From Morchella semilibera (lineage: Eukaryota > Ascomycota > Pezizomycetes > Pezizales > Morchellaceae): a DNA stretch of 64,000 bases. Both the position numbers and the translations under genes were made by a program. Shown here in pieces: positions 1 through 64,000 of the stretch. Location: contig WBVU01000003.1 in NCBI GenBank assembly GCA_009192285.1, positions 4,991,973-5,055,972 of the forward strand. The letters are read 5' to 3'. The notes beneath the pieces were generated by a model that had not been told where the DNA came from, ran no database searches, and was given only the letters and a program-made list of their open reading frames with translations. Each line of letters opens with the position of its first letter. Within the stretch, counting starts at the first letter, position 1.

Positions 1-1288
1 CAGCTGACTTCATATGATTGAACCACCGGTTCTTGGCTTCTTCATTTTTGGCGCGGCAAGAGGCATGAATCAAGACGTTATATGAATACCGGTCTGGAAC
101 TATGCCAAGGGATACCATTGATTCGAAAAAACGCTCAACTAAAGGCAAATCGGCCACCCGGGCATAAGAATGTAAGAGGGCATTGAAGCCACGGGTCGAG
201 AGCTTTATATTATAGCCCTGCATCCGTAGCATCGTTTTGCCAACAGCGTCCCAGTCTCCGGCCATTGATTGTTTACTGAGAAACAAAATAAATGTTTCGA
301 GATTGTATCCCAGTCCTCTTTCCACCATCTCGTCCGCATATCTCTTTGCGAGGCCGTACTGGCTACAATCCAATGCCATCTTGATCATGATATTGTAGAC
401 TGGAGAGTGTGGGCTTAAGTGTGTAGATTTCATCCACTCGAATACCCTAGTCATGTCCGGCAAGCTCTCGGTGAGTTTTCTCACCCCATACAGCAGTAAT
501 TGAAACGAATGGCGCGTAACAGGCCCACCCGACTCCAAGACAACCTTTAACAAATCCTCTGCTTTGCTCAATTGCCCCATAGCAATAAAGTTTCTCAGGA
601 TGATGTTAATCGTCACATAGTTGGGTTTGACAAGGCCTTGGTATTTCCTATATACCTCAATTAACTTACCCGGTCGATTATTTAACAGGTACGCCTCCAT
701 GCAGAGGTTCAAACAAGAGGTATCGATCGATGCCGGATCCGTGATAGCCATTAGATTGAATATATGTGGTGTCCCTAGTGATCGTCGGTTCCGATTGAAG
801 GCTTTCATTAACGATATTCCCAGTAATTGTATGTCTTTCTCGTCCGCTTTCTTCTCCTTCGCATCAATCCACTTATCCACAGCCTCTTTCAATCGCTTTG
901 CGTTGATAAGACGGGAGCTATCCAAGAACCATGCTTTGGGGTTATGCATCTTCCTCTTCCTCTTAAACTTTATCCTTGTCTTCTTCCATTTCGCCCTGTT
1001 TGCGGACAAAGCCGAACTCCGTAGCACGTCCCGCTCGACCGGAGGTACCAATTGATGAGACACCAGCTCGGCCTCCGGTCCTTTTGTTTCTCCCACATGA
1101 GCCCCCAATTCCCCACCGTGAAGTCCTCTTTGTTTGAAAAACTCTCTTTCTCCCCAGTGATGATGTATTCGAGCGCAATTGACCGCCATAGTGGTGGGGC
1201 GGTATTTGTAGAGCCTGGGAAACAGGATTTGACGTAAATAACGGAGGGCGCTCTGGGAGGGCGCTAAGGCGTGCAATGAAGCTCTCAT
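1..1288 (-). CDS. Mitochondrial pentatricopeptide repeat (PPR) protein, 3' end beyond window
   Basis: One uninterrupted minus-strand frame runs from ATG at 1288 to the left edge, giving at least 429 residues without the C-terminus. Residues 1-45 are rich in Arg, Ser and Leu and lack acids, as in a mitochondrial presequence. A basic stretch (KRKRK) lies near residue 112. The rest is alpha-helical with PPR-style helix pairs, clearest in FNALLHSYARVADLPLVERF followed by FESMVSLGIVPDRYSYNVLI. PPR proteins of this kind bind organellar RNA and act in its processing or translation; the target cannot be inferred here. The ATG at 1189 is an alternative start, but the upstream ATG adds the better presequence. 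An overlapping frame at 963-1304 is a shadow. No intron is needed in the visible part. Confidence 0.85.
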   Translation of the reverse strand, partial: MRASLHALAPSQSALRYLRQILFPRLYKYRPTTMAVNCARIHHHWGEREFFKQRGLHGGELGAHVGETKGPEAELVSHQLVPPVERDVLRSSALSANRAKWKKTRIKFKRKRKMHNPKAWFLDSSRLINAKRLKEAVDKWIDAKEKKADEKDIQLLGISLMKAFNRNRRSLGTPHIFNLMAITDPASIDTSCLNLCMEAYLLNNRPGKLIEVYRKYQGLVKPNYVTINIILRNFIAMGQLSKAEDLLKVVLESGGPVTRHSFQLLLYGVRKLTESLPDMTRVFEWMKSTHLSPHSPVYNIMIKMALDCSQYGLAKRYADEMVERGLGYNLETFILFLSKQSMAGDWDAVGKTMLRMQGYNIKLSTRGFNALLHSYARVADLPLVERFFESMVSLGIVPDRYSYNVLIHASCRAKNEEAKNRWFNHMKSA

Positions 1289-2801
1289 CGTGGTCCGTCA
1301 TCATCGTCTGTGCGGAATCGTTACGGGTTGACGTCGCGCATTATGCGGGGGAGGCGTTGGTGGGGGGAGGGCGGCCGGCGTGTTACAATCGGTAGAGGGG
1401 CGGATTTTTTCTGGTTGTCGTCTGATTTTGTCACCCCATAGGCTAGCTTCACGGGTAGCCCTAACCCTGAATATAACGGTATAGTTCGCCTAAAGATCAA
1501 CTAGAATCACTTTCTCACTTTCTGTAACAGGATAATTATGTACAATTTGAAGAGGCCGTGCGCGTGAATGAGTGGGAGAAATTGAGGGTTGGAGCCCATT
1601 CCCACATACCGTATTGCAGGCGCCTCCACACACTTGGCTTTTTATGCTAGTGATTTTTAGATACATGTAAATACCATTAGTGTCATTAACGTAGAGATGA
1701 ACATTAGAGACTTTGCGCAAAAGACTCCAGAGTCTTTTCCCGGTAACCTGATTGGCGCCGATCCTCTCATCAGCCAACAATACAAGTGGGAAAAGACTCT
1801 GGTGTCTTTTGCGCAAAGTCCCTACATGTATTTAGACAATCATGACTTTAGGTTATATATATCTGCCGGTCCCTTTAGACTTTTTGTCGAACTTGGAATT
1901 GGGAACGCCAACGTGCAAATACGCGAAAGCCCCGTAGAGGAATTTTAAAGTACGCTATTACTATAATCCTGTCCCTATACATCGGGTTTGGAGAAATTTT
2001 AAGAAAAGAATTTATGGTCCATACGCAGCCAGAGGTCAATGCCCAGAACAACGTGTTGTTCAGCGAAGTACTATAAATGCATGTGGGCCTTAATGAAAGT
2101 ACCTCCATCAACGTGAAGCTAGCTAGGGATTCGAGCTATATGTACCCACGTCGTATCTTGACACCGCCAGTACCTAGCTACATATATTATATTGCTTGAA
2201 ATAAAAAAAAACGGGTATTCAAGCAACACGGGTTTTAAGTCCGGACTTGCGTTCGTGTACGTATAGTCGTTCCCAACTAGAACACACCCATAAGTTAATT
2301 ATTATTAAGAAAACAGGGGGCGTAAATCTAAATGTAGTACAGCTACATGTAGATAACAACCCTACTCACCACTCTATCCGTCTGACCACATACCACAGCG
2401 AGACCTAAATTTATGCAGACGTCCTGTTGTGAACACCCACAATCCCCCGGACTTGATTGACGTAATGCTTTCGACATCCAGTCCTGCAAAAGGCGAGGGG
2501 GGAACACTGGGACTCCCCGGCCAGACAAGTCAGTGGTTTATTCGAGACCGCAGGATCTTGGAATCAAATATCCCTCATACCCACCAGCCCTAGGTGGTTA
2601 TAATGTCTATATATACACAGGTGTGCTTATTATCCATCGTAGAAGCGGCTGTCCCAATCACCGCCAAGACGTTCTACGCTCGATCATGACACAGCACTCG
2701 CATTATTGCCCCTGCTGGCCTGGCCGGTGTCAATGATCACGCGACCTAGAGTGCTAACTACTATTAAATATTTACAAAAAGAGAGGAAAAGAGAAGAAAA
2801 A
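1289..2801. other. Intergenic, upstream of PPR gene and downstream of TFIIIC gene
   Basis: No coding sequence is supported. It holds a 116-bp TA-flanked inverted-repeat element (listed separately) and three copies of the TACATGTA palindrome at 1662, 1823 and 2344. The copy at 1823 begins with the right-hand TA that flanks the element. Confidence 0.6.
1707..1822. mobile_element. MITE-like inverted-repeat element flanked by TA
   Basis: Arms of about 33 bp at 1709-1741 and 1788-1820 are inverted copies with one mismatch. Each begins GACTTTGCGCAAAAGAC and ends TTTTCCC after orientation. TA dinucleotides at 1705-1706 and 1823-1824 flank the arms at equal distance, compatible with Tc1/mariner-type TA target duplication. 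The left arm also contains a near-perfect palindrome around AAAGACTC-CA-GAGTCTTT, so it could fold back on itself. There is no coding capacity. Confidence 0.6.
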
Positions 2802-4593
2802 CTAATCCTCATCATCCTCCCCCTCCAGCACATCAAAATCACCCTCCTCCCCAACATCATCCAAATACCCCTCATACCCCGCATGCTCGCCCCCCTGCTT
2901 CAGCAGTTCCATCATCAGCTCTTCTACCCTCCCATCAACCCTCTGCTCCTCCGAAAGCTCCTCCTCCCACTCCCCATCATTCTCGGCCGCCTCGGCCGCC
3001 TCTGCGGCTTCTGCTTCTGCTTCCGCTTCCGCTTCCGCCATCGCTGCCTCCCTCCCAAGCCTCCGCTTCTTCCTTGCTGCGCGCTCCGCAACCTCGCGCT
3101 CCTTACGCTCCTTTTCCTCGCTCTCGCTCTCGCTCTCTTGCTCCAGCACATCTACAAACTCGCTATCCGCGGGCACATTCCCTTCCGCCAGCGTGCGGAT
3201 CTTCCCCCTCATAATGGCCTTGATCTTCGCCATCGTGCTCGCGCGGTACCACCCATCGCTCATATCGCATACGCGCCGGATCTTTTCCGTCTCGATCAGG
3301 CTGCACAGCAGCGGGTCCGTCACGTCACACAGCTGGAAGCACCGCCCGTCGCGCACTAGGTGCTTCCCGTCGAAGATGTGGCTGTTGCGCTTGCGTGCGT
3401 CGTCGCGCCCCTTGCTGCTCTTCTCCGTCTCGACCTGGAAGAAGACGCTCTGGTACTTTCGGTACTCGGGCGACTGGCGGGGGTCAAGCCCATAGACGAC
3501 GCAGGTGTCGCGCCAGGGCCCCGCGCGCCACATGTATGCGACATGCACCATGGAGAAGCGCACGAGCGACTGTAGGTTCTTGGGGAAGTGGTTGAAGAGG
3601 GCTCTGCGCGTCCAGATAGGGCGCTGGGCGAAGAGCGCGCGAAGGTGGTCGACGCACTTCTTGCCGGCCGCGTCGAGCGTCTCGTAGGGTCGGATATCAA
3701 GGGGTTTTGACGGCAGTGACGGGCTGCTGATGTGCACCATTGGCGTGAGCGTTTTGGGGGCGGCTTGGAGGTTGAGGAGTGCGGGTTTGCCGGCAATGAG
3801 CGCTTTTTTGATGGCCGGGTTTTGGCGGTAGTAGTAGGTGTGTTGCATGACGGTGTTGGAAAATGAGGGTGGAGGAAGGATCTCGAGGTTGGGTTGGTGC
3901 CCTTTGCCGGAAGAGAGGGCAAACTTCTGAAGGGAAGGGTAGGAGCAGTCGAGAACTGCGGACTGTAGCTTTGCGACGAAGGGGGAGCGAGAGGTGTTGA
4001 ATTGGTAGTTTGCCATGTCTGGAGCCCCGTCAGCTAACATCCCACATGTCAACTGGAAGCGCAAAAGCCATACCCCGAAATCGAACTGTCCTCTCAATAA
4101 CCCCCACGGTCTCAATCTTATACTTCCCATTCGACTTCCTCAGCTTTTCCATCAGCGGCAACTCCTCCGCCGCGCCTTGTGGGTCCTCAATCACCCGCCC
4201 GTCCGCATCCCGCCGCTTCTTTCGCCGCCGCCGCGGAACGGTCAGCTTGATGAGCACGCTATTGCTTGGCACCGTGCGCGACTGGATCGGGGGTTGCATG
4301 GGGTCCTCTGGTCGAAAGCGCAGCATGAGACCCGAGTTTCCATTTGTCGATGCGAGCTGATAGTAGGTGGTCTGTTAGTTACCGGTGGTGCTGATGGTGC
4401 AGGTGCTGCGCACTGGCGGACGTACCTTGACGAGCGCCTTTTCACCGCCGAGAGTGGCGACCCCACGATCAATGTTTTGGATGATTGCTGGGTGTTCGAT
4501 GCAGATTATGCGCTGATCGGGAATGGGGATCCATGGGCAGGGAGGGGCGCCGTGACGACTAACGTGTGGGATGTGTTGCGGGGGGTACGCCAT
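2802..4593 (-). CDS. tfc1: Transcription factor IIIC subunit Tfc1/Sfc1 (tau95, GTF3C5 family)
   Basis: TFIIIC binds the A and B boxes of tRNA genes in the nucleus and recruits TFIIIB for RNA polymerase III; this subunit belongs to the A-box-binding module. Exons on minus are 4426-4593, 4074-4356 and 2802-4018 (555 residues). Intron 1 (69 nt) has donor GTACGT and branch CTAAC. Intron 2 (55 nt) has donor GTATGG and branch GCTGAC, and joins ...VIERTVRFR to DMANYQF, which restores the family's conserved segment. The N-terminal region (PPQHIPHVSR, then IICIEHPAII) is the barrel/dimerisation part. The helix-turn-helix segment RPIWTRRALFNHFP lies near residue 300. The C-terminus is acidic with Glu/Ala and Ser/Glu repeats, as in other fungal tau95 proteins. 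The 442-residue frame that starts at 4130 includes translated intron and is not the true start. Confidence 0.93.
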
Positions 4594-5559
4594 TGAAGGC
4601 GGAGTGAATAGAGCGAGGAGAGTATGATGAGTGAAGGTGGAGTCGAGTGGAGTGGGTGTCAGGACGAGTGAGTATCAGGACGAGTGAGTGAATGAAGTGA
4701 GTGAGAGTGAGAAGGTTTCTTTTTGTAAATAGCTTTTTGGCCTAGTAATTAATTGATTGGAGTCTTATCGTTATCGTGATCTTGTGAGACGTGAGTTTTT
4801 TTGGAAGTGAGCCGGGTAACTAAGACATCAAGGTGCGGGTGGAGATCTACGTACGTCGGGGAGACGTTTTAATTTTTATATTTATATATATATCTCTACT
4901 TTTATTTTATTTGTACAACCGGTGGTGTTGATGACGGTTCGGCTGGGCTTTAGGTAGAGTACTAGCTAGTGAATGTATGTACATTCATCATTGACAGGCT
5001 GCGGTGTACGTGGTCTGGTCCATGTTTTATCACTCGATGACCGGGCGAGTGAGGGCCGGTATGTGTGTAGTTACATGTAGTTATCCTCAAGCTATCGATG
5101 CTGACTCCCTAGAATAGAGGGTCAGGATTTGTATTATTTGATAAAGTAAGATCTGTTGGCAAAAGCTACCAATCTTTGCTTTTTGCTAGGGGTCAGCATT
5201 TATTACTAACAGCTTAATTAAGTACTATGTAAGGAGTGATTTATACATATGTAGGTCGGAAGATTTACTCAGTTGCTCGACTGGGGATTATCACTATGGC
5301 ATTCCGAGAAAGTTGATTTTCTACAATCGTCTCCGTGTGTATGAATGGTGTTTAGATATCACAATAGATTATCAGGGATAAAAGTCAATTGTAAACAAAA
5401 CTCTCCCTAGGTATTGACACAACAAAGTTTGTTAATTAGTGTCCTCTACTCTAAGATGAGCTCCTCAAGCCCAGAAGCCAAACTAAAAATATGATACAGG
5501 GTAAGAACTGTACACCCCCCCTTCCCCCAGCCCTCTTCCCCTCCTCCTCCACCGCATAT
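4594..5559. other. Intergenic, promoter side of tfc1 and 3' side of uS11m
   Basis: No gene is seen. Just upstream of tfc1 are short GAGTGAGTGA-type direct repeats (about 4665-4710). One copy of the dispersed CGAGTGATA-N4-RTGR motif (5020-5036, minus) lies 36 bp from a TACATGTA palindrome (5072-5079). Confidence 0.6.
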
Positions 5560-6180
5560 CTACAACCTCCTCTTCGCCCTACTCCTCGTCCCTCCAAACT
5601 TCAACCTCGTCGAATCCGTCACCCTCACCACACTCTCCCTAATGTTCTTCCCCTCCTTCCCCAGCAGCACCTTCGTGAACGCCTCCCGTCCCGGCCCAAA
5701 GTCGCGGTAATTAACCTCGATGTTCTTTGGTCTGATCCCGCGCTCCTCCATGCGGGCAAACATGACGCTTGCCAGCTGGTAGGCGGCCTCGAACGTCCCG
5801 CGGTTCGCCTTCTTGTAGCCGACGTTACCGCACGAGAGCGTCAGGATCACATCCTTGTTCGGCTTGGTCAGCGTGATGTGCGTGTTGTGCTTGGTGGCGA
5901 GCACGTTGAGGTGGTGCAGGTTATCCTCACTGCTGCCACCCTGCAGGCCGGACATGAAGACTGGGAACTCGGGCATTTCGGTGGTGATGGGGGTGGCGGC
6001 GCGCTGGATGCGCGTGCGGGAGAGGGTGCTGCTGCGGCCGAGGAAGCCTCTGAGCGTGCGTGCGGTGGTTTCGGCGGTGGTTTCGGGGGTGGTAGTGGTG
6101 CTGTTGGAGCGGAGGAAGGGGCGGAGGACGCCACTACGGAGATCGGGGAGGCGGAGGAGGGGCGCGCGTAATGTGGCCAT
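5560..6180 (-). CDS. Mitochondrial small-subunit ribosomal protein uS11m (MRPS11 / yeast Mrps18)
   Basis: Single exon, 206 residues. The start at 6180 gives MATLRAPLLRLPDLRSG, an acid-poor, Arg/Leu-rich mitochondrial presequence; an in-frame ATG at 6393 would add a poorly ordered 71-residue leader and is less likely. The uS11 core spans roughly residues 90-206: HITLTKPNKDVILTLSCGNV, KKANRGTFEAAYQLAS, then GPGREAFTKVLLGKEGKNI and the basic C-terminal tail ending RSRAKRRL. uS11 sits on the platform of the small subunit and contacts rRNA near the E-site. The Thr- and Arg-rich stretch between presequence and core is typical of fungal mitochondrial ribosomal proteins. Confidence 0.93.
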   Translation of the reverse strand: MATLRAPLLRLPDLRSGVLRPFLRSNSTTTTPETTAETTARTLRGFLGRSSTLSRTRIQRAATPITTEMPEFPVFMSGLQGGSSEDNLHHLNVLATKHNTHITLTKPNKDVILTLSCGNVGYKKANRGTFEAAYQLASVMFARMEERGIRPKNIEVNYRDFGPGREAFTKVLLGKEGKNIRESVVRVTDSTRLKFGGTRSRAKRRL

Positions 6181-6649
6181 GGTTATGGGGGTTGTGGATT
6201 GATATGAGGGTTTCTCTTCGGGTGGTGAGGTTGTGGTTGTTTGAAGGTTTTTGCGGTGATAGGCAGGGTAAGGGTTGTATATTGTCAGATGACTAGGACT
6301 CGAGGATGTGGGGTTGGGAATATGGACGTCAGTGGGTGGAGGAAAGTGGACTATAGAATCATTGGCTCTAGATATTACGAGTGATTGGGACAATATTCTG
6401 GTTCACATTTAGGCTATAGAACCACTACAGGGAAGCCTAAAACACATCTGATTACAGTCTCCTCAGTTTACCCAAATTGTACTTAATCATCACCATTATC
6501 GTATATCAAGCGAGGGAACGGAGGCCAATGTTAACACCCAACGAAATCCCCAGGTATGCGCCATTCGAAGAATATTTAAAACAAAGAAGAGAAGAAGAGA
6601 ACCGGCACAAAAAAAACTTTTATTGTTGTATCCGTGCTAGAAGCGCCAT
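6181..6649. other. Intergenic, upstream of uS11m gene
   Basis: No gene is seen. A CGAGTGATT at 6378 resembles the dispersed motif but lacks its second half, so it was not counted. Confidence 0.5.
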
Positions 6650-7242
6650 TTACTCCTCTTCCTCTCCCTCCTCCTCCTCGGCCTCGATAGTGGTCTGGGC
6701 AATACCTGTCCTCCCCAAGTAACATTAGCACAACCCGACACCAGCCCCTCGTCCAACACCGCTCATATTCCCAGCGGCTAGAGGGGGGACGGGAGCAGCA
6801 ACCACCATCAACAATAGCGGAGGGGGCAAGGGGGGGGAGACTTACGGTCCAAATCACGCTGGCCGGTTTGGGAGATTCTGCGGCCGCCCTTGGGGTTGAG
6901 CTCGACAACGCCAATCTTCTCGAGGGCCTGGAGGACCTTGCGGTCGACGGAGCCGGAGGCGTCAACGTGGTGGGAGGGGCGAGAGCCACGGTTCTTCTGG
7001 CCACCATGAACCTTGCGGAGACGACCTACGCCGACGGACTTGCGGAGGTAGACATGACGGGCAACGGCGGCGGCGCGCACGTAGAACCAGTCGGGGGACT
7101 GGGGGGGGAGCTCCTTGAAGTGGCCGGTCTTTACGGTGTCGACCCAGCCGGGGATGGCAAGCTTGCCTTGACGCTTAAGGAAGGCAGCGTAGGACTCGAT
7201 GAACTTTTGGGCATCGACATCGCGGACGGAAACACCGGGCAT
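6650..7242 (-). CDS. rps19: 40S ribosomal protein eS19
   Basis: Exons on minus are 6846-7242 and 6650-6705, giving 150 residues, the usual length for fungal eS19. The start MPGVSVRDVDAQKF is canonical, followed by IPGWVDTVKTGHFKELPP, WFYVRAAAVARHVYLR and GVGRLRKVHGGQKNRGSRPS. The 140-nt intron (donor GTAAGT, acceptor GACAG) lies within the Arg codon of GQRDLDR and joins to IAQTTIEAEEEEGEEEE and a TAA stop. Without splicing the frame continues into a meaningless Pro-rich tail. eS19 is on the head of the small subunit and is needed for 18S rRNA maturation. The Glu-rich tail is slightly longer than in common yeasts. The promoter faces that of the 6-TM gene at 8721. Confidence 0.96.
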
Positions 7243-8720
7243 GATGGGCAGATCTAGCTGGGGTGGGGGTCGTTGTTAGTGCTTGGCTTGCTTTATGATG
7301 GAGCTTCAGTGATTTCGTGGGTGCGAGGATCAATAATGCGTCCAGAATTCCATCATAGACTCATTTAATTTTTTTGTAATTTTTTAGGCTACTCACTATT
7401 TAAGATGAGGGATTGACGGATAGGTGTATTTTCTGGTGTTTTATTTGGTCGTTTGCGATGGGCGTAGAATTGTCGGCGGCGGGAGTTTGAAAATTTCTGG
7501 ATGACAATGATGGACTTTGATTGTATGTGGAGGGTGCAAGCTCCCAGTGTGCGGGTTTGTTTGTCTTGGCGCATTCAAAAAGACCGTCACAGTTCCATGT
7601 CTAGCCCTCGGAGGTTCACTGTAATAGCTTAGTCACCTTGGGAAACAACCATCATGGAACCTCACTCGCGAGCCCGGATTTCGGGAGACCCCTTGCAGCA
7701 TGGTCATTTTCTACGATAGAGAAAAAACAGGATATGGGAGAAGCTCTGAGGTTTCGCGTAATACGCCGCATTTCTTCTTCTCCTTCACTTGGCTTTAATT
7801 ACCCACATTGCCCACGATAAGACGCTCGCGTGACAGATTACCAAATGTGGCCCATCCCATAATAATAAACCTTACCTACCACCATCTGTCTCCACACCCC
7901 TGCCACCCGATCCGGGAACTGAGCGCGCCGCCTGGAATGAGGCAAATTGAGTCTTCTGCCCCGAAACATGAGGGCGATAGGATTAGGTGGAGGCCAAAGC
8001 TGGGGAATGGGGGGGGGGGGGGCGTTCCACGGGATCACATATTATGTACATGTATGGTATTGAGACCCCCCGGATCGTCCTGGAAGAAGAGAGCATCCGT
8101 GTGTGTAACGCGAGGAAGAGGAGCGGGCTGCTTGTTATCATGTAGTCCCTTCGAATGTGTGTGCGGTGTAGATACATGTATAACATGACGACGGTTTCCC
8201 CCTCTCCACTACTGCTCGTGTGATGAATGGGGGGGGGGGGGGGCTTGATGTTGTTATTACTACGCCCCATGAGACCGAGAGAGAAGGGGGGGGAGGAGAG
8301 CGAGAGCTGGTTATATAGCTGGAGGGGGCGTGGCCCCTCCATCAATTGTAGATTATTGCTACTTCCTCTCATCACTACTGGCTGCTCGAGAAGGAGTTTC
8401 AGGGGGTCAACGGAAAAGACAGTCTTCCAGAACGTTGGGCGGTGTTTTAGCACCCGAACTCCCTTGGTGTCCGATTCTGCTCTGCTCTGTTTACATATCT
8501 GTTTGGTATTAGTCATCTTTAGATTTTATCTAAGGTGAGGCCACGCTTCACGCTGTATCACTCGTTATTGTTTTGCAGATCTGGCTGGTGTTTGTAACTG
8601 TTTGGAAGGTGGCTTGTTCCCCTTGCTCTTATTTTGTTTTCGGTTCTTCGATTATCTCACTGTTCTTGACACCCCCTGATTCATCATAAACCCGCTACCG
8701 CTACTACTATTTTTGTTTAA
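7243..8720. other. Divergent intergenic region between rps19 and the six-TM gene
   Basis: About 1.5 kb without supported coding sequence; it probably holds both promoters. It carries two long poly-G runs (8009-8022 and 8229-8243), TACATGTA at 8047 and 8173, and one CGAGTGATA-N4-RTGR motif (8548-8564, minus) about 160 bp upstream of the six-TM start codon. Confidence 0.6.
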
Positions 8721-9905
8721 ATGCCTTCAAAGAACTCCTGTACTAGAGAGAATGAATCTATCAGTGGCTCTTGTTCGAGGGGGCCTAAATCGAAGGAGTC
8801 TAAATCGAAAGGTTCAAAAGGGCGTGAACATGGCGACCCGAGCTCGGGAGATAGAGGATCTGGCTCTGAGCGTGAGACGAGGGCAAATGAACACACGCCG
8901 CTTCTGGAGCAGGTGAGGCAGGAACGTCGTGGTCGTGACGGGGGAGAGGACTGTGATACGGATAGTCTTGATGGTTAGTAGTTCTCGTGCTTTTTGCTAT
9001 CAGTTGACATGTGCTTACTGTGGATATGATTATTAGAGGATGAACTCGATTTTGCCTTTCCCCCGGAGGGATACATCTTCACAGAGATCATCCAGTCCCC
9101 GTTTGAGTGGATTCCTGACGGGTTGGTCATCGTTATAAGACTCATTCTTGCCTTCTGCATGACAGGAATCTTGTGCTGCTATTATTATAGGGAGAGGTGT
9201 GCAGGCAACGGAAGAATCTTTTTCTTCAGGTTGATTAATATCATATGGGCCACGCAGTGCTTCTACATGTGGCTTGTTGCTGTAGGTTTCCAGAGAAGCC
9301 TTCCTAAAGAAATATTGTCGTGTCTAACTTTCTAGTTCTGGGGTATAATGAACAGATGTGCTGAGAGGAGCCTCCCTTGCCCTAGGCCCCCTCTACATGC
9401 GCAGGACAATCTTCGGACCCGTCTGCTCTCGTGTCTTATGCAGTCCCGCTTTCTCCGCACGTCGTTCCGCTGCCTTTACACCACTGTCACGGCAATCCCC
9501 TTTGCATCATCGTGCTTCTATCTCCTCATACTCCTACCCAATATAAATACTCCAGCATATCCAGCGATAATACCCGAATTTGTCATCGCCATCGGTTCAT
9601 CCTTCGTTGCATTCATAGAAATATTTGTCTTGAACTCGATCACCCCTGTACCGGGGCGGTTCTGTGGAAGACACTTTGAACAGGCACTTTGGGTTGCCAT
9701 ATTTGCACTCGTATATTCAATCGGATGGACGAGAGTTGGTATGTGGTATTGTGGGCGGAGAGGAGAGGAGATGGACTGGAGGTTATTGGGTGGCTTGGGA
9801 AGCGCAAGGGAGGTGCTAGTTGTAATGGTTGTTATCACGGTTGTCGTGTATTGCTACAGCATGGTGGAGTTTTTGCATTGTTGCAAGTACTACTGCTGCG
9901 GTTAG
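8721..9905 (+). CDS. Six-TM membrane protein of unknown function
   Basis: I do not recognise the family. Exons are 8721-8973, 9037-9281 and 9336-9905 (355 residues). Intron 1 (63 nt, acceptor TTATTAG) avoids an immediate stop. Intron 2 (54 nt) has donor GTAGGT, branch TCTAAC and acceptor TTTCTAG. The first 85 residues are hydrophilic, rich in Ser, Lys, Glu and Gly, and contain EHTPLL, a fit to the [DE]xxxL[LI] sorting signal used for vacuole/lysosome delivery. Six hydrophobic segments follow, including LVIVIRLILAFCMTGILCC, LINIIWATQCFYMWLVA, IIPEFVIAIGSSFVAFIEIF, ALWVAIFALVYSIGW and EVLVVMVVITVVVYCYSM. The tail ends in a Cys-rich CCKYYCCG that could be lipid-modified. The exon 3 start (FWGIMNRC) is the least certain junction. 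Confidence 0.7.
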
Positions 9906-11011
9906 AGGGTATTAGAAGGGTGGAGGCGTTGGTTTATTGGGAGCAGTGTTCTGTTCTTCGGCGTTTTTCTGCATTTTTATTTCTTTTGCTTTGATACTTT
10001 CTGTTTAGAGGGTTTGCGGTTACGCGAACAGGAAGGGAGAGGATGGGGTTAAGAAGAATGGGTGTTGGCTCTCAATAGATAAAGTCTAATAGTAATAAAG
10101 GGAACCAATATTGGTTTGGCCTGTTATTATATCCAGCTGGTTACCAGTATTTGGTCCTCACAGAATATCACTCGCCCATCATTGTTGCAACCAAATCCGG
10201 AAGCAATTGGCTGCAGAGCCTGCAGGGGTGACCACACCTTCCCTTCCTACGTGCCAGTCTACTTTAGATGAAACGATGATTCAACCCTGGTTTACACTAA
10301 CTACCGTATCGAGTGCGCTGGGGAAGTTTAACCGGATGAAGACAGATATTTGTCCTTTTGGTCAGCGAGAGTTGCGAGGGTTTCAAGGAGGAGAGCTGAA
10401 AGGCCAGCCGTGGTCCACTGGTGGCAGTACATACACTAGATTATAAATGATATGGTCGCGACGGGGAATTAATTAGGCTTTGGGGGTAAAGTTGTATATA
10501 CCTACATCTTACATACTTTACTTAATCGTACCTGCATGCGGCTGGATAAGGATAAGAATTCAGTATGTTAATTGGAGTGGGTTGTGGGTCGCAGGTTATT
10601 ACATTTAGTTATCGATACCTATGTCATATGGGTAGGTGCGTGCATGGGCTGGGGAACTTTTATATGTATGCAGAGGTGTAATTTGACAGCTGGGGACTGG
10701 GTGGGTTGTGGGGGAGTGGGTTCAGGGTTTGGTAGGGTGGCTGCAGGTGAGTATTATGCACGGGGTGAGTATTATGCACGGAGAGCGCGGTCAGCTCCTC
10801 AGACGATGTTGGGTATGCCAAGGAGAAAGGTGGTGGGAGGATCTTTTTACTGTAGGTACTGAAGGTTCTGGGCACTGGTCACGGGGGACGAGGGGATGGG
10901 GGAGTTATTCAGATGCAAATACGCCTTGATATTTTCCCAGATGAAAGTCTATAATACAGATATATAATAGAAAAAACCATAACTACATACTAGAGAACCA
11001 CGTGATTGACC
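9906..11011. other. Convergent intergenic region
   Basis: It lies between two 3' ends, and no gene is supported. It holds one CGAGTGATA-N4-RTGR motif (10158-10174, minus) and an exact tandem duplication of an 18-bp unit, GGTGAGTATTATGCACGG, at 10746-10781. Confidence 0.55.
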
Positions 11012-11995
11012 TCATTTATCTTCATTCGCCTCTTCCTCTTCCCTTTTCCTCTCCTCTTCTCTCTCTTTTTTTCTCTGTAGCTTTTTCCGCAAGCTCTTCG
11101 CCCCATTGAAGACCCCGTCTGTCCTCTTGCCACAGATTGCGCACCCAGGGTTCTTCTTATACCGCCCAATTGCGCAGCTCTCGCAAAAGTAGTGCGAACA
11201 TTTCGTAATAATCGGATCCTTGTAGTCCTTCTTACAGATGACACAGGCGAAAGGGATGTCCTTCAACTCCTTCCACTCATCATCGTCCTCGGCATCCTCC
11301 TGCTTCTTCGGCTTCCCGCCTGACTTCTGTTGGATCTCCCAGTCCCTATCCAGTTTCCAACCCTGCGCATAGTCCTCACGTGCGTGCAAGAATTTACACG
11401 TATCCCCGAAACCGCAGAATCCAGTCTGCTTGTAATCTTTACAAACATCAGGCGCATAGTCGGTCACCGTAATGGAACGGATGTTGCTCGGCGCCTTCAT
11501 GGGCCCCACAGTGCGTACAGGAGCGTCCTTGGACTTCTTGATGAAGTTCCCATATGAGGATGCGCCCTTGTAGGTTCCATCCGCGACGGGCGGCTCATCT
11601 GTAACGGCGGAGGTGCTACTGTCGAGCGGTTTCCTGGGGGACGAGGTGTGGCCCGTCGTCTCGTTGTGCCAGTTTGTAGCTGTGGCGTCGTTGGCGGAAG
11701 TTAGTGTGCGTGATGAGTCTGGGGCATAGGTACGGGCAACTGGGACAGTGTCTGTAGATGTGCTTGGTTTTGAGACAGAGGTAGCGGTGACGGCATTGGC
11801 TTTTTGGTTGAGGTTTCGCCGCTTCTTGATGGGTTTGGACTCATCGGAGGAGCTGTAATCGGAGGAGTCGTCGGAGGGGGGAGTGGCAGGCCGTTTCCTG
11901 ATTGATTTAGACTTGGAAGCGCGCTTGAAGAAGGGGACAGGCGCGTCTGGGGCCGAGAGAGGGACAGAAGTTGAAGGGGGTGGTGGTGAGGGCAT
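11012..11995 (-). CDS. cwc24: Pre-mRNA splicing factor Cwc24 (CCCH zinc finger plus RING)
   Basis: Single exon, 327 residues. Residues 1-150 are low-complexity, Ser/Lys-rich with a bipartite basic cluster (KPIKKRRNLNQK), typical of a nuclear spliceosome protein. The CCCH finger lies near residues 183-207 (DVCKDYKQTGFCGFGDTCKF then LH). A C3HC4 RING follows near 248-292: CVICKKDY, CSHYFCESC, CAICGK. The C-terminus is a charged Lys/Glu helix. This order is diagnostic of Cwc24/RNF113A, which associates with the activated spliceosome near the 5' splice site before the first catalytic step. The window's intron-rich genes depend on this machinery, but no operon-like link is implied. Confidence 0.95.
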   Translation of the reverse strand: MPSPPPPSTSVPLSAPDAPVPFFKRASKSKSIRKRPATPPSDDSSDYSSSDESKPIKKRRNLNQKANAVTATSVSKPSTSTDTVPVARTYAPDSSRTLTSANDATATNWHNETTGHTSSPRKPLDSSTSAVTDEPPVADGTYKGASSYGNFIKKSKDAPVRTVGPMKAPSNIRSITVTDYAPDVCKDYKQTGFCGFGDTCKFLHAREDYAQGWKLDRDWEIQQKSGGKPKKQEDAEDDDEWKELKDIPFACVICKKDYKDPIITKCSHYFCESCAIGRYKKNPGCAICGKRTDGVFNGAKSLRKKLQRKKEREEERKREEEEANEDK

Positions 11996-14146
11996 GGTTT
12001 GTTCTACAGTTGACTTGCTTGGTTTGTCTTAAGCTGAGATGATGTTGATATAATGTATAATGCCAACGATTGTGTTGGGTGTTTGATTTTTGATTGTGGG
12101 ATAGAGAGCTTCCAAAATGTTCTGGGAGATCCTCGTAATCTCTACTACGCATCGGTGGTTGTGGTGGGTGTGGTAGTACTGCCACAACCTTGTGGCTGGC
12201 AGATCATTACTGGGAGTCTGGGGCCCTGTCTGAGCCACACCACCAATCGGGTTAAAGTCCTAATCCAGTGGTTACTGTTTGTTGATAACTTCCGGGCTTA
12301 GTGCGAAGTGTTGGCTCATGTAGGAACAGCTAGGAACCGCTTGCTTGTTGTTTGGTGCTTGACAGGGGGTGAAGATGGGGACTCATCCCATTTTGTGAAA
12401 GCGATCGAAACAACCCGGGCAAATACATGAGAGTGTCCACTCCCGAGTAAGGTATATCAGAGATCATTTGCTCGCCTCTCCGGATGAGTTGCTTTCTTCC
12501 CTACCTTTTGGTCGCCTCGCCTCGCCTCCCATCATAAATATCACCATACATACCATAGATGTATCTTGTCACTTTCCTTAATTATTTCCTTTTTGTATGT
12601 CCAACAAACAACTGAAGGTTTCCCTTCAATTACATTCTCTATTAATTTCAGTCCTAAATAGTGTTTGGCTGTAGCCGCCTGCTCTTCCTATATCCCAAAT
12701 TTATACCCCCCCTTCACAAATCCTGCAGCCCGCTCGCTCCCCACCAACTGGCCGCTGGTACTACCCAAACTCCACATCCAACAATCCCACCCATTAAATT
12801 CAATTCTCCATATTATTATTAGATCCCACTTTGCACAGACTTGCCCTTCGCGTTTCTTGTTACGAGGTCTTTTTCACGTATCCCCCACAGTTTCGCCAGA
12901 TCAATTCGTATAGCTAAAAACGCGTGCAGCAATATTGCGTACACGTGGATCGCTGTGCTGGGCGCTCGCGCTGCTGATTTGTGGATGGTCGAAACATATA
13001 ACTGAACCCGCGGCAGCCTTAGCCTCGTACTGCCTCTGTTGCTATTCGCTGAAGCGCGTCAACGAACAACTGATCGAGACCACGGGTGAACCAGCGCCTC
13101 TATTCTTCCTCTTCATCCACTCCCACTCACACACCCATAGGCAGAGGCGGAGTCAGCAGCTCATTCCGTTCATCCATCGCTGCTGCTGCTGCTTGCCACA
13201 GAAACGAACTACATACATACATATTCGAATCCAATCCACTCATCGACAGTGAATCTAACCTGAATCCTGGGCGGCTATCCATCTCTACATTACATATCTA
13301 CATACTTAGCCCAACCACTGGCCAGCGACCACTGGCCAGCAGAACAATCTGCCAGTCAGTCAGACAATCGGATATTTCTCAGGTGTACAGGTCATTGTCG
13401 GTCTACGGGAAGGAAATAGAATCACATTTTTGTACCTCAGCCTTTTTGTTGTTCCTTTTCTCTCTGCCTTTCTCTCCCTCTCTCCTTCTCTTCTCTTCCT
13501 CCCTCCTTCCTCTTCCTTCACAACTCCGCGCAGCAGTTATTGCCAGCAGCGACGTCAGCAGCAATTTTTTGAAAAGAGAACTTGGCCGTGTCTCTTAACG
13601 TGAACCAAAAAGAGGCCCCCACGTCCTCGGTACTTCTTCCTAGTTCTGACATCATCACTTCTCTTTCTGTTGTATCATCGTTTTTGACGGTCGCATACTC
13701 TTGTAGCCTTCTTCATAATAATTTTATCCTCTTATAGAAAGGAAGCAAGGAAAAAAAAAGCTACAAGTTACCTAGGTTAGTACCGTTGCTGTTCAAATTT
13801 GTCTTTCGTCTCTCTCGGCAAGTCCGCTAGCTCAGGCCCTTGACGATTGCTTCCCGTTCAGGAACGGAACGTGCTGCAAACTTTCAGTCACGCTTCTTCC
13901 ATCCCTCACACCCGTGCCTGGTCCAGGCCAGCCTACTCACAGCTATTAATCTCACACCCCCCCCCCCTCTCTCTCTTCCACCACGGCCGTCCGACCTTCG
14001 TCGCTCGTTTTTCTAATCAACTCATAAAACCTTATATAACAGACTAATACCCCCCCCTCCTGCTGTGGTTTACTAGACCAGCACTGGTCCAATCTACTGT
14101 GGGCACCGGACCGCTCGTCAAAGAACCCTAACTACGGTTGGAGACG
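11996..14146. other. Divergent intergenic region, long leader of the apsA/num1 gene
   Basis: About 2.1 kb between the cwc24 start and the apsA start. Frames such as 13086-13598 are Ser-rich translations of CT-rich DNA and are not supported. The 12.5-14.1 kb part is pyrimidine-rich (CTCTCTTCTC, TCCCTCCTTCC), as in long fungal promoters and 5' leaders. A short duplicated CACTGGCCAGC occurs near 13315-13340. Confidence 0.55.
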
Positions 14147-17100
14147 ATGTCTGCCGGGATGGACGACCCATTTACGACTCCACAGCGGACATCGGTCCAG
14201 GACAGCAACAGCAATCCCATCCTTCTACCCACATCATCACCATCACAGATTAAACGGACACTGGAAGCACATCTAGCAGAAGTCAACAAACGAATCGAGA
14301 CCGCCGGAAACCTGGGACGGGCGCTACTGAGCCAGCAACAAGAATATGAAGCGAGGATCAAGGAGCTGGACGAGGCCGGCGACACCGTCGACCCGGAGCT
14401 GAAGAAGAAACTACAAGATTTGGAGAAGGAGTACAATGAGGTCGGCAGAGAGAGCGCAAGGGCAGTATTGACGAATAAGATCATGGGCGGTGGCGGTAGC
14501 ACGTCGCCATATGGGGCTGGGAATGTATGGTGTTTAATCTTATTTTTTGCCCATCCCCCCTTCTTCGGGTAGATCCGTAGATCTCTGTGGGGGGCTTCGA
14601 TTCTAGGCTAATCAACTTTGTGTTCACCACAGCTCGTCCCATCTGCTGCAGCAAACTTACAAGCACAAGGCACAAACTCCCCTTCAAAACTTACAGTTCC
14701 GTCACGCCGTCAGCGAAATCAACCTTCCCGACAGCACGATCTCGAATTTGCAGCTGAGCTTGGCCAAGGTCTGCTCGTTGAGGTTAGGCGGCTCCAAGCT
14801 TTGCTGTCCGAGCGCGAGGAGGCTCTTCGGGTTCTACAGATTGAGAAAGCGGGATTGGAGCAGCAAGCCGAGCTCCTCGAGAGCCGAGTCCGGTCCTTTG
14901 ATGACAGCGAGCAGAGATACAAAGAGGAAAATTGGGACCTAGAATTGCGCAATCAGGAACTACTTGCTCAAGTAAGAGAACAGCAGGAGATAGAGGATCG
15001 GCTGCATGCAGAGATTCAACGACTATGCCACGAGAAAGAGGACATCATTAAGGAGCTTGATGAGTGGAAACACCAAAATGAGAAACTATTTGAAGACCTT
15101 GAAGCGGAACACAAGCACCATGAGGTCGAGTTTGCAACCATGCGGAGGAATCTGGCTACAAATGAAAATGAACGCGTTGCGCTAGAGAGGAAGGTTGAGG
15201 ACCTGAAGCAGGAGCTGGAAGATAGTCATAATCAAAGCAACCGGTTACGGGCCTCCCTCGAACACAGAGAGGACAATGAACAGAATGAAGATCCGTTTGT
15301 GATGGAGCCCGCCCAAACCACACCAGAAATCTCTCCACCGTCGTCTCCCTCAAAACCAACACCCAGAAACACTCATCTAGAAGCTGAGACCTTGAAATCG
15401 AGTCTACAGCATGCCCATAGAATGATTACTAATCTCAAGTCAAACATGAATCGAGAAAAGACTGAGAAGGCCGAACTCAGACGCCTGCTTCAGGAGGCTA
15501 GGGACGATCTTGAAAACTCACGGCTGAGAAGGGACTCAGTCGGTGGCCCACCAAGTAGTGCTGACAAGAGACGGAAGGGTAAAGCCTCGTTCATCAAGTC
15601 TGGTGCTCCACGGCCCATCTTTAATACTACTCTTCTTGGCGGTGCACGCCGCACCAAAGACGAAGTAATAAAGAATACCCAGGTAGATGAAGAATGGGAG
15701 GAAGCCGAAGACGAGCCACCTTCACCCACCAGAACAAAGGCCCCATCAAATTCAATTCTTCTCACTGATTATACCCTAAGCCCGCCCGGAGGTGAAACAG
15801 ATGAATCTGGATTCGAAACTGCAAATGAAGCTGCGGGCATGACCACAGATGCATTTGAGACCGCAAATGAACATGACACTGCGACAGAGACGGAGGCCTA
15901 TAGGACTGGCAATGAGAGCCCTGTGTACGATCACCCAACCTCAGCTGATGAGCTTACCGAAACCGAAACCGGTGCTCACCTGCGAGTCATCAAGAAGAAG
16001 ACTTCTCGCGCCTCCTCTTTTGGTGGTTCTAGACGCCCCGTTAATAGGATCCGCCACAGAGACAGTGTTGCCTCCTCTGCATCCACAGAAGAGGATTCAG
16101 ACGGCGCATACGAAGACCGCCGTAACCGCCACGATGACTTTATGACCCCCATCCCTGGCTCCGGCCAACGCCTCAGGAGTAAAATGGGTAGACCTCACAG
16201 CAGGGGGACCAGGATGCCCAGCCAGAGTAGCATGTTCCGGAGCCGCGAACGCGCATTCTCAGTCGGTTCTAGCAACAGGGACAGGGCATTCTCAGCGAGC
16301 TCCAGCGATGCGGGTACTTTCCAGTTTCATAACGGATCCCCCGGCAGTGTACGTCACAAACGCGCAGGCGCTGGTGAGCGTAAGAGCCTGTTTGCCGAGT
16401 TGGGTGATGGTATGTTCAATGGTGGCGATGATGATGAAGATACTGCAGAGGAGGACGAAGTCCCAGTTACCCCCACCAGAAATAATATGCCGTACATTAC
16501 CAAGGGTATCATGGTTGATTGTGGTATCATGACTGATGACCTCCTTGACTACCCTGTACTTGATCGTTCCCGCAACTTCTTGGGTGTCAATGATATGGAC
16601 AGGCCCCGGACCGCGTTCTCTACAATCTCATCCATGCACACAATCGAGGAGCAGGAAACTACTAATGACATCGGCGTCCAATCCGAAGATGCAGAGGTCA
16701 TAGAGATCGGGACTCAGTTTGACGCAATCCCAGTTTCAGAGGTCGGCATCCAGTCTGAGGCCACCCCGGTCACTGATATTGGAATCCAATTCGATCCAAC
16801 CCCAGTAGTTGAAATAGGCACACAGTCCGACGTACCCTACCCCACCCACCCTGACCTTAGCAAGGAGCTTCAGGAGACTGAGGAGGAGCTCAAGGCAACC
16901 TCGGCGAAGTTGCTCGTAGTCGAAGGTACCGCCGCTGCAGCAGCTGCCAGGTTGCTCGAAGCAGACGAGGCCAGCAAAGTAGCAGCCGCAAAGCTCCTTG
17001 AGTCTGACGAGGCCGGCAGGGGAGCTGCGGAGAGACTGATCAAGGCAGATGAAGCAGCAAAGCTAGCGGCCGAGAAAATCTTGCGATTTGAGGAGAGTGA

Positions 17101-20100
17101 GAGGGCCGCCGCAGCGAAGCTTCTTGCGGCAGAAGAAGAGGTACGGAATACCGCCGCCAGATTGGCCGCATCAGAGGAGGAAGTAAGGGATACCGCCAGT
17201 CGTCTAGCAGCATCCGAAGAGTTCTCCCACGCTACAGCCGCGAGATTAGCAGCATCAGAGAAGGAAGCGGCGGCGGCGGCAAAGAAATTAGCAGCGTCCG
17301 AAGAGGATAGGAGAGCTTCTGCAGTGAAACTGGCTGCGGCGGCGGCAGCAGGTGCGATTGCGGCGGAAGCGTTACGTAGAGCACAGGACAGCAGTAAAGC
17401 GACAGAGGACAAGTTACGGCAGGTTGAGGAGGAGGCGAGGTTGGCTGCGGAGAGGCTCGCGGAGGAAGAGGAGAATAGTAGGAATATTGCGGAGAGGCTA
17501 ACACAAGAGGAGGAGAATGTCAGGATTACGGCGTCGAAGTTGGCACAGGAAGAGGAGAATATGAGGGTGACATCGGCTAAGCTTTCCCAGGAAGAGGAGA
17601 AAATGAGGGCGACATCGGCTAAGCTTGCTCAGGAAGAGGAGAACATGAGGGTGATATCGGCTAAGCTTGCTCAGGAAGAGGAGAACATGAGGGTGATATC
17701 GGCTAAGCTTGCTCAGGAAGGGGAGAACGCAAAGGCGATAGCGGCTAGGCTTGCTCAGGAGGAAGAAAACGTCAGGTCAACGGAAGCCAAGCTTGCTCAA
17801 GAACAGGAGAATGTCAAGTCAATGGCAGCCAAGCTTGCCCAGGAGGAGGAAAACTTTAGGTCAACGGCAGAAAAGCTCGCCCAGGAAGAAGAGAATGGCA
17901 GAGTTACGGCAGAAAAACTCACCCACGAAGAAGAGAATTGCAGAGTTACGGCAGCGAAACTGGCAGAGTCTGAGGAGGCTGGACAGGCAACTGCGGAGAA
18001 GTTGAGGCTTGCAGAAGAGGAAATGAAGGCCACCGCAGCGAGGTTAGTCGAGTCTGAGGAGGAAGCTAGAGCCACCGCAGAAAGATTGGCAGCATCACAA
18101 GAAGAGGCAAAGGCCACGGCAGAAAAATTGTCAGCATCACAAGAGGAGTTGAAGGCTACAGCAGAAAGATTATTAGCATCACAAGAGGAGTTGAAGGCCA
18201 CGGCAGAAGGGCTGGCAGTGTCACAGGAAGAAGTTAGGGCGACAGCTGAGAGATTGATGGCATCAGAGGGAGAGGCAAGAGATACAGTAGAGCGACTAGC
18301 TGCGGCGGAAGAAGAGGCAAGAGCCACAGCTGAGAGGTTGGCAGCATCAGAGGAAGAGGTCCGCACCACAGCCGAGCTATTGGCTGCATCTGAAGATGAG
18401 GCGAGGGATACTGCCGAGAGACTTTCAGCAGCAGAAGAAGAAGTAATGGCCACAGCCGAGAGACTAACTGCGTCCAAAGAAGAAGCTCGCCTTACAGCTG
18501 AACGTCTCGCAGCATCTGAAGAGGAGGTCAAGGCTACGGCTGCCAGGTTGGCCGCATCTGAAGAGGAGGCTCGGGCTACGGCCGCAAGGTTAGCAGAGTC
18601 AGAAGAGGAGTCAAGAGTAGTAGCAGCGAAGTTAGCAGCAGCGGAAGAAGACGGCAAGATATCAGCGGCCAAATTGGTCGCGGCGGCGGCGGCAGGTGCG
18701 TTGACAGCGGATAGGCTTCGGGAAGCACAGGACAGTGGTAAGGAAACAGAGAGGAAACTTAGAGAAGCTGAGGAGGATGCAAGGAAAGCCAAGGAGCTGG
18801 CGCAAAAGAACGAGCAAGACTTCACCAAGGCTATGGGAGAAGTCAACACCCTTAAGCCCATAATTGTCAGACTTGAAGAGGAAATCGCATCTCTGAAGGT
18901 AGAACGTGATGGCTTCAAGGAAACAGCATCCGCTCTTCCAGCTGCTCAGAATCTCGCACAGAAGAATGAGGCCAGCTTCCTTGAGGCTCAAGGGGAGATC
19001 AACACACTCAAGCCGATCATCACATCCCTCGAAGAGCAAATCAAGAATGTTAAGGCCGAACGTGATAACCTGCAGGAAACTGAACTCCCAGCGGCAAAGG
19101 CTATGGCACAAAAGAACGAAGCCAGCTTTGTCAGAGCCCAAGAAGAAATCAACACTCTCAAACCGATCATTGTCAAGCTCGAGGAGGAGATCGTGGTCCT
19201 TAAGGTTGAGCGTCAAACTTTACAGGAAACCGCGTCTACTATCCCGGCCGCAAAGGAGATGGCCAAGAAGAATGAGGAGAATTACGCCAAGGCTTTGCGG
19301 GAAGTGAACACACTTAAACCAATCATTGCTCAACTTGAGGAGGAGGTTAAGAGCTTGAAGGAGGAGCGTGATGACCTACAGGAAAATGCCCTCCCGGCTG
19401 CGAAGGAGATGGCGCAGAAGAATCTCGAGGAGGTCAACACACTCAAACCCATCATTGCTAAGCTTGAAGAGGATATTGAGGCTCTCAAGATGGAACGTGA
19501 TGACCTGCAGGACAATGCACTCCCTACTGCTCAACAACTAGCACAAGAGAAGGAGGCTGAGATCAACACCCTTAAACCCATCATCACCAAGCTCGAGGAG
19601 GATCTTGAGAACCTGAAAGTAGAGCGTGACGGTTTCGAAGAGACCGCATCTGCCCTCCCCGCTGCCCAAGAGCTCGCACAGAAGAAGGAGGCTGAGGTCA
19701 ACACCCTTAAACCCATCATCACCAAGCTCGAGGAGGACCTTGAGAACCTGAAAGTGGAGCGTGACGGTTTCAAAGAGACCGCATCTGCCCTCCCCGCTGC
19801 CCAAGAGCTCGCACAGAAGAAGGAGGCTGAGATCAACACCCTTAAACCTATCATCACCAAGCTCGAGGAGGATCTTGAGAACCTGAAAGTGGAGCGTGAC
19901 GGTTTCGAAGAGACCGCATCTGCCCTCCCCGCTGCCCAACAGCTCGCGCACGAGAAGGAGGCCGAGATAAATACCCTTAAACCAATCATCACCAGACTCG
20001 AGGATGATGTAGAGGCCCTGAAGGTAGAGCGTGATGGCTTTCAAATGACTGCATCTGCCCTCCCGGCCGCCCAAGCGCTAGCGCGGGAGAGAGAAGACGA

Positions 20101-23100
20101 GATCAACACTCTTAAGCCTGTCATTACAAAACTTGAAGAAGATATTGAGACATTGAAAGTGGAGAGGGATAGTTTCCAGGTAACAGCGTCTTTCCTGCCG
20201 GCGGCGAAGGAGCTGGCAGAGAAGAAAGAGGCCGAAATCAATACACTCAAGCCGATCATCACTCAGCTCGAAGGAGAGGTAAAAGCTCTTAAGCCTATTA
20301 TCGTCAACCTCGAGCAAGAGCTGTCAAGTGTGAAGGTAGAACGGGACGGTTTGAAAGAGAAGGCCCTCCCAGCTGCCGAAGAATTGGCGCAGAAGAACGA
20401 GGCCAACTTTTTGAGGACACTCGAGGAGGTTAACACACTCAAGCCTATTATTGTCAAGCTTGAGGAGGAAGTTAAGAGCTTGGCTGTGGAGCGGGACGAG
20501 TTACAAGGAACTGCCCTCCCGGCGGCGCAACAGATGGCACAAAAGAATTTTGAGGAGGTCAACACGCTTAAGCCTATCATAGCTAGACTCGAGGAGGAGG
20601 TTGGTGCCCTTAAGGTCGAACGTGATGGCCTTCAAGAACTTGCATCTGCCCTCCCAGCGGCCAAAGAAATGGTCCAAGAGAAGGAGGCTGAAGTCAACTC
20701 TCTCAAGCCAGTTATTATCGAACTCGAGCAGGAGATCGTGTCCCTCAAGCCCGTCATTGCCAAGCTCGAGGAAGAGGTTAAATCTCTGACCGACGAGCGA
20801 GATGATCTTCAGGAGAACGCCCTTCCGGCAATGAAGCAGATCGCGGAGAAGAGTGAGGCCGATTTCGTCAAGACTCTTGAGGAAGTAAACACTCTTAAGC
20901 CAATCATCGTCAAACTCGAAGCAGAGCTCGTCAGTGTTAAACAGGAGCGAGATGGTCTGCAGGAGGCTCTTCCAGTGGCAAAGGAGATGGCCCAGAAGAG
21001 TGAGGCTGAAGTTAACTCCCTCAAGCCGATTATCGTCAAGCTTGAAAAGGAGGTCAAGACCCTTACTGTGGAGCGGGATGACTTGAAGGAGACTGTTCCA
21101 GTAATCACGGAGATGGCACAGAAGAATCAAGATAACTTTGTTGTGGCTCTTGAAGAGATCAATACGCTTAAACCGATTGTCGCTAGGCTAGAGGAAGAGT
21201 TGACAATTGTGCAGAAGGAGCGAGACACTCTGGAGGAAACCCTCCCGGTTGCCCAGCAGTTAGCAGAGAAAAACAGGGCCGATTTCGTTAATGCTCGTGA
21301 GGAGGTAGACACTCTTAAGCCGATTATCGCACAGCTTGAGCAAGAAGTTGGGACACTCAAACCGGTCATCGAGAAACTTGAGGAAGAGGTTATCATTCTT
21401 AGGGCTGAACGCGACGACTTACAGGACACTGCCCTTCCAGCCGCGCAGCAAATGGCTCAGAAAAACCTCGAAGAGGTCAATACTCTTAGACCAGCCGTTG
21501 TAAAACTCGAGAAGGAGGTTGGAACCCTCAAGCCAGTTATCGTCAAGCTCGAGGAGGAGATTGTTGCTCTGAGGGAAGAGCGAGATGTCTTGCAAGAAAC
21601 TGTATCTGCCATCCCGGTCTTGGACATGAGGGACACTGGGGTGCAGCCTGACCCCGAACCTGTATCTTTTGCGGGTACGCAGACCGAACCCGATTCTGAG
21701 GAGTACTCTGTTGTCTTTGACAAAGTTGCTGAATTTGAACCTGCTCCCGAAGCGCCATTGGAGTTTTCGGGGATCTCAGCCCAAGACACAATGCCAATCG
21801 AGCCCGTGGAGAAATCAATGGTACCAACCCCGGCCCCTATTTCTGCTTCTACCGCAAGGGATGCATCTGTATCTTCGGATGAAGAAACGCCCAAGAAGGT
21901 CTCAGAGACTGTGGAAGAGCAGCAACAACGTCCGACTACACCTAGTCCCCAGAAATCCAGCTCAATCTTTGGGTCGATGTTTGGTGGATGGAAACGACCC
22001 AGCACTCCAGCGCAAGAACCCGAAGGTCTCAAGGGTGCTAACGAGAGGACATTCTCCACTGGCACTTTCGGCGCTGGCATGAAGGAGATCCCTATCATCA
22101 AAGCACCGGCTGTCGATCAAGAGGCACAAACAGATATCACACATGAATTCTTTGATAACATGGCTGTTGCTAAAACCATCGACAAGGGCAAGAGGCCAGC
22201 GTTCGCTGTTAACACACCGGATTCAATGTACCTCGGAGGGGATAGGTCGCGTGCTAGGTCGCCCAGTCTTCGATCTCATGAGTCTCGCGATAGTTTTGGT
22301 CTAAACGGAACGCGTGGAGGTGCCATAAAGCGCCCTGGAAGCTCTGGAAGTCTAAGAGGTGCCGTTGGCTCTATGGGACCCCCCCCACTACCCTCATCTT
22401 CGCGCAACAATGTTTCCTTCCGGCCAAAGACACCAGTCAACACCGATACTATCAAGGCAATTGGCCCCGAGACACCCAACTCTAAGGCTGGTACAACGCC
22501 AAGACCAAATGCCACCCCCCGATTCTCAGCCACTAGAAGTGAGGTTTCCTCGCCCGCATCCCGCAGATCATCCATATCTTCATTCGCGTCTGAGCTTGAC
22601 ACAAGGTTCAACATTATACCTGAGGCTGTTGCAGGAGAAGCCCAGACGGATCCAAGAATGATCCAAGCTATCACTCAGACCATGATTGGAGAGTATCTTT
22701 GGAAGTATACAAGGAATGCTGGACGTGGATCATTATCTCACAGTAGACACAAGCGTTTCTTCTGGGTCCACCCATACACGAGGACTCTTTACTGGAGTGA
22801 ACGGGATCCAACTACGGCTGGTAGAGCTGAGCTGAGAGCGAAAAGTGTGGCCATTGAGGCGGTCAGAGTTGTGACGGATGATAACCCAATGCCGCCCGGA
22901 TTGCACAGGAAGAGTTTGGTTGTTATCACACCTGGTAGATCCTTGAAGTTCACGGCACCAACAGGACAGCGACATGAAACTTGGTTTAATGTAAGAGAAT
23001 CCCTATTTCCTTGGAAAGGTGGTGGTTGATGCTAATGGGTTACAGGCTCTATCATATTTGCTTTTGAGGACTGGAGGAGAACTTGGGGAGGAGGGTGTGG

Positions 23101-23678
23101 GTGAGCCTGTTAATAATCCCGAAGACGGCCAGTTTAACCCAAGCTTCAACAATGGAAACGGTGCACCCGGCTCGATCCGCGGCGGCGCTGCTGAAAGCCT
23201 CTCGTCTTACAATACACGGACAACACGGGCATCATCGCCCGCTAGAAACCACTCGTCACTTTCAAATAGCCGCCCTTCAGATAGGGTTGCGCGTCAGGGT
23301 AGCAGATCCAGACTCAGCAACCTCTTCAGGCCAGCCTCTGGATTTGGCACTTTCAGTACCAAGAGCAGCAGGCATAACCCCAGTATATATGACCAGAGTG
23401 AGTTGAATGATTCGGCGGAGGATTTACGGGAACAAATTGAGAATGAAGATTCAGAAAAGTTGGAGAATGTCCGAGCTTGTTGTGATGGTATGAGCTTACT
23501 TTTACTTTCTATCTGGGTTTGGGCCTCGCTAACATTGTTTGAATTAGGTAAACATGATGTCGGTACACTTCCAAGACGTGGAGGCCGGAAGACCCAAAGC
23601 ATACGCAGTAGAGGCACGGATCATCATAGTCATCACCACACAGATGCTGCTTCCGAACGTGCCCACTCGCATGCTTAA
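14147..23678 (+). CDS. apsA: ApsA/Num1-type cortical anchor for dynein and nuclear migration
   Basis: Exons are 14147-14524, 14633-22990, 23046-23487 and 23548-23678 (3102 residues). Introns 1 and 2 are phase 0 with GTATGG and GTAAGA donors. Intron 3 (60 nt, branch GCTAAC) is a multiple of three, so retention would insert 20 residues. The conserved N-terminal signature TVPSRRQRNQPSRQHDLEFA begins a coiled coil, matching ApsA, the fungal Num1 relative that ties dynein and mitochondria to the cell cortex. A Ser-rich linker carries short VxxxGxQ(S/F) repeats. An Ala/Glu coiled coil (about residues 870-1510) is made of 14-residue units, and about 20 LKPII-type units of 38-45 residues follow (about 1510-2455). 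A PH domain (about 2802-2925, starting MIQAITQTMIGEYLWKYT) should bind plasma-membrane phosphoinositide. The C-terminus is His/Ser-rich. Confidence 0.93.
17540..18660 (+). repeat. Coding minisatellite of 42-nt units in apsA
   Basis: Tandem 42-nt units encode 14 residues (two heptads) of the form KATAERLAASEEEA or AKLAQEEENMRVIS. Neighbouring units near 17629 and 17671 are nearly identical in DNA, which points to recent duplication; units further on have diverged. The whole block stays in frame. Confidence 0.8.
19561..19965 (+). repeat. Three near-identical 135-nt coding repeats in apsA
   Basis: Units start at 19561, 19696 and 19831, exactly 135 nt apart, and differ by only a few bases. A more diverged fourth starts at 19966. 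Each encodes 45 residues: NTLKPIITKLEEDLENLKVE followed by RDGFEETASALPAAQELAQK. They sit inside about 20 older units whose DNA is much less alike. Confidence 0.85.
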
Positions 23679-26600
23679 GCCGCCTCTATTTTCACATCTT
23701 TTCTTTCTTGCGGGAAACTGCTGCATTCATTATCTTTCTTTTGTGTATTTTGCAAATTCCCTATTTTGGCTTTTTCTCTCCTTTTTAAATTTTTTGAATA
23801 GTTCTTTTATACTTTCCTCTTTTCCTTGAAAAAAAAAATGGGGATTTAGTACTTTTTTTCCCTATGTTTTTACCCTCTTTATGGTTTCTTTTGTTATTAC
23901 ATAAATTTCTGCGGTTGTATTCACTTTGGATAGGATAGTTGTGCTAATTGTTTTGTCATGCCCTGCTTTGCGTTTTTGCCTCCCGTTTACTTGTTGCATT
24001 GCCATACAAAAACAGTGTTTTTACTTATACCCGATTCATACTTACGGCACTACTGTCCTTTTTTCCTTCCTTTTTTTTTCTAGTTTATTTACGTTTTATC
24101 ATGGCGAACATGGGAAGGGTGTATTCACTTTTATTTTATCTTTTTTGCAACTACCGGAGCAATTGGAGTGGGAAATTGGCCGTTAGGGAAACACATAAGG
24201 GGCATATTGGGAATGGTCATCATTTATTGTTTTCCCTGTTTCTTTCTTTCTATTATCATTAGGGGGTAACATGAAATTCAGGTCTTCTTTCACTTTCCCA
24301 TGGGTTGTTTTTATTGGTATTTATAATATGATAGTGGTCTTTTCATTTCTACTTTTGATAGTGAGGATATTTAGGGGGCGAGTACGTACGTTGGATACGC
24401 TTTATGATGCTTTTTGTTCTCTGGTTTATTATTATAGCCTATTTAACTCTAATTCATTGGTGCGGTTTCATAAATTCCTGTTTACTTGCCCAAAAACCGC
24501 CTGTCAATGCCAGACTAACTCTTTCTCTAGCCAAAATAAAATCTTTATTAACCAAGATTAGGGCTTATGATCAAGGCAAGCTTCCTATCCCTATCATCTA
24601 GCAGCTTATCCAGGATACCTGTGTTCTTCGGAAATAAATAGGCCGAGCTTAGTGTTGAGTTTTCATAATCAAGATCAGCAGCATAGCTTACCAAAATCAC
24701 CAGCAACTCTGATATTATCTCGTAGTGGTAATTGGTTAGCGATTGATATATAATTCTAAATACTGGGTCCCCGATTGCATTACCTTGAGCCCCTCTGGAG
24801 AAAGGAGCCATGATATGCTAGCGCTATTTTGAATCTTTTTCCTAGAGGGGCAAGGAAAGAAACTATAAAGTAATTGGTTGCGACAATAGCGTTAATAGTA
24901 TGATCACCTTACCCTAACTTAATATCTTTATGCAATAAGCTTTAGCGGGTGATACCTTGTGAAGGTAATTTCGAATTCATGTGTGCTCACGATCCGACTA
25001 GGAAAATAGATTACTGTACCATCATGTACCTACTATCATGTACCATCTATCTGGTCTATTTACATGCATACAACCTATAGTTGGCTACTTCCAGTCCTCG
25101 CGGCGGATTACTAGTAAGCTACCCTGAAACCTATTGATATAGGCCAATGGTGAGCAGATTACATGTAGTCTTCTCAAATTGCACACTAGAAACACTATAC
25201 ACCTCCTGCCACGTGCGTACCCTTGTGTATAATAACGTAACGTTCCAGCGGGCCAGGTGAAAACCCCCACAGTTATGGAAAAGAGCCTCTTAGGTCCAAA
25301 GATACGCCCTAGAATCTCTGAGCCTATCACAGGAGAGGAAATAATTTGTTGCTAGCTTACCGTTTAGTATGTCAATAACGGATCAGTCAGTATAGTGACT
25401 TCTAAAAGATCATTGATCATATGCGCTTTGTATATATTGTTATGGCGGATCTACTCATAGAGGGTGAGCGGGAGTACTCCACCCCCAAAAATGCTATTGG
25501 CTGATGGCCACTAAACCCAAGTGATGGCAACCGAGAAAGGACCCGTAGTTCCTTAGATAGGATTAGTTTAACACTATTACAGGCCCCCAACCAATTTCAG
25601 GGTGGATATGTACTCCCGCTCACCCTCTATGAGTAGATCCGCCATACATAGCGTTTACTCTGTGCTCACAAATATTGATTCTAAGCCTATATTAGAATGT
25701 AGATCTCTTAGCTTTTGTTTAAGTTGTGGGCCATCTGCCCAATGAGACGTTGATCCGATGATTCACGTTGCAGGCTATCGTCTTATTTTTATAGATACCC
25801 AACGATACATGTAATATGGCTTTGATTGGATTGAAATTAGATTTCCCCATATCCAACGATTACTAATTGACTGACGAGCATTAACATCTCCCTTAAGCCC
25901 AGGATTCCTTGTTAGCCCTCAAAACAATTTACCCTATAACTTGTATGTTGTCAGCACTCAGCATCAGTGAAACTTACGTGTTTTACCCCTGAAATCTGGT
26001 ATTACTACTGCACGTTAGACCAGGGTGCACTTTACTACTCCAAGTGAGATACGTGTAGGTAAGTAGGTACACGGAACACCGGGCACGTTAATTATGTACC
26101 TCACGGAGTGGTGGTGAATAGTACGATTAGACAGTGGTTATTTTGCGATAAATATATGCAATGTTTCGACGTGGCAGAGGTAGCCCTATCCAGACTTCAT
26201 TAACATGAGAGCTTGGGCTTGGTGTCCGGCTTAGGTCTTGGGTGAAAATAAGCGTGGAATCTTCGCATCTTTATACTTAACAGCACAGTGTTATACCACA
26301 GCCCAAAGAAGAACCGGTGGGTAAATTTATGCAGAGATGAAGTGTTTCCGAAGAGGATTATTTGACTTCAAGAAGAAACCTGTTGTCTAGGATTCTAACT
26401 GTACCTACTCCAACCACCATCAGCTTCTGTGCCGTGTTTGTAATCGGTTTGAAAAACCAGCAAATGGGAGTTAGAGCCGTAAATAATTATGAATAGGGAT
26501 GCCACACGTATGTATGTGATACTTTATTCGCTAGTTTTGTGCCGTCGGCCATCATAGACAACTAGGTACTGAACTAAATTTGTTCTCGGCCGACTCCTGC

Positions 26601-26975
26601 TCCGATTCTTCCATGTTAGCTGCCTTGATGTTGAGAATCTAACATCCTTATCAGCTTCACTTATCTCCACCCCCCCCCCCCCCCGCAGAAGGCTAGCGTT
26701 AGATCCCTGGTAATCTACGCTGCGCTAGGGCATCTTGATTTCATCGTGCATCAGTAAGCAAGTCCGGGGCCCGGTACCGGGTTTGATCATTGGCGAAGCT
26801 TTCCCTAGATATATCTCCTTGATCCCTTCTATAGTCGTCTTCGCAGCTTCCTTCCGCCCCTCACCTTTGTCGGTCCAAAGCTTTGTTTTAACGGTCCAGC
26901 TATCGCGCGCAACGCAGGTGAAAGCATATACAGCGTATATACTGTTCGATTAGTATTATCTGCAGTTTGATAACA
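23679..26975. other. Gene-poor 3.3-kb region between apsA and the MFS gene
   Basis: The first kilobase is T-rich 3' flank of apsA. No coding sequence is supported. It contains a 202-bp TA-flanked inverted-repeat element at 25443-25644, TACATGTA at 25160 and 25806, and a run of 15 C at 26670-26684 in front of the MFS gene. Confidence 0.6.
25443..25644. mobile_element. 202-bp MITE with perfect 35-bp terminal inverted repeats and TA flanks
   Basis: The left end 25443-25477 (TGGCGGATCTACTCATAGAG then GGTGAGCGGGAGTAC) is repeated exactly, inverted, at the right end 25610-25644. TA at 25441-25442 and 25645-25646 immediately flanks the repeats, as expected for a TA target-site duplication of the Tc1/mariner superfamily. 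The 130-bp interior has no reading frame, so the element is non-autonomous. Perfect 35-bp ends suggest insertion was not ancient. Confidence 0.85.
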
Positions 26976-28994
26976 ATGGAAAGTGGCCCCTTAATTGCAC
27001 CAGAGGCAGAGGTCCAGGTGTATCGACATGGGGACACAGGTGTTGATGATGGAGGCAAACCCCCGCAGGTACCATCGAAGGCGGACTCAATCTCTGGAGA
27101 CGAGAGCTCGCCGTTATTAGGAACCAGTGAAGATGATATCGACGACTTTGAGGGTCTGCCATGGTATCGGAAGCCATCAGTAAGATACCCATTCTGTACG
27201 GTCTCGCGTGCAGAAAATTGACGGCTGCTCTTTCAGATTTTCTGGTTGTTGCCGCCGTTCTGTTTATTCACAATAGCTTTTGGAGGGTATGACATCAACC
27301 TCGCCAAACTCAAATTCTGGGCTGACCGCATGAAGTGTCGCTGTACCACGATTGAACATCATCCTGGCTCTGATATGCAGGGAGTTTTTCGCAGAGAAAC
27401 AATATCTGCCCGGCGGGACGACGCCGGTTATGCCTATTCTGATCGGCGGCCCAAATGAGCAGTGTCGAAATCCGGAGGTAGCTGCAAAATTTGGCTGTGG
27501 TGAAAGTAAAATGCCTAACGATGTGCGCGATATTGTAGGTGGCAGCTCTCGTGTCGAAATTTACACTTTACATGAGTCTTATAAGTGGAATAATTGGTTT
27601 GTGACATCTTCAAGATCTGCAATTATGATGCTTATTATCCCAGGTGCGTTTACATCACCGCGCATTGGATCGTTATCAGATCGCTATGGACGTCGAGCGT
27701 TCATGGCATGTTCGTCTTTTGGGCTACTAGCCAGCGAAATTACCACTATCCTCGCCTCAAAATACCCAGACACTTTCAGCGTCAATATCCTCCTTATTGG
27801 CTCAGCGGTCGATGGCCTCTGCGGAAGCTTCCTACTGGGTATGGCGCTTTCATATTCGTATGGGGCTGATTGCACGTCCCCCGCAAAGCGCGCTATGGCG
27901 TTTGGTTATTTTCAAGGCTGTCTTTTCTTGGGTATTGCAGTCGGACCAGCAATAGGGGGGTGGCTGATTGAAGTTACTGGAGATGTCCTTTCCATCTTCT
28001 ACGCTGCGCTGGTTTGGCCCCTCTTTGCCTGTGCATGTGCATGACGTTCATTTTAGCTGATTAGATCAGGGGGCGCATGTGTTTTTCATTCTCTACCTAT
28101 TCTGCATCCTCCCGGAGTCATTATCAGGTCGCCGCAGAAAGATCGCACAGGAAAAACATGCACAGGAAGTCCAGATGTATGGTGGTACACTGAAAACTTG
28201 GATGCATACCATGAACCCCGTCGGCTTTGTTAGGCCTCTTTCAGTCCTTTTCCCTACTGGACCCGGCTCTAGTCCCCGGCTGAGACTCAATCTTATGCTA
28301 CTTGCCGCCACAGACACCATTCTTTTTAGTGTTGGTATTGGTGGTATGACTGTCATTATCCTATTTGCTGAGCTGAAATTCGGCTGGGGAAATTATGAGG
28401 TATGTTTCTAATTCAGGGTCGAAACATGCAAATATTGATCAAGCATTTTATTAGTCCGCCATATATCTATCAATTGTCAACGTCGCACGCGTAAGTATGC
28501 TATTTGCAATTCTTCCTCTAGTAGTTCATTACGTTCGCCGTAACCACCATCCCTCCGCCCACCAAAAAGGCGCCGATAAACTCGATATTATCCTTATACG
28601 TTTTAGCATTATCATTGAGACTGTAGGCTATCTGTTCTACGCTATCGCGGCCACCTCAAAGACGTTCACCGCAGCAGGTGTTTGTACTGCCTTGGGGGGA
28701 ATCGGCTCCCCCACCCTCCAGTCATCTCTCACTAAGCATGTACCAGATGAGAAGACCGGCCAATTACTGGGGGCAACAGCCTTACTCCACTCATTAGCAC
28801 GGGTTGTAGCCCCAGCGGTCTTTAACTTAGTGTATGCATACACGGTTGCAACCTTCCCGCAGACAGTGTTTGTGTGTCTAGCATCAACATTTGCATTTGC
28901 ATTTGCATGTTCTTGGTTTTTAAGGGAGGGTGTATATTGGGGTGATGGCAAGGGAGGCGCGAATGGTGACGAAGAGGAGGTGGATAATAACTAG
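26976..28994 (+). CDS. Major facilitator superfamily transporter, probably vacuolar
   Basis: Exons are 26976-27179, 27237-27286, 27336-28011, 28070-28399 and 28455-28994 (599 residues). The 49-nt intron 2 has donor GTATGA and branch GCTGAC. Splicing rebuilds TM1 as FCLFTIAFGG then VAVPRLNIILALICREFF. The MFS motif A is GSLSDRYGRR, in the loop after TM2. A GGWLIE segment closes the first half of the bundle, and the second half runs from RLRLNLMLLAATDTILF to CSWFLREGVYW. The N-terminal 68 residues are cytosolic and acidic and contain ESSPLL, a dileucine [DE]xxxL[LI] motif that in fungi directs proteins to the vacuole by AP-3. The arrangement resembles the YCR023C/ZIFL-like group of fungal MFS proteins. 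The substrate is unknown. The exon 3 donor (GTTTGG) is the weakest junction. Confidence 0.85.
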
Positions 28995-29632
28995 GATCTT
29001 GTATTGTCACATGGGGTTTCATATTTTTCTACTGCATTTTGGTTTGACTATGTCTTTAATGGATTATATATATAGTAATAAAGGGGTTAGACGGGGGTCT
29101 TGCATTTATCAATGTGCTCGATCTGAGTGCTGGAATTGGAGAAACTGGATATTCGAGTGATATTCTATGAGGACCCTGTTCGCCCCCAAATTCTTGCAAT
29201 CTAGGATCCCGCATGAAGTGATCGTCATCGGGCGAACTCTATTCCGCACCGGACTATCTGGCAGTTTCTTTGTCCGATCCCGACGGATGGTTTGCCGTCC
29301 CATTTCCCGCTATCGCTCAGGATAGTATGTACATGTATATACCTAGCAGGTTTCGCTTATTGGATCAAGTAATCTTGCTGTTATCACGGAATTCCGGGCC
29401 TTTGCTTTCACCAGGATATCACCTGGGTGTTGTATAGAATTTATCAATCTAGCTTGGCGACCCCTCTGTCCATCTTCACTCGACGTCCTCATCCACAGGT
29501 CATACACATTTATTCTTCAAGACTCCCTTCATTCCAAGTATATATGATTCCTACTCTACCAGCCTACCAGAAACCAGGTCATAATAGATAGCCCAAACAG
29601 TGGTACAATGCTTCGAATCATTCTCCATAATG
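28995..29632. other. Convergent intergenic region, MFS and vps34
   Basis: It lies between two 3' ends and holds no gene. It contains a CGAGTGATA-N4-RTGR motif (29154-29170, plus) and TACATGTA at 29330. Confidence 0.6.
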
Positions 29633-32488
29633 CTATTTCCTCCATCTCTGCGCAAAAACATGCATCCTATCCATCAACACTGGGAACACGCTATTAACAC
29701 TCTCCTCAATCAGGTTCCTGAAAAACTTTACCGCCTCCTCCTCACTCATCTCTAGATTGAATCTCTCCTTCACTTTCAACACGGCCTTGTCGGGTTCCAG
29801 CCTGATGTCTGGGATGTTTGCATCCACCATGAGCGCAAACAAGTTCAGTATCAAGTTTGCAGATTTGCGCAATGTTGTGTATGCGGTGTAGCAGTAGTTC
29901 TTGAAGTTTGCATAGTTTACTGAATTTGCACCTCCCATTCCGTCGACCATCTCCTTGCACAGTTTCATTGCTGGTGCAAATGGCTTGGGATCTCGACCAA
30001 GTATGAATCCGAAATCAGCGTGGAAGAAGTGGCCGTCGGGTGTGAGTAGAAGATTGTCGAGATGTCGGTCACCAACACCGAGGAGGTATGTGATTACACA
30101 GTATCCAGCACAGGATTTGACATATGTATCCATAACCTCAGCTTTCACACCAGTGTCTGTGGTCTCATCCGGATAATTATTCCGTAGGTATGGAAGGACT
30201 CCAGCAGCGGGGGCGTGTTTGCCCTCCTCAATACTTGCTAGTGAGAGGGAGTCGACAAACTGCACCACGCCAGTATACGCAGACGTAGCAAGAATACGGT
30301 ATGGCGTAAGTTTAAGGTCAAGGTTCTCCTTGCGTAGAAGCTTGTCCATTAATGTTACAATCTGTATTACTAGTTGATCCTGGCGGAGGTCATCGCCAGT
30401 TTTAAAGATAATTGGGTATCGTGCTCCGGTATCAGTTTTCAGGTGAATAAGAAGAGGGAAGAGGGATGATTTGAAAACATTTGAAGCCTCTTTTCATGCC
30501 ATCTCATCAGTATCTTGACGCTGATACAGTGAGGGGGGGACAAACCAGGAAAGCACCCGACTACGTTAACCCCAGGGTCCAACGGCAGTGGTACCGGGTC
30601 AAAAGAAACCAACTCATTCTTTGTATCTGCCAGAACCTGCCTTAGTCTCTCGACTTTCTTCGGCCTGCTCTCCCGCAGCCCTTGAATCTCTTTAGAAATT
30701 TCTCCAATCATAAACACAAAGTCTGCCTGTCTCTTGATGACCGCCCTTCTCTTATCCCCGTCTTCCATCTTGCCCAATGCAACCTGGAACTCCCAAGCTA
30801 CCTTACTGAAGAGCCTCTTGTATTCCTGGTTCGTATCCTCAGTCTCAACCATTAGGTACCAATAGAAAAAATTCCCCAGTGTGACATTCAGACATGCCCT
30901 AGAAATTAAAAAGTTTGCGAGTGAGCTATCGCGTGACGCATCAGTAGTTGTAGAAGGTTTAATGCGCTCAAACTTGAGTGCCTGAACGAGCTGAAGAAGA
31001 TATAGCTGCAGTTCCTCGTCATCGGCTTTGCGGAGTCGATCGACAGCATAAGCTCTAACTGCCATGTTGTCGAATCCTGGCCCCAAAAGCTCAAGAGCAT
31101 CATCGACGTCGATTTCTGTCCATTTTGGTAATAGCTGTACCGCCTGCTTACTCTCTGCCGCATCGTTCCAAGACACACTCTTGAGGAACTTCGTGAGGCC
31201 TCTCTTATCTCTTGTTAATGAGTACCTGAATTTCCACAGTAGATCTTTTTCCTCACTGGTTAAGTCCTGTGTTGGGGAATAGTTGAGAATTTCGTTTAGT
31301 TCGTCTCTTATCTTAGCATTCGGTTTCAAGTCACGATCCAATGGACCATTACGGTGTGAACGAACAAGTCGACGATGTTTACTCTCGGCTGGATTGTCAC
31401 GATTCATTTCAGGATCATAAACCCTCATCGTGAAACCAAGAGTTTTTTTTGTGGGATTCTCAACCCCAGGAACGGTGGTATTTCGGTTTGGCGCCGTGGG
31501 AGCGGCTGATGTTGTTGGAGAGAGGCCGCTATTAGTTACATCTCCCTCGATCACTGCCTCAGTCTTGTAGTCATAGTCGTTATATACGACGGGGAAATCA
31601 AATCGTGGAAACTCAATGAACAGATAATGATCATTTTTCCGTTCTGAAGATGCCTGTTTATTGATACGCTCGATTTGCCGGAACGCAAGATTATCCAGCC
31701 AGTCTAGCCGGGGAATCTCTCCAAGCTCATGCTTTTTCAGGAGTTTTTCGAGGCGGTCCGTTTCGCTGTTAGACGAAACAGTTGATGGAGTGGTTGAGTC
31801 ACTTAAGCCATCGGCTTCGACGCCTGGCCAGAGCTTGCACTTCTGACGGCCCTTCTTGAGGTTACTGAAAAGGGTAAACGTAAGCCAATACCACTACGGC
31901 GAATACAAGGTCACCACCCACTTGTCTTTCTCAAACATGCTCACTGTCGTTCCGCCAAATGGTACCGCCTTCCCAGGACCAGCAAGATCCCATACCGTGA
32001 TCGCAAGTTGTGAAGATAACGGTAGATTGCAGTACTTTACCGGAATAGTGAGCCACTCCATCCATCTACAACGTACCCTCTTCGTTAGTTCTGGCCCGCA
32101 TGATTGTTTCAAGAGCTACCGACGTTCTATTTGATCTAAAGGCTTTATAAGAAGTTTGTACAGGCACTGTTAAGGGTTTACTGTCTGCAAATAGTTGCAG
32201 AGTGAGGTAGAGGTCGGAGGAGTTGCTGTCTCGCGGTAAGTCAGCGACTGTGGAAAAGCGCTGGGAGATGGCATAGTGTGCGTACCTGGTGTTTGAGCCT
32301 ACATGCTTTAGACTTGGATCTGCCAGTAGGGTCGTGTATGGTAGTGAGGTGCGGGTTCCTTCGAGGGAGTCGCTGTAGCTAATATTTAGCCCTGCAGTAA
32401 GCTGAGGGGCGGGAGGAGAGATAATTTACATCCTAACGCTCACCTCCATCTTGAGGGAGCGGGAGCTCGCGAACGTAAATGGTTCCAT
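29633..32488 (-). CDS. vps34: Class III phosphatidylinositol 3-kinase Vps34
   Basis: Exons on minus are 32430-32488, 32286-32378, 32124-32225, 31922-32065, 30546-31864 and 29633-30489 (857 residues; yeast Vps34 is 875). Introns are 51-60 nt, several with CTRAC branch sites; the donor GTCGGT after exon 3 is weak, but splicing restores the family's W-MEWL-PVKY segment. Order: N-terminal [21 protein letters not shown]2 domain with [12 protein letters not shown]; the helical (PIK accessory) domain with ERLRQVLAD-type helices; then the kinase with [20 protein letters not shown], catalytic loop GDRHLDN and HADFGFILG in place of DFG; and a C-terminal helix ending AQRWRK. Vps34 makes PI3P for endosome sorting and autophagy, with Vps15. 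Its promoter is shared with sec11. Confidence 0.95.
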
Positions 32489-32812
32489 AACAGGGAGCGC
32501 CATAATGGCAATGAGTGTTTTCTTTCCAGAATCAACAGTAGAATCTCAAAGGTTCAGATGGAGATGTTGAAGCTGTGTTAGAATGAGTAAAGTCAGTCAG
32601 CCACTTACTGATCTCAGTACCGTTGAGGATCACCTTGGCGTGTGACCGTAACCGGCGCCATAATGTGACCTGCATGTTTACGCCAAGCTTTATTCCAATC
32701 CCGACACCTTTCAACATCTCAACCGTCTCCACAAACACACCTCCGGACAGCTCCCGCAACTTACGCCAAAGCTCCTCCAACCAACAACGCGCCCCCAGAA
32801 TACCACAACAAA
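32489..32812. promoter_or_regulatory. Shared divergent promoter of vps34 and sec11
   Basis: Only 324 bp separate the two start codons, so both promoters and 5' leaders must lie here. An 82-codon minus-strand frame (32532-32780) fills most of it, but no homology is recognised. Its only introns that fit would be 36 nt, so I read it as leader or antisense sequence. Confidence 0.6.
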
Positions 32813-33442
32813 ATGTCTTTACTAGATACCCTCGGCATGTCCGAGCTCAAGCGCCTCAACCCGCGACAAATCCTCTCTCAGGTCCTCAATTTCGCACTCA
32901 TCCTCGCAACTGCATTCATGCTGTGGAAAGGACTCTCAGTAGCAACGAACTCGCCCTCCCCCATCGTGGTCGTGTTGAGTGGTTCTATGGAGCCTGCGTT
33001 CCAGCGTGGCGATCTCCTGTTTCTGTGGAACAGAAACTTGGACCTGAATAAGGATCCTTCCTCCTTTGGTGGAACACAGGTCGGCGAGATTGTGGTGTAC
33101 AATGTGGGCACCGCGATCCCGATTGTGCACAGGGTTGTCAGGAGACACCAGGGAGAGTGAGTATCTCCTCTATGTCGACAGTATAGGTGAATAGGTACTG
33201 ACATCCGCGGTAGCGGAACTCCCCTCAATCTCCTCACCAAGGGCGACAACAACAATGCCGACGATATCGAGCTGTACCCCCGTGGACAGTGGTACCTCAA
33301 CCGTGAGAAGGAGGTTATTGGGAGTGTCGTCGGGTACATTCCATTCGTGGGTTACGTTACCATTATGCTAAGTGAGCATCCTTGGATGAAGCAAGCACTG
33401 TTGGGAATTATGGGGCTGTTGGTTATTGTCCAGAGGGAGTAA
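32813..33442 (+). CDS. sec11: Signal peptidase complex catalytic subunit Sec11
   Basis: Exons are 32813-33156 and 33214-33442 (190 residues); the 57-nt intron has donor GTGAGT and branch ACTGAC. A single N-terminal membrane anchor (about residues 20-40) precedes the serine-protease core. Catalytic Ser58 lies in [12 protein letters not shown] and His106 in IPIVHRVV. The region [20 protein letters not shown], split by the intron, supplies the conserved Asp residues. [20 protein letters not shown] is the substrate-binding strand, and a second hydrophobic stretch ([11 protein letters not shown]) lies at the C-terminus. The enzyme removes signal peptides on the lumenal side of the ER. Length and motifs match fungal Sec11. 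Confidence 0.96.
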
Positions 33443-34683
33443 AGTCAAAAGCTTTTTTCTTTCTTTTTTTATGGGAGTAATGTTTATCTTGATACCCAAG
33501 AAAGGAAGTGTCTGACCACCTTTGATTTCAAACTTGGTTGGGTTTTCGGGTACCTTTTGTAGATCATTACATTTACACCGAATTCGGAGCTATTAGGAAC
33601 AAATAAAGGGTCATTTAGATCTAGGAAAAACTAAACGATAAATATCATGAGTTTAATTACCAGGAATCATTTCCCCAGAGCTGGTTTATAAGTGTCGAGT
33701 GACTTGTTATGACGCACAAGAAAGAGCGCATCCCTATTGGAGAAAAGTTAAATAGTCATTAAGCAACTATTCAGAGGGAGCGCTTTGGTGGGCTCTATAT
33801 AGTCAACTTTGAGAGTCGAACTTGTCTGTTCTAACAGTCTCCGGGGCTAGGACTTGCTTAGCTGCTCCTTAGCGAGGAGGCTGTTAATTTACGTACTTCT
33901 CCACCTCTCTTACCTCGTTCTCACTACTATCTCCCGCGTATGTACTACCCACCTGTGGTCACCCAATGTTGCCAAGTCTCGAGTGATATCCTATGAACGA
34001 CACCGCAACCTTAGCAAAGTTCCTCCACATTGAGACTAGGATCTTTCTTGAGGCTGGGCGATATGGCCTTCACTATTCCTACTAATACCCTTGTTCCCGG
34101 AGGGAAAGCAGGAGCTTTCACCTATCCTCTTCGCCCCGCCTCTAGAACCCACCACCCCCTACTAGACAGCCGCCATCTCTTCTATCTGCGAGACCGCCCT
34201 GCCTCTACACAGCACTTTTACCGTAGCTTGAAGGTTGTGTAGTCGCCAAGATTTCGGTAAGAACATCGAGTGATACCCTGTGATGCATATGTACCTATAT
34301 AATACCCTATAACCGCATGCCCCGCCCCACCATCCTATCCACACTTCCCTCCAACCGTAATGTACCAATCATCTACACAAACATCCTTTGGAAAATGGGC
34401 TATGGGCCTTCGATCATCTAGTATTTATTGTTACTAGCTATGAGGGGTAGGATAGAGCGTTTAAGACTAACTAAAAGTAAGAAACTATCACCATCACTTC
34501 AAAGAAGAAAGAAGAAAAAAGAAACTCCACCCCCCCCCCCCGCGGCTCATCATCCATCACCATCAGCTCACTCATTAGATTAAAAGTTACCCCTTCCCTC
34601 ATAAACCACTACAAGGAATAAAAAAACGCTACAAAGCTGTTAAAGCAAATCTATAATACAATTCCCCACCCTCTTCGCCCACA
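33443..34683. other. Convergent intergenic region, sec11 and erg1
   Basis: 1.2 kb between two 3' ends; no gene is supported. Two exact copies of the dispersed motif lie here (33980-33996 and 34267-34283, plus), with a near copy at 33696-33712 (CGAGTGACT-TGTT-ATGA). This is the densest cluster of that motif in the window. A 12-C run follows at 34530. Confidence 0.6.
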
Positions 34684-36267
34684 TTACGCCCTCATCTCCG
34701 AAAATATATATGGCATGAGTACCACACACGCCTTCCAAAAGACACCAAAACTCTTCATGAACGCCAGCGGCCATGCCGCCACCGCGCTGCCCGCAAACAT
34801 AACCCACATGCTATAGAACGCGACAGCAAAGAAGTGGTAGAACAGTACCAGTGGCTGTCTAATGATACCCGCAAGGAGCCCCGAGGGCCCGTCGATGCAC
34901 TGGCCACCGACGCGGAAGTACTCGAAGCAGCCTCTCTGGAGGGTGCGTAGGCGATCATCTATACCTATATATTAGTTTTGATTTTCATAAGGAGAATGAG
35001 AGGCGGGACGAACCGTTAGCGGCAAAGAGTGAGTAGAGGGCTTGCGCGAGGATATTGATGACACTAGTCAACGACTTCCGCTGCCAGTGGAACTTGGACA
35101 TCTGTCGCAGGACCAGATCCGTATCCTCGAGATCTGGCACGACCTCTGGACTAAGCAACTCCCTGACGAGCACCACATCATTGAACGCCACAGTCATACC
35201 ACCGCCTGTCAGCGGATGCCTCATATTCATCGCATCACCCAGCAGCACCATCCCCGGCGTCGTATTTGTCGTCGCCGGCAAGAATGAGTTCGGCATACTG
35301 GGGTACCGATCTGCCGCAAGCGCAGCACTAAAGGCAGGCTTGATACACTCTGGCAGGTCTGGCAGCACGACATTCGTAAGATGTGCCTTCAAGCCGCCAT
35401 CCTCCGCGCGCGGCATCTTCGGCATATCAATGAGGGCGCGGGTCTCATGTGTTCCAATCTGGTACAGAAGTACAGGGGGGTTGTTTCCCATAACGACATG
35501 CCCATGGTTTGGTGCTGGGAGGACAGCGTCCTTGAGTTCCAGGGCGACAAAGTTAGACCGCACTTGTGGCTTCTTATTGATGCACTTCTTGCGGAAATTT
35601 GATGCGTAGCCGTCAGCGGAAACGGTCAGGGCGGCGAAGTAGTGCTCCTCGAGGTCGGCGCCCTTGCGCTTACAGATTACGCCGAGGACTTGGTTGGTAG
35701 CGTTGTTCTTGATGACGTCGCGAACGGTGGTCTCGAGGATCGTCACACTGTCAATTCACCCGCCGGTTAGCACCCCCGCACCTACACCCGCAACCCGCAG
35801 TGAACTTACTTCGGAGTCCTCCTCGCCGCCTCCCGCAGCTTCATGATAAACTTGCCATGATGGAATGACCTTCCCTCCGGCGCCCTTCCATCGGGTCCCT
35901 TCGGATACGGGATATTGACTCTCTCGCCATGGTAAATACACTCATACCCGTAGACAGGAATCGCATCGATACCCTCCAGACAATCTACCCATACACATCA
36001 TCATCATTATCAGCATATCACCAATCCCAAACCACAGGAGAGAGAAGACCCACCCTTCATCCCCAATTTCTCCAACGCACTGACACCACCGGGCTGCAGG
36101 AGCTCCCCAACAATTCTATCAGGTTCCGAGAGATCACGCTCCAAAAGCAAAACCTGGCGGCCCTGACTCCCGAAGGCAGTGGCGAGCGCGCAACCGATGA
36201 CGCCGGCGCCGACAATAACGACATCATAGCTGTTCTCGCGCTTCTTGGGCTTTGTAAGGGTTGCCAT
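34684..36267 (-). CDS. erg1: Squalene monooxygenase (squalene epoxidase)
   Basis: Exons on minus are 36054-36267, 35810-35984, 35014-35747 and 34684-34958 (465 residues, usual for fungal Erg1). The enzyme converts squalene to 2,3-oxidosqualene in the ER membrane, a step of ergosterol synthesis and the target of allylamine antifungals. The FAD-binding start is DVVIVGAGVIGCALATAFG (GxGxxG). DCLEGIDAIPVYGYECIYHG spans intron 1. The second FAD motif is LLGDAMNMRHPLTGGGMTVA, and two hydrophobic C-terminal segments anchor the protein. The last intron has two acceptors 6 nt apart. I chose the distal one (GTATAG) because it gives LFAANDDRLRTLQRGCF, the same length as in yeast; the proximal site would add Gly-Ile. 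Confidence 0.95.
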
Positions 36268-37838
36268 TGAGTTCAGTGGGGGGGGTTATTGTTGGGTTGT
36301 TGGGGGGGTGGTAGTATTAAGCTTTACGATAAACTGTATCAGATAGACAGACAGGCAGGCAGCAGTAGCAGCAGTATGTAGCGTCCAATTCAAAAAGATT
36401 GAAAAAGAAAAGAAACCGTCGGGAGGTGCGGAAGGAATCAAAGTCTTTATGTGGGTGCCAGCAGAGCTGTCAGTCAGTTGGGAAGAGACAACGGCCAATT
36501 CAAGGGGTAAAAGTGCGGTATGTATGGCCTGACACGTGAAATTCGAAAAAAAATACAGCAGACCATAATCGCAACCGTCGAACCATCTCTCGAACCATCA
36601 TCTGGTTTCACAATGCCTAACTAATCTTGATAAGTACGTCCTTTGGGGCATTCACATGTATCCATCGCGCTCCGGGGGGGCGGCCCCTTTTCACCAATTC
36701 TCACACACACCCCGATTTGACTATGAAGACAAAAAGTATCACTCATGCGCCGATTGCACGTGAAGAACCCCGAGAATTATTCAAACCTGGTCGAGCCTCA
36801 ATTAATTTTGCTTGTTGGTACAATAGATTGGAGCTGGGGCGTACCAGCTATGTAAGCCATACAAGGGCCCGAAAAGTTAGAGTATATATATACAATACCC
36901 GGATTGTACTCTACGTGGCTCATCAGCCGGGTTTGCAACTAGGAGTTTGAAGGCTTTCAGGGAGTTCATGGCTAGAATAAACCAAATCAAAATTATCATC
37001 TAGATGGGTACAAATGATATAGGATACGCAGCCCAGCGCGGCCGGCCTTAACTCACAGCTACATACATGTAATGTAGCTTCTAGGGAAAAAACGAGTCGA
37101 CACCCGGCCAACCATAGGCAGATCAACGACCAACAGCGAAAACTTCGAACACAAATATAAAAAGTAGTTATGACACAATAGATCAGATAGGGGAGGGGGC
37201 ATGTATATAATCGTATATATACTTGTATCTTAAACTCCCTACAGCTACATATCTCACAAAAGTTTCTCCCTGTATTATTTTTTTTCCTTCTCCTCCCTCA
37301 CTACTACCTCTGCTCCTCTTCACTCCTCCAGCTATACATAAAAAGGTAAAAAAAAAGGGGGGGGAGGGGATCTCAATCAAAAAAGTAAATAGCAAAGCAA
37401 GCCCGCTGGTAAAACAAAAATATAAAAAAAAAACCGAACCTGGAATTCTAATTCCAAATAGACAAAAAAACATTAAGAATATATTGAAGGGCAACGTCAG
37501 AGCTATACATTGTATGGTAGTAGTAGTAGAAGTCTGAACAGCACGGTAAATCAGAAAATAAAGGTCATATAAAACATTGCGATCGATCGGGGCTGGTTGT
37601 GAGAGAGCGTGAGAGTGAAGAGGAGGATGATGAGGTGTTGATAAGTTACAGCATTATATATCAAGCATATTGTATGCACGAACATAGACACTGTAGATAG
37701 GGCTTGTTGTTGAACTGGGAGCCGTTTTTAATCTCTCGCTTCCGTCGGTGTCGTCCATCGGAAAATAGGTTCAATAATCAAGTTTTTTTTTTCGTAAAAT
37801 GCCGCTTTCGGGCACAAAATTATTAGGTCGAGCTGACT
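36268..37838. other. Intergenic, promoter side of erg1
   Basis: 1.6 kb with no supported gene. It holds TACATGTA at 37064 and A-rich tracts near 37340-37470. Sterol-response elements were looked for by eye without a clear hit. Confidence 0.5.
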
Positions 37839-39135
37839 TCAAGCACTGGAACCCGAATCCCGATTTTTCCCATCATAATACGAGTCATAGACGTCCGATA
37901 GAGACCCCGACGAAACCCGGTTGTTGTAGCCCCCATTATCCACACCCAGCATCGCACCATTTCCCTCTCCCACACTCACTCTCGCGCCCACACCCGCTCT
38001 ACCCGCACCTACTCCCGATCCCGTACCCCTCATCGTCGTGATGGAAACCTCTGGTTCTGGCTCTGCTCATCATCTATAATAAGCGCCCGTAAGTCACACA
38101 GGACGCACTTCCTCAACCCAACAGGTGTAGGACCTACCATCATCTACAGGTCCATCAATCTTAATCTGCGGCCTTGGCGGCGATGGTGGAGGTGGACGAC
38201 TAAAATTTGTTCCCGCAGGGGAGCTAGGCGGAGAGTCTTCATCGACCACAGAGCCCGCGTCAGAAAATATGGTCATGCCTCTCACTGGCTCTTTCACCTT
38301 ATGGATCGGGGTCATATTACTCTTTATTTTTGGTCCTCCATTGGACGAGTAGTTATTCAGGCCAAGCCCGCTACTCGGAATATCTGGCTCGAGCTGCGGC
38401 GATGCTCCTCTCGACAGTGGGCTGGGCGATCTCGGGAATTTGGGTGATTCGGGTGAAAGAGGGGCCTTGGGAGAATCTGGGACGCTGAGCTGCATATCGA
38501 CTGCTACCTTTGAGGCCGGGGTTTGTGTGGGGCCTCTAGGGTTTCCGACGTCGATGGTGATGACACTGCTGGTAGCGCTGCCCTGTCCGAATGGGATATT
38601 TCCAGATTGTACAAGTGTGCTGGCAGACATATTGGCAGCCATGCTGGCGGGCGTAGGCGTCGTCGGGCGGGACTGAGCAACACCGCCATAGAAACCTCGC
38701 TCAAGAGCACGAATACCGAAGAGATCACCCTCGCCTTCTTCGCGCTGGTTGAGCGCAATTTGTTCTACTTTCCCTTCCTCGTTGGCGGCTTTGGCTTTGG
38801 CTTCCTATAAGGTTTATTAGATCTCAAAATATACTATTGAATATTCTGGGTTGAGTATATATATACCGCCTGGATCTTTCTCGTCCTGTGCCACGGAACT
38901 GGATGTTAGTAGCCGTCCGTAACCAAAAAATCACGATCGCGGGTACCTACTTCTGCCTGACGTAGAACAACTTCGTAAACCCGGCAAGAAATACCAGGAC
39001 AATCAATGCTCCAAGAACGATGCTGTTGATACCCGTTAGATATATATTTTCCAATAGAAAGTAGAAAACAGCACAGAAGGACCAGACTTACGCATATTTC
39101 AGCCCAAGATTGAGATCCCCAAACCAGCTACCCAT
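37839..39135 (-). CDS. Single-pass membrane protein with long Pro/Ser-rich tail, unknown function
   Basis: I do not recognise a named family, though the N-terminal half reads like a conserved fungal protein. Exons on minus are 39092-39135, 38951-39022, 38867-38885 (19 nt), 38138-38804 and 37839-38062 (341 residues). Joining the 19-nt exon gives FYVRQKTRKIQAEAKAKAAN in one frame; other junctions meet stops. After a short N-terminus (MGSWFGDLNLGLKYA) comes one TM helix, IVLGALIVLVFLAGFTKLFY, then a basic flank, so the bulk is probably cytosolic. Next come a charged segment and EGDLFGIRALERGFYGGVAQ, followed by many SP and PxSP sites (SPESPKFPRSPSPLSRGASP) that could be phosphorylated. The end is Gly/Ser-rich. 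The last intron (donor GTAGGT, acceptor GAGCAG) is moderately certain. Confidence 0.78.
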
Positions 39136-42100
39136 TGTAGTTGTAGTAGATTTTAGTAGACAGACTAGTTAACGAATGAAGTGTTTTTTTGAAATAAAAA
39201 AATGAGTGATATGTCCGGTATATAATAAAGACGGATCTTATAACTTTAACGACGGTCTAAAGAATGACAGAAAAGCAATAGACTTTTCAGAATGACCGAA
39301 TAAAGAAGAAAGGAAGAAAGGAAGAAAGTAGTAGTAAAGCCCAAGAAACTGTAAAGTAGAGGTAAAGTGTGGGAATTGAAGAAAGTAAATATGAGAAAGG
39401 GGGGGGTATGGGTGCCCTTTTAGATTTAGATTTGTTGGAAGACAGGATAGGCTGGTAAGAAAAAAATCCTAGAAGGTTGAACTCTGGCCCTGCAGATGCT
39501 ACAACCAGGTTTTTATTGGAGGTGATCCTAAATGGCAAAACTCCAAATAAGGGAACGGTTTAGTATTTCAAGATAAGCGAGTGTAGGCAGGTACCCAGTG
39601 CAGCAAATAAAAGAGTGTAAAGAGAGACAGAAAATAAACAAGGACTGACTGTCCAGTGTCCACTCTGATACTATCGTGGTGGGCGGTAAGGTAAAGAGTG
39701 TGCGTTGGAACAAGAGGGAGTTGATGGGTAGCGGGGACAACTAGGTACGTACATGTACGGAAGAGAAAAATAGAGTGCGAATTAAGTCGAGCCAGTGGAA
39801 AGTAGAAATTGTGTAGCTAAAGATAGAGAATTTTGTTTTTTTTGTTTATACACTTACCAGAGAAGAGGAAAGATGCCCGTGACGACGAAACACGCGAGTG
39901 GAAAGGGGCAAGGTCTTGGAATCATACTTTCTACCCTACCACAACCCCTACCAGCTGCTTGACTGAGACACGAGATATTAACCTCACTGGCCAGAAGTCG
40001 TGGCGAGGGCAGTAACCTAGCTGTTCCTGAACTTCAATAGGTGGCGAGCCAAATAATAGGGAAAGGCTCAAGATTTCATCATCGAATCAATTTGCTCGAT
40101 CCTCACATTGAATATCAGAAACTATGGACCTGCGCCTATGTTGGTAGGTAATCAGACGGCAAAGAGTCAAAGACACACACCTAACCTCGCGCCGAGGAGA
40201 AAAATACCTAGGGCGTCAGTAGGTACAACGTGCAGTACAAATAGAATGTATAACCGCAAGCCAAGGATCTATACTTACTACCACCAAATGCACCTACCCT
40301 ACATACTCTACATGCCCACATTGCAGTGCAGACGCCCTATGTATGTTCTTGAGGTCGTGAGTTTCAGTGTCAGTCAGTCGATTTCAAGACTTTTCCGTTT
40401 GGCTCGGTTTCTCCTCTTCTCTTTGTGCAGAGGCGGTTCCTGGCTCGCTGGGTGGGTACATAGAGGTTCTTTCTACGCCAGGCAGCCGCGCGATGCACCG
40501 TTTCGGTGTCACAGCAGCGATCCGAGCACAGGTGTTACAGGGTATAAGCCGCTAAAGAAGGTTTGCTGCAGGGGCACTTGGGCAACAGCAGGCAATAGTA
40601 GCCCCCTCCTCCCCGCCAACATGGGGGGGAAGAAAAAAAATTCCGCTGGAAATCCAAGCTGAATAAAACCCCGTTATGCATAAGTTTCACTAGGGAAGAT
40701 ATGCACGCAGCCTGTAGGCAGAATTCGATGTCGTCTACATAACTTCATGTGTAAGCGCCATCCCCAAGTATCGCTCTCTCACGACATTGCATTAGAATGT
40801 TTGCCGTAGGAGGGGAGGAGAGGTCCTTAGAGGCGTGTCTACCAAGTCAAAGGCACTTCCCCTCTTACTCACTGTCCCACCAGAGAATAACATTGCTTGT
40901 TTCAATTGATAACACATCTGTACATCCGCATTAGTGACTTCCACGATGGCTGATGGATTTAAGGCTCATCGGGGGAGAGATATAGCCGGCTTCTCTCAGC
41001 ATGTACGAGAAGACACCCCCATTTCAGACACCCTCCCTCCCCCCCTTAAGCTTTCTTCCTCCCTCCCTTCCTTCCCTCCTTCCCTCCTTCCTTCCTTCCT
41101 TTCCTCAGCCCTTCATGTCCCAGGAACGAACTCAGTACCCGCAGATGTCATCCACGATCCGCAAACATTCCACAGTGGACGGTGTGGCCTAGAACACACC
41201 ACTGCCACGCTCCTTTTGTGCGATATTAGGAATACGTGCGTCCCAATTAGGAAAAACTCAGGGGATGGGACGAATGCAGCCGGCAAGCGAGCCGGCACAG
41301 ACGGGATGATCGTTGTGAAGCGCCAGCCTCTAACCAAATGCAGAGATCTACTAACTGAACGTGTATGAAACTACATGTATGTTCGTCGTCGCTACCATCT
41401 GGGCCGCCAAGCCCCAAGACTAGAATACGGGTGAGATCCTTTGCACCAGAAGACCCAAATAAATTTTCGCCGCTTCGGGTACTTGACAAGCATCAAGTAC
41501 TTTAGCTGGTGCATACCGAGCCAATTATAGAAAACTATACTAGTAATGGAGAGCCAGGAAGGTATAGAGTACGAAGTGCCCAGATTACGAGTGCACATAC
41601 CTCACAAAGCTGAGTTGAGGTTAGCTACATAGGGTGAAATGAAAATAAAGCTGTCTCGGGTAGTAAACTTACCATGACCCAAGACTAGAAAAATATCGGT
41701 GGTACGCTGCACAGATAGTCAGATTATTACGCCATTTTCGCCGGATTACCGGAGTTCTTGTCGAAAGATCGACTCAGGACGAGTGCTTTTCGATGACGCG
41801 GGATGTAGGTGATCCAGCGCAAAGCCCTGATCAATTGAAGTCTTCACGCTCTTTTTTTTCCATTTCCAAGCCGTCTTTGCAGCCCGCTGGCCCCGCTCTG
41901 CTAAGTGCTTTGTGCAGAGGTTTCACGACTGGCTGAGTCGGAGTTTTTTTAATGACCAGGGTTGTACCAGCGTTGTTCTTTTTTCCTCTGACCGGCTGTA
42001 TTAATGTTGCTGTGATAGGGAGAATGTGGGTAATCAGAAAGGAGGCCCCCACGGAACACAACGCGTCTCCTCCGATTTTCCATTCTCTGCTCGCATCGTA

Positions 42101-44291
42101 AGTAGAGGAGTAGAATTTGTGTGAGGGGAATTAGGTCTTGCTTTTTCCTCGCACCGTATTCGATGTGGCTTGCGTGATAGGTGGGACAAACAAGAAATAG
42201 GCGGGTCATGTGACTGAAGTATTCCAACACTCCAACACAGCGACTCTCATTCCAATTACCACTTCAGCCTTTGAGGGTGTTGATAAGAGGCACGTGGGTT
42301 AGGGGGAGGCCGAGGGGGGATTTATCAGTTCCTACATATGCGGAAGTAAAGTATCAATTCTAGGACATGAATCAATTTTTGTATCACTCTAGTTGATGTG
42401 ACAGAATTCTATAAATGCCCAATTCTCGAGATGATGCCTAACAGCGAGCGAAAATGACATACCTATCGACATGTAGATAAAGTAGACATTCTCAGAGCAT
42501 CTCAGGCAGTACACGTTTCCGTGTAATTGGCCCTTGCAGCTGGCACAACGTGGCTTACTAGTTCAAATTACAGCCCTAGATTGATTGGTCAAACAAGCGA
42601 GCCACGCAAGGCCTTTAATGAGCAATGACTAGAAGACGAAGCACTGAGGGCTGAGAGTGTTCGGGTGAAAACCCCACTGAAAACATCGCGCATCAGGCAT
42701 TGACTAGTTGGTGCAGACATGACCACATAGCGGTAGGTAATCAAATCTCCTTCTCGCATTGTTGTGGTCCCTCCGAACCAACCAAGCCAACAAAGGCATA
42801 TTTACATTTAAACCGGCTACGAAACCCTTTGTATTTATACCAAGGAAGGTACTCGTTAAAGTTCTAACGTGCACAATTGCAATTGTGAGAGCTTAAAGTC
42901 TCTAAACCCGTACTCTATCGGTGTGCCCTGGTATGAGGTTTAAGGCCCCACCCAACCTTAAGTACGAAAGGAGTCTTAAGACTCGAATTGGTCCTTGTTG
43001 AACAAATCTCCTCGGGCTCGTGCGCTCCAGTAACATGGACCGAAAATCCAGGAAACGAGATGAAACCGAGAGTACAGAATATGGTTTAGGTGGAACAAGA
43101 CCAGATCTCGTGCGAGCTAAGGGGGTAACATTGCAGGTAAAGTTTCGTCATGTACAGCCCACCATAATACGGGTTTTTTTGAATCTGTGCACGGAATTGA
43201 TGGATTAGTTTGATGAATATCTCGTTTGGTAAACTCGATACTTCTTAGTCAGATCATCTCCACTCAACACCTGTGCCTCGGGGCGAAAGAGAATGTATAA
43301 GAGGTGCCGAAATACCCGTACGACTTATTCTTATGAGTTCTGAATGCGGCCACGATCTGAGGAATCTATGCTGCTCGCTCGCTGCCTTATGACGTTTCCG
43401 GACTGGAAGTAGGCTTTATGGTTATCGGGTTCCCAGTGAACTATGTATTAGAATATGGACGCCGAATAAGAGATGCATACTTTAATGGTTCAAGAAACTG
43501 ACGATCTATAAGGTTTCATGTCTAGCCAGCCATCGAGGTTACGCGTAATACATAAGTGCTTAACTAACCTGACGATAAAGTGTCCTCTACAGACGTAAAG
43601 ACACATGCAGGTTACATGTATGCGTGCAGGGCTACATGACATTCCCGCTGTCGCTCCCATACGGTCTCAGAGCCGCACAACGGCCCGCTCTGTCGGAAAA
43701 GGAACAAACCTACTCCAATACATATACAGTATCAACAGCAATATTGGCACTGGTCGAAGTGCGGATTACCAGCACAGTCACCTTGGTACTATGGAATGCA
43801 TGCTCTGATGTCATGTTAACTGCTTAATCAAGTCCTAACAGAGCCAAAAGAAAAGGGTAAAGTATATCGTCAATAATTATACATATACTTTGACCGTTAT
43901 TGGGCTCACCTAATCTAGTTACAACTTAAGAGCAGATTAATTCTCAGGGATGAGCTTCATCCGAGTGATATACTGTGACCACATGGGCTCAATTAGCGAT
44001 TGTGTAACGTCAATTGAATCTGTGCAGCCCGCGCCGCCAACGAATCAAGGGTTGACCACTATCTATTCCCAATAGAAAAAAAAGATACAGGACTACTTTA
44101 AATTAATTCCATAACTTGGGAAATGATCATGCACACTTGACAGCCTTCTGGAATCCTGGAATTGATCTATATTACAGCACCCTTACGTCAACATGCAGTA
44201 CATGCATCAAAGCCTAATTGTGTCGTTCCTGGTCCCCATCCTCCTACTCCTCTGCCCCTCACCGCTGTCTCTGGTACCTCCAGATACCTCC
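39136..44291. other. Gene-poor 5.2-kb region
   Basis: No coding sequence survives inspection; frames here are short and of low complexity. It contains a polypyrimidine microsatellite (about 41046-41107), TACATGTA at 39750, 41372 and 43613, a CGAGTGATA-N4-RTGR motif at 43962-43978 (plus), and a 16-bp perfect palindrome CACAATTGCAATTGTG at 42872-42887. Confidence 0.55.
41046..41107. repeat. Polypyrimidine (CCTT/CCCT) microsatellite
   Basis: An imperfect run of TTCC and CTTCC units, all pyrimidine on the plus strand. Confidence 0.8.
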
Positions 44292-45179
44292 ATGACCAGT
44301 CTCCTGAGATCAATCGCATATTCTCGTCTCATACCCTCCAGCAACAATAGCAGTAGAGTCCTCTTCAGCCGCAGCACAATGTCGACCTTCACCCTCCCCT
44401 CCACCTCGACCACAGTTCACCTCACCCCCGACCTCACTCAATCACAGCTCATGGGTTTTCGCCCTTTCACCGACTGGCTCTCCAAGCTCCAACACTCCCT
44501 CTCCCTGCAGTCTCAGAACCCCCACCACCCCTTCCACACCGACCCCTACACCCTCCACTCCATCACCATCCAATCCGTCGACTTCTTCGGCAACTCCCGT
44601 ATCGGCTTCCTCAAGCTCAAGGCCGCCATCCAATCCCCCTCCGGTGCTACCCTTCCCGGTTCCGTCTTCCTCCGCGGCGGCAGCGTGGCCATTCTCCTCG
44701 TCCTCGAAACCACAACCGACCCACGCGAGCGTTGGGCCGTGCTCACCGTGCAGCCGCGCATCCCCGCCGGCTCTCTGGAGATGGTCGAGTTGCCGGCGGG
44801 GATGATCGACGACTCCGGCACCTTCGCCGGCGCCGCGGCAAAGGAGATACAGGAGGAGTGCGGGATTGAGATCCCGGAGGATAAGCTGATTGACCTGACG
44901 TCGCGAGCGCTGGGGGCACTGTCAAAGGCGGAGGATGAGCGCCTGGAGGAGGCCATGTATCCGAGTCCCGGAGGCAGCGACGAGTTCATGAAGATATATG
45001 CGTACGTGCATCAGGTGGAGGAGGGGACGCTGGAGGAGTGGAGGGGGAAGCTGACGGGGCTGAGGGAGGAGGGGGAGAGGATTACGTTGAAGTTGGTGAG
45101 GTTGGAGGAGCTATGGAGGGAGACGAGGGATGCGAAGGCGCTGAGTGCGATCGCGCTGTGGACTGGGTTGGGGATGTAG
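44292..45179 (+). CDS. Nudix hydrolase, ADP-sugar diphosphatase (NUDX14-like) subfamily
   Basis: Single exon. The start at 44292 (MTSLLRSIAYSRLI) gives 295 residues with an Arg/Ser-rich, acid-free leader that may target mitochondria; the next ATG at 44379 (MSTFTLPS) would give a cytosolic 266-residue form. An upstream ATG at 44193 adds a doubtful hydrophobic leader. The Nudix region is VELPAGMIDDSGTFAGAAAK followed by EIQEECGIEI. It departs from the classic box (G in place of the first conserved E, K in place of R), as is usual in the ADP-sugar pyrophosphatase group, while the metal-binding EIQEE core is intact. The C-terminal half has YPSPGGSDEFMKIY. Likely role: hydrolysis of ADP-glucose or ADP-ribose-type sugar nucleotides. 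It converges on a second Nudix gene 524 bp downstream. Confidence 0.85.
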   Translation: MTSLLRSIAYSRLIPSSNNSSRVLFSRSTMSTFTLPSTSTTVHLTPDLTQSQLMGFRPFTDWLSKLQHSLSLQSQNPHHPFHTDPYTLHSITIQSVDFFGNSRIGFLKLKAAIQSPSGATLPGSVFLRGGSVAILLVLETTTDPRERWAVLTVQPRIPAGSLEMVELPAGMIDDSGTFAGAAAKEIQEECGIEIPEDKLIDLTSRALGALSKAEDERLEEAMYPSPGGSDEFMKIYAYVHQVEEGTLEEWRGKLTGLREEGERITLKLVRLEELWRETRDAKALSAIALWTGLGM

Positions 45180-45703
45180 ATATGGTAATGGAATAATTTT
45201 ATATAATTAACCATTTGGTCTCTAGAATCAGTCTTGGGCGTCGTAGGTTTCTTTGACTTTTTAAATTAACATGACCTGTTGGTCTTTGGGCACTCCTTGT
45301 CAAGAAACGATAGCCTCCCTATATTTATCACCTTCACATACCAGAAGAGCCACCCAAGCCAACCATCTACCCGTCTACTACTTAACATTTCTATTCCACG
45401 TGAGGATAATTATACAATAAGGTGTCGATTCATGGGGGGTCACTCGGTGCGTCTGACGGATACATGTAATTATGATGCGCTTTGGACCACATCAGATTCC
45501 GGGCTTCTAATCATTGACCACCAACCAACCAACCTCACTCATCACCACATATAGTTTCAACACCGGAACAATCACCACAAGCTACAAGCTGAAAAATAAA
45601 AGTGGAGGGGAAAAAAAGGAAAAGTACAGCACGGCCCTTCCGCGCATCTACCATTGGTATCTATCTAGGCCAGCCAATCTAAACAAACGTCCACCCCAAC
45701 CCC
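45180..45703. other. Convergent spacer between two Nudix genes
   Basis: No gene. TACATGTA lies at 45461-45468, 14 bp from a near copy of the dispersed motif (45430-45446, minus; CGAGTGACC-CCCC-ATGA). Confidence 0.55.
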
Positions 45704-46468
45704 TCACAAGAATCTCCACCTCCTCGCCACCTCGAACCCCTCCGCCAGACTCCCCACCCTGGCGTCAATCGCCATCCCCTCCTTCTCCCACCTCCTACAC
45801 TCATCGTACAGCCTCGCCAGCGGCACGGTGAAGCACTCGATGAACTCGTTCTCCTCGAGATGCTGCTTCGGGTTGGCATTGCGAGGGTCCGCCAGGTCAA
45901 CCTTGACATGCACAAAGTGGAGGTTTGTGTTGCACATGCCCGGGTCGTTGAACATGAGGCAGCTGCGCTCGCCGCCGTGGTCGCCGATCGGTTCCGCGAC
46001 GCCGTGGTACCCGGTTTCTTCGTAGAGCTCGCGCACGGCGCATTCTTCGGGGGTCTCGTTGGCGTCGATCAGCCCGGCGGGAACTTCGATGGTGACCTGT
46101 AGATAGGGGGGGAGATGTTAGTAGAGGGGGAGAGGATGTTTGGGGGGGGGGGGGACGTGCTTTGCCGATTGGAGGACGGTATTGGCGCTGTAGGAGGAGG
46201 GAGGGCTCCTGGCCGGGTTTCTCGAGGACGGCGATGATGCCGACGCCGTCGAAGTCGACACCAGGGGGGCGGGTGCAACGCTCACTGGATTCCCAGGTGC
46301 GCTCGACGCCGTTAGGGTCCGTGTAAGTTGTTCTGTATATATATAAACTGTCTTAGATGAGAGCTATGAGGGGGGGAGAAGAGAGTATGACTTGACGAGC
46401 TTGACCCATTTTGCGTCTTGGGTGGAAAGAGGCTCTTGGGAGACTATCTTGCTGGCGTAGATAGACAT
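45704..46468 (-). CDS. ADP-ribose pyrophosphatase (Nudix, Ysa1-like)
   Basis: Exons on minus are 46392-46468, 46161-46332 and 45704-46096 (213 residues, close to yeast Ysa1). A perfect Nudix box is present at GLIDANETPEECAVRELYEE followed by TGY, with all metal-binding Glu residues. It is preceded by GVDFDGVGIIAVLEKPGQEP and LLLQRQYRPPIGK, the region that binds the ADP-ribose dimer interface. The enzyme splits ADP-ribose to AMP and ribose 5-phosphate, limiting free ADP-ribose. Intron 1 (59 nt) is ordinary. Intron 2 (64 nt) needs a GC donor (AAA|GCACGT) with branch CTAAC and acceptor CTACAG; no GT donor keeps the conserved PPIGK-VTIEVPAG junction in frame. That intron also carries a 13-C run on the coding strand. 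Confidence 0.92.
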
Positions 46469-46777
46469 TTTGCTTGACTGTCTATATGATATGGTGGGGG
46501 GGTATTGTGGGGTTTTGGGGTTGTTTACAAGATATGAGAATGGGGGGGGGGGGTAGCGGGGTTGAGGCTCTGATGACGTCGGGAGAAGAGATACAAATTA
46601 TATTAGCGGGGAGTGGAAACGGACAGATGATGTTGGCTTGGCTGGGATAAGCTTTTTTTTTTGATTGCCAGATTAGCGAGTTACATTTGGTCCCTAAGCT
46701 CGGCCGGAAATTGCAAGTAGGTGCGTATGGTGTTGAGGGGAAATTACAATATTGCATCTAACAAACTGTAAATGAAA
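46469..46777. other. Spacer between Ysa1-like and GGCT-like genes
   Basis: No gene. It contains a 12-G run at 46542-46553. An 11-C run begins just inside the next gene's 3' end at 46787. Confidence 0.5.
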
Positions 46778-47302
46778 TCAATAATGCCCCCCCCCCCAAA
46801 CACATTCTAGTCTACGTGATATAGGTACATGTATCTCCACACTACTCCCCATAACTGCGTCGTCAGCGGGTATATACGGCCTTATATACCTCTCAACCCA
46901 CTCTTTCGGTATCTCTGTCGCATCCCTCAGCCCCATATTCATCCTATACACATACTCCTCCCTCGGTGTCCCCTCCCTCATGTCCGGATCAATGTACACT
47001 ATACACCTCAGGACCCTTCCATCATCGAGCATCTGGACGTCACGCAGCACGCGCTTATAGATGCGCGGCACGCCCTCGTAACCATCTAGTAGCAGCACAT
47101 CCGCGTCAGTGAGGCTGTATACAATGCCGTAGCAGTCGTCCGCGGGTGACGGGCAGAGGTTGGCGTAGCCGCGGATGTAGATGAACCAGCGGTGCGAGGG
47201 GAGGAGCGCCGTCCCGACGAGGGTGCTGTTGGGACAGCGGGAGGTCATTTGCGCGTGCCAGAGATTGGAACCGTAGCCGAAGTAGAAGGTTCGAGCGGTC
47301 AT
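46778..47302 (-). CDS. Gamma-glutamylcyclotransferase-like (AIG2/GGCT fold) protein
   Basis: Single exon, 174 residues, full length for the family. The defining N-terminal loop is FYFGYGSNLW, followed by RCPNSTLVGTALLPSHRW. The likely catalytic Glu is in LLLDGYEGVPRIYKR, after CYGIVYSLTDADV. Members release 5-oxoproline from gamma-glutamyl peptides or amines in the cytosol, in glutathione turnover or repair of gamma-glutamylamine cross-links; the exact substrate cannot be set from sequence. The C-terminus runs through WVERYIRPYIPADDAVMGSS and ends in a short Gly/His tail encoded partly by an 11-C tract. It lies in tandem with the Ysa1-like gene on the same strand, 309 bp apart. Confidence 0.87.
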   Translation of the reverse strand: MTARTFYFGYGSNLWHAQMTSRCPNSTLVGTALLPSHRWFIYIRGYANLCPSPADDCYGIVYSLTDADVLLLDGYEGVPRIYKRVLRDVQMLDDGRVLRCIVYIDPDMREGTPREEYVYRMNMGLRDATEIPKEWVERYIRPYIPADDAVMGSSVEIHVPISRRLECVWGGGHY

Positions 47303-50300
47303 AGTAGATAGGGCGGGGAGGGGTAGGAGAGGAGATTGTGAATTTACTTTTGGGGAGGGCTTAGGTAGTGACTTGGAGCCTTGCAGTTTTCTAGAAGAGA
47401 CGAGTGTACTCTACCTATTATATAGATACATGGATGTAGTACATACATGTATGTATTGCGTAAATCTAATTACATATTCATGTGTGGTCAGGTCTCTCAA
47501 TGCAGATCTATCCCCGATCGACCCCCTTTGTCCATGCAGTTCACAATTCACAAGACCCGACTGCCAAGCGGTGGTGTTGCTCACATACATGTAACCAACC
47601 GTGGATCACTAAATATCACTCGAGGGCTTTGTAGCAAAATGTGATATGGAACCAGGATCGAGGGGGTGGGGTGGGGTGGGGTGGGGGCGCAAGTAGAGCG
47701 GGTGGTGCCTGTGCCTGTGATTCCCCGGAGTAATCCAGTAATCCCTTGACTAATGTAGCATCTACCAGATAGAGTCTGATAGACTACTTGTAGGCATCGA
47801 CCGACGAGAACAGGTGCAGCAGCAGCAGGATGTTCCATGCTAACCACCCACTGACCAAATTGGGAATTCACCATCAGACGCTTTTGATACTACGGACGGG
47901 TAACCCGCTCAAGCAAGGCACCCTTTGTGGGGAACACCTACGTGGTGGGTTCGAGGCAAAACTATTTCGCCTTGTTTCGGGTTCTGGGATATATCTGTTT
48001 GCCCCGCCAAAGTGTTTCGGCCAGGGATTGACTTCATAGTCGTATCTTAATACACTGTGTCCATGATTACCAACCCAGGCTTCCACATGTCCCCCGAGCT
48101 TGTCATACAAGCTGGTACATGTACATGCTGCTTGTATCTAGTGTCAAAGACCTCAGATTCCCCCACTCATGTTACTCCCCTTTATAGTGTCTTTCCTTTG
48201 AGCACGAGCTATCCTTTTATTCTTCCCTTAGGTAGTCGGTCCGATCCTACCGCTATAGTCTTGCCCGGCATTCAGAGGCTGCCGGGAGAAACAGCTACCA
48301 TAGCCGGATATTACGGCGACCGATGGTTACAGTTAACTTAATAGCAGTACACGCGCTAGAGAAACCCACCAACAAGGTAGACAATGATGTGCGTGAAGGG
48401 TACACAGGGATAAAAGTACCCAGTGGCAGTTCTAGATAGCTAGAAAGAAGTCTGTTTCTTATAATTCTAGCAAGGACCATCTGTGAAGAACGACAGCCCC
48501 TAGAGTGCGTAGAATGGATAGCTAGCTGGCTTGAGGGCGTGACAGTATGGCTAGAGCCTCAACTTGAAGTCTGTATATAAAGAAACAGGGCTTCCGGTGT
48601 GTCAAGTGTTGATATTCTGGTTATCTTACCTTGAGGAGTTGGTACCAAGTGAATTCCCTGGAGATCTTTCTTACCTTTGCACCAATACTAGTGCCTTTAA
48701 TCCCGGCTAGAGATTATTGGAGTTAACTTTTTAGGGAAGGGGCGGGGGTGTATGTGTATCGATATATATCCCATCAATACTTCAGGTAGGAGATATAGCT
48801 TCAGTGTTTCTGATTTAAGCTGGGTGAAGTTCTTTCCTAATATATTCTGGATGGTATGAGCAGTATGAGTAGGCTTAAGCCTGGAACCTATTGTCTGTAG
48901 AACCCACCTGTAATCCGTTGCTCCCTACTCATCATATCCTCTACGCAATTGAAGGGAAAACTTACCTCAACACTCAAATTACTTAGAACCAACAAACCCG
49001 ATACTCAAACAGATCGGCCGACTAATCGTCTCCCTCTCTTACTTTTCATGTATTAAGGATCACTGAATATCACTCGGCATAAATACCGGCCCGGGGGGGG
49101 GGTTGTTTGGTTCGATAATTAATACCGGCGGGTTGGGCTTTAGTTTCAACTATAGTTTCTTTGGGTAGATAGCTGGTTTGTGGCCTTGAGTCTCCAACCA
49201 GCTCGCGATCGCGATAAAATGAGGGGTCTCAGTTAACTCCAAGCAAGGCCTGAGGACTAGAGCTCCCTTCCTAAAGTATGAAATGAATGTATGTTTAGGG
49301 TACCTTGGCAGAGGGCCAGATAGCACTGCGGAACTACTTATTCACCAGTGTCAGCAGGAAAGGGGTGCAGCAGCTCTCAAAACTGTCGAGAGATCCCTAC
49401 TTGTAAGGGTGCTGTTTAGTTCCGTTGTCCTTTCTATGTAAGTGATGACGGAATGGTCTTTTACTAAGGGGGGTTATCGCATTCCCGATATAGCGGCGAG
49501 CGTTCTTACGGTGACGCGATCTCGAAGACATCTAACAGGGGGAATTAAAGAAAAATTAGTGGCTAGCATTGTTTTTGAGCCTCCTTATAGTAGCGGGTCG
49601 TAAATATGGGCTTGGATATCCTCCATTAAGTATCTCGGTGAGGGCAGGGTTTGAACCTGAAGGATCATTGTGAGCAGGCAGAAAAAAGCTACATCTCAAG
49701 CCTAGCCAATTCCTCTTCCTCTAATCGGGCCGGCTAGGTGATAGGCGGTGGGAATGCCTTATATCTGCCGCCTAGTCTTTTATCTGGCCATGGGAGGGAG
49801 AATAAGTGCACTCTATGATAGGATGGGAGCCGTCAGGAGGGACGCTAGATTGCGCTGTTGATGATGTTGGTGATGGCATGTCCACCAAGTCCTATGGTGA
49901 TAACGGCGGTGATATTGGTGTACGCTCAGTCGAAAAAACGTGATAAGTTAGCTCTTTGGTAGACGGAGGGGGTGTGGACGGTACCATATACTCGCAAAAA
50001 AAATAAGCATCCTTTTGGTACTTGGGTGACTATCAACTTTCCTTGTGTGGCGGACTTGTTTTTTCCCGCTAGTCAATGTACCAGTAGCCCTAATAGACGC
50101 GACGCTGTTACCCTTATCCACAGTACTTTTCTTTCTCCATACCCTCCCCTCCCCACCATTCTCCTTCGATCACTTCTTTTTAATATTGATTAGCTGCATG
50201 CAGATGAGTCTTAGATAAAGGCTCCAGTTAATTCAGTCCAATAAACAAAAATGGATCTTGCCCCTGGTGGAACCTTGTTACATAGTAGTAAATGGAACGG

Positions 50301-50585
50301 TTACGTAAACTTTCTAGGTCGATGGTCCTAATAAAAACTAAGAGCTTACAGAGAGCCCTGCACACCTTATGCGGGGACGGCAGAGAAAACCACGGAGTAA
50401 TTCGGATCTCCCAGGAGATTGGTTGGTATCATATTCTCTCGCGCATCGCACAAAAAAACAGGAAAGGATCGACGGGTGAAGTGCAGAAAAATTGAGCGGG
50501 AGTCTGGAGATGAACGGGCCGCTAAATCACTTATACCCGGTCGTACCTGAGACGCTCACTAATGAGTGGGCATATGTGCAGATTA

Positions 50586-50709
50586 GAGTGGTTTGGCCAG
50601 CGACCTCTGAATCTATTTAGTTCTTGGCGGTAGTTTTTGTGTGAAAGTCCCGCCAAGAACTCAAAATCTGGGCTCAAAATTTGAAAAACAAGGATTGGCC
50701 AAATCACTC
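50586..50709. mobile_element. 124-bp MITE-like element with nested inverted repeats and TA flanks
   Basis: Terminal repeats GAGTGGTTTGGCCA (50586-50599) and TGGCCAAATCACTC (50696-50709) are inverted with one mismatch. TA flanks both ends (50584-50585, 50710-50711). A second inverted pair, AGTTCTTGGCGG and CCGCCAAGAACT, lies inside, so the element folds into a hairpin. There is no coding capacity. It differs in sequence from the elements at 1.7 and 25.4 kb. Confidence 0.6.
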
Positions 50710-51388
50710 TATTGACCAGCCGCGAATATCCGCAATTACACGCGGATCATATCATATCACTCGAATATGGCGCGGACCTAACCTGAGAAGCCAAATTATT
50801 AAACACAAGCTTCTATCAACTATGTAGCTATAGACAAGGGTAATGATTAGTATAAAATACGTATCAATCCATCACGTAACAATTGCACTTGATGTTAGTA
50901 CACATAGCCGGTTTATAGCAGGCGTGCCATTTGGTAGGAATACCACAATCACGAATTAACGGAGCAGTCGGGATGATCACATAGAGGGACGCCAGCTAAA
51001 ACCGGCGGCCTCTACACCTATTTGATACGTGTTGCAACCGGTGGGGTTGGGTGCGTCCCAAACCTTTAGTGAGGTTTTTACACCGAGAACTATCATCATT
51101 GGCTCCCAGTACAGCGAATAAGAGCAAAACGGCAATCTCAATGGAGGGGAGTGTTTTGTAACAGTGATATATGAAATTATAGTTTATAAGCCCTTTTTTT
51201 GCTATTGTTTCAGATCTCCTCCCGGGGTCTGCCCTGTGGTACACGAGTCGAAAAGATAACTTATTGTCTATAGAGGATGAAAACCTCCCATACTAATGTA
51301 TCGTAAAACCAAGGATGCTTTATACCTACAGTTGCGTAACTCGTGCACTTTCACGAGTTTTCAGGATAGGCATATCTCTACTCCCCAA

Positions 51389-51451
51389 TAAGCTATCATC
51401 GTTGTATGGTAAGCTATCATATAGGGGGTATAAGCTATCATGCAGGCGGCA
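51389..51451. repeat. Three 21-bp repeats sharing TAAGCTATCAT
   Basis: TAAGCTATCAT starts at 51389, 51410 and 51431, exactly 21 bp apart; the other 10 bp of each unit have diverged. Confidence 0.75.
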
Positions 51452-51470
51452 GGGCGGCTGGATGGCGAAC

Positions 51471-51532
51471 GGCAGGGCAGCGGGGACGGCAGGGCAGCGG
51501 GGACGGCAGGGCAGCGGGGATGGCAGGGCAGC
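51471..51532. repeat. 17-bp GC-rich minisatellite, 3.6 copies
   Basis: The unit GGCAGGGCAGCGGGGAC is repeated at 51471, 51488 and 51505 (last base changed in the third), with a partial fourth copy. Confidence 0.9.
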
Positions 51533-51547
51533 AAGCTAAACCACTAA

Positions 51548-51610
51548 CATCATCATCATCACCATGATCATCATCATCATCATCATCATCGCCATCACTA
51601 TCACCATCAG
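51548..51610. repeat. (ATC)n microsatellite
   Basis: An imperfect run of ATC units with a few ACC and GCC interruptions. Confidence 0.9.
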
Positions 51611-51872
51611 CTGCTCACCTTCACAATCATGAATGCCAACTATCAAGATCATTAGAACAGTAGTAGATAAACCCTAACCTGTTTTGCTCAGATTCATGTG
51701 CAAACCCTTCTTGTAGTTATTGTGTTCCCCAACTCTGGCAAGCCCAATAATGGATGAGATCATCTGAAGGTGCTATTGATGTGGGCGGTGATGCATATAG
51801 TAGTTTAGTGATGATCAGGTGATGAAGCTGAAAATGTTCGTGATAGTTCGGCAGAGCGCAGCAGCTAGCCGC

Positions 51873-51985
51873 GATATATCACCCTATCAGGATATATATA
51901 TCATCCTATCAGGATATATATATATTGTCTTATTAGGATATATATATATTGTCTTTTCAGGATATATATCGTCCTGTCAGGATAT
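51873..51985. repeat. AT-rich minisatellite, about 29-bp units
   Basis: Four to five units of the form ATCAGGATATATATATC with CTATC or TGTCTT spacers; units differ at several positions. Confidence 0.8.
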
Positions 51986-52457
51986 CCATGCTCTTGAGAA
52001 GTCTATATCCAGTACGAAAGATAACTTCACTTTTTGAGCCCAAAACATGCAGAATTATCATTTCTTATCCCCGTACCCAGGATAGATTACCGTGTCACCA
52101 TACAAATCGATGTACCCTAGGGTCTGGCGTCCTTGTGGGGAATATATATATCTCGACCTCCTAGTAGAGGAATGTTAAGTACTCCACACCTTCGAACATC
52201 TTTAATGCTCCTTCGTCTTTTATATATACAGCTATTCACGCTTCGATCAAGCCATACTTAAGAAACCAATAACTGAAACAACGCTTGTCTTCGCCCCCCA
52301 TATTAAAGAGGCACATACATAAGTATATTCCTCTGCTCATAATCGACTTCTCGAGCCTTCTCGATAGAAAGAAAGAAAAACCACCACCCAATCCTTATAT
52401 CACTTGTGATAAACCCCTTAATAATAACCCAATCCAATCCTAGAACTATTTACGAAA

Positions 52458-53411
52458 ATGTCACAAACTTCCTTCAGCGTACAACTCGGCGTGAGTACGG
52501 CATTTAGCCACCTCAGGATACGGGCCTCCACAGTGGACCACAAGGGACGAACAAGTAGTAACAGCCTGGAGATAGATAATCTCGGTACTAAAGAGCTAGC
52601 ACATAATTCCGGGCCGAAGCCCATAGAGTCTGGTGAATATTCGCACAGTGAGGGTCAATATCTGCCCACCAATGGCAGACCCCGAAGGCATGCCTCTCAA
52701 ATGACAAAAGTTAGTGGCAGTGATTATTCATCGGTAGAAGCACAGCCACCGTCGTCTGATCATGATGAGTTTGGAGATATTCGGCACAAATCTCCAGACT
52801 ATCGGTCTCCCCCCCCGGCCCCAACTTATGCGTCTGGCCGCGTGGCAGCGAGGGGTACGAGTGCTGCTAGCACTGTTTCCAGCTCCTCCTATCGATCGGG
52901 GACCTCTAATTCTTCCTACCATGGCCCTATGAGATTACCTACTAGTAGATCTAGTACTTACTCCGCTTATGGCCGGTCTTTCCACGATCAGTATATGGGG
53001 TGTTCTGGAGCGGGATATAATTCCAGAAACACTTCTCGTACCTCCGAACCCGGTCAAGCGGAGCGACTGAGATTGCAACATAGATCTTACTCTCCGCATG
53101 TCTCAGCTACCTCATCAAACTTTCTACATGGAGATCCTTGTGATACATATCGTCCGGGCGCGGGCTCGGGATTATGTTCGAATTCAGAGAGAAACACAAC
53201 ACAAGCAGCCCATTCCTCATCGGAAGGTTCTTATAGAGGAGAGCTAGTTCCCTACAGGGCTGACCACACCCACGTGCCAAGTTCATATCACTCCAACAGA
53301 AGATCCTATCAGCAAAGTACAAGGATTCCGAAGAGCACATATTATGAGGGGGACCATGACGGTGTATCTCTACAGGATAGTGATAGTTCGTTTTCAGACG
53401 ATTCCTCTTGA
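52458..53411 (+). CDS. Ser-rich, disordered orphan protein
   Basis: A single 317-codon frame from ATG at 52458, in a region where other frames are short. No domain, signal peptide or TM helix is seen. The protein is about one fifth Ser, with Tyr, Arg and Pro, and has runs such as SSSYRSGTSNSSYHGPMRLP and acidic ends (DGVSLQDSDSSFSDDSS). The composition suggests a disordered, phosphorylated or RNA-associated protein, but I do not assign a function. It has no recognisable relative and follows a minisatellite cluster by about 500 bp, so it may be lineage-specific or even non-coding. Length alone argues for coding in DNA of this composition. The N-terminal 20 residues could hide an intron. Confidence 0.5.
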   Translation: MSQTSFSVQLGVSTAFSHLRIRASTVDHKGRTSSNSLEIDNLGTKELAHNSGPKPIESGEYSHSEGQYLPTNGRPRRHASQMTKVSGSDYSSVEAQPPSSDHDEFGDIRHKSPDYRSPPPAPTYASGRVAARGTSAASTVSSSSYRSGTSNSSYHGPMRLPTSRSSTYSAYGRSFHDQYMGCSGAGYNSRNTSRTSEPGQAERLRLQHRSYSPHVSATSSNFLHGDPCDTYRPGAGSGLCSNSERNTTQAAHSSSEGSYRGELVPYRADHTHVPSSYHSNRRSYQQSTRIPKSTYYEGDHDGVSLQDSDSSFSDDSS

Positions 53412-54420
53412 TATTGGATAATCGAGTTTTGAGGAGTGGTTTTAGGAGCGGAAGATTTAGGTATCGATCGGTACTTGGTACATGACGTAGCTTATGGGCC
53501 CAGGGGGGGAGGGGTAATCGGAGATAACGATTTACGACTTAATGATTCATGAATGTCCGATGAACGTTGAAAAAATTTATACTTTGGATTATTTCCTTCT
53601 TTCTTCTCTGTATCATGTTTGTACCCTCTTGTTCTGGGCGATGGATGTATCCCGTATGTGGTATATACGTGGGTTGGTTGGTTTGATCACATATTATCAC
53701 TCGGGTAGCGTGATGCAGTCTCTTGGCACAAGAACTTTTTGTTTTGATTTATTTTGAATTTCGTTTAGGTTTAATATGAAGCTACATGTAATGTACCTTA
53801 TCTGCCAGAATACCATGACACTCCGGTATATATTGCTACAGCATGCATTGCTATGATATAATGACCGAAATTCCGATTTAATTCGGAAGTTTTTCACGAT
53901 ACCGTATTTCTATGGTATCTATTACATCCCCTTTTTTGGTACTGTATATACGGGGGTACGGGGGCGATTAGCGGCCAGAATCTTCTTAGGTCATATGAGA
54001 ACCTATTGTCCTTACTAAGTACGGCTGCGTGAGTATGTGTTGTGAGCAGTTAGACCTATTGGGCCGAGAGAATTGAGCGTGTCAGGAATAGTGACAGCCA
54101 TCTATAATTCCTCTAACATGCATGCCAAGCACACAGCGCGTCAATACTCGTTACTCAGACGCAGCACAACCTAACTAAATACTAACAAAAGATGTGAAGA
54201 CAGCGAGCGCCTCTCGCTCCTACAATGCGGCTTTGAGCGAGGCCGACTAGGCTACCGCACCGTTTAATTTTGCTGACATCCGACCTGACTCTGACGTCGG
54301 GCCCGGAGTGTCGACGGCGCCAACGGAACTTCCAACCGGGTGGGAGGCTGTGTGGTGCCAGCTGAATGCTTTCTTCTCTGCTTCACGTCACTTAAACAGA
54401 GAGCAACAAACATCGACACA
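53412..54420. other. Intergenic next to decayed gene region
   Basis: No gene. It has a motif copy at 53687-53703 (minus) and TACATGTA at 53783. The stretch 54076-54135 resembles, with many changes, the start of the local repeat at about 54650. Confidence 0.5.
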
Positions 54421-54597
54421 TGGAGACACAGCAAACTACACGCCGGTCTTCACTCGTTCCGCCGGACGTGACGTCCACATCTACGATACGGATGATCCCG
54501 CTACGGTACTCGGAGGGTTGGTTTTCTTAGCAATGGTATCGCCAATTCAAACTTCTACTTGGTGACGGAAGTCTTTGTGATTTTTCGATAGCAACTA
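54421..54597 (+). pseudogene. Fragment of a fungal HNH-nuclease-type gene, N-terminal part
   Basis: One frame reads DVHIYDTDDPATVLGGLVF. A +1/-1 frame change then gives NGIANSNFYLVTEVFVIF and a stop. From memory, this two-part sequence is characteristic of the N-terminal part of a large family of fungal proteins with an HNH nuclease domain (HNH_2 type), many copies of which occur in some ascomycetes. The frame break and the absence of the rest of the domain downstream mark it as dead. It lies just before a local repeat unit. Confidence 0.55.
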
Positions 54598-54690
54598 CCG
54601 TCTGCGGCACGAATATAATACGGGCGTTCAGAGAGGTGTTTTTGGGCGTGTCAGAGGGATGGCACCAGCCATTCCTATGATCCCTCTAAT

Positions 54691-54880
54691 ACGCCAGGTA
54701 CTTGGCACATCATGTGTTATCACTCGTAGAGTTATATGGTGGATAAATGGTGTGTAGCTTTTGGCGGTGCTCCTCCACCTCATAGCTCGATACATAAGGA
54801 AACGCTGTACACGAGGAGTGATTCCAACCGAGTGATTGATTATGAGCCAAGATTCTTGGCGCGCTAACATGATTAAGTAG
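54691..54880. repeat. Local diverged repeat, copy 1
   Basis: Shares two blocks with copy 2 at 55515-55642: CGCCAGG-ACTTG-CACATCATG continuing to TGTTATCACTCG, and TTGGCGCGCTAAC-TGATTAAGTAG. The DNA between them has diverged. It contains a motif copy at 54710-54726 (minus) and a near copy at 54829-54845 (plus). Confidence 0.7.
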
Positions 54881-55514
54881 ATTAGTAAACCTGTATTTAT
54901 GGTTGTCACAGCCACAGTATGTAATGACTAATCCGTTTAGTCTTTGGTATTTGTCGCGCTGAATGGAAAGTCTTCCTTGCTGCTATGGGTGATTCTCAGC
55001 AAACGAATGCCAGGATGCCTCTACTATACTCGGACTCCTAGCTTTGCCATTGGAGATATATATATTGTTCTACCACATCCACCAAGAAGTCGGCTGATGG
55101 ACGTTGTCGGCCAATTTTCCCCCACCTATTAAGAGCACACTTGGCGTTTCCTGGCATTTCTCCGCTCCTTTAGATGGTATTTGCATATAAAGTGGTGTCA
55201 CTATTGGTCCTTTTCATATGGCGCGTAAAGTATTGGTTGCTGTTTCGGAGGTTCTTTTTTGCTTGTACCCTATGTCTACGCTTACCAGATAATTAGCTTA
55301 GCATTTTACCAGCTGTATATAGGGCTATATTTTATTTTATTTTAGGTATACCTAGAGACGTAATTGTTCGTGGCCTTTTTATCTTTTGCTAACAGAGGAT
55401 AGGATTGAGAAAGATGAGGGTACGGGGAGGAGCGCAGTGACGGGAGGAAAAGGATGATTTCGACCGGAGGGAGTGTCAGGGTCAGGATTTTTGACCTGCG
55501 TAGCTCTTTCTGAC

Positions 55515-55642
55515 ACGCCAGGCACTTGACACATCATGTGTTATCACTCGCAGAGCGATAAGATCGGCATTAAGAGTGCGGCCCGATCATTGAATGCTTG
55601 ATCTTGGGCCAGGACCCTTGGCGCGCTAACTTGATTAAGTAG
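55515..55642. repeat. Local diverged repeat, copy 2
   Basis: Second copy of the unit at 54691-54880, in the same orientation and about 60 bp shorter. The first shared block contains a motif copy (55534-55550, minus). No target duplication could be identified. Confidence 0.7.
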
Positions 55643-55765
55643 CAGATCCCTCAAGCATTCCTTCAACATCGACGACGAAGATACGGACCATAAACATGTC
55701 GGCTGCCAGCCGCTCAGCACGGCGTAATGTCTGTTTTACGGTGCTAAAAAAAACCCACAGCCCAC

Positions 55766-56540
55766 AGTGCTCGGAGGTCTCCTTGTCACAGTGGTGTTAC
55801 CAGTGCCTAGAGATTATCTGTATCTTCTCCCTACGAGCTGACGATAGGGGACTGTCGGTTCGGAGGGGTGGGTAGGAGCCCCAGTCAGGGAACTGCTATG
55901 TTGTCAGTGCTAATGGCGGGTTTCGTCCAGCCTTATACCGTTGACCGCTGCTCAGTCCGAATAGGTTCCATTGCTGTCACTGATGAGGTCCCTCCGCCCC
56001 GCATGATTTCACTGTAATCCGGAACGCGTGTTGTAGAATTTCGTGACGCTGTCCGTGGGCGGGATCGGCGATGTGTTGAACGGGCTTCGAGGCTGTACAT
56101 ATCTTTCCTTTGGTATATGTATGAAGGACCGATATTGGGTGGAGCGCAACTACGGTCGTTGGGTTAGCGGACCTGGATCCGTAAACTTGCTTTAGAGTGG
56201 GGCTTTACTAAGAGCGGACATCCACGCGCTACCAATCCCGATGTATGAATAACTAGATTACCTGATTTGCGTGGCAACCGCACCAGGGAAACCAATTTTT
56301 TCCGGCGAGCACGGCGACCAATAATTGCTCCAGGATAGTTACAAGATCGTGTGCTTCCAGCCCGATGGAAAGCGCATCGCCGGCAAGGCGCAGCTCGATC
56401 AGCAATTCCAGCTTGAGGACCCGGTTAACCAGCTTCTGCGGTGGCATTTTAGGCAGGCAGTATTGGCGAGCTGGGGAGCCCGTCTTTGAGATTGATTTTC
56501 CGCCTGGTTCAGACACGGTGGGCGAGATTGCGGGCTTTCA
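55766..56540 (+). pseudogene. Decayed HNH-nuclease-type gene
   Basis: Fragments in family order, spread over three frames: PTVLGGLLVTVVLP; RIGSIAVTDEVPPPRMISL; a TAA; SGTRVVEFRDAVRGRDRRCV (about 56025-56085, the start of the nuclease domain); WVERNYGRWVSGPGSVNLL; a TAG; SGALLRADIHAL; KIVCFQPDGKRIAGKAQLDQ; DPVNQLLRWHFRQAVLASW; then GEPVFEIDFPPGSD. The TAA and TAG stand where a Gln or Arg codon would keep the alignment, so single C-to-T changes would explain them, as RIP or deamination would produce. Frameshifts are also present. The product would have been an intracellular protein with an HNH domain of unknown role. Family assignment rests on remembered family sequence. Confidence 0.65.
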
Positions 56541-57427
56541 GTCGCTTGTGAGTCGCTTGTCAGTGCAGTGATTGCTCTCGTGTCCCTTTTATTTTTCTTT
56601 AGCGTTTTAGTAAATAGATGCCAGTGGTAGAGTTCCAATTGTATAGCAGTCGAATCAACGGATATCATGATACCATTAAAAAATCATTTAAGCAACATAC
56701 AGAGTAGATATATCTAGTAAAGAAACTTAATTGATATCAGCCAACCCACTCTGTTGCGTTATGGTTGAAAACTTGTGTTAACCAACTATGGAGCTATGGA
56801 GCAAACCCATTTCTATCTGGATCGCCTTGAGATCGCGCTTTACTTTTTGGCAAGCCAGTCTCGTCCATAGTGTCGGGGTGCAGCCAAGGAAAAGGTTTTG
56901 CGGCGATAGGGAACCTGACGAGGTATATTCTTCTCGAGTCCCGGGGTGGACCTGCGGCTACGTATACACAAGACACAGTTTCCTAATGGCCACCGTTGAC
57001 CATTGCTACGGAGTGACCATTGCACTTCTTGATATTATTCCACCCACCGCACTTCCTCTAACTACCATCGGTGCTCCACTTAATAGAATACCCGTAGATT
57101 AACTGTAGCGCCAACACACCACGATCATCTCATCTACTTTACGCTCAAAAACCAGAACAAAACAGCAAAGCCAGAGATGTAACCAGACAGACTGTCAAAG
57201 AAGGATAACGCCCAGGAACCGCGCACAAAGTAACCCCCACAAAAGGAACACAAAAGAAAGAGAGAAGCTAAAATACAGATATATGCATCATAAAGATCAC
57301 ATAGTTAGATACGAGGTATGAGAGTATCAGCAAACCCTATAGCTCCGAGAGGATAATGGTGTATAGGCCGAATAATCTGCAGTAAATGGAAAAAAAAAAG
57401 AGTATTGTTGTGGAGGTGGAAGGAGGC
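56541..57427. other. Intergenic, downstream of the RING gene
   Basis: No recognised coding sequence. A 104-codon frame at 56788-57102 has no recognisable features. The A-rich stretch 57120-57420 is probably 3' flank of the RING gene. Confidence 0.5.
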
Positions 57428-59345
57428 TCAGCCACGAAACACCTTAATCCGATCGAGCACCTCTGTTCTACAGACGGGACATTGGACCATTCTCGGCGAG
57501 AATTCGTTTATCTTGCTTACACCCATCTGGTTGGCGCACCACTATTCACGCCATCAGCACAATTGGATCAAACTACTTCAAGGAAGGACAACACATACGC
57601 CACAAAGTACCAAATGGTTGCACGGCAACAACAGTGTATCGGCAATCTGTCCGAAGCATATCTTACACTCACTATCCAGTTTTAAATCCGCCTCCTCCAA
57701 CGGGGGCGGCCTGGTATCATCATCATCAAGTCCCTTTGGCGGCTCCCAATGGGATCTGGTAACGTTACGTGAAATCCTAGGGCGCCTGGTCCTCAGTGAA
57801 TCCCTTCTTCTGATCTCGTTTCGTAACTGCACGAGCACTTCCACCGCTCTATCAACAGGACTAGCCTGATCAAATGAGGCCATTTCGCCGAGGCTCTCTC
57901 TGAAATTCCGCAGGAGGGTCACAACTTCGTTTACAGAAGTAGCGAGAGGGTCGAGCGAGCCTGTATCGGCTAGCTCATGTGAAGGGGCGGGATCAAACCA
58001 AGCGGATACAGGGCCATGGCGTCGGCCTTCTTGTTCAAGATGATGTTGACGACGGGTATAGGCATCCCAAGATCTTTGGAATCTTACATATCATGTTAGT
58101 CATCCGCCACGTTATGGCGAAGGGGAACTCGGGAATTGCTTACAGTGCGGACACGGGGGAAACGTAATCATCGTCTTCGACATTTCCCCATACTCGACGA
58201 ATATGCTCTTGGGGGTCGGCAAGCTCCCGGCGCTCTCGGAGCTCCCGGAGGCGTCGCAGGCCTTCGCTGGCGCGGCCGAGAATATCGGGGTCACGACCTC
58301 CAATATCAGCGGCATATTGCCGGGTGTGGCTCTCAAGCTGTTGAGATAGAGATGCTAACTCTGCAGAGCGCCTAGCAGTGCCTTCAGAGAGGTGGGCGAG
58401 CTCTGTTTCGATATCTTGGACACTATTTGCAAGCGACCAGATCGGTTGGCCTGTGGGTGAGCTTGTTGTAGTACTGGCCTCGCTCTGCGTGGCTTCGCTT
58501 GGTGCAGCCTCGCTCTGTGAGACTTCACTCTGTGAAGAGTATTCGGTGACAGGTCGAGATGGCACTAGGTCAGGCGTCCGTGAGACATGGACTTCGAGGG
58601 AGTTGTCTGTTGTGGCGGATGTGACTGATGCGACGGAAGACCAAATACGATCTGCTTCTTCAAGGACAGAAGAGGTTTCACGACGACTTGGTCGATGTGG
58701 TACGACCTGGTGTTGGAATCCTCGGGCAGCATACGATCGAGGTGTGGCCTGGCGGATTCCGTTTGCGCGATAATCGCGGGGCATATCACGGCTCCTAGTT
58801 CCCATCATCATCCTCGCGTGCAACCTATCTAGTTGATTCTCTATGTCTGTGATTTGTGCACGAGATTCAACGAATGAGAGTAATCCCCTTGATTGCGGGG
58901 GTATCTCAGCTTCTTCTGCTACACTCGTAGTGCTTGCCTGTGCGTCCATAGAGCCCATACTCGAAGTATCGCTATAGGTACGTTGTGTGGGGGGAGGGGC
59001 ATGTCGTAGTGCATCCAGGCGCTGCTGTTGCCTCCTCATGATGTCATTATGGCCGAGGTGATTTGATGATGATGATGGAGGCTCCTCCGGGCTCACAGGG
59101 GACGGTGGCGTATCCACTCCTCCTACCCCTCCTACTCGACTTATCAGTATGCTTTGTGGGCGCTGTATAACCCGCGAAGTCCGTGCTTCTGGGTCTGGTG
59201 ATGTCGGTACGCTCCTAACTCTATTGTCCCGTTGCAATCGCGGTGTCTCGACAATCTGCAAAGGCTCCTCTCGTCTGATATTATTATTACCTTGCCTGAC
59301 GTAGGTTGATGTACGAGCAGGGCCGCTCGAGGTATAGTTCTCCAT
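57428..59345 (-). CDS. C-terminal RING-finger protein, probable E3 ubiquitin ligase
   Basis: Exons on minus are 58144-59345, 57599-58082 and 57428-57541 (599 residues). Intron 1 (61 nt) has donor GTAAGC and branch ACTAAC; intron 2 (57 nt) has donor GTATGT and branch GCTGAT. The N-terminal 400 residues are Ser/Arg/Glu-rich with short predicted coils (DIENQLDRLHARMM; ARRSAELASLSQQLESHTRQ). A C3HC4 RING closes the protein: CKICFGQIADTLLLPCNHLV, then LCGWCANQMG, and VQCPVCRTEVLDRIKVFRG. Splicing of intron 2 is what completes the ring. RINGs of this C-terminal type (XIAP/MUL1/CGRF1-like) recruit E2 enzymes; the substrate is unknown. An upstream exon before 59345 cannot be excluded. Confidence 0.85.
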
Positions 59346-59618
59346 TTGCGAGAAGGCGCTTGGGGGCGTTCGGCGTGGTGATCGTGGGCCGTCAAAGGCG
59401 CTGGAGCGCGGGAAATCGGGTATACGAGATAGTGAGGCGGAGATACCAGCGCGCCGGATTTGGCACTCCCAATAAGCTGCGTGAACAGTTTAATTATCAA
59501 GCGCGACACTGTATGAGAGATGATATCGTTTAGGCGACAGCCATTATTGGGGGGGGGGGGGGTAGAGGGTAAGAGGCAAGTGGGAGGGGGGGTATTTATA
59601 TAAGGAGATGATTTTTTT

Positions 59619-60042
59619 TTAAACTTTCCCTGAGTCGGGCTGTTATAGGATGATGTGCGACAACTTTGTTTATAAGATACATTTGTGTTGGAGGCGCAGT
59701 GTTGACAGGAGGCAAAAAGAAAAAGGGAAACGAGAAAAAGGGGAGAGATATGTACCTTTACAATGATCGCAGTACGAGCTGTAGTGGTAAACAAATCAGC
59801 GCTCTGCCAAAGGGGGGGGGGGGTGTAGCAAACGAAGTGCATAAACTACTACTGTCTGTCACTTACTTCCACCTGGTGCCCTGCGGCACGCTCCCCATAC
59901 CGTCAACATAGACATAGTAGCTCGGTGTATGCGGCCTCAGGTCGGAGCATGCACAGCACCCGGGCAGCGTGAGCATACACCTCGAAGTGTTCTTGTGCGT
60001 GCATACCAGCGGCGGCGGCCTCGGGCTCGTCGAGGAGGACAT
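59619..60042 (-). CDS. Small Cys-rich (zinc-ribbon-like) protein with micro-exons, candidate gene
   Basis: Below usual length cut-offs. Exons on minus are 59867-60042, 59756-59778 (23 nt) and 59619-59629 (11 nt, tentative), giving 69 residues. The first donor is a perfect GTAAGT and the next acceptor is ACTACAG. Exon 1 reads MSSSTSPRPPPLVCTHKNTS, then CMLTLPGCCACSDLRPHTPS and YYVYVDGMGSVPQGTRW; exon 2 adds NSYCDHCK. Eight Cys, including CCAC and CDHC pairs plus His, could bind zinc. GC-rich codon use and the clean splice sites support coding. The last exon is the weakest part, and other ends are possible. I do not recognise a named family. It lies in tandem upstream of the RING gene (273 bp). 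Confidence 0.5.
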
Positions 60043-61533
60043 TCTGTGTATTAATAGGTACGTAGCTATTAGCTGCTACTGCTACTGCTGCTGCTGCTGC
60101 TAGCTGCTGTCACTAGCCCAGCTACTCTATGTATAGTTACGAAGGAGTAACCAAGCGAAAGAAGGGGGGGGGTTTGGTTGGGAGGTTGTGGTTGGGAGGG
60201 TTTGGTTTTGGGAGGGGGGAGTGTGAAAGCGATGTTTGGAGGTTTGGTTGGTTGGGAGTTTGATTGGGGGGGGGGGGGGGTGGGATGATGTGGGATAAGA
60301 ACGGCCCGATCGTTGGTTGGTTGGGTGGAGAAGGAGAGAGGGAAGGGAGGGAGAGAGAGATTCGTTCTTCTTGCCTTCTTTCCTTCCTTCTTTCCCTTCG
60401 GCAGGCAGGATCGGAGAGCTCGTGGATGTCGTGCAGGTACTTGGTATGCAATGCATGCATTGCAGGAGCTATGGCCTACAGGGGGGGTGAGGGGAGGGTG
60501 AGGGGGGGGGGGGTACATCATACATCATACCCATACCCATACCCAGCTAAAAAGTAGGTATGTAGCTTATCGATAGGAGGACTACATGTATGTACCTACT
60601 GCTGGGGCGGGGACTGGTGATGCACTCGAATAGGTATTCTTCCTCGGGGAGTACCTTGCCATCTCTTCTACGTGTAGGTATCACCACCACCACCGTCGCA
60701 GTGGCGATGGGGGGGGAGGGGGGGGTGGTGGGCTCGTTTAATTACCTCCCCTTCTTTGCTTCCCCTGATGGGATGGGATGGGGTGTGACTGTGGTGGGCC
60801 TTGATGGGTGGATTATCAGAGTACAGTCTACAGGGATGGTGGGGTGTGGGTGTGTGTGTGTGGGTGATCGGGGAGGAGAAAAAGGGAAACCCCCCCCGTA
60901 CCTACTAGTGTAGATACACTTACTTGGGCCGTCAAACATCTTCCCTATCTGTGTCTCTCGGCGGGGGTCTCAGATGGGAGTGAGTGAAAGGTGCATGTCT
61001 CGGTCTGGATGTAAAGTACCTGTACCACATGTACTCTATAGTACACTGTTTCCCGTTCCGCCAATGAGTGGGCGGGGGTAGGTAGGGCTAGGGTTTGTAT
61101 TATTACAGAGTATGTAGTGTGTGGTACAAGGGCGGGATGGGGGGAGGGCGTTGGGTTATTAATCAGTTGGGGGAGGGAAGGAGGTTATCGCTCACGTACG
61201 GTGGTGCTACATACATACATACTGCGAGAAGTGCCCGTACAGGCGGTGTGGTGGGCGGGGGTGTGTACGTTCTTGCATACGACCGTGGATATATACTATA
61301 TCTCATTCTATTTCTATAAGTACATGTATATACAAGGGGTGTCCATATATCATCAAGAATACCACATCCCGAGTGATATCCCATGACACAGGCCAATAAT
61401 CCCTCATCCGGACTAGCGCATCCGCGTCGTCGGTCCGTTAAATGAGAATTCACGACCCCCGACGCGTTCTCCCCAACACCGCGTCAACCAACACGAAATT
61501 AAAAAAGAAGCAAAAATCCTCGATTAACAAACC
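60043..61533. other. Divergent intergenic region
   Basis: About 1.5 kb with no supported gene. It contains GCT/GTA trinucleotide runs (60072-60108), poly-G runs at 60266-60280 and 60502-60513, TACATGTA at 60583 and 61321, and a motif copy at 61370-61386 (plus), about 150 bp before the polymerase subunit start. Confidence 0.6.
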
Positions 61534-63085
61534 ATGGCCTCCTCCTCCCGAGCTTCAAAAAGCTCAATTGACGCATTACTGCGTGCCCCATCGTAAGCCC
61601 CCCTCCCCCGACTCAGAATTCCAATTGCTAACAAAATTTCCCCCTCCCCAGCTCCTCACGGCCGTACGCCTCGCCGCAGCGGACCACAACCACCCACGCG
61701 CCCACGGACCGGTTCACGGTGGAAGCAAAGACCTACCAGCAGCAGTTCTCAAACATGTACTTTCTGCGGCTGTGCGTTCTCAAGCCGAGCGTCGACGCGG
61801 CAGCGCAGACGGCGTGGGACGGCGCCGAGATCGCCGGCGAGGCCATCCACCATGTGGACCGCGTGCTCAACGTGCGCCTGGGCGAGATGTGCTGGATCTC
61901 GGGCACGGTCTACATGGACATGCCGCTGAAGCCAAACATCCTCGACGACATCACAAAGGACCACTGGATCGCGCCGCCGCCCCCAAGGGAGAAGTATACC
62001 TCGCCGGGCGAGGACCAGATCATGCTCGAGGACGAGAGCGGCCGGTTGCGCCTCACGGGCGGCATCCTCATGACGCACAACCTCGTCACGGGTTGTGTCA
62101 TCGCCGTCATGGGTAGTGAGACCGCGGGCGGAGACTTTGAGGTGCTCGACCTCATCATCCCGGACCTCCCGCCGCCGCCGCCACCCCCGCCGTCACCCCC
62201 GGCAAGGGGTAAAGTTGTGCTGTGCAGCGGGCTTGCGTTCCGCGGCGGCCGCAGGGAGACATATGCGACGGACCTGCTGCAGGAGTGGCTCCTCGGCGAA
62301 CTGGGCGACACGGCAGAGCAGGACAGCGCCGCGGGGATCACGCGGCTAGTGCTAGCGGGGAACTCACTTGGTGCGCCGCTGGCGGCGGTGGCGCCCGTCG
62401 CCACGGCGGAAGGGGGGGAGGAGCGCGAGGCCAAGAAGAAGTACGGGTACGATGCGTCGACGTACGACGCGTCGCCTGCGCGTGCGCTGGACTCGTTCCT
62501 GGCGCAGCTGCTGCCGTCGCTGCATGTCACGGTCATGCCCGGCGCCACGGACCCGGCGAATGTGTCGGTGCCGCAGCAGCCGCTGCATCCCGCTATCTTT
62601 ACGGCGGCAAAGGCCTACGGCGGGAGCACGCTCGAGAGGGCCACGAATCCGTGGGGGGCTGTGGTGGGCGGCGTGGCGTTCCTCGGTACCGCTGGGCAGA
62701 ACTTGGAGGATGTGTATAGGTATGTTGAGGGGGATGACCGGTTGGCTATGGCCGAGAGGCTGCTGAGGTGGAGGCTGCTGGCGCCGACCGCCCCGGATAC
62801 GTTGTGTATGTGTTTCCCCCTCCCCCGGTTGGTGAGATGGCGGTGCTGATTGACTGTGTAGGGTCGTACCCGTTCAAGGACCAGGACCGATTCGTGATCG
62901 AGGAGTGTCCGCAGGTCTTTTTCGCCGGCAACCAGGACCGGTTCGAGACGAAGCTGGTGGAGGGCGTCGACGGGCAGAGGTGCAGGATCGTGCTGGTGCC
63001 CAGATTCGCGGAGACTGGAGAGGTCGTGGTCGTGGACCTGGAGACGCTGGAGGCCGAGCTGGTCAAGTTCCAGCTCAGGGAGTAG
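61534..63085 (+). CDS. pol31: DNA polymerase delta small subunit (Pol31/Cdc1, POLD2)
   Basis: Exons are 61534-61592, 61652-62805 and 62862-63085 (478 residues, usual for the family). Intron 1 (59 nt) has donor GTAAGC and branch GCTAAC; intron 2 (56 nt) has donor GTATGT and joins PDTL-W to SYPFKDQDRF. The N-terminal part is TDRFTVEAKTYQQQFSNMYF, then the OB fold with GEMCWISGTVYMDMPLKPNI and LEDESGRLRLTGG. The inactive phosphoesterase domain starts near GKVVLCSGLAF and contains LVLAGNSLGAP, VTVMPGATDPANVSVPQQPL and the closing FVIEECPQVFFAGNQDRFET. The subunit links the catalytic subunit to Pol32/Cdc27 at the replication fork. A Pro-rich loop (PPPPPPPPSPP) between the OB and phosphoesterase parts is longer than I recall for relatives. 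Confidence 0.95.
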
Positions 63086-64000
63086 TGGTAGGGTAGGTAG
63101 GTACGTACTATAGGGCTAACTATAAACAAAAAAAAAATATACTATTAATTGGAGTTTGGGTTTTTTTTTTTTTTTTTAGAGGAGATTGTTTTTGTTTTTT
63201 GTCTTTCTTTATTTTTTTTTCTTTATGGAAGGCGTGGGCTGCTGGGTGGTGCATGGGTGGGGGGGGGGGGTCACGAATATGAATGCGGAATAGATATATA
63301 CTGTAGTGTTAGTCAAGTAGTTATAGACAAGAAGCATGCATGCGCCATGTTAATATACGTTTGAATGCAGGTACCTGGGGGGGAATCCCGTGGGAGCTCA
63401 ACCTCTACATGTAGCTTCTGGGGAAGAGCCAGGGTGTTGGTTGGTAGTTTTCAGACTGGAGGGCGCTGCATATAGATGATGGAGGGTGATATGATGGCTG
63501 GGTGTCGGTGTATTATGTTGTGTATACATGCAGTGTACCCGGTGCATTGCTTGGGGTGTATGTAATGGGGACTGACGGTAGTGGGATACCAGGGTCATGT
63601 ACTCTAGAGTTTCACCCTCACGGTGCGAGCGAGTGATGGCCTGTGATGGTGGTGTTAGATATGCACGTGTTTCTAAAAATAGACTAGTATTGACGAGGGT
63701 TGCAAATTGCGATTGTTTTATTGGTTTGCGGTCTGTACTTGGATAGATGAGGATGAGAGATCTGCTCTACGGAGACGGTGATGGTGATGGAGACATCGAT
63801 TGATTGATTGATTGATCTGCAATTAACTGTCTATGGCTCTTGTCTCGTCCAGAGCCGATCGCCACAGTCCGCAACGGTTAGCCACGATCGATAAGGCATC
63901 ATCAGCTTAATTGACCACATTCACCACTCACCATCCATCACCCGCAACCGAGCATCGTCATCTCACCACCACCACCACCACCAAACAATCATCATCATCA
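63086..64000. other. Intergenic at right edge
   Basis: No gene. It contains a poly-T run (about 63160-63177), a 12-G run (63259-63270), TACATGTA at 63406, a near copy of the dispersed motif at 63630-63646 (CGAGTGATG-GCCT-GTGA), a GATT repeat near 63798 and CACCAC/ATC repeats at the very end. Confidence 0.55.

Follow-up and report, generated by a model that had tools for sequence, protein, structure and literature searches.

The window, by which we mean the whole 64-kb stretch of DNA analysed, carries a bipartite motif, CGAGTGAY-N5-RTGA, which recurs thousands of times in the genome and probably marks the footprint of a single DNA-binding protein with two modules, which would serve as a general regulatory or architectural factor and behave like Reb1 or Abf1. 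The word CGAGTGATA occurs 14 times in the window, at exactly the positions given by an earlier sequence-only reading, where 0.45 would be expected and the maximum of 100 shuffles was 3. That reading had also placed RTGR exactly four bases after all 14 words and at the same spacing in four near forms, and this was reproduced, giving 18 matches to the bipartite pattern CGAGTGAYNNNNNRTGR (14 exact and four near forms) against an expectation of 0.00 (Table 1). Its count of 12 out of 14 words followed by RTGA had to be corrected to 13, the sole exception being the site at 5020 (ATGG); the pyrimidine-rich spacer that it described proved to be a real bias in a larger sample, but not a strict rule.

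Table 1. Copies of the bipartite motif, near forms and weaker sites in the window (window coordinates)
Site	Positions	Strand	Context
weaker site, one mismatch to CGAGTGAYNNNNNRTGA	2684..2700	-	
CGAGTGATA-AAAC-ATGG	5020..5036	-	427 bp upstream of predicted start of minus-strand TFIIIC Tau95-like gene, same direction
weaker site, one mismatch	7652..7668	-	
CGAGTGATA-CAGC-GTGA	8548..8564	-	tandem gap, minus-strand genes on both sides
CGAGTGATA-TTCT-GTGA	10158..10174	-	~850 bp 3' of CCCH/RING gene
weaker site, one mismatch	24946..24962	+	
CGAGTGATA-TTCT-ATGA	29154..29170	+	3'-3' gap, ~470 bp 3' of PI3-kinase-family gene
near form CGAGTGACT-TGTT-ATGA	33696..33712	+	3'-3' gap adjoining squalene epoxidase gene
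CGAGTGATA-TCCT-ATGA	33980..33996	+	same gap as 33696
CGAGTGATA-CCCT-GTGA	34267..34283	+	same gap as 33696
weaker site, one mismatch	41780..41796	+	
CGAGTGATA-TACT-GTGA	43962..43978	+	~220 bp upstream of NUDIX gene, same direction
near form CGAGTGACC-CCCC-ATGA	45430..45446	-	3'-3' gap of 524 bp, two NUDIX genes
CGAGTGATA-TTTA-GTGA	47606..47622	-	~310 bp upstream of predicted minus-strand gene, same direction
CGAGTGATA-TTCA-GTGA	49060..49076	-	divergent gap
CGAGTGATA-TGAT-ATGA	50747..50763	-	divergent gap
CGAGTGATA-ATAT-GTGA	53687..53703	-	3'-3' gap
CGAGTGATA-ACAC-ATGA	54710..54726	-	local duplicated pair with 55534
near form CGAGTGATT-GATT-ATGA	54829..54845	+	3'-3' gap
CGAGTGATA-ACAC-ATGA	55534..55550	-	duplicate of 54710
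CGAGTGATA-TCCC-ATGA	61370..61386	+	~156 bp upstream of DNA polymerase delta subunit B gene, same direction
near form CGAGTGATG-GCCT-GTGA	63630..63646	+	3'-3' gap of 681 bp
weaker site, one mismatch	63928..63944	-	within predicted gene span

The genome-wide scan that the sequence-only reading had proposed gave counts far above the control: CGAGTGATA-N4-RTGR was found 3,543 times in the 56.8-Mb genome as against 4 for a reversed-pattern control, and the relaxed form CGAGTGAY-N5-RTGR 7,679 times as against 45, i.e. one site per ~7 kb. Duplicated contigs raise these genome counts slightly, C12 and C13 being identical over the 3,996 bp compared; use of this 4-kb pair as haplotypes for an allelic comparison was abandoned, because such identity makes it uninformative on constraint. 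Sites are packed more closely in the window than in the genome as a whole, with 14 exact bipartite sites where the genome mean would give 4.0, and five 10-kb stretches elsewhere held 2. There is little clustering, since gaps of <700 bp between sites barely exceed expectation (5 vs 2.7 on contig C1; 5 vs 4.6 on contig C19). A polarity of strand along the chromosome was also considered and discarded, as minus-strand sites do occur beyond ~0.53 Mb and their apparent absence was a listing artefact.

The tolerance of the motif was assessed in 194 kb, made up of a 144-kb stretch that includes the window and the five 10-kb stretches, none of it selected by site. This sample contained 35 exact copies of CGAGTGAYN5RTGA and 18 one-mismatch forms, in which positions 2, 4, 6, 14 and 16 never varied and positions 17, 7, 1, 3, 8, 5 and 15 varied sometimes, a profile of tolerance that is protein-like. 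With 0–12 bases allowed before RTGA, the spacing was 4 in all but five of the matches listed, and the extended motif covers ~21 bp, roughly Y-CGAGTGAY-N-TYYY-RTGA-Y-S-A-A. These data support the earlier proposal of a bipartite site of fixed spacing, in which the RTGA half is directly repeated at a distance of 10 bp; the best explanation would be a protein whose two DNA-contact modules lie on the same face.

Placement was examined against gene models that were simple predictions made for this analysis. None of 88 sampled sites lay inside predicted exons (coding fraction 0.25), nor inside coding segments defined by another method; the sample was partly selected, 30 C1 loci and 11 others having been taken for holding a site, and one copy of an identical pair (L054/L055) was retained. 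All gap classes are occupied, which upholds the earlier description of the motif as mostly intergenic, in promoter-side and 3'-3' gaps alike, and agrees with what is expected of a general regulatory factor, namely sites at promoters and 3' flanks and outside coding sequence. A gap-class count of the 88 sites left out 52 that are in a gene span or without a gene on one side. In the 144-kb stretch (with one gene, 52458-53411, added by hand), 38 of 44 sites fell in gaps, 3 within the spans of predicted genes and 3 beyond the outermost genes. Site density there was 0.44/kb in divergent, 0.48 in 5'-3' tandem and 0.52 in 3'-3' gaps, and 0.13/kb in 3'-5' tandem gaps (1 site in 7.8 kb). No predicted gene was present within 1.2 kb of 43 of the 88 sites, many of them in 3-kb loci in which genes could be missed. 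Near predicted starts the sites have a direction, observed in a small sample: 10 of the 11 sites ≤600 bp from a predicted start face into the gene (two-sided p ~0.012, hand-computed), and by hand count in the 144-kb stretch direction agrees with the nearest start in 15 of the 19 sites of start-bearing gaps. Gene ends within 1 kb of sites comprised 38 3' ends vs 12 starts; direction near the 3' ends was unbiased (21 opposite, 17 same), and a gene 3' end faced the site in 43/62 flanks vs 311/577 for random noncoding positions.

No description of the motif emerged among the papers listed for the word or its complement, at the level of titles and the first parts of abstracts, nor in literature on fungal motifs, factors and boundaries, the search covering mainly open-access journals; the main text of PMC10137650 is without CGAGTG, CACTCG or GTGAT. 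What is new here is the number of sites genome-wide, the profile of tolerance, the edge at 21 bp and the preference for facing the gene when a predicted start is close by.

Each copy would be the binding site of one putative abundant, sequence-specific protein with a long, ~21-bp footprint, whose two contact modules would read GTGAY and, one helical turn further on, RTGA, on one DNA face. Such a protein, both the binding and the role of which we infer, would occupy gene gaps, most likely keeping them nucleosome-poor and separating neighbouring transcription units, and at promoters would tend to face the gene. Factors of this general regulatory kind are familiar from budding yeast. Abf1, which behaves as one, has bipartite, RTCRYNNNNNNACG-like sites that share an RTGAY half and a fixed-spacer layout with our motif, although the order and spacing of the yeast halves do not align with CGAGTGAY-N5-RTGA. 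Yeast Reb1 sites are, like this motif, short and strict and occupy gene gaps, both at promoters and close to gene 3' ends, but the motif described here is bipartite, RTGA being placed ten bases further on as its second half, unlike the yeast Reb1 site. Sites of the CENP-B box/fission yeast Abp1 type, compared by length, share its 17 bp and are bound by two helix-turn-helix modules, but are not known to resemble it in sequence. In favour of this reading, the yeast Reb1 motif (CGGGTAA/TTACCCG) is located immediately beyond polyadenylation sites at places where divergent transcription units begin, and antisense transcripts increase when it is scrambled (PMC7618759). Those 3' Reb1 sites are divergent-promoter places and not plain 3'-3' gaps, which is a point against a general regulatory factor of this kind; another is that our sites are commoner near gene 3' ends than near starts and unbiased in direction there.

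The sites might instead be boundaries or insulators, at which the protein would halt cohesin or keep chromatin domains apart in a directional way, as a functional counterpart of CTCF for a kingdom in which CTCF is absent, a reading that we consider unlikely. The motif is long and asymmetric, as are animal CTCF sites, which likewise exist in thousands of copies and differ from it in sequence. Neighbouring sites share direction in 48 of 75 pairs vs 38.0 expected with shuffled strands (one-sided p 0.010; the C1 strands are those of the first 46 places among the matches listed), as do 37/55 of all pairs within 5 kb, and sites occur in 3'-3' gaps and adjoin gene 3' ends more frequently than starts. 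However, one site per ~7 kb is dense for loop anchors, the shared direction is gone at 5–10 kb (24/46, all-pairs counts), the C19 part taken by itself falls short of significance (p 0.11 for the relaxed and 0.18 for the exact form), and direction near starts suggests a promoter role. A little more doubtful is the wider idea that, in a fungus without CTCF, a two-module protein and ~7,700 directional 21-bp sites partition the chromosomes into transcription or chromatin units; if true, it would constitute a genome-wide boundary code independent of CTCF. According to a review, only metazoans have CTCF, the boundary elements of fungi are incompletely characterised and the nature of fungal boundary/insulator regions still awaits detailed examination (PMC10246852). 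With thousands of copies of one sharply defined site, the fungal boundary question becomes testable.

It is rather improbable that the motif serves solely as a promoter element, for coding genes and, where it lies in 3'-3' gaps, for noncoding or antisense transcripts. The orientation of sites near predicted starts would suit this, as would a site ~210 bp upstream of, and in the same direction as, a gene that we take to be Cdc5-like from its N-terminus, but per-kb density in 3'-3' gaps is as high as in divergent gaps and sites lie near 3' ends more often than near starts. A base skew on the 3' side of the motif, tried as a sign of start sites and rejected because it tracks neighbouring genes, was weak at gene-distant sites.

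We give a similarly low probability to the motif being the site of the fungus's own Myb protein of the Reb1 family after a shift in specificity from CGGGTRR to CGAGTGAY. A Reb1-family protein is encoded at C12:1464662 and matches S. pombe Reb1 (5eyb) with an E value of 1.5e-28; its Reb1 Myb-associated domain at 251-315 scores 21 bits where the Pfam cut-off is 27, and C13 has a Myb match of equal score. This gene has an exact site, pointing the same way, 1,190 bp before its predicted start, and the core CGAGTGAT of the motif is two transitions from CGGGTAAT of Reb1, although a two-mismatch resemblance to one of few known motifs easily arises by chance and the motif, CGAGTGAY, lacks the CGGGTAA/TTACCCG core of the Reb1 consensus. 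The Myb repeat of the C12 protein retains the S. pombe Reb1 segment CRDRWR, presumably the recognition helix, and a canonical TTACCCG is found 19 bp before the predicted start of its own gene; together these hint at an unchanged Reb1 specificity. In addition, CGGGTAA was not enriched in the noncoding sample (8 vs 12.0 expected). A search of the assembly for rDNA gave a 5.8S-like fragment only, the LSU pattern being without a match.

A replication-origin recognition site is very unlikely. A strict short motif, with many copies in non-promoter gaps and one per 7–16 kb, would fit such a site, but facing into genes near starts is unexpected for an origin. Yeast origins have AT-rich surroundings, and no AT-rich flank is present here (GC 0.447–0.472 across the four bins of 50 bp between -100 and +100; baseline 0.462), which by itself is insufficient to dismiss a replication site.

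The flanks of the sites are unrelated: similarity ends near 21 bp and does not extend far beyond the motif, flank matches spanning both motifs being 20–30 bp among the 88 sites with the exception of one local 47-bp duplication (matches >99% identical between two sites of one region lying <800 bp apart were skipped as overlap). Two site neighbourhoods, of 301 and 801 bp, matched genome-wide only themselves and the local duplicate (54710/55534), and a scan of the window for known RNA families and tRNA gave none. Since similarity stops near 21 bp and both neighbourhoods are unique bar the local duplicate, the sites are no transposon remnant, and with exact forms outnumbering one-mismatch forms, which spare five positions, the suggestion of the sequence-only reading that they are the preserved end of an old dispersed repeat family has, for all their very high copy number (7,679 relaxed sites), a next to negligible chance of being right. 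In the duplicated pair, the 47-bp block has 89% identity and the 17-bp motif is identical.

Fourteen copies of CGAGTGATA occur in the window, against 0.45 expected, and all of the sites and positions listed by the sequence-only reading were recovered; its count of those ending in RTGA is corrected from 12 to 13 of 14, with one ATGG. CGAGTGAYNNNNNRTGR was found 18 times in the window, compared with 0.00 expected from 100 shuffles. A scan of the whole genome (23 contigs, 56.76 Mb), as that reading had proposed, gave counts far over the reversed-pattern control, both for CGAGTGATANNNNRTGR (1,752 + 1,791 against 1 + 3) and for CGAGTGAYNNNNNRTGR (3,798 + 3,881 against 19 + 26), and 8,925 matches with at most one mismatch to CGAGTGATANNNNRTGA compared with 88 in the control. 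These totals are slightly high, since contigs C12 and C13 have near-equal lengths and are identical across the 3,996 bp compared, which indicates that the assembly contains some sequence twice; a second such pair may be C9 and C10, judged from one site coordinate only. The 64-kb window (C19:4991973-5055972) contains 14 exact bipartite sites, approximately 3.5 times the mean genome density. Its genes include those for squalene epoxidase, TFIIIC Tau95, an Mcp5-type PH protein, a PI3-kinase-family protein and DNA polymerase delta subunit B, and introns are short (median 72 bp in our own gene models); taken with the Reb1-family protein described below, these features would suit a filamentous ascomycete. 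Scans of the window with Rfam and ARAGORN gave no match.

When 0–12 bases were permitted before RTGA, 1,773 + 1,925 matches were obtained genome-wide (control, 13 + 18), and the spacing was 4 in all but five among the matches listed, placing the halves GTGAY and RTGA one turn apart. A 194-kb sample, comprising a 144-kb stretch that includes the window and five 10-kb stretches, held 35 exact CGAGTGAYN5RTGA sites and 18 one-mismatch forms, against simulated values of 0.00 and about two. Mismatches in these 18 forms fell at positions 1 (three), 3 (two), 5 (one), 7 (three), 8 (two), 15 (one) and 17 (six), and none at positions 2, 4, 6, 14 or 16. Preferences extend to Y ahead of C1 and to T at 10 and pyrimidines at 11–13 in the spacer; after the second half, position 18 favours Y, position 19 favours C or G and positions 20–21 weakly favour A, with no preference evident past position 21. 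Alignment of the flanks of 88 sites (CGAGTGAY-N5-RTGR in 27 regions and 11 later loci, a partly site-selected sample) gave matches spanning both motifs (E 1e-3) of only 20–30 bp, save for one local pair, and genome searches with 301-bp and 801-bp regions around window sites returned only the regions themselves and one local duplicate. The motif thus ends abruptly, its spacing is rigid, it tolerates few changes, and its flanks are unrelated from site to site. Together these features suggest a single protein with two contact modules, which would recognize duplex DNA at each site.

Coordinates of individual features
Feature	Location	Observation
Large coiled-coil gene, Mcp5-type PH end	window 17510-20276	tandem repeats in several arrays, with periods of 42 and 135
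Local diverged duplication	window 54650-55650	17-bp site identical; two matching blocks 82-89% alike
Local site pair	window 54710 and 55534	flank match 47 bp
Gene for Reb1-family protein	C12:1464662	
Short 5.8S rRNA-like fragment	locus L056, ~1500-1570	below family cut-off; Rfam search of 3.2 kb around it, no match

Genes were placed with a simple splice-aware finder and home-made models, 25% of the sample being coding. None of the 88 sites lay in a predicted exon, nor, by a second method, in a coding segment, and four lay within predicted gene spans (introns). Across the 144-kb stretch, 38 of 44 sites with at most one mismatch were in gaps, three in gene spans and three past the outermost genes. 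Divergent (0.44 per kb) and 3'-3' gaps (0.52) both carry the motif, as the sequence-only reading had noted; 5'-3' tandem gaps had 0.48 and 3'-5' tandem gaps 0.13 (one site in 7.8 kb). At least one site was present in 19 of the 30 gaps, and sites per gap rose with gap length (correlation 0.71).

Among several direction statistics tried, all on small numbers of sites, 10 of 11 sites less than 600 bp from a predicted start, and 10 of 12 less than 1 kb away, were oriented into the gene; by hand count on the 144-kb stretch, 15 of 19 in gaps with a start agreed with the nearest one. Two genes examined for other reasons, one that we take to be Cdc5-like and the Reb1-family gene, have agreeing sites approximately 210 bp and 1,190 bp upstream respectively. 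Sites were commoner within 1 kb of 3' ends than near starts (21 opposite, 17 same direction), and in an earlier count 43 of 62 flanks had a gene's 3' end towards the site; at noncoding positions drawn at random the figure was 311 of 577. Direction was shared by 48 of 75 pairs of neighbouring sites, where 38.0 would be expected (one-sided p = 0.010); p was 0.039 for C1 by itself and 0.11 for C19, the window's contig, by itself.

Orientation into the gene close to starts, combined with the larger number of sites close to 3' ends, resembles, by analogy, the pattern of general regulatory factors. A budding yeast study describes Reb1 motifs enriched just past polyadenylation sites with divergent transcription units, and increased antisense transcripts from a test promoter with scrambled Reb1 sites (PMC7618759); another study has divergent noncoding transcription held down by RSC and general regulatory factors (PMC9481977). 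On this pattern and literature we prefer a general factor behaving like Reb1 or Abf1, which the sites probably serve, to a boundary role, the main rival, which we regard as unlikely. Confidence in the general factor overlaps with that in the Reb1-family protein, as the latter would name the binder inside the same behaviour. A Myb search gave 17 matches, of which seven places were examined and one, on C12, encoding a Reb1-family protein, was compared with solved structures; C13 has a match of equal score. That this protein could bind the sites is a lead only: CGAGTGAT and CGGGTAAT are two transitions apart, but CGGGTAA shows no excess (8 occurrences where 12.0 would be expected), the CRDRWR segment is the same as in S. 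pombe Reb1, and a canonical TTACCCG stands 19 bp ahead of the gene's predicted start.

Two palindromes were also enriched in the 194-kb sample: TACATGTA, strongly so, at 72 palindromic places against approximately 12 expected, with about 2–3 times the noncoding baseline density less than 100 bp from sites, and TTTGCGCAAA, with 12 strand counts (six places) against 0.53 expected.
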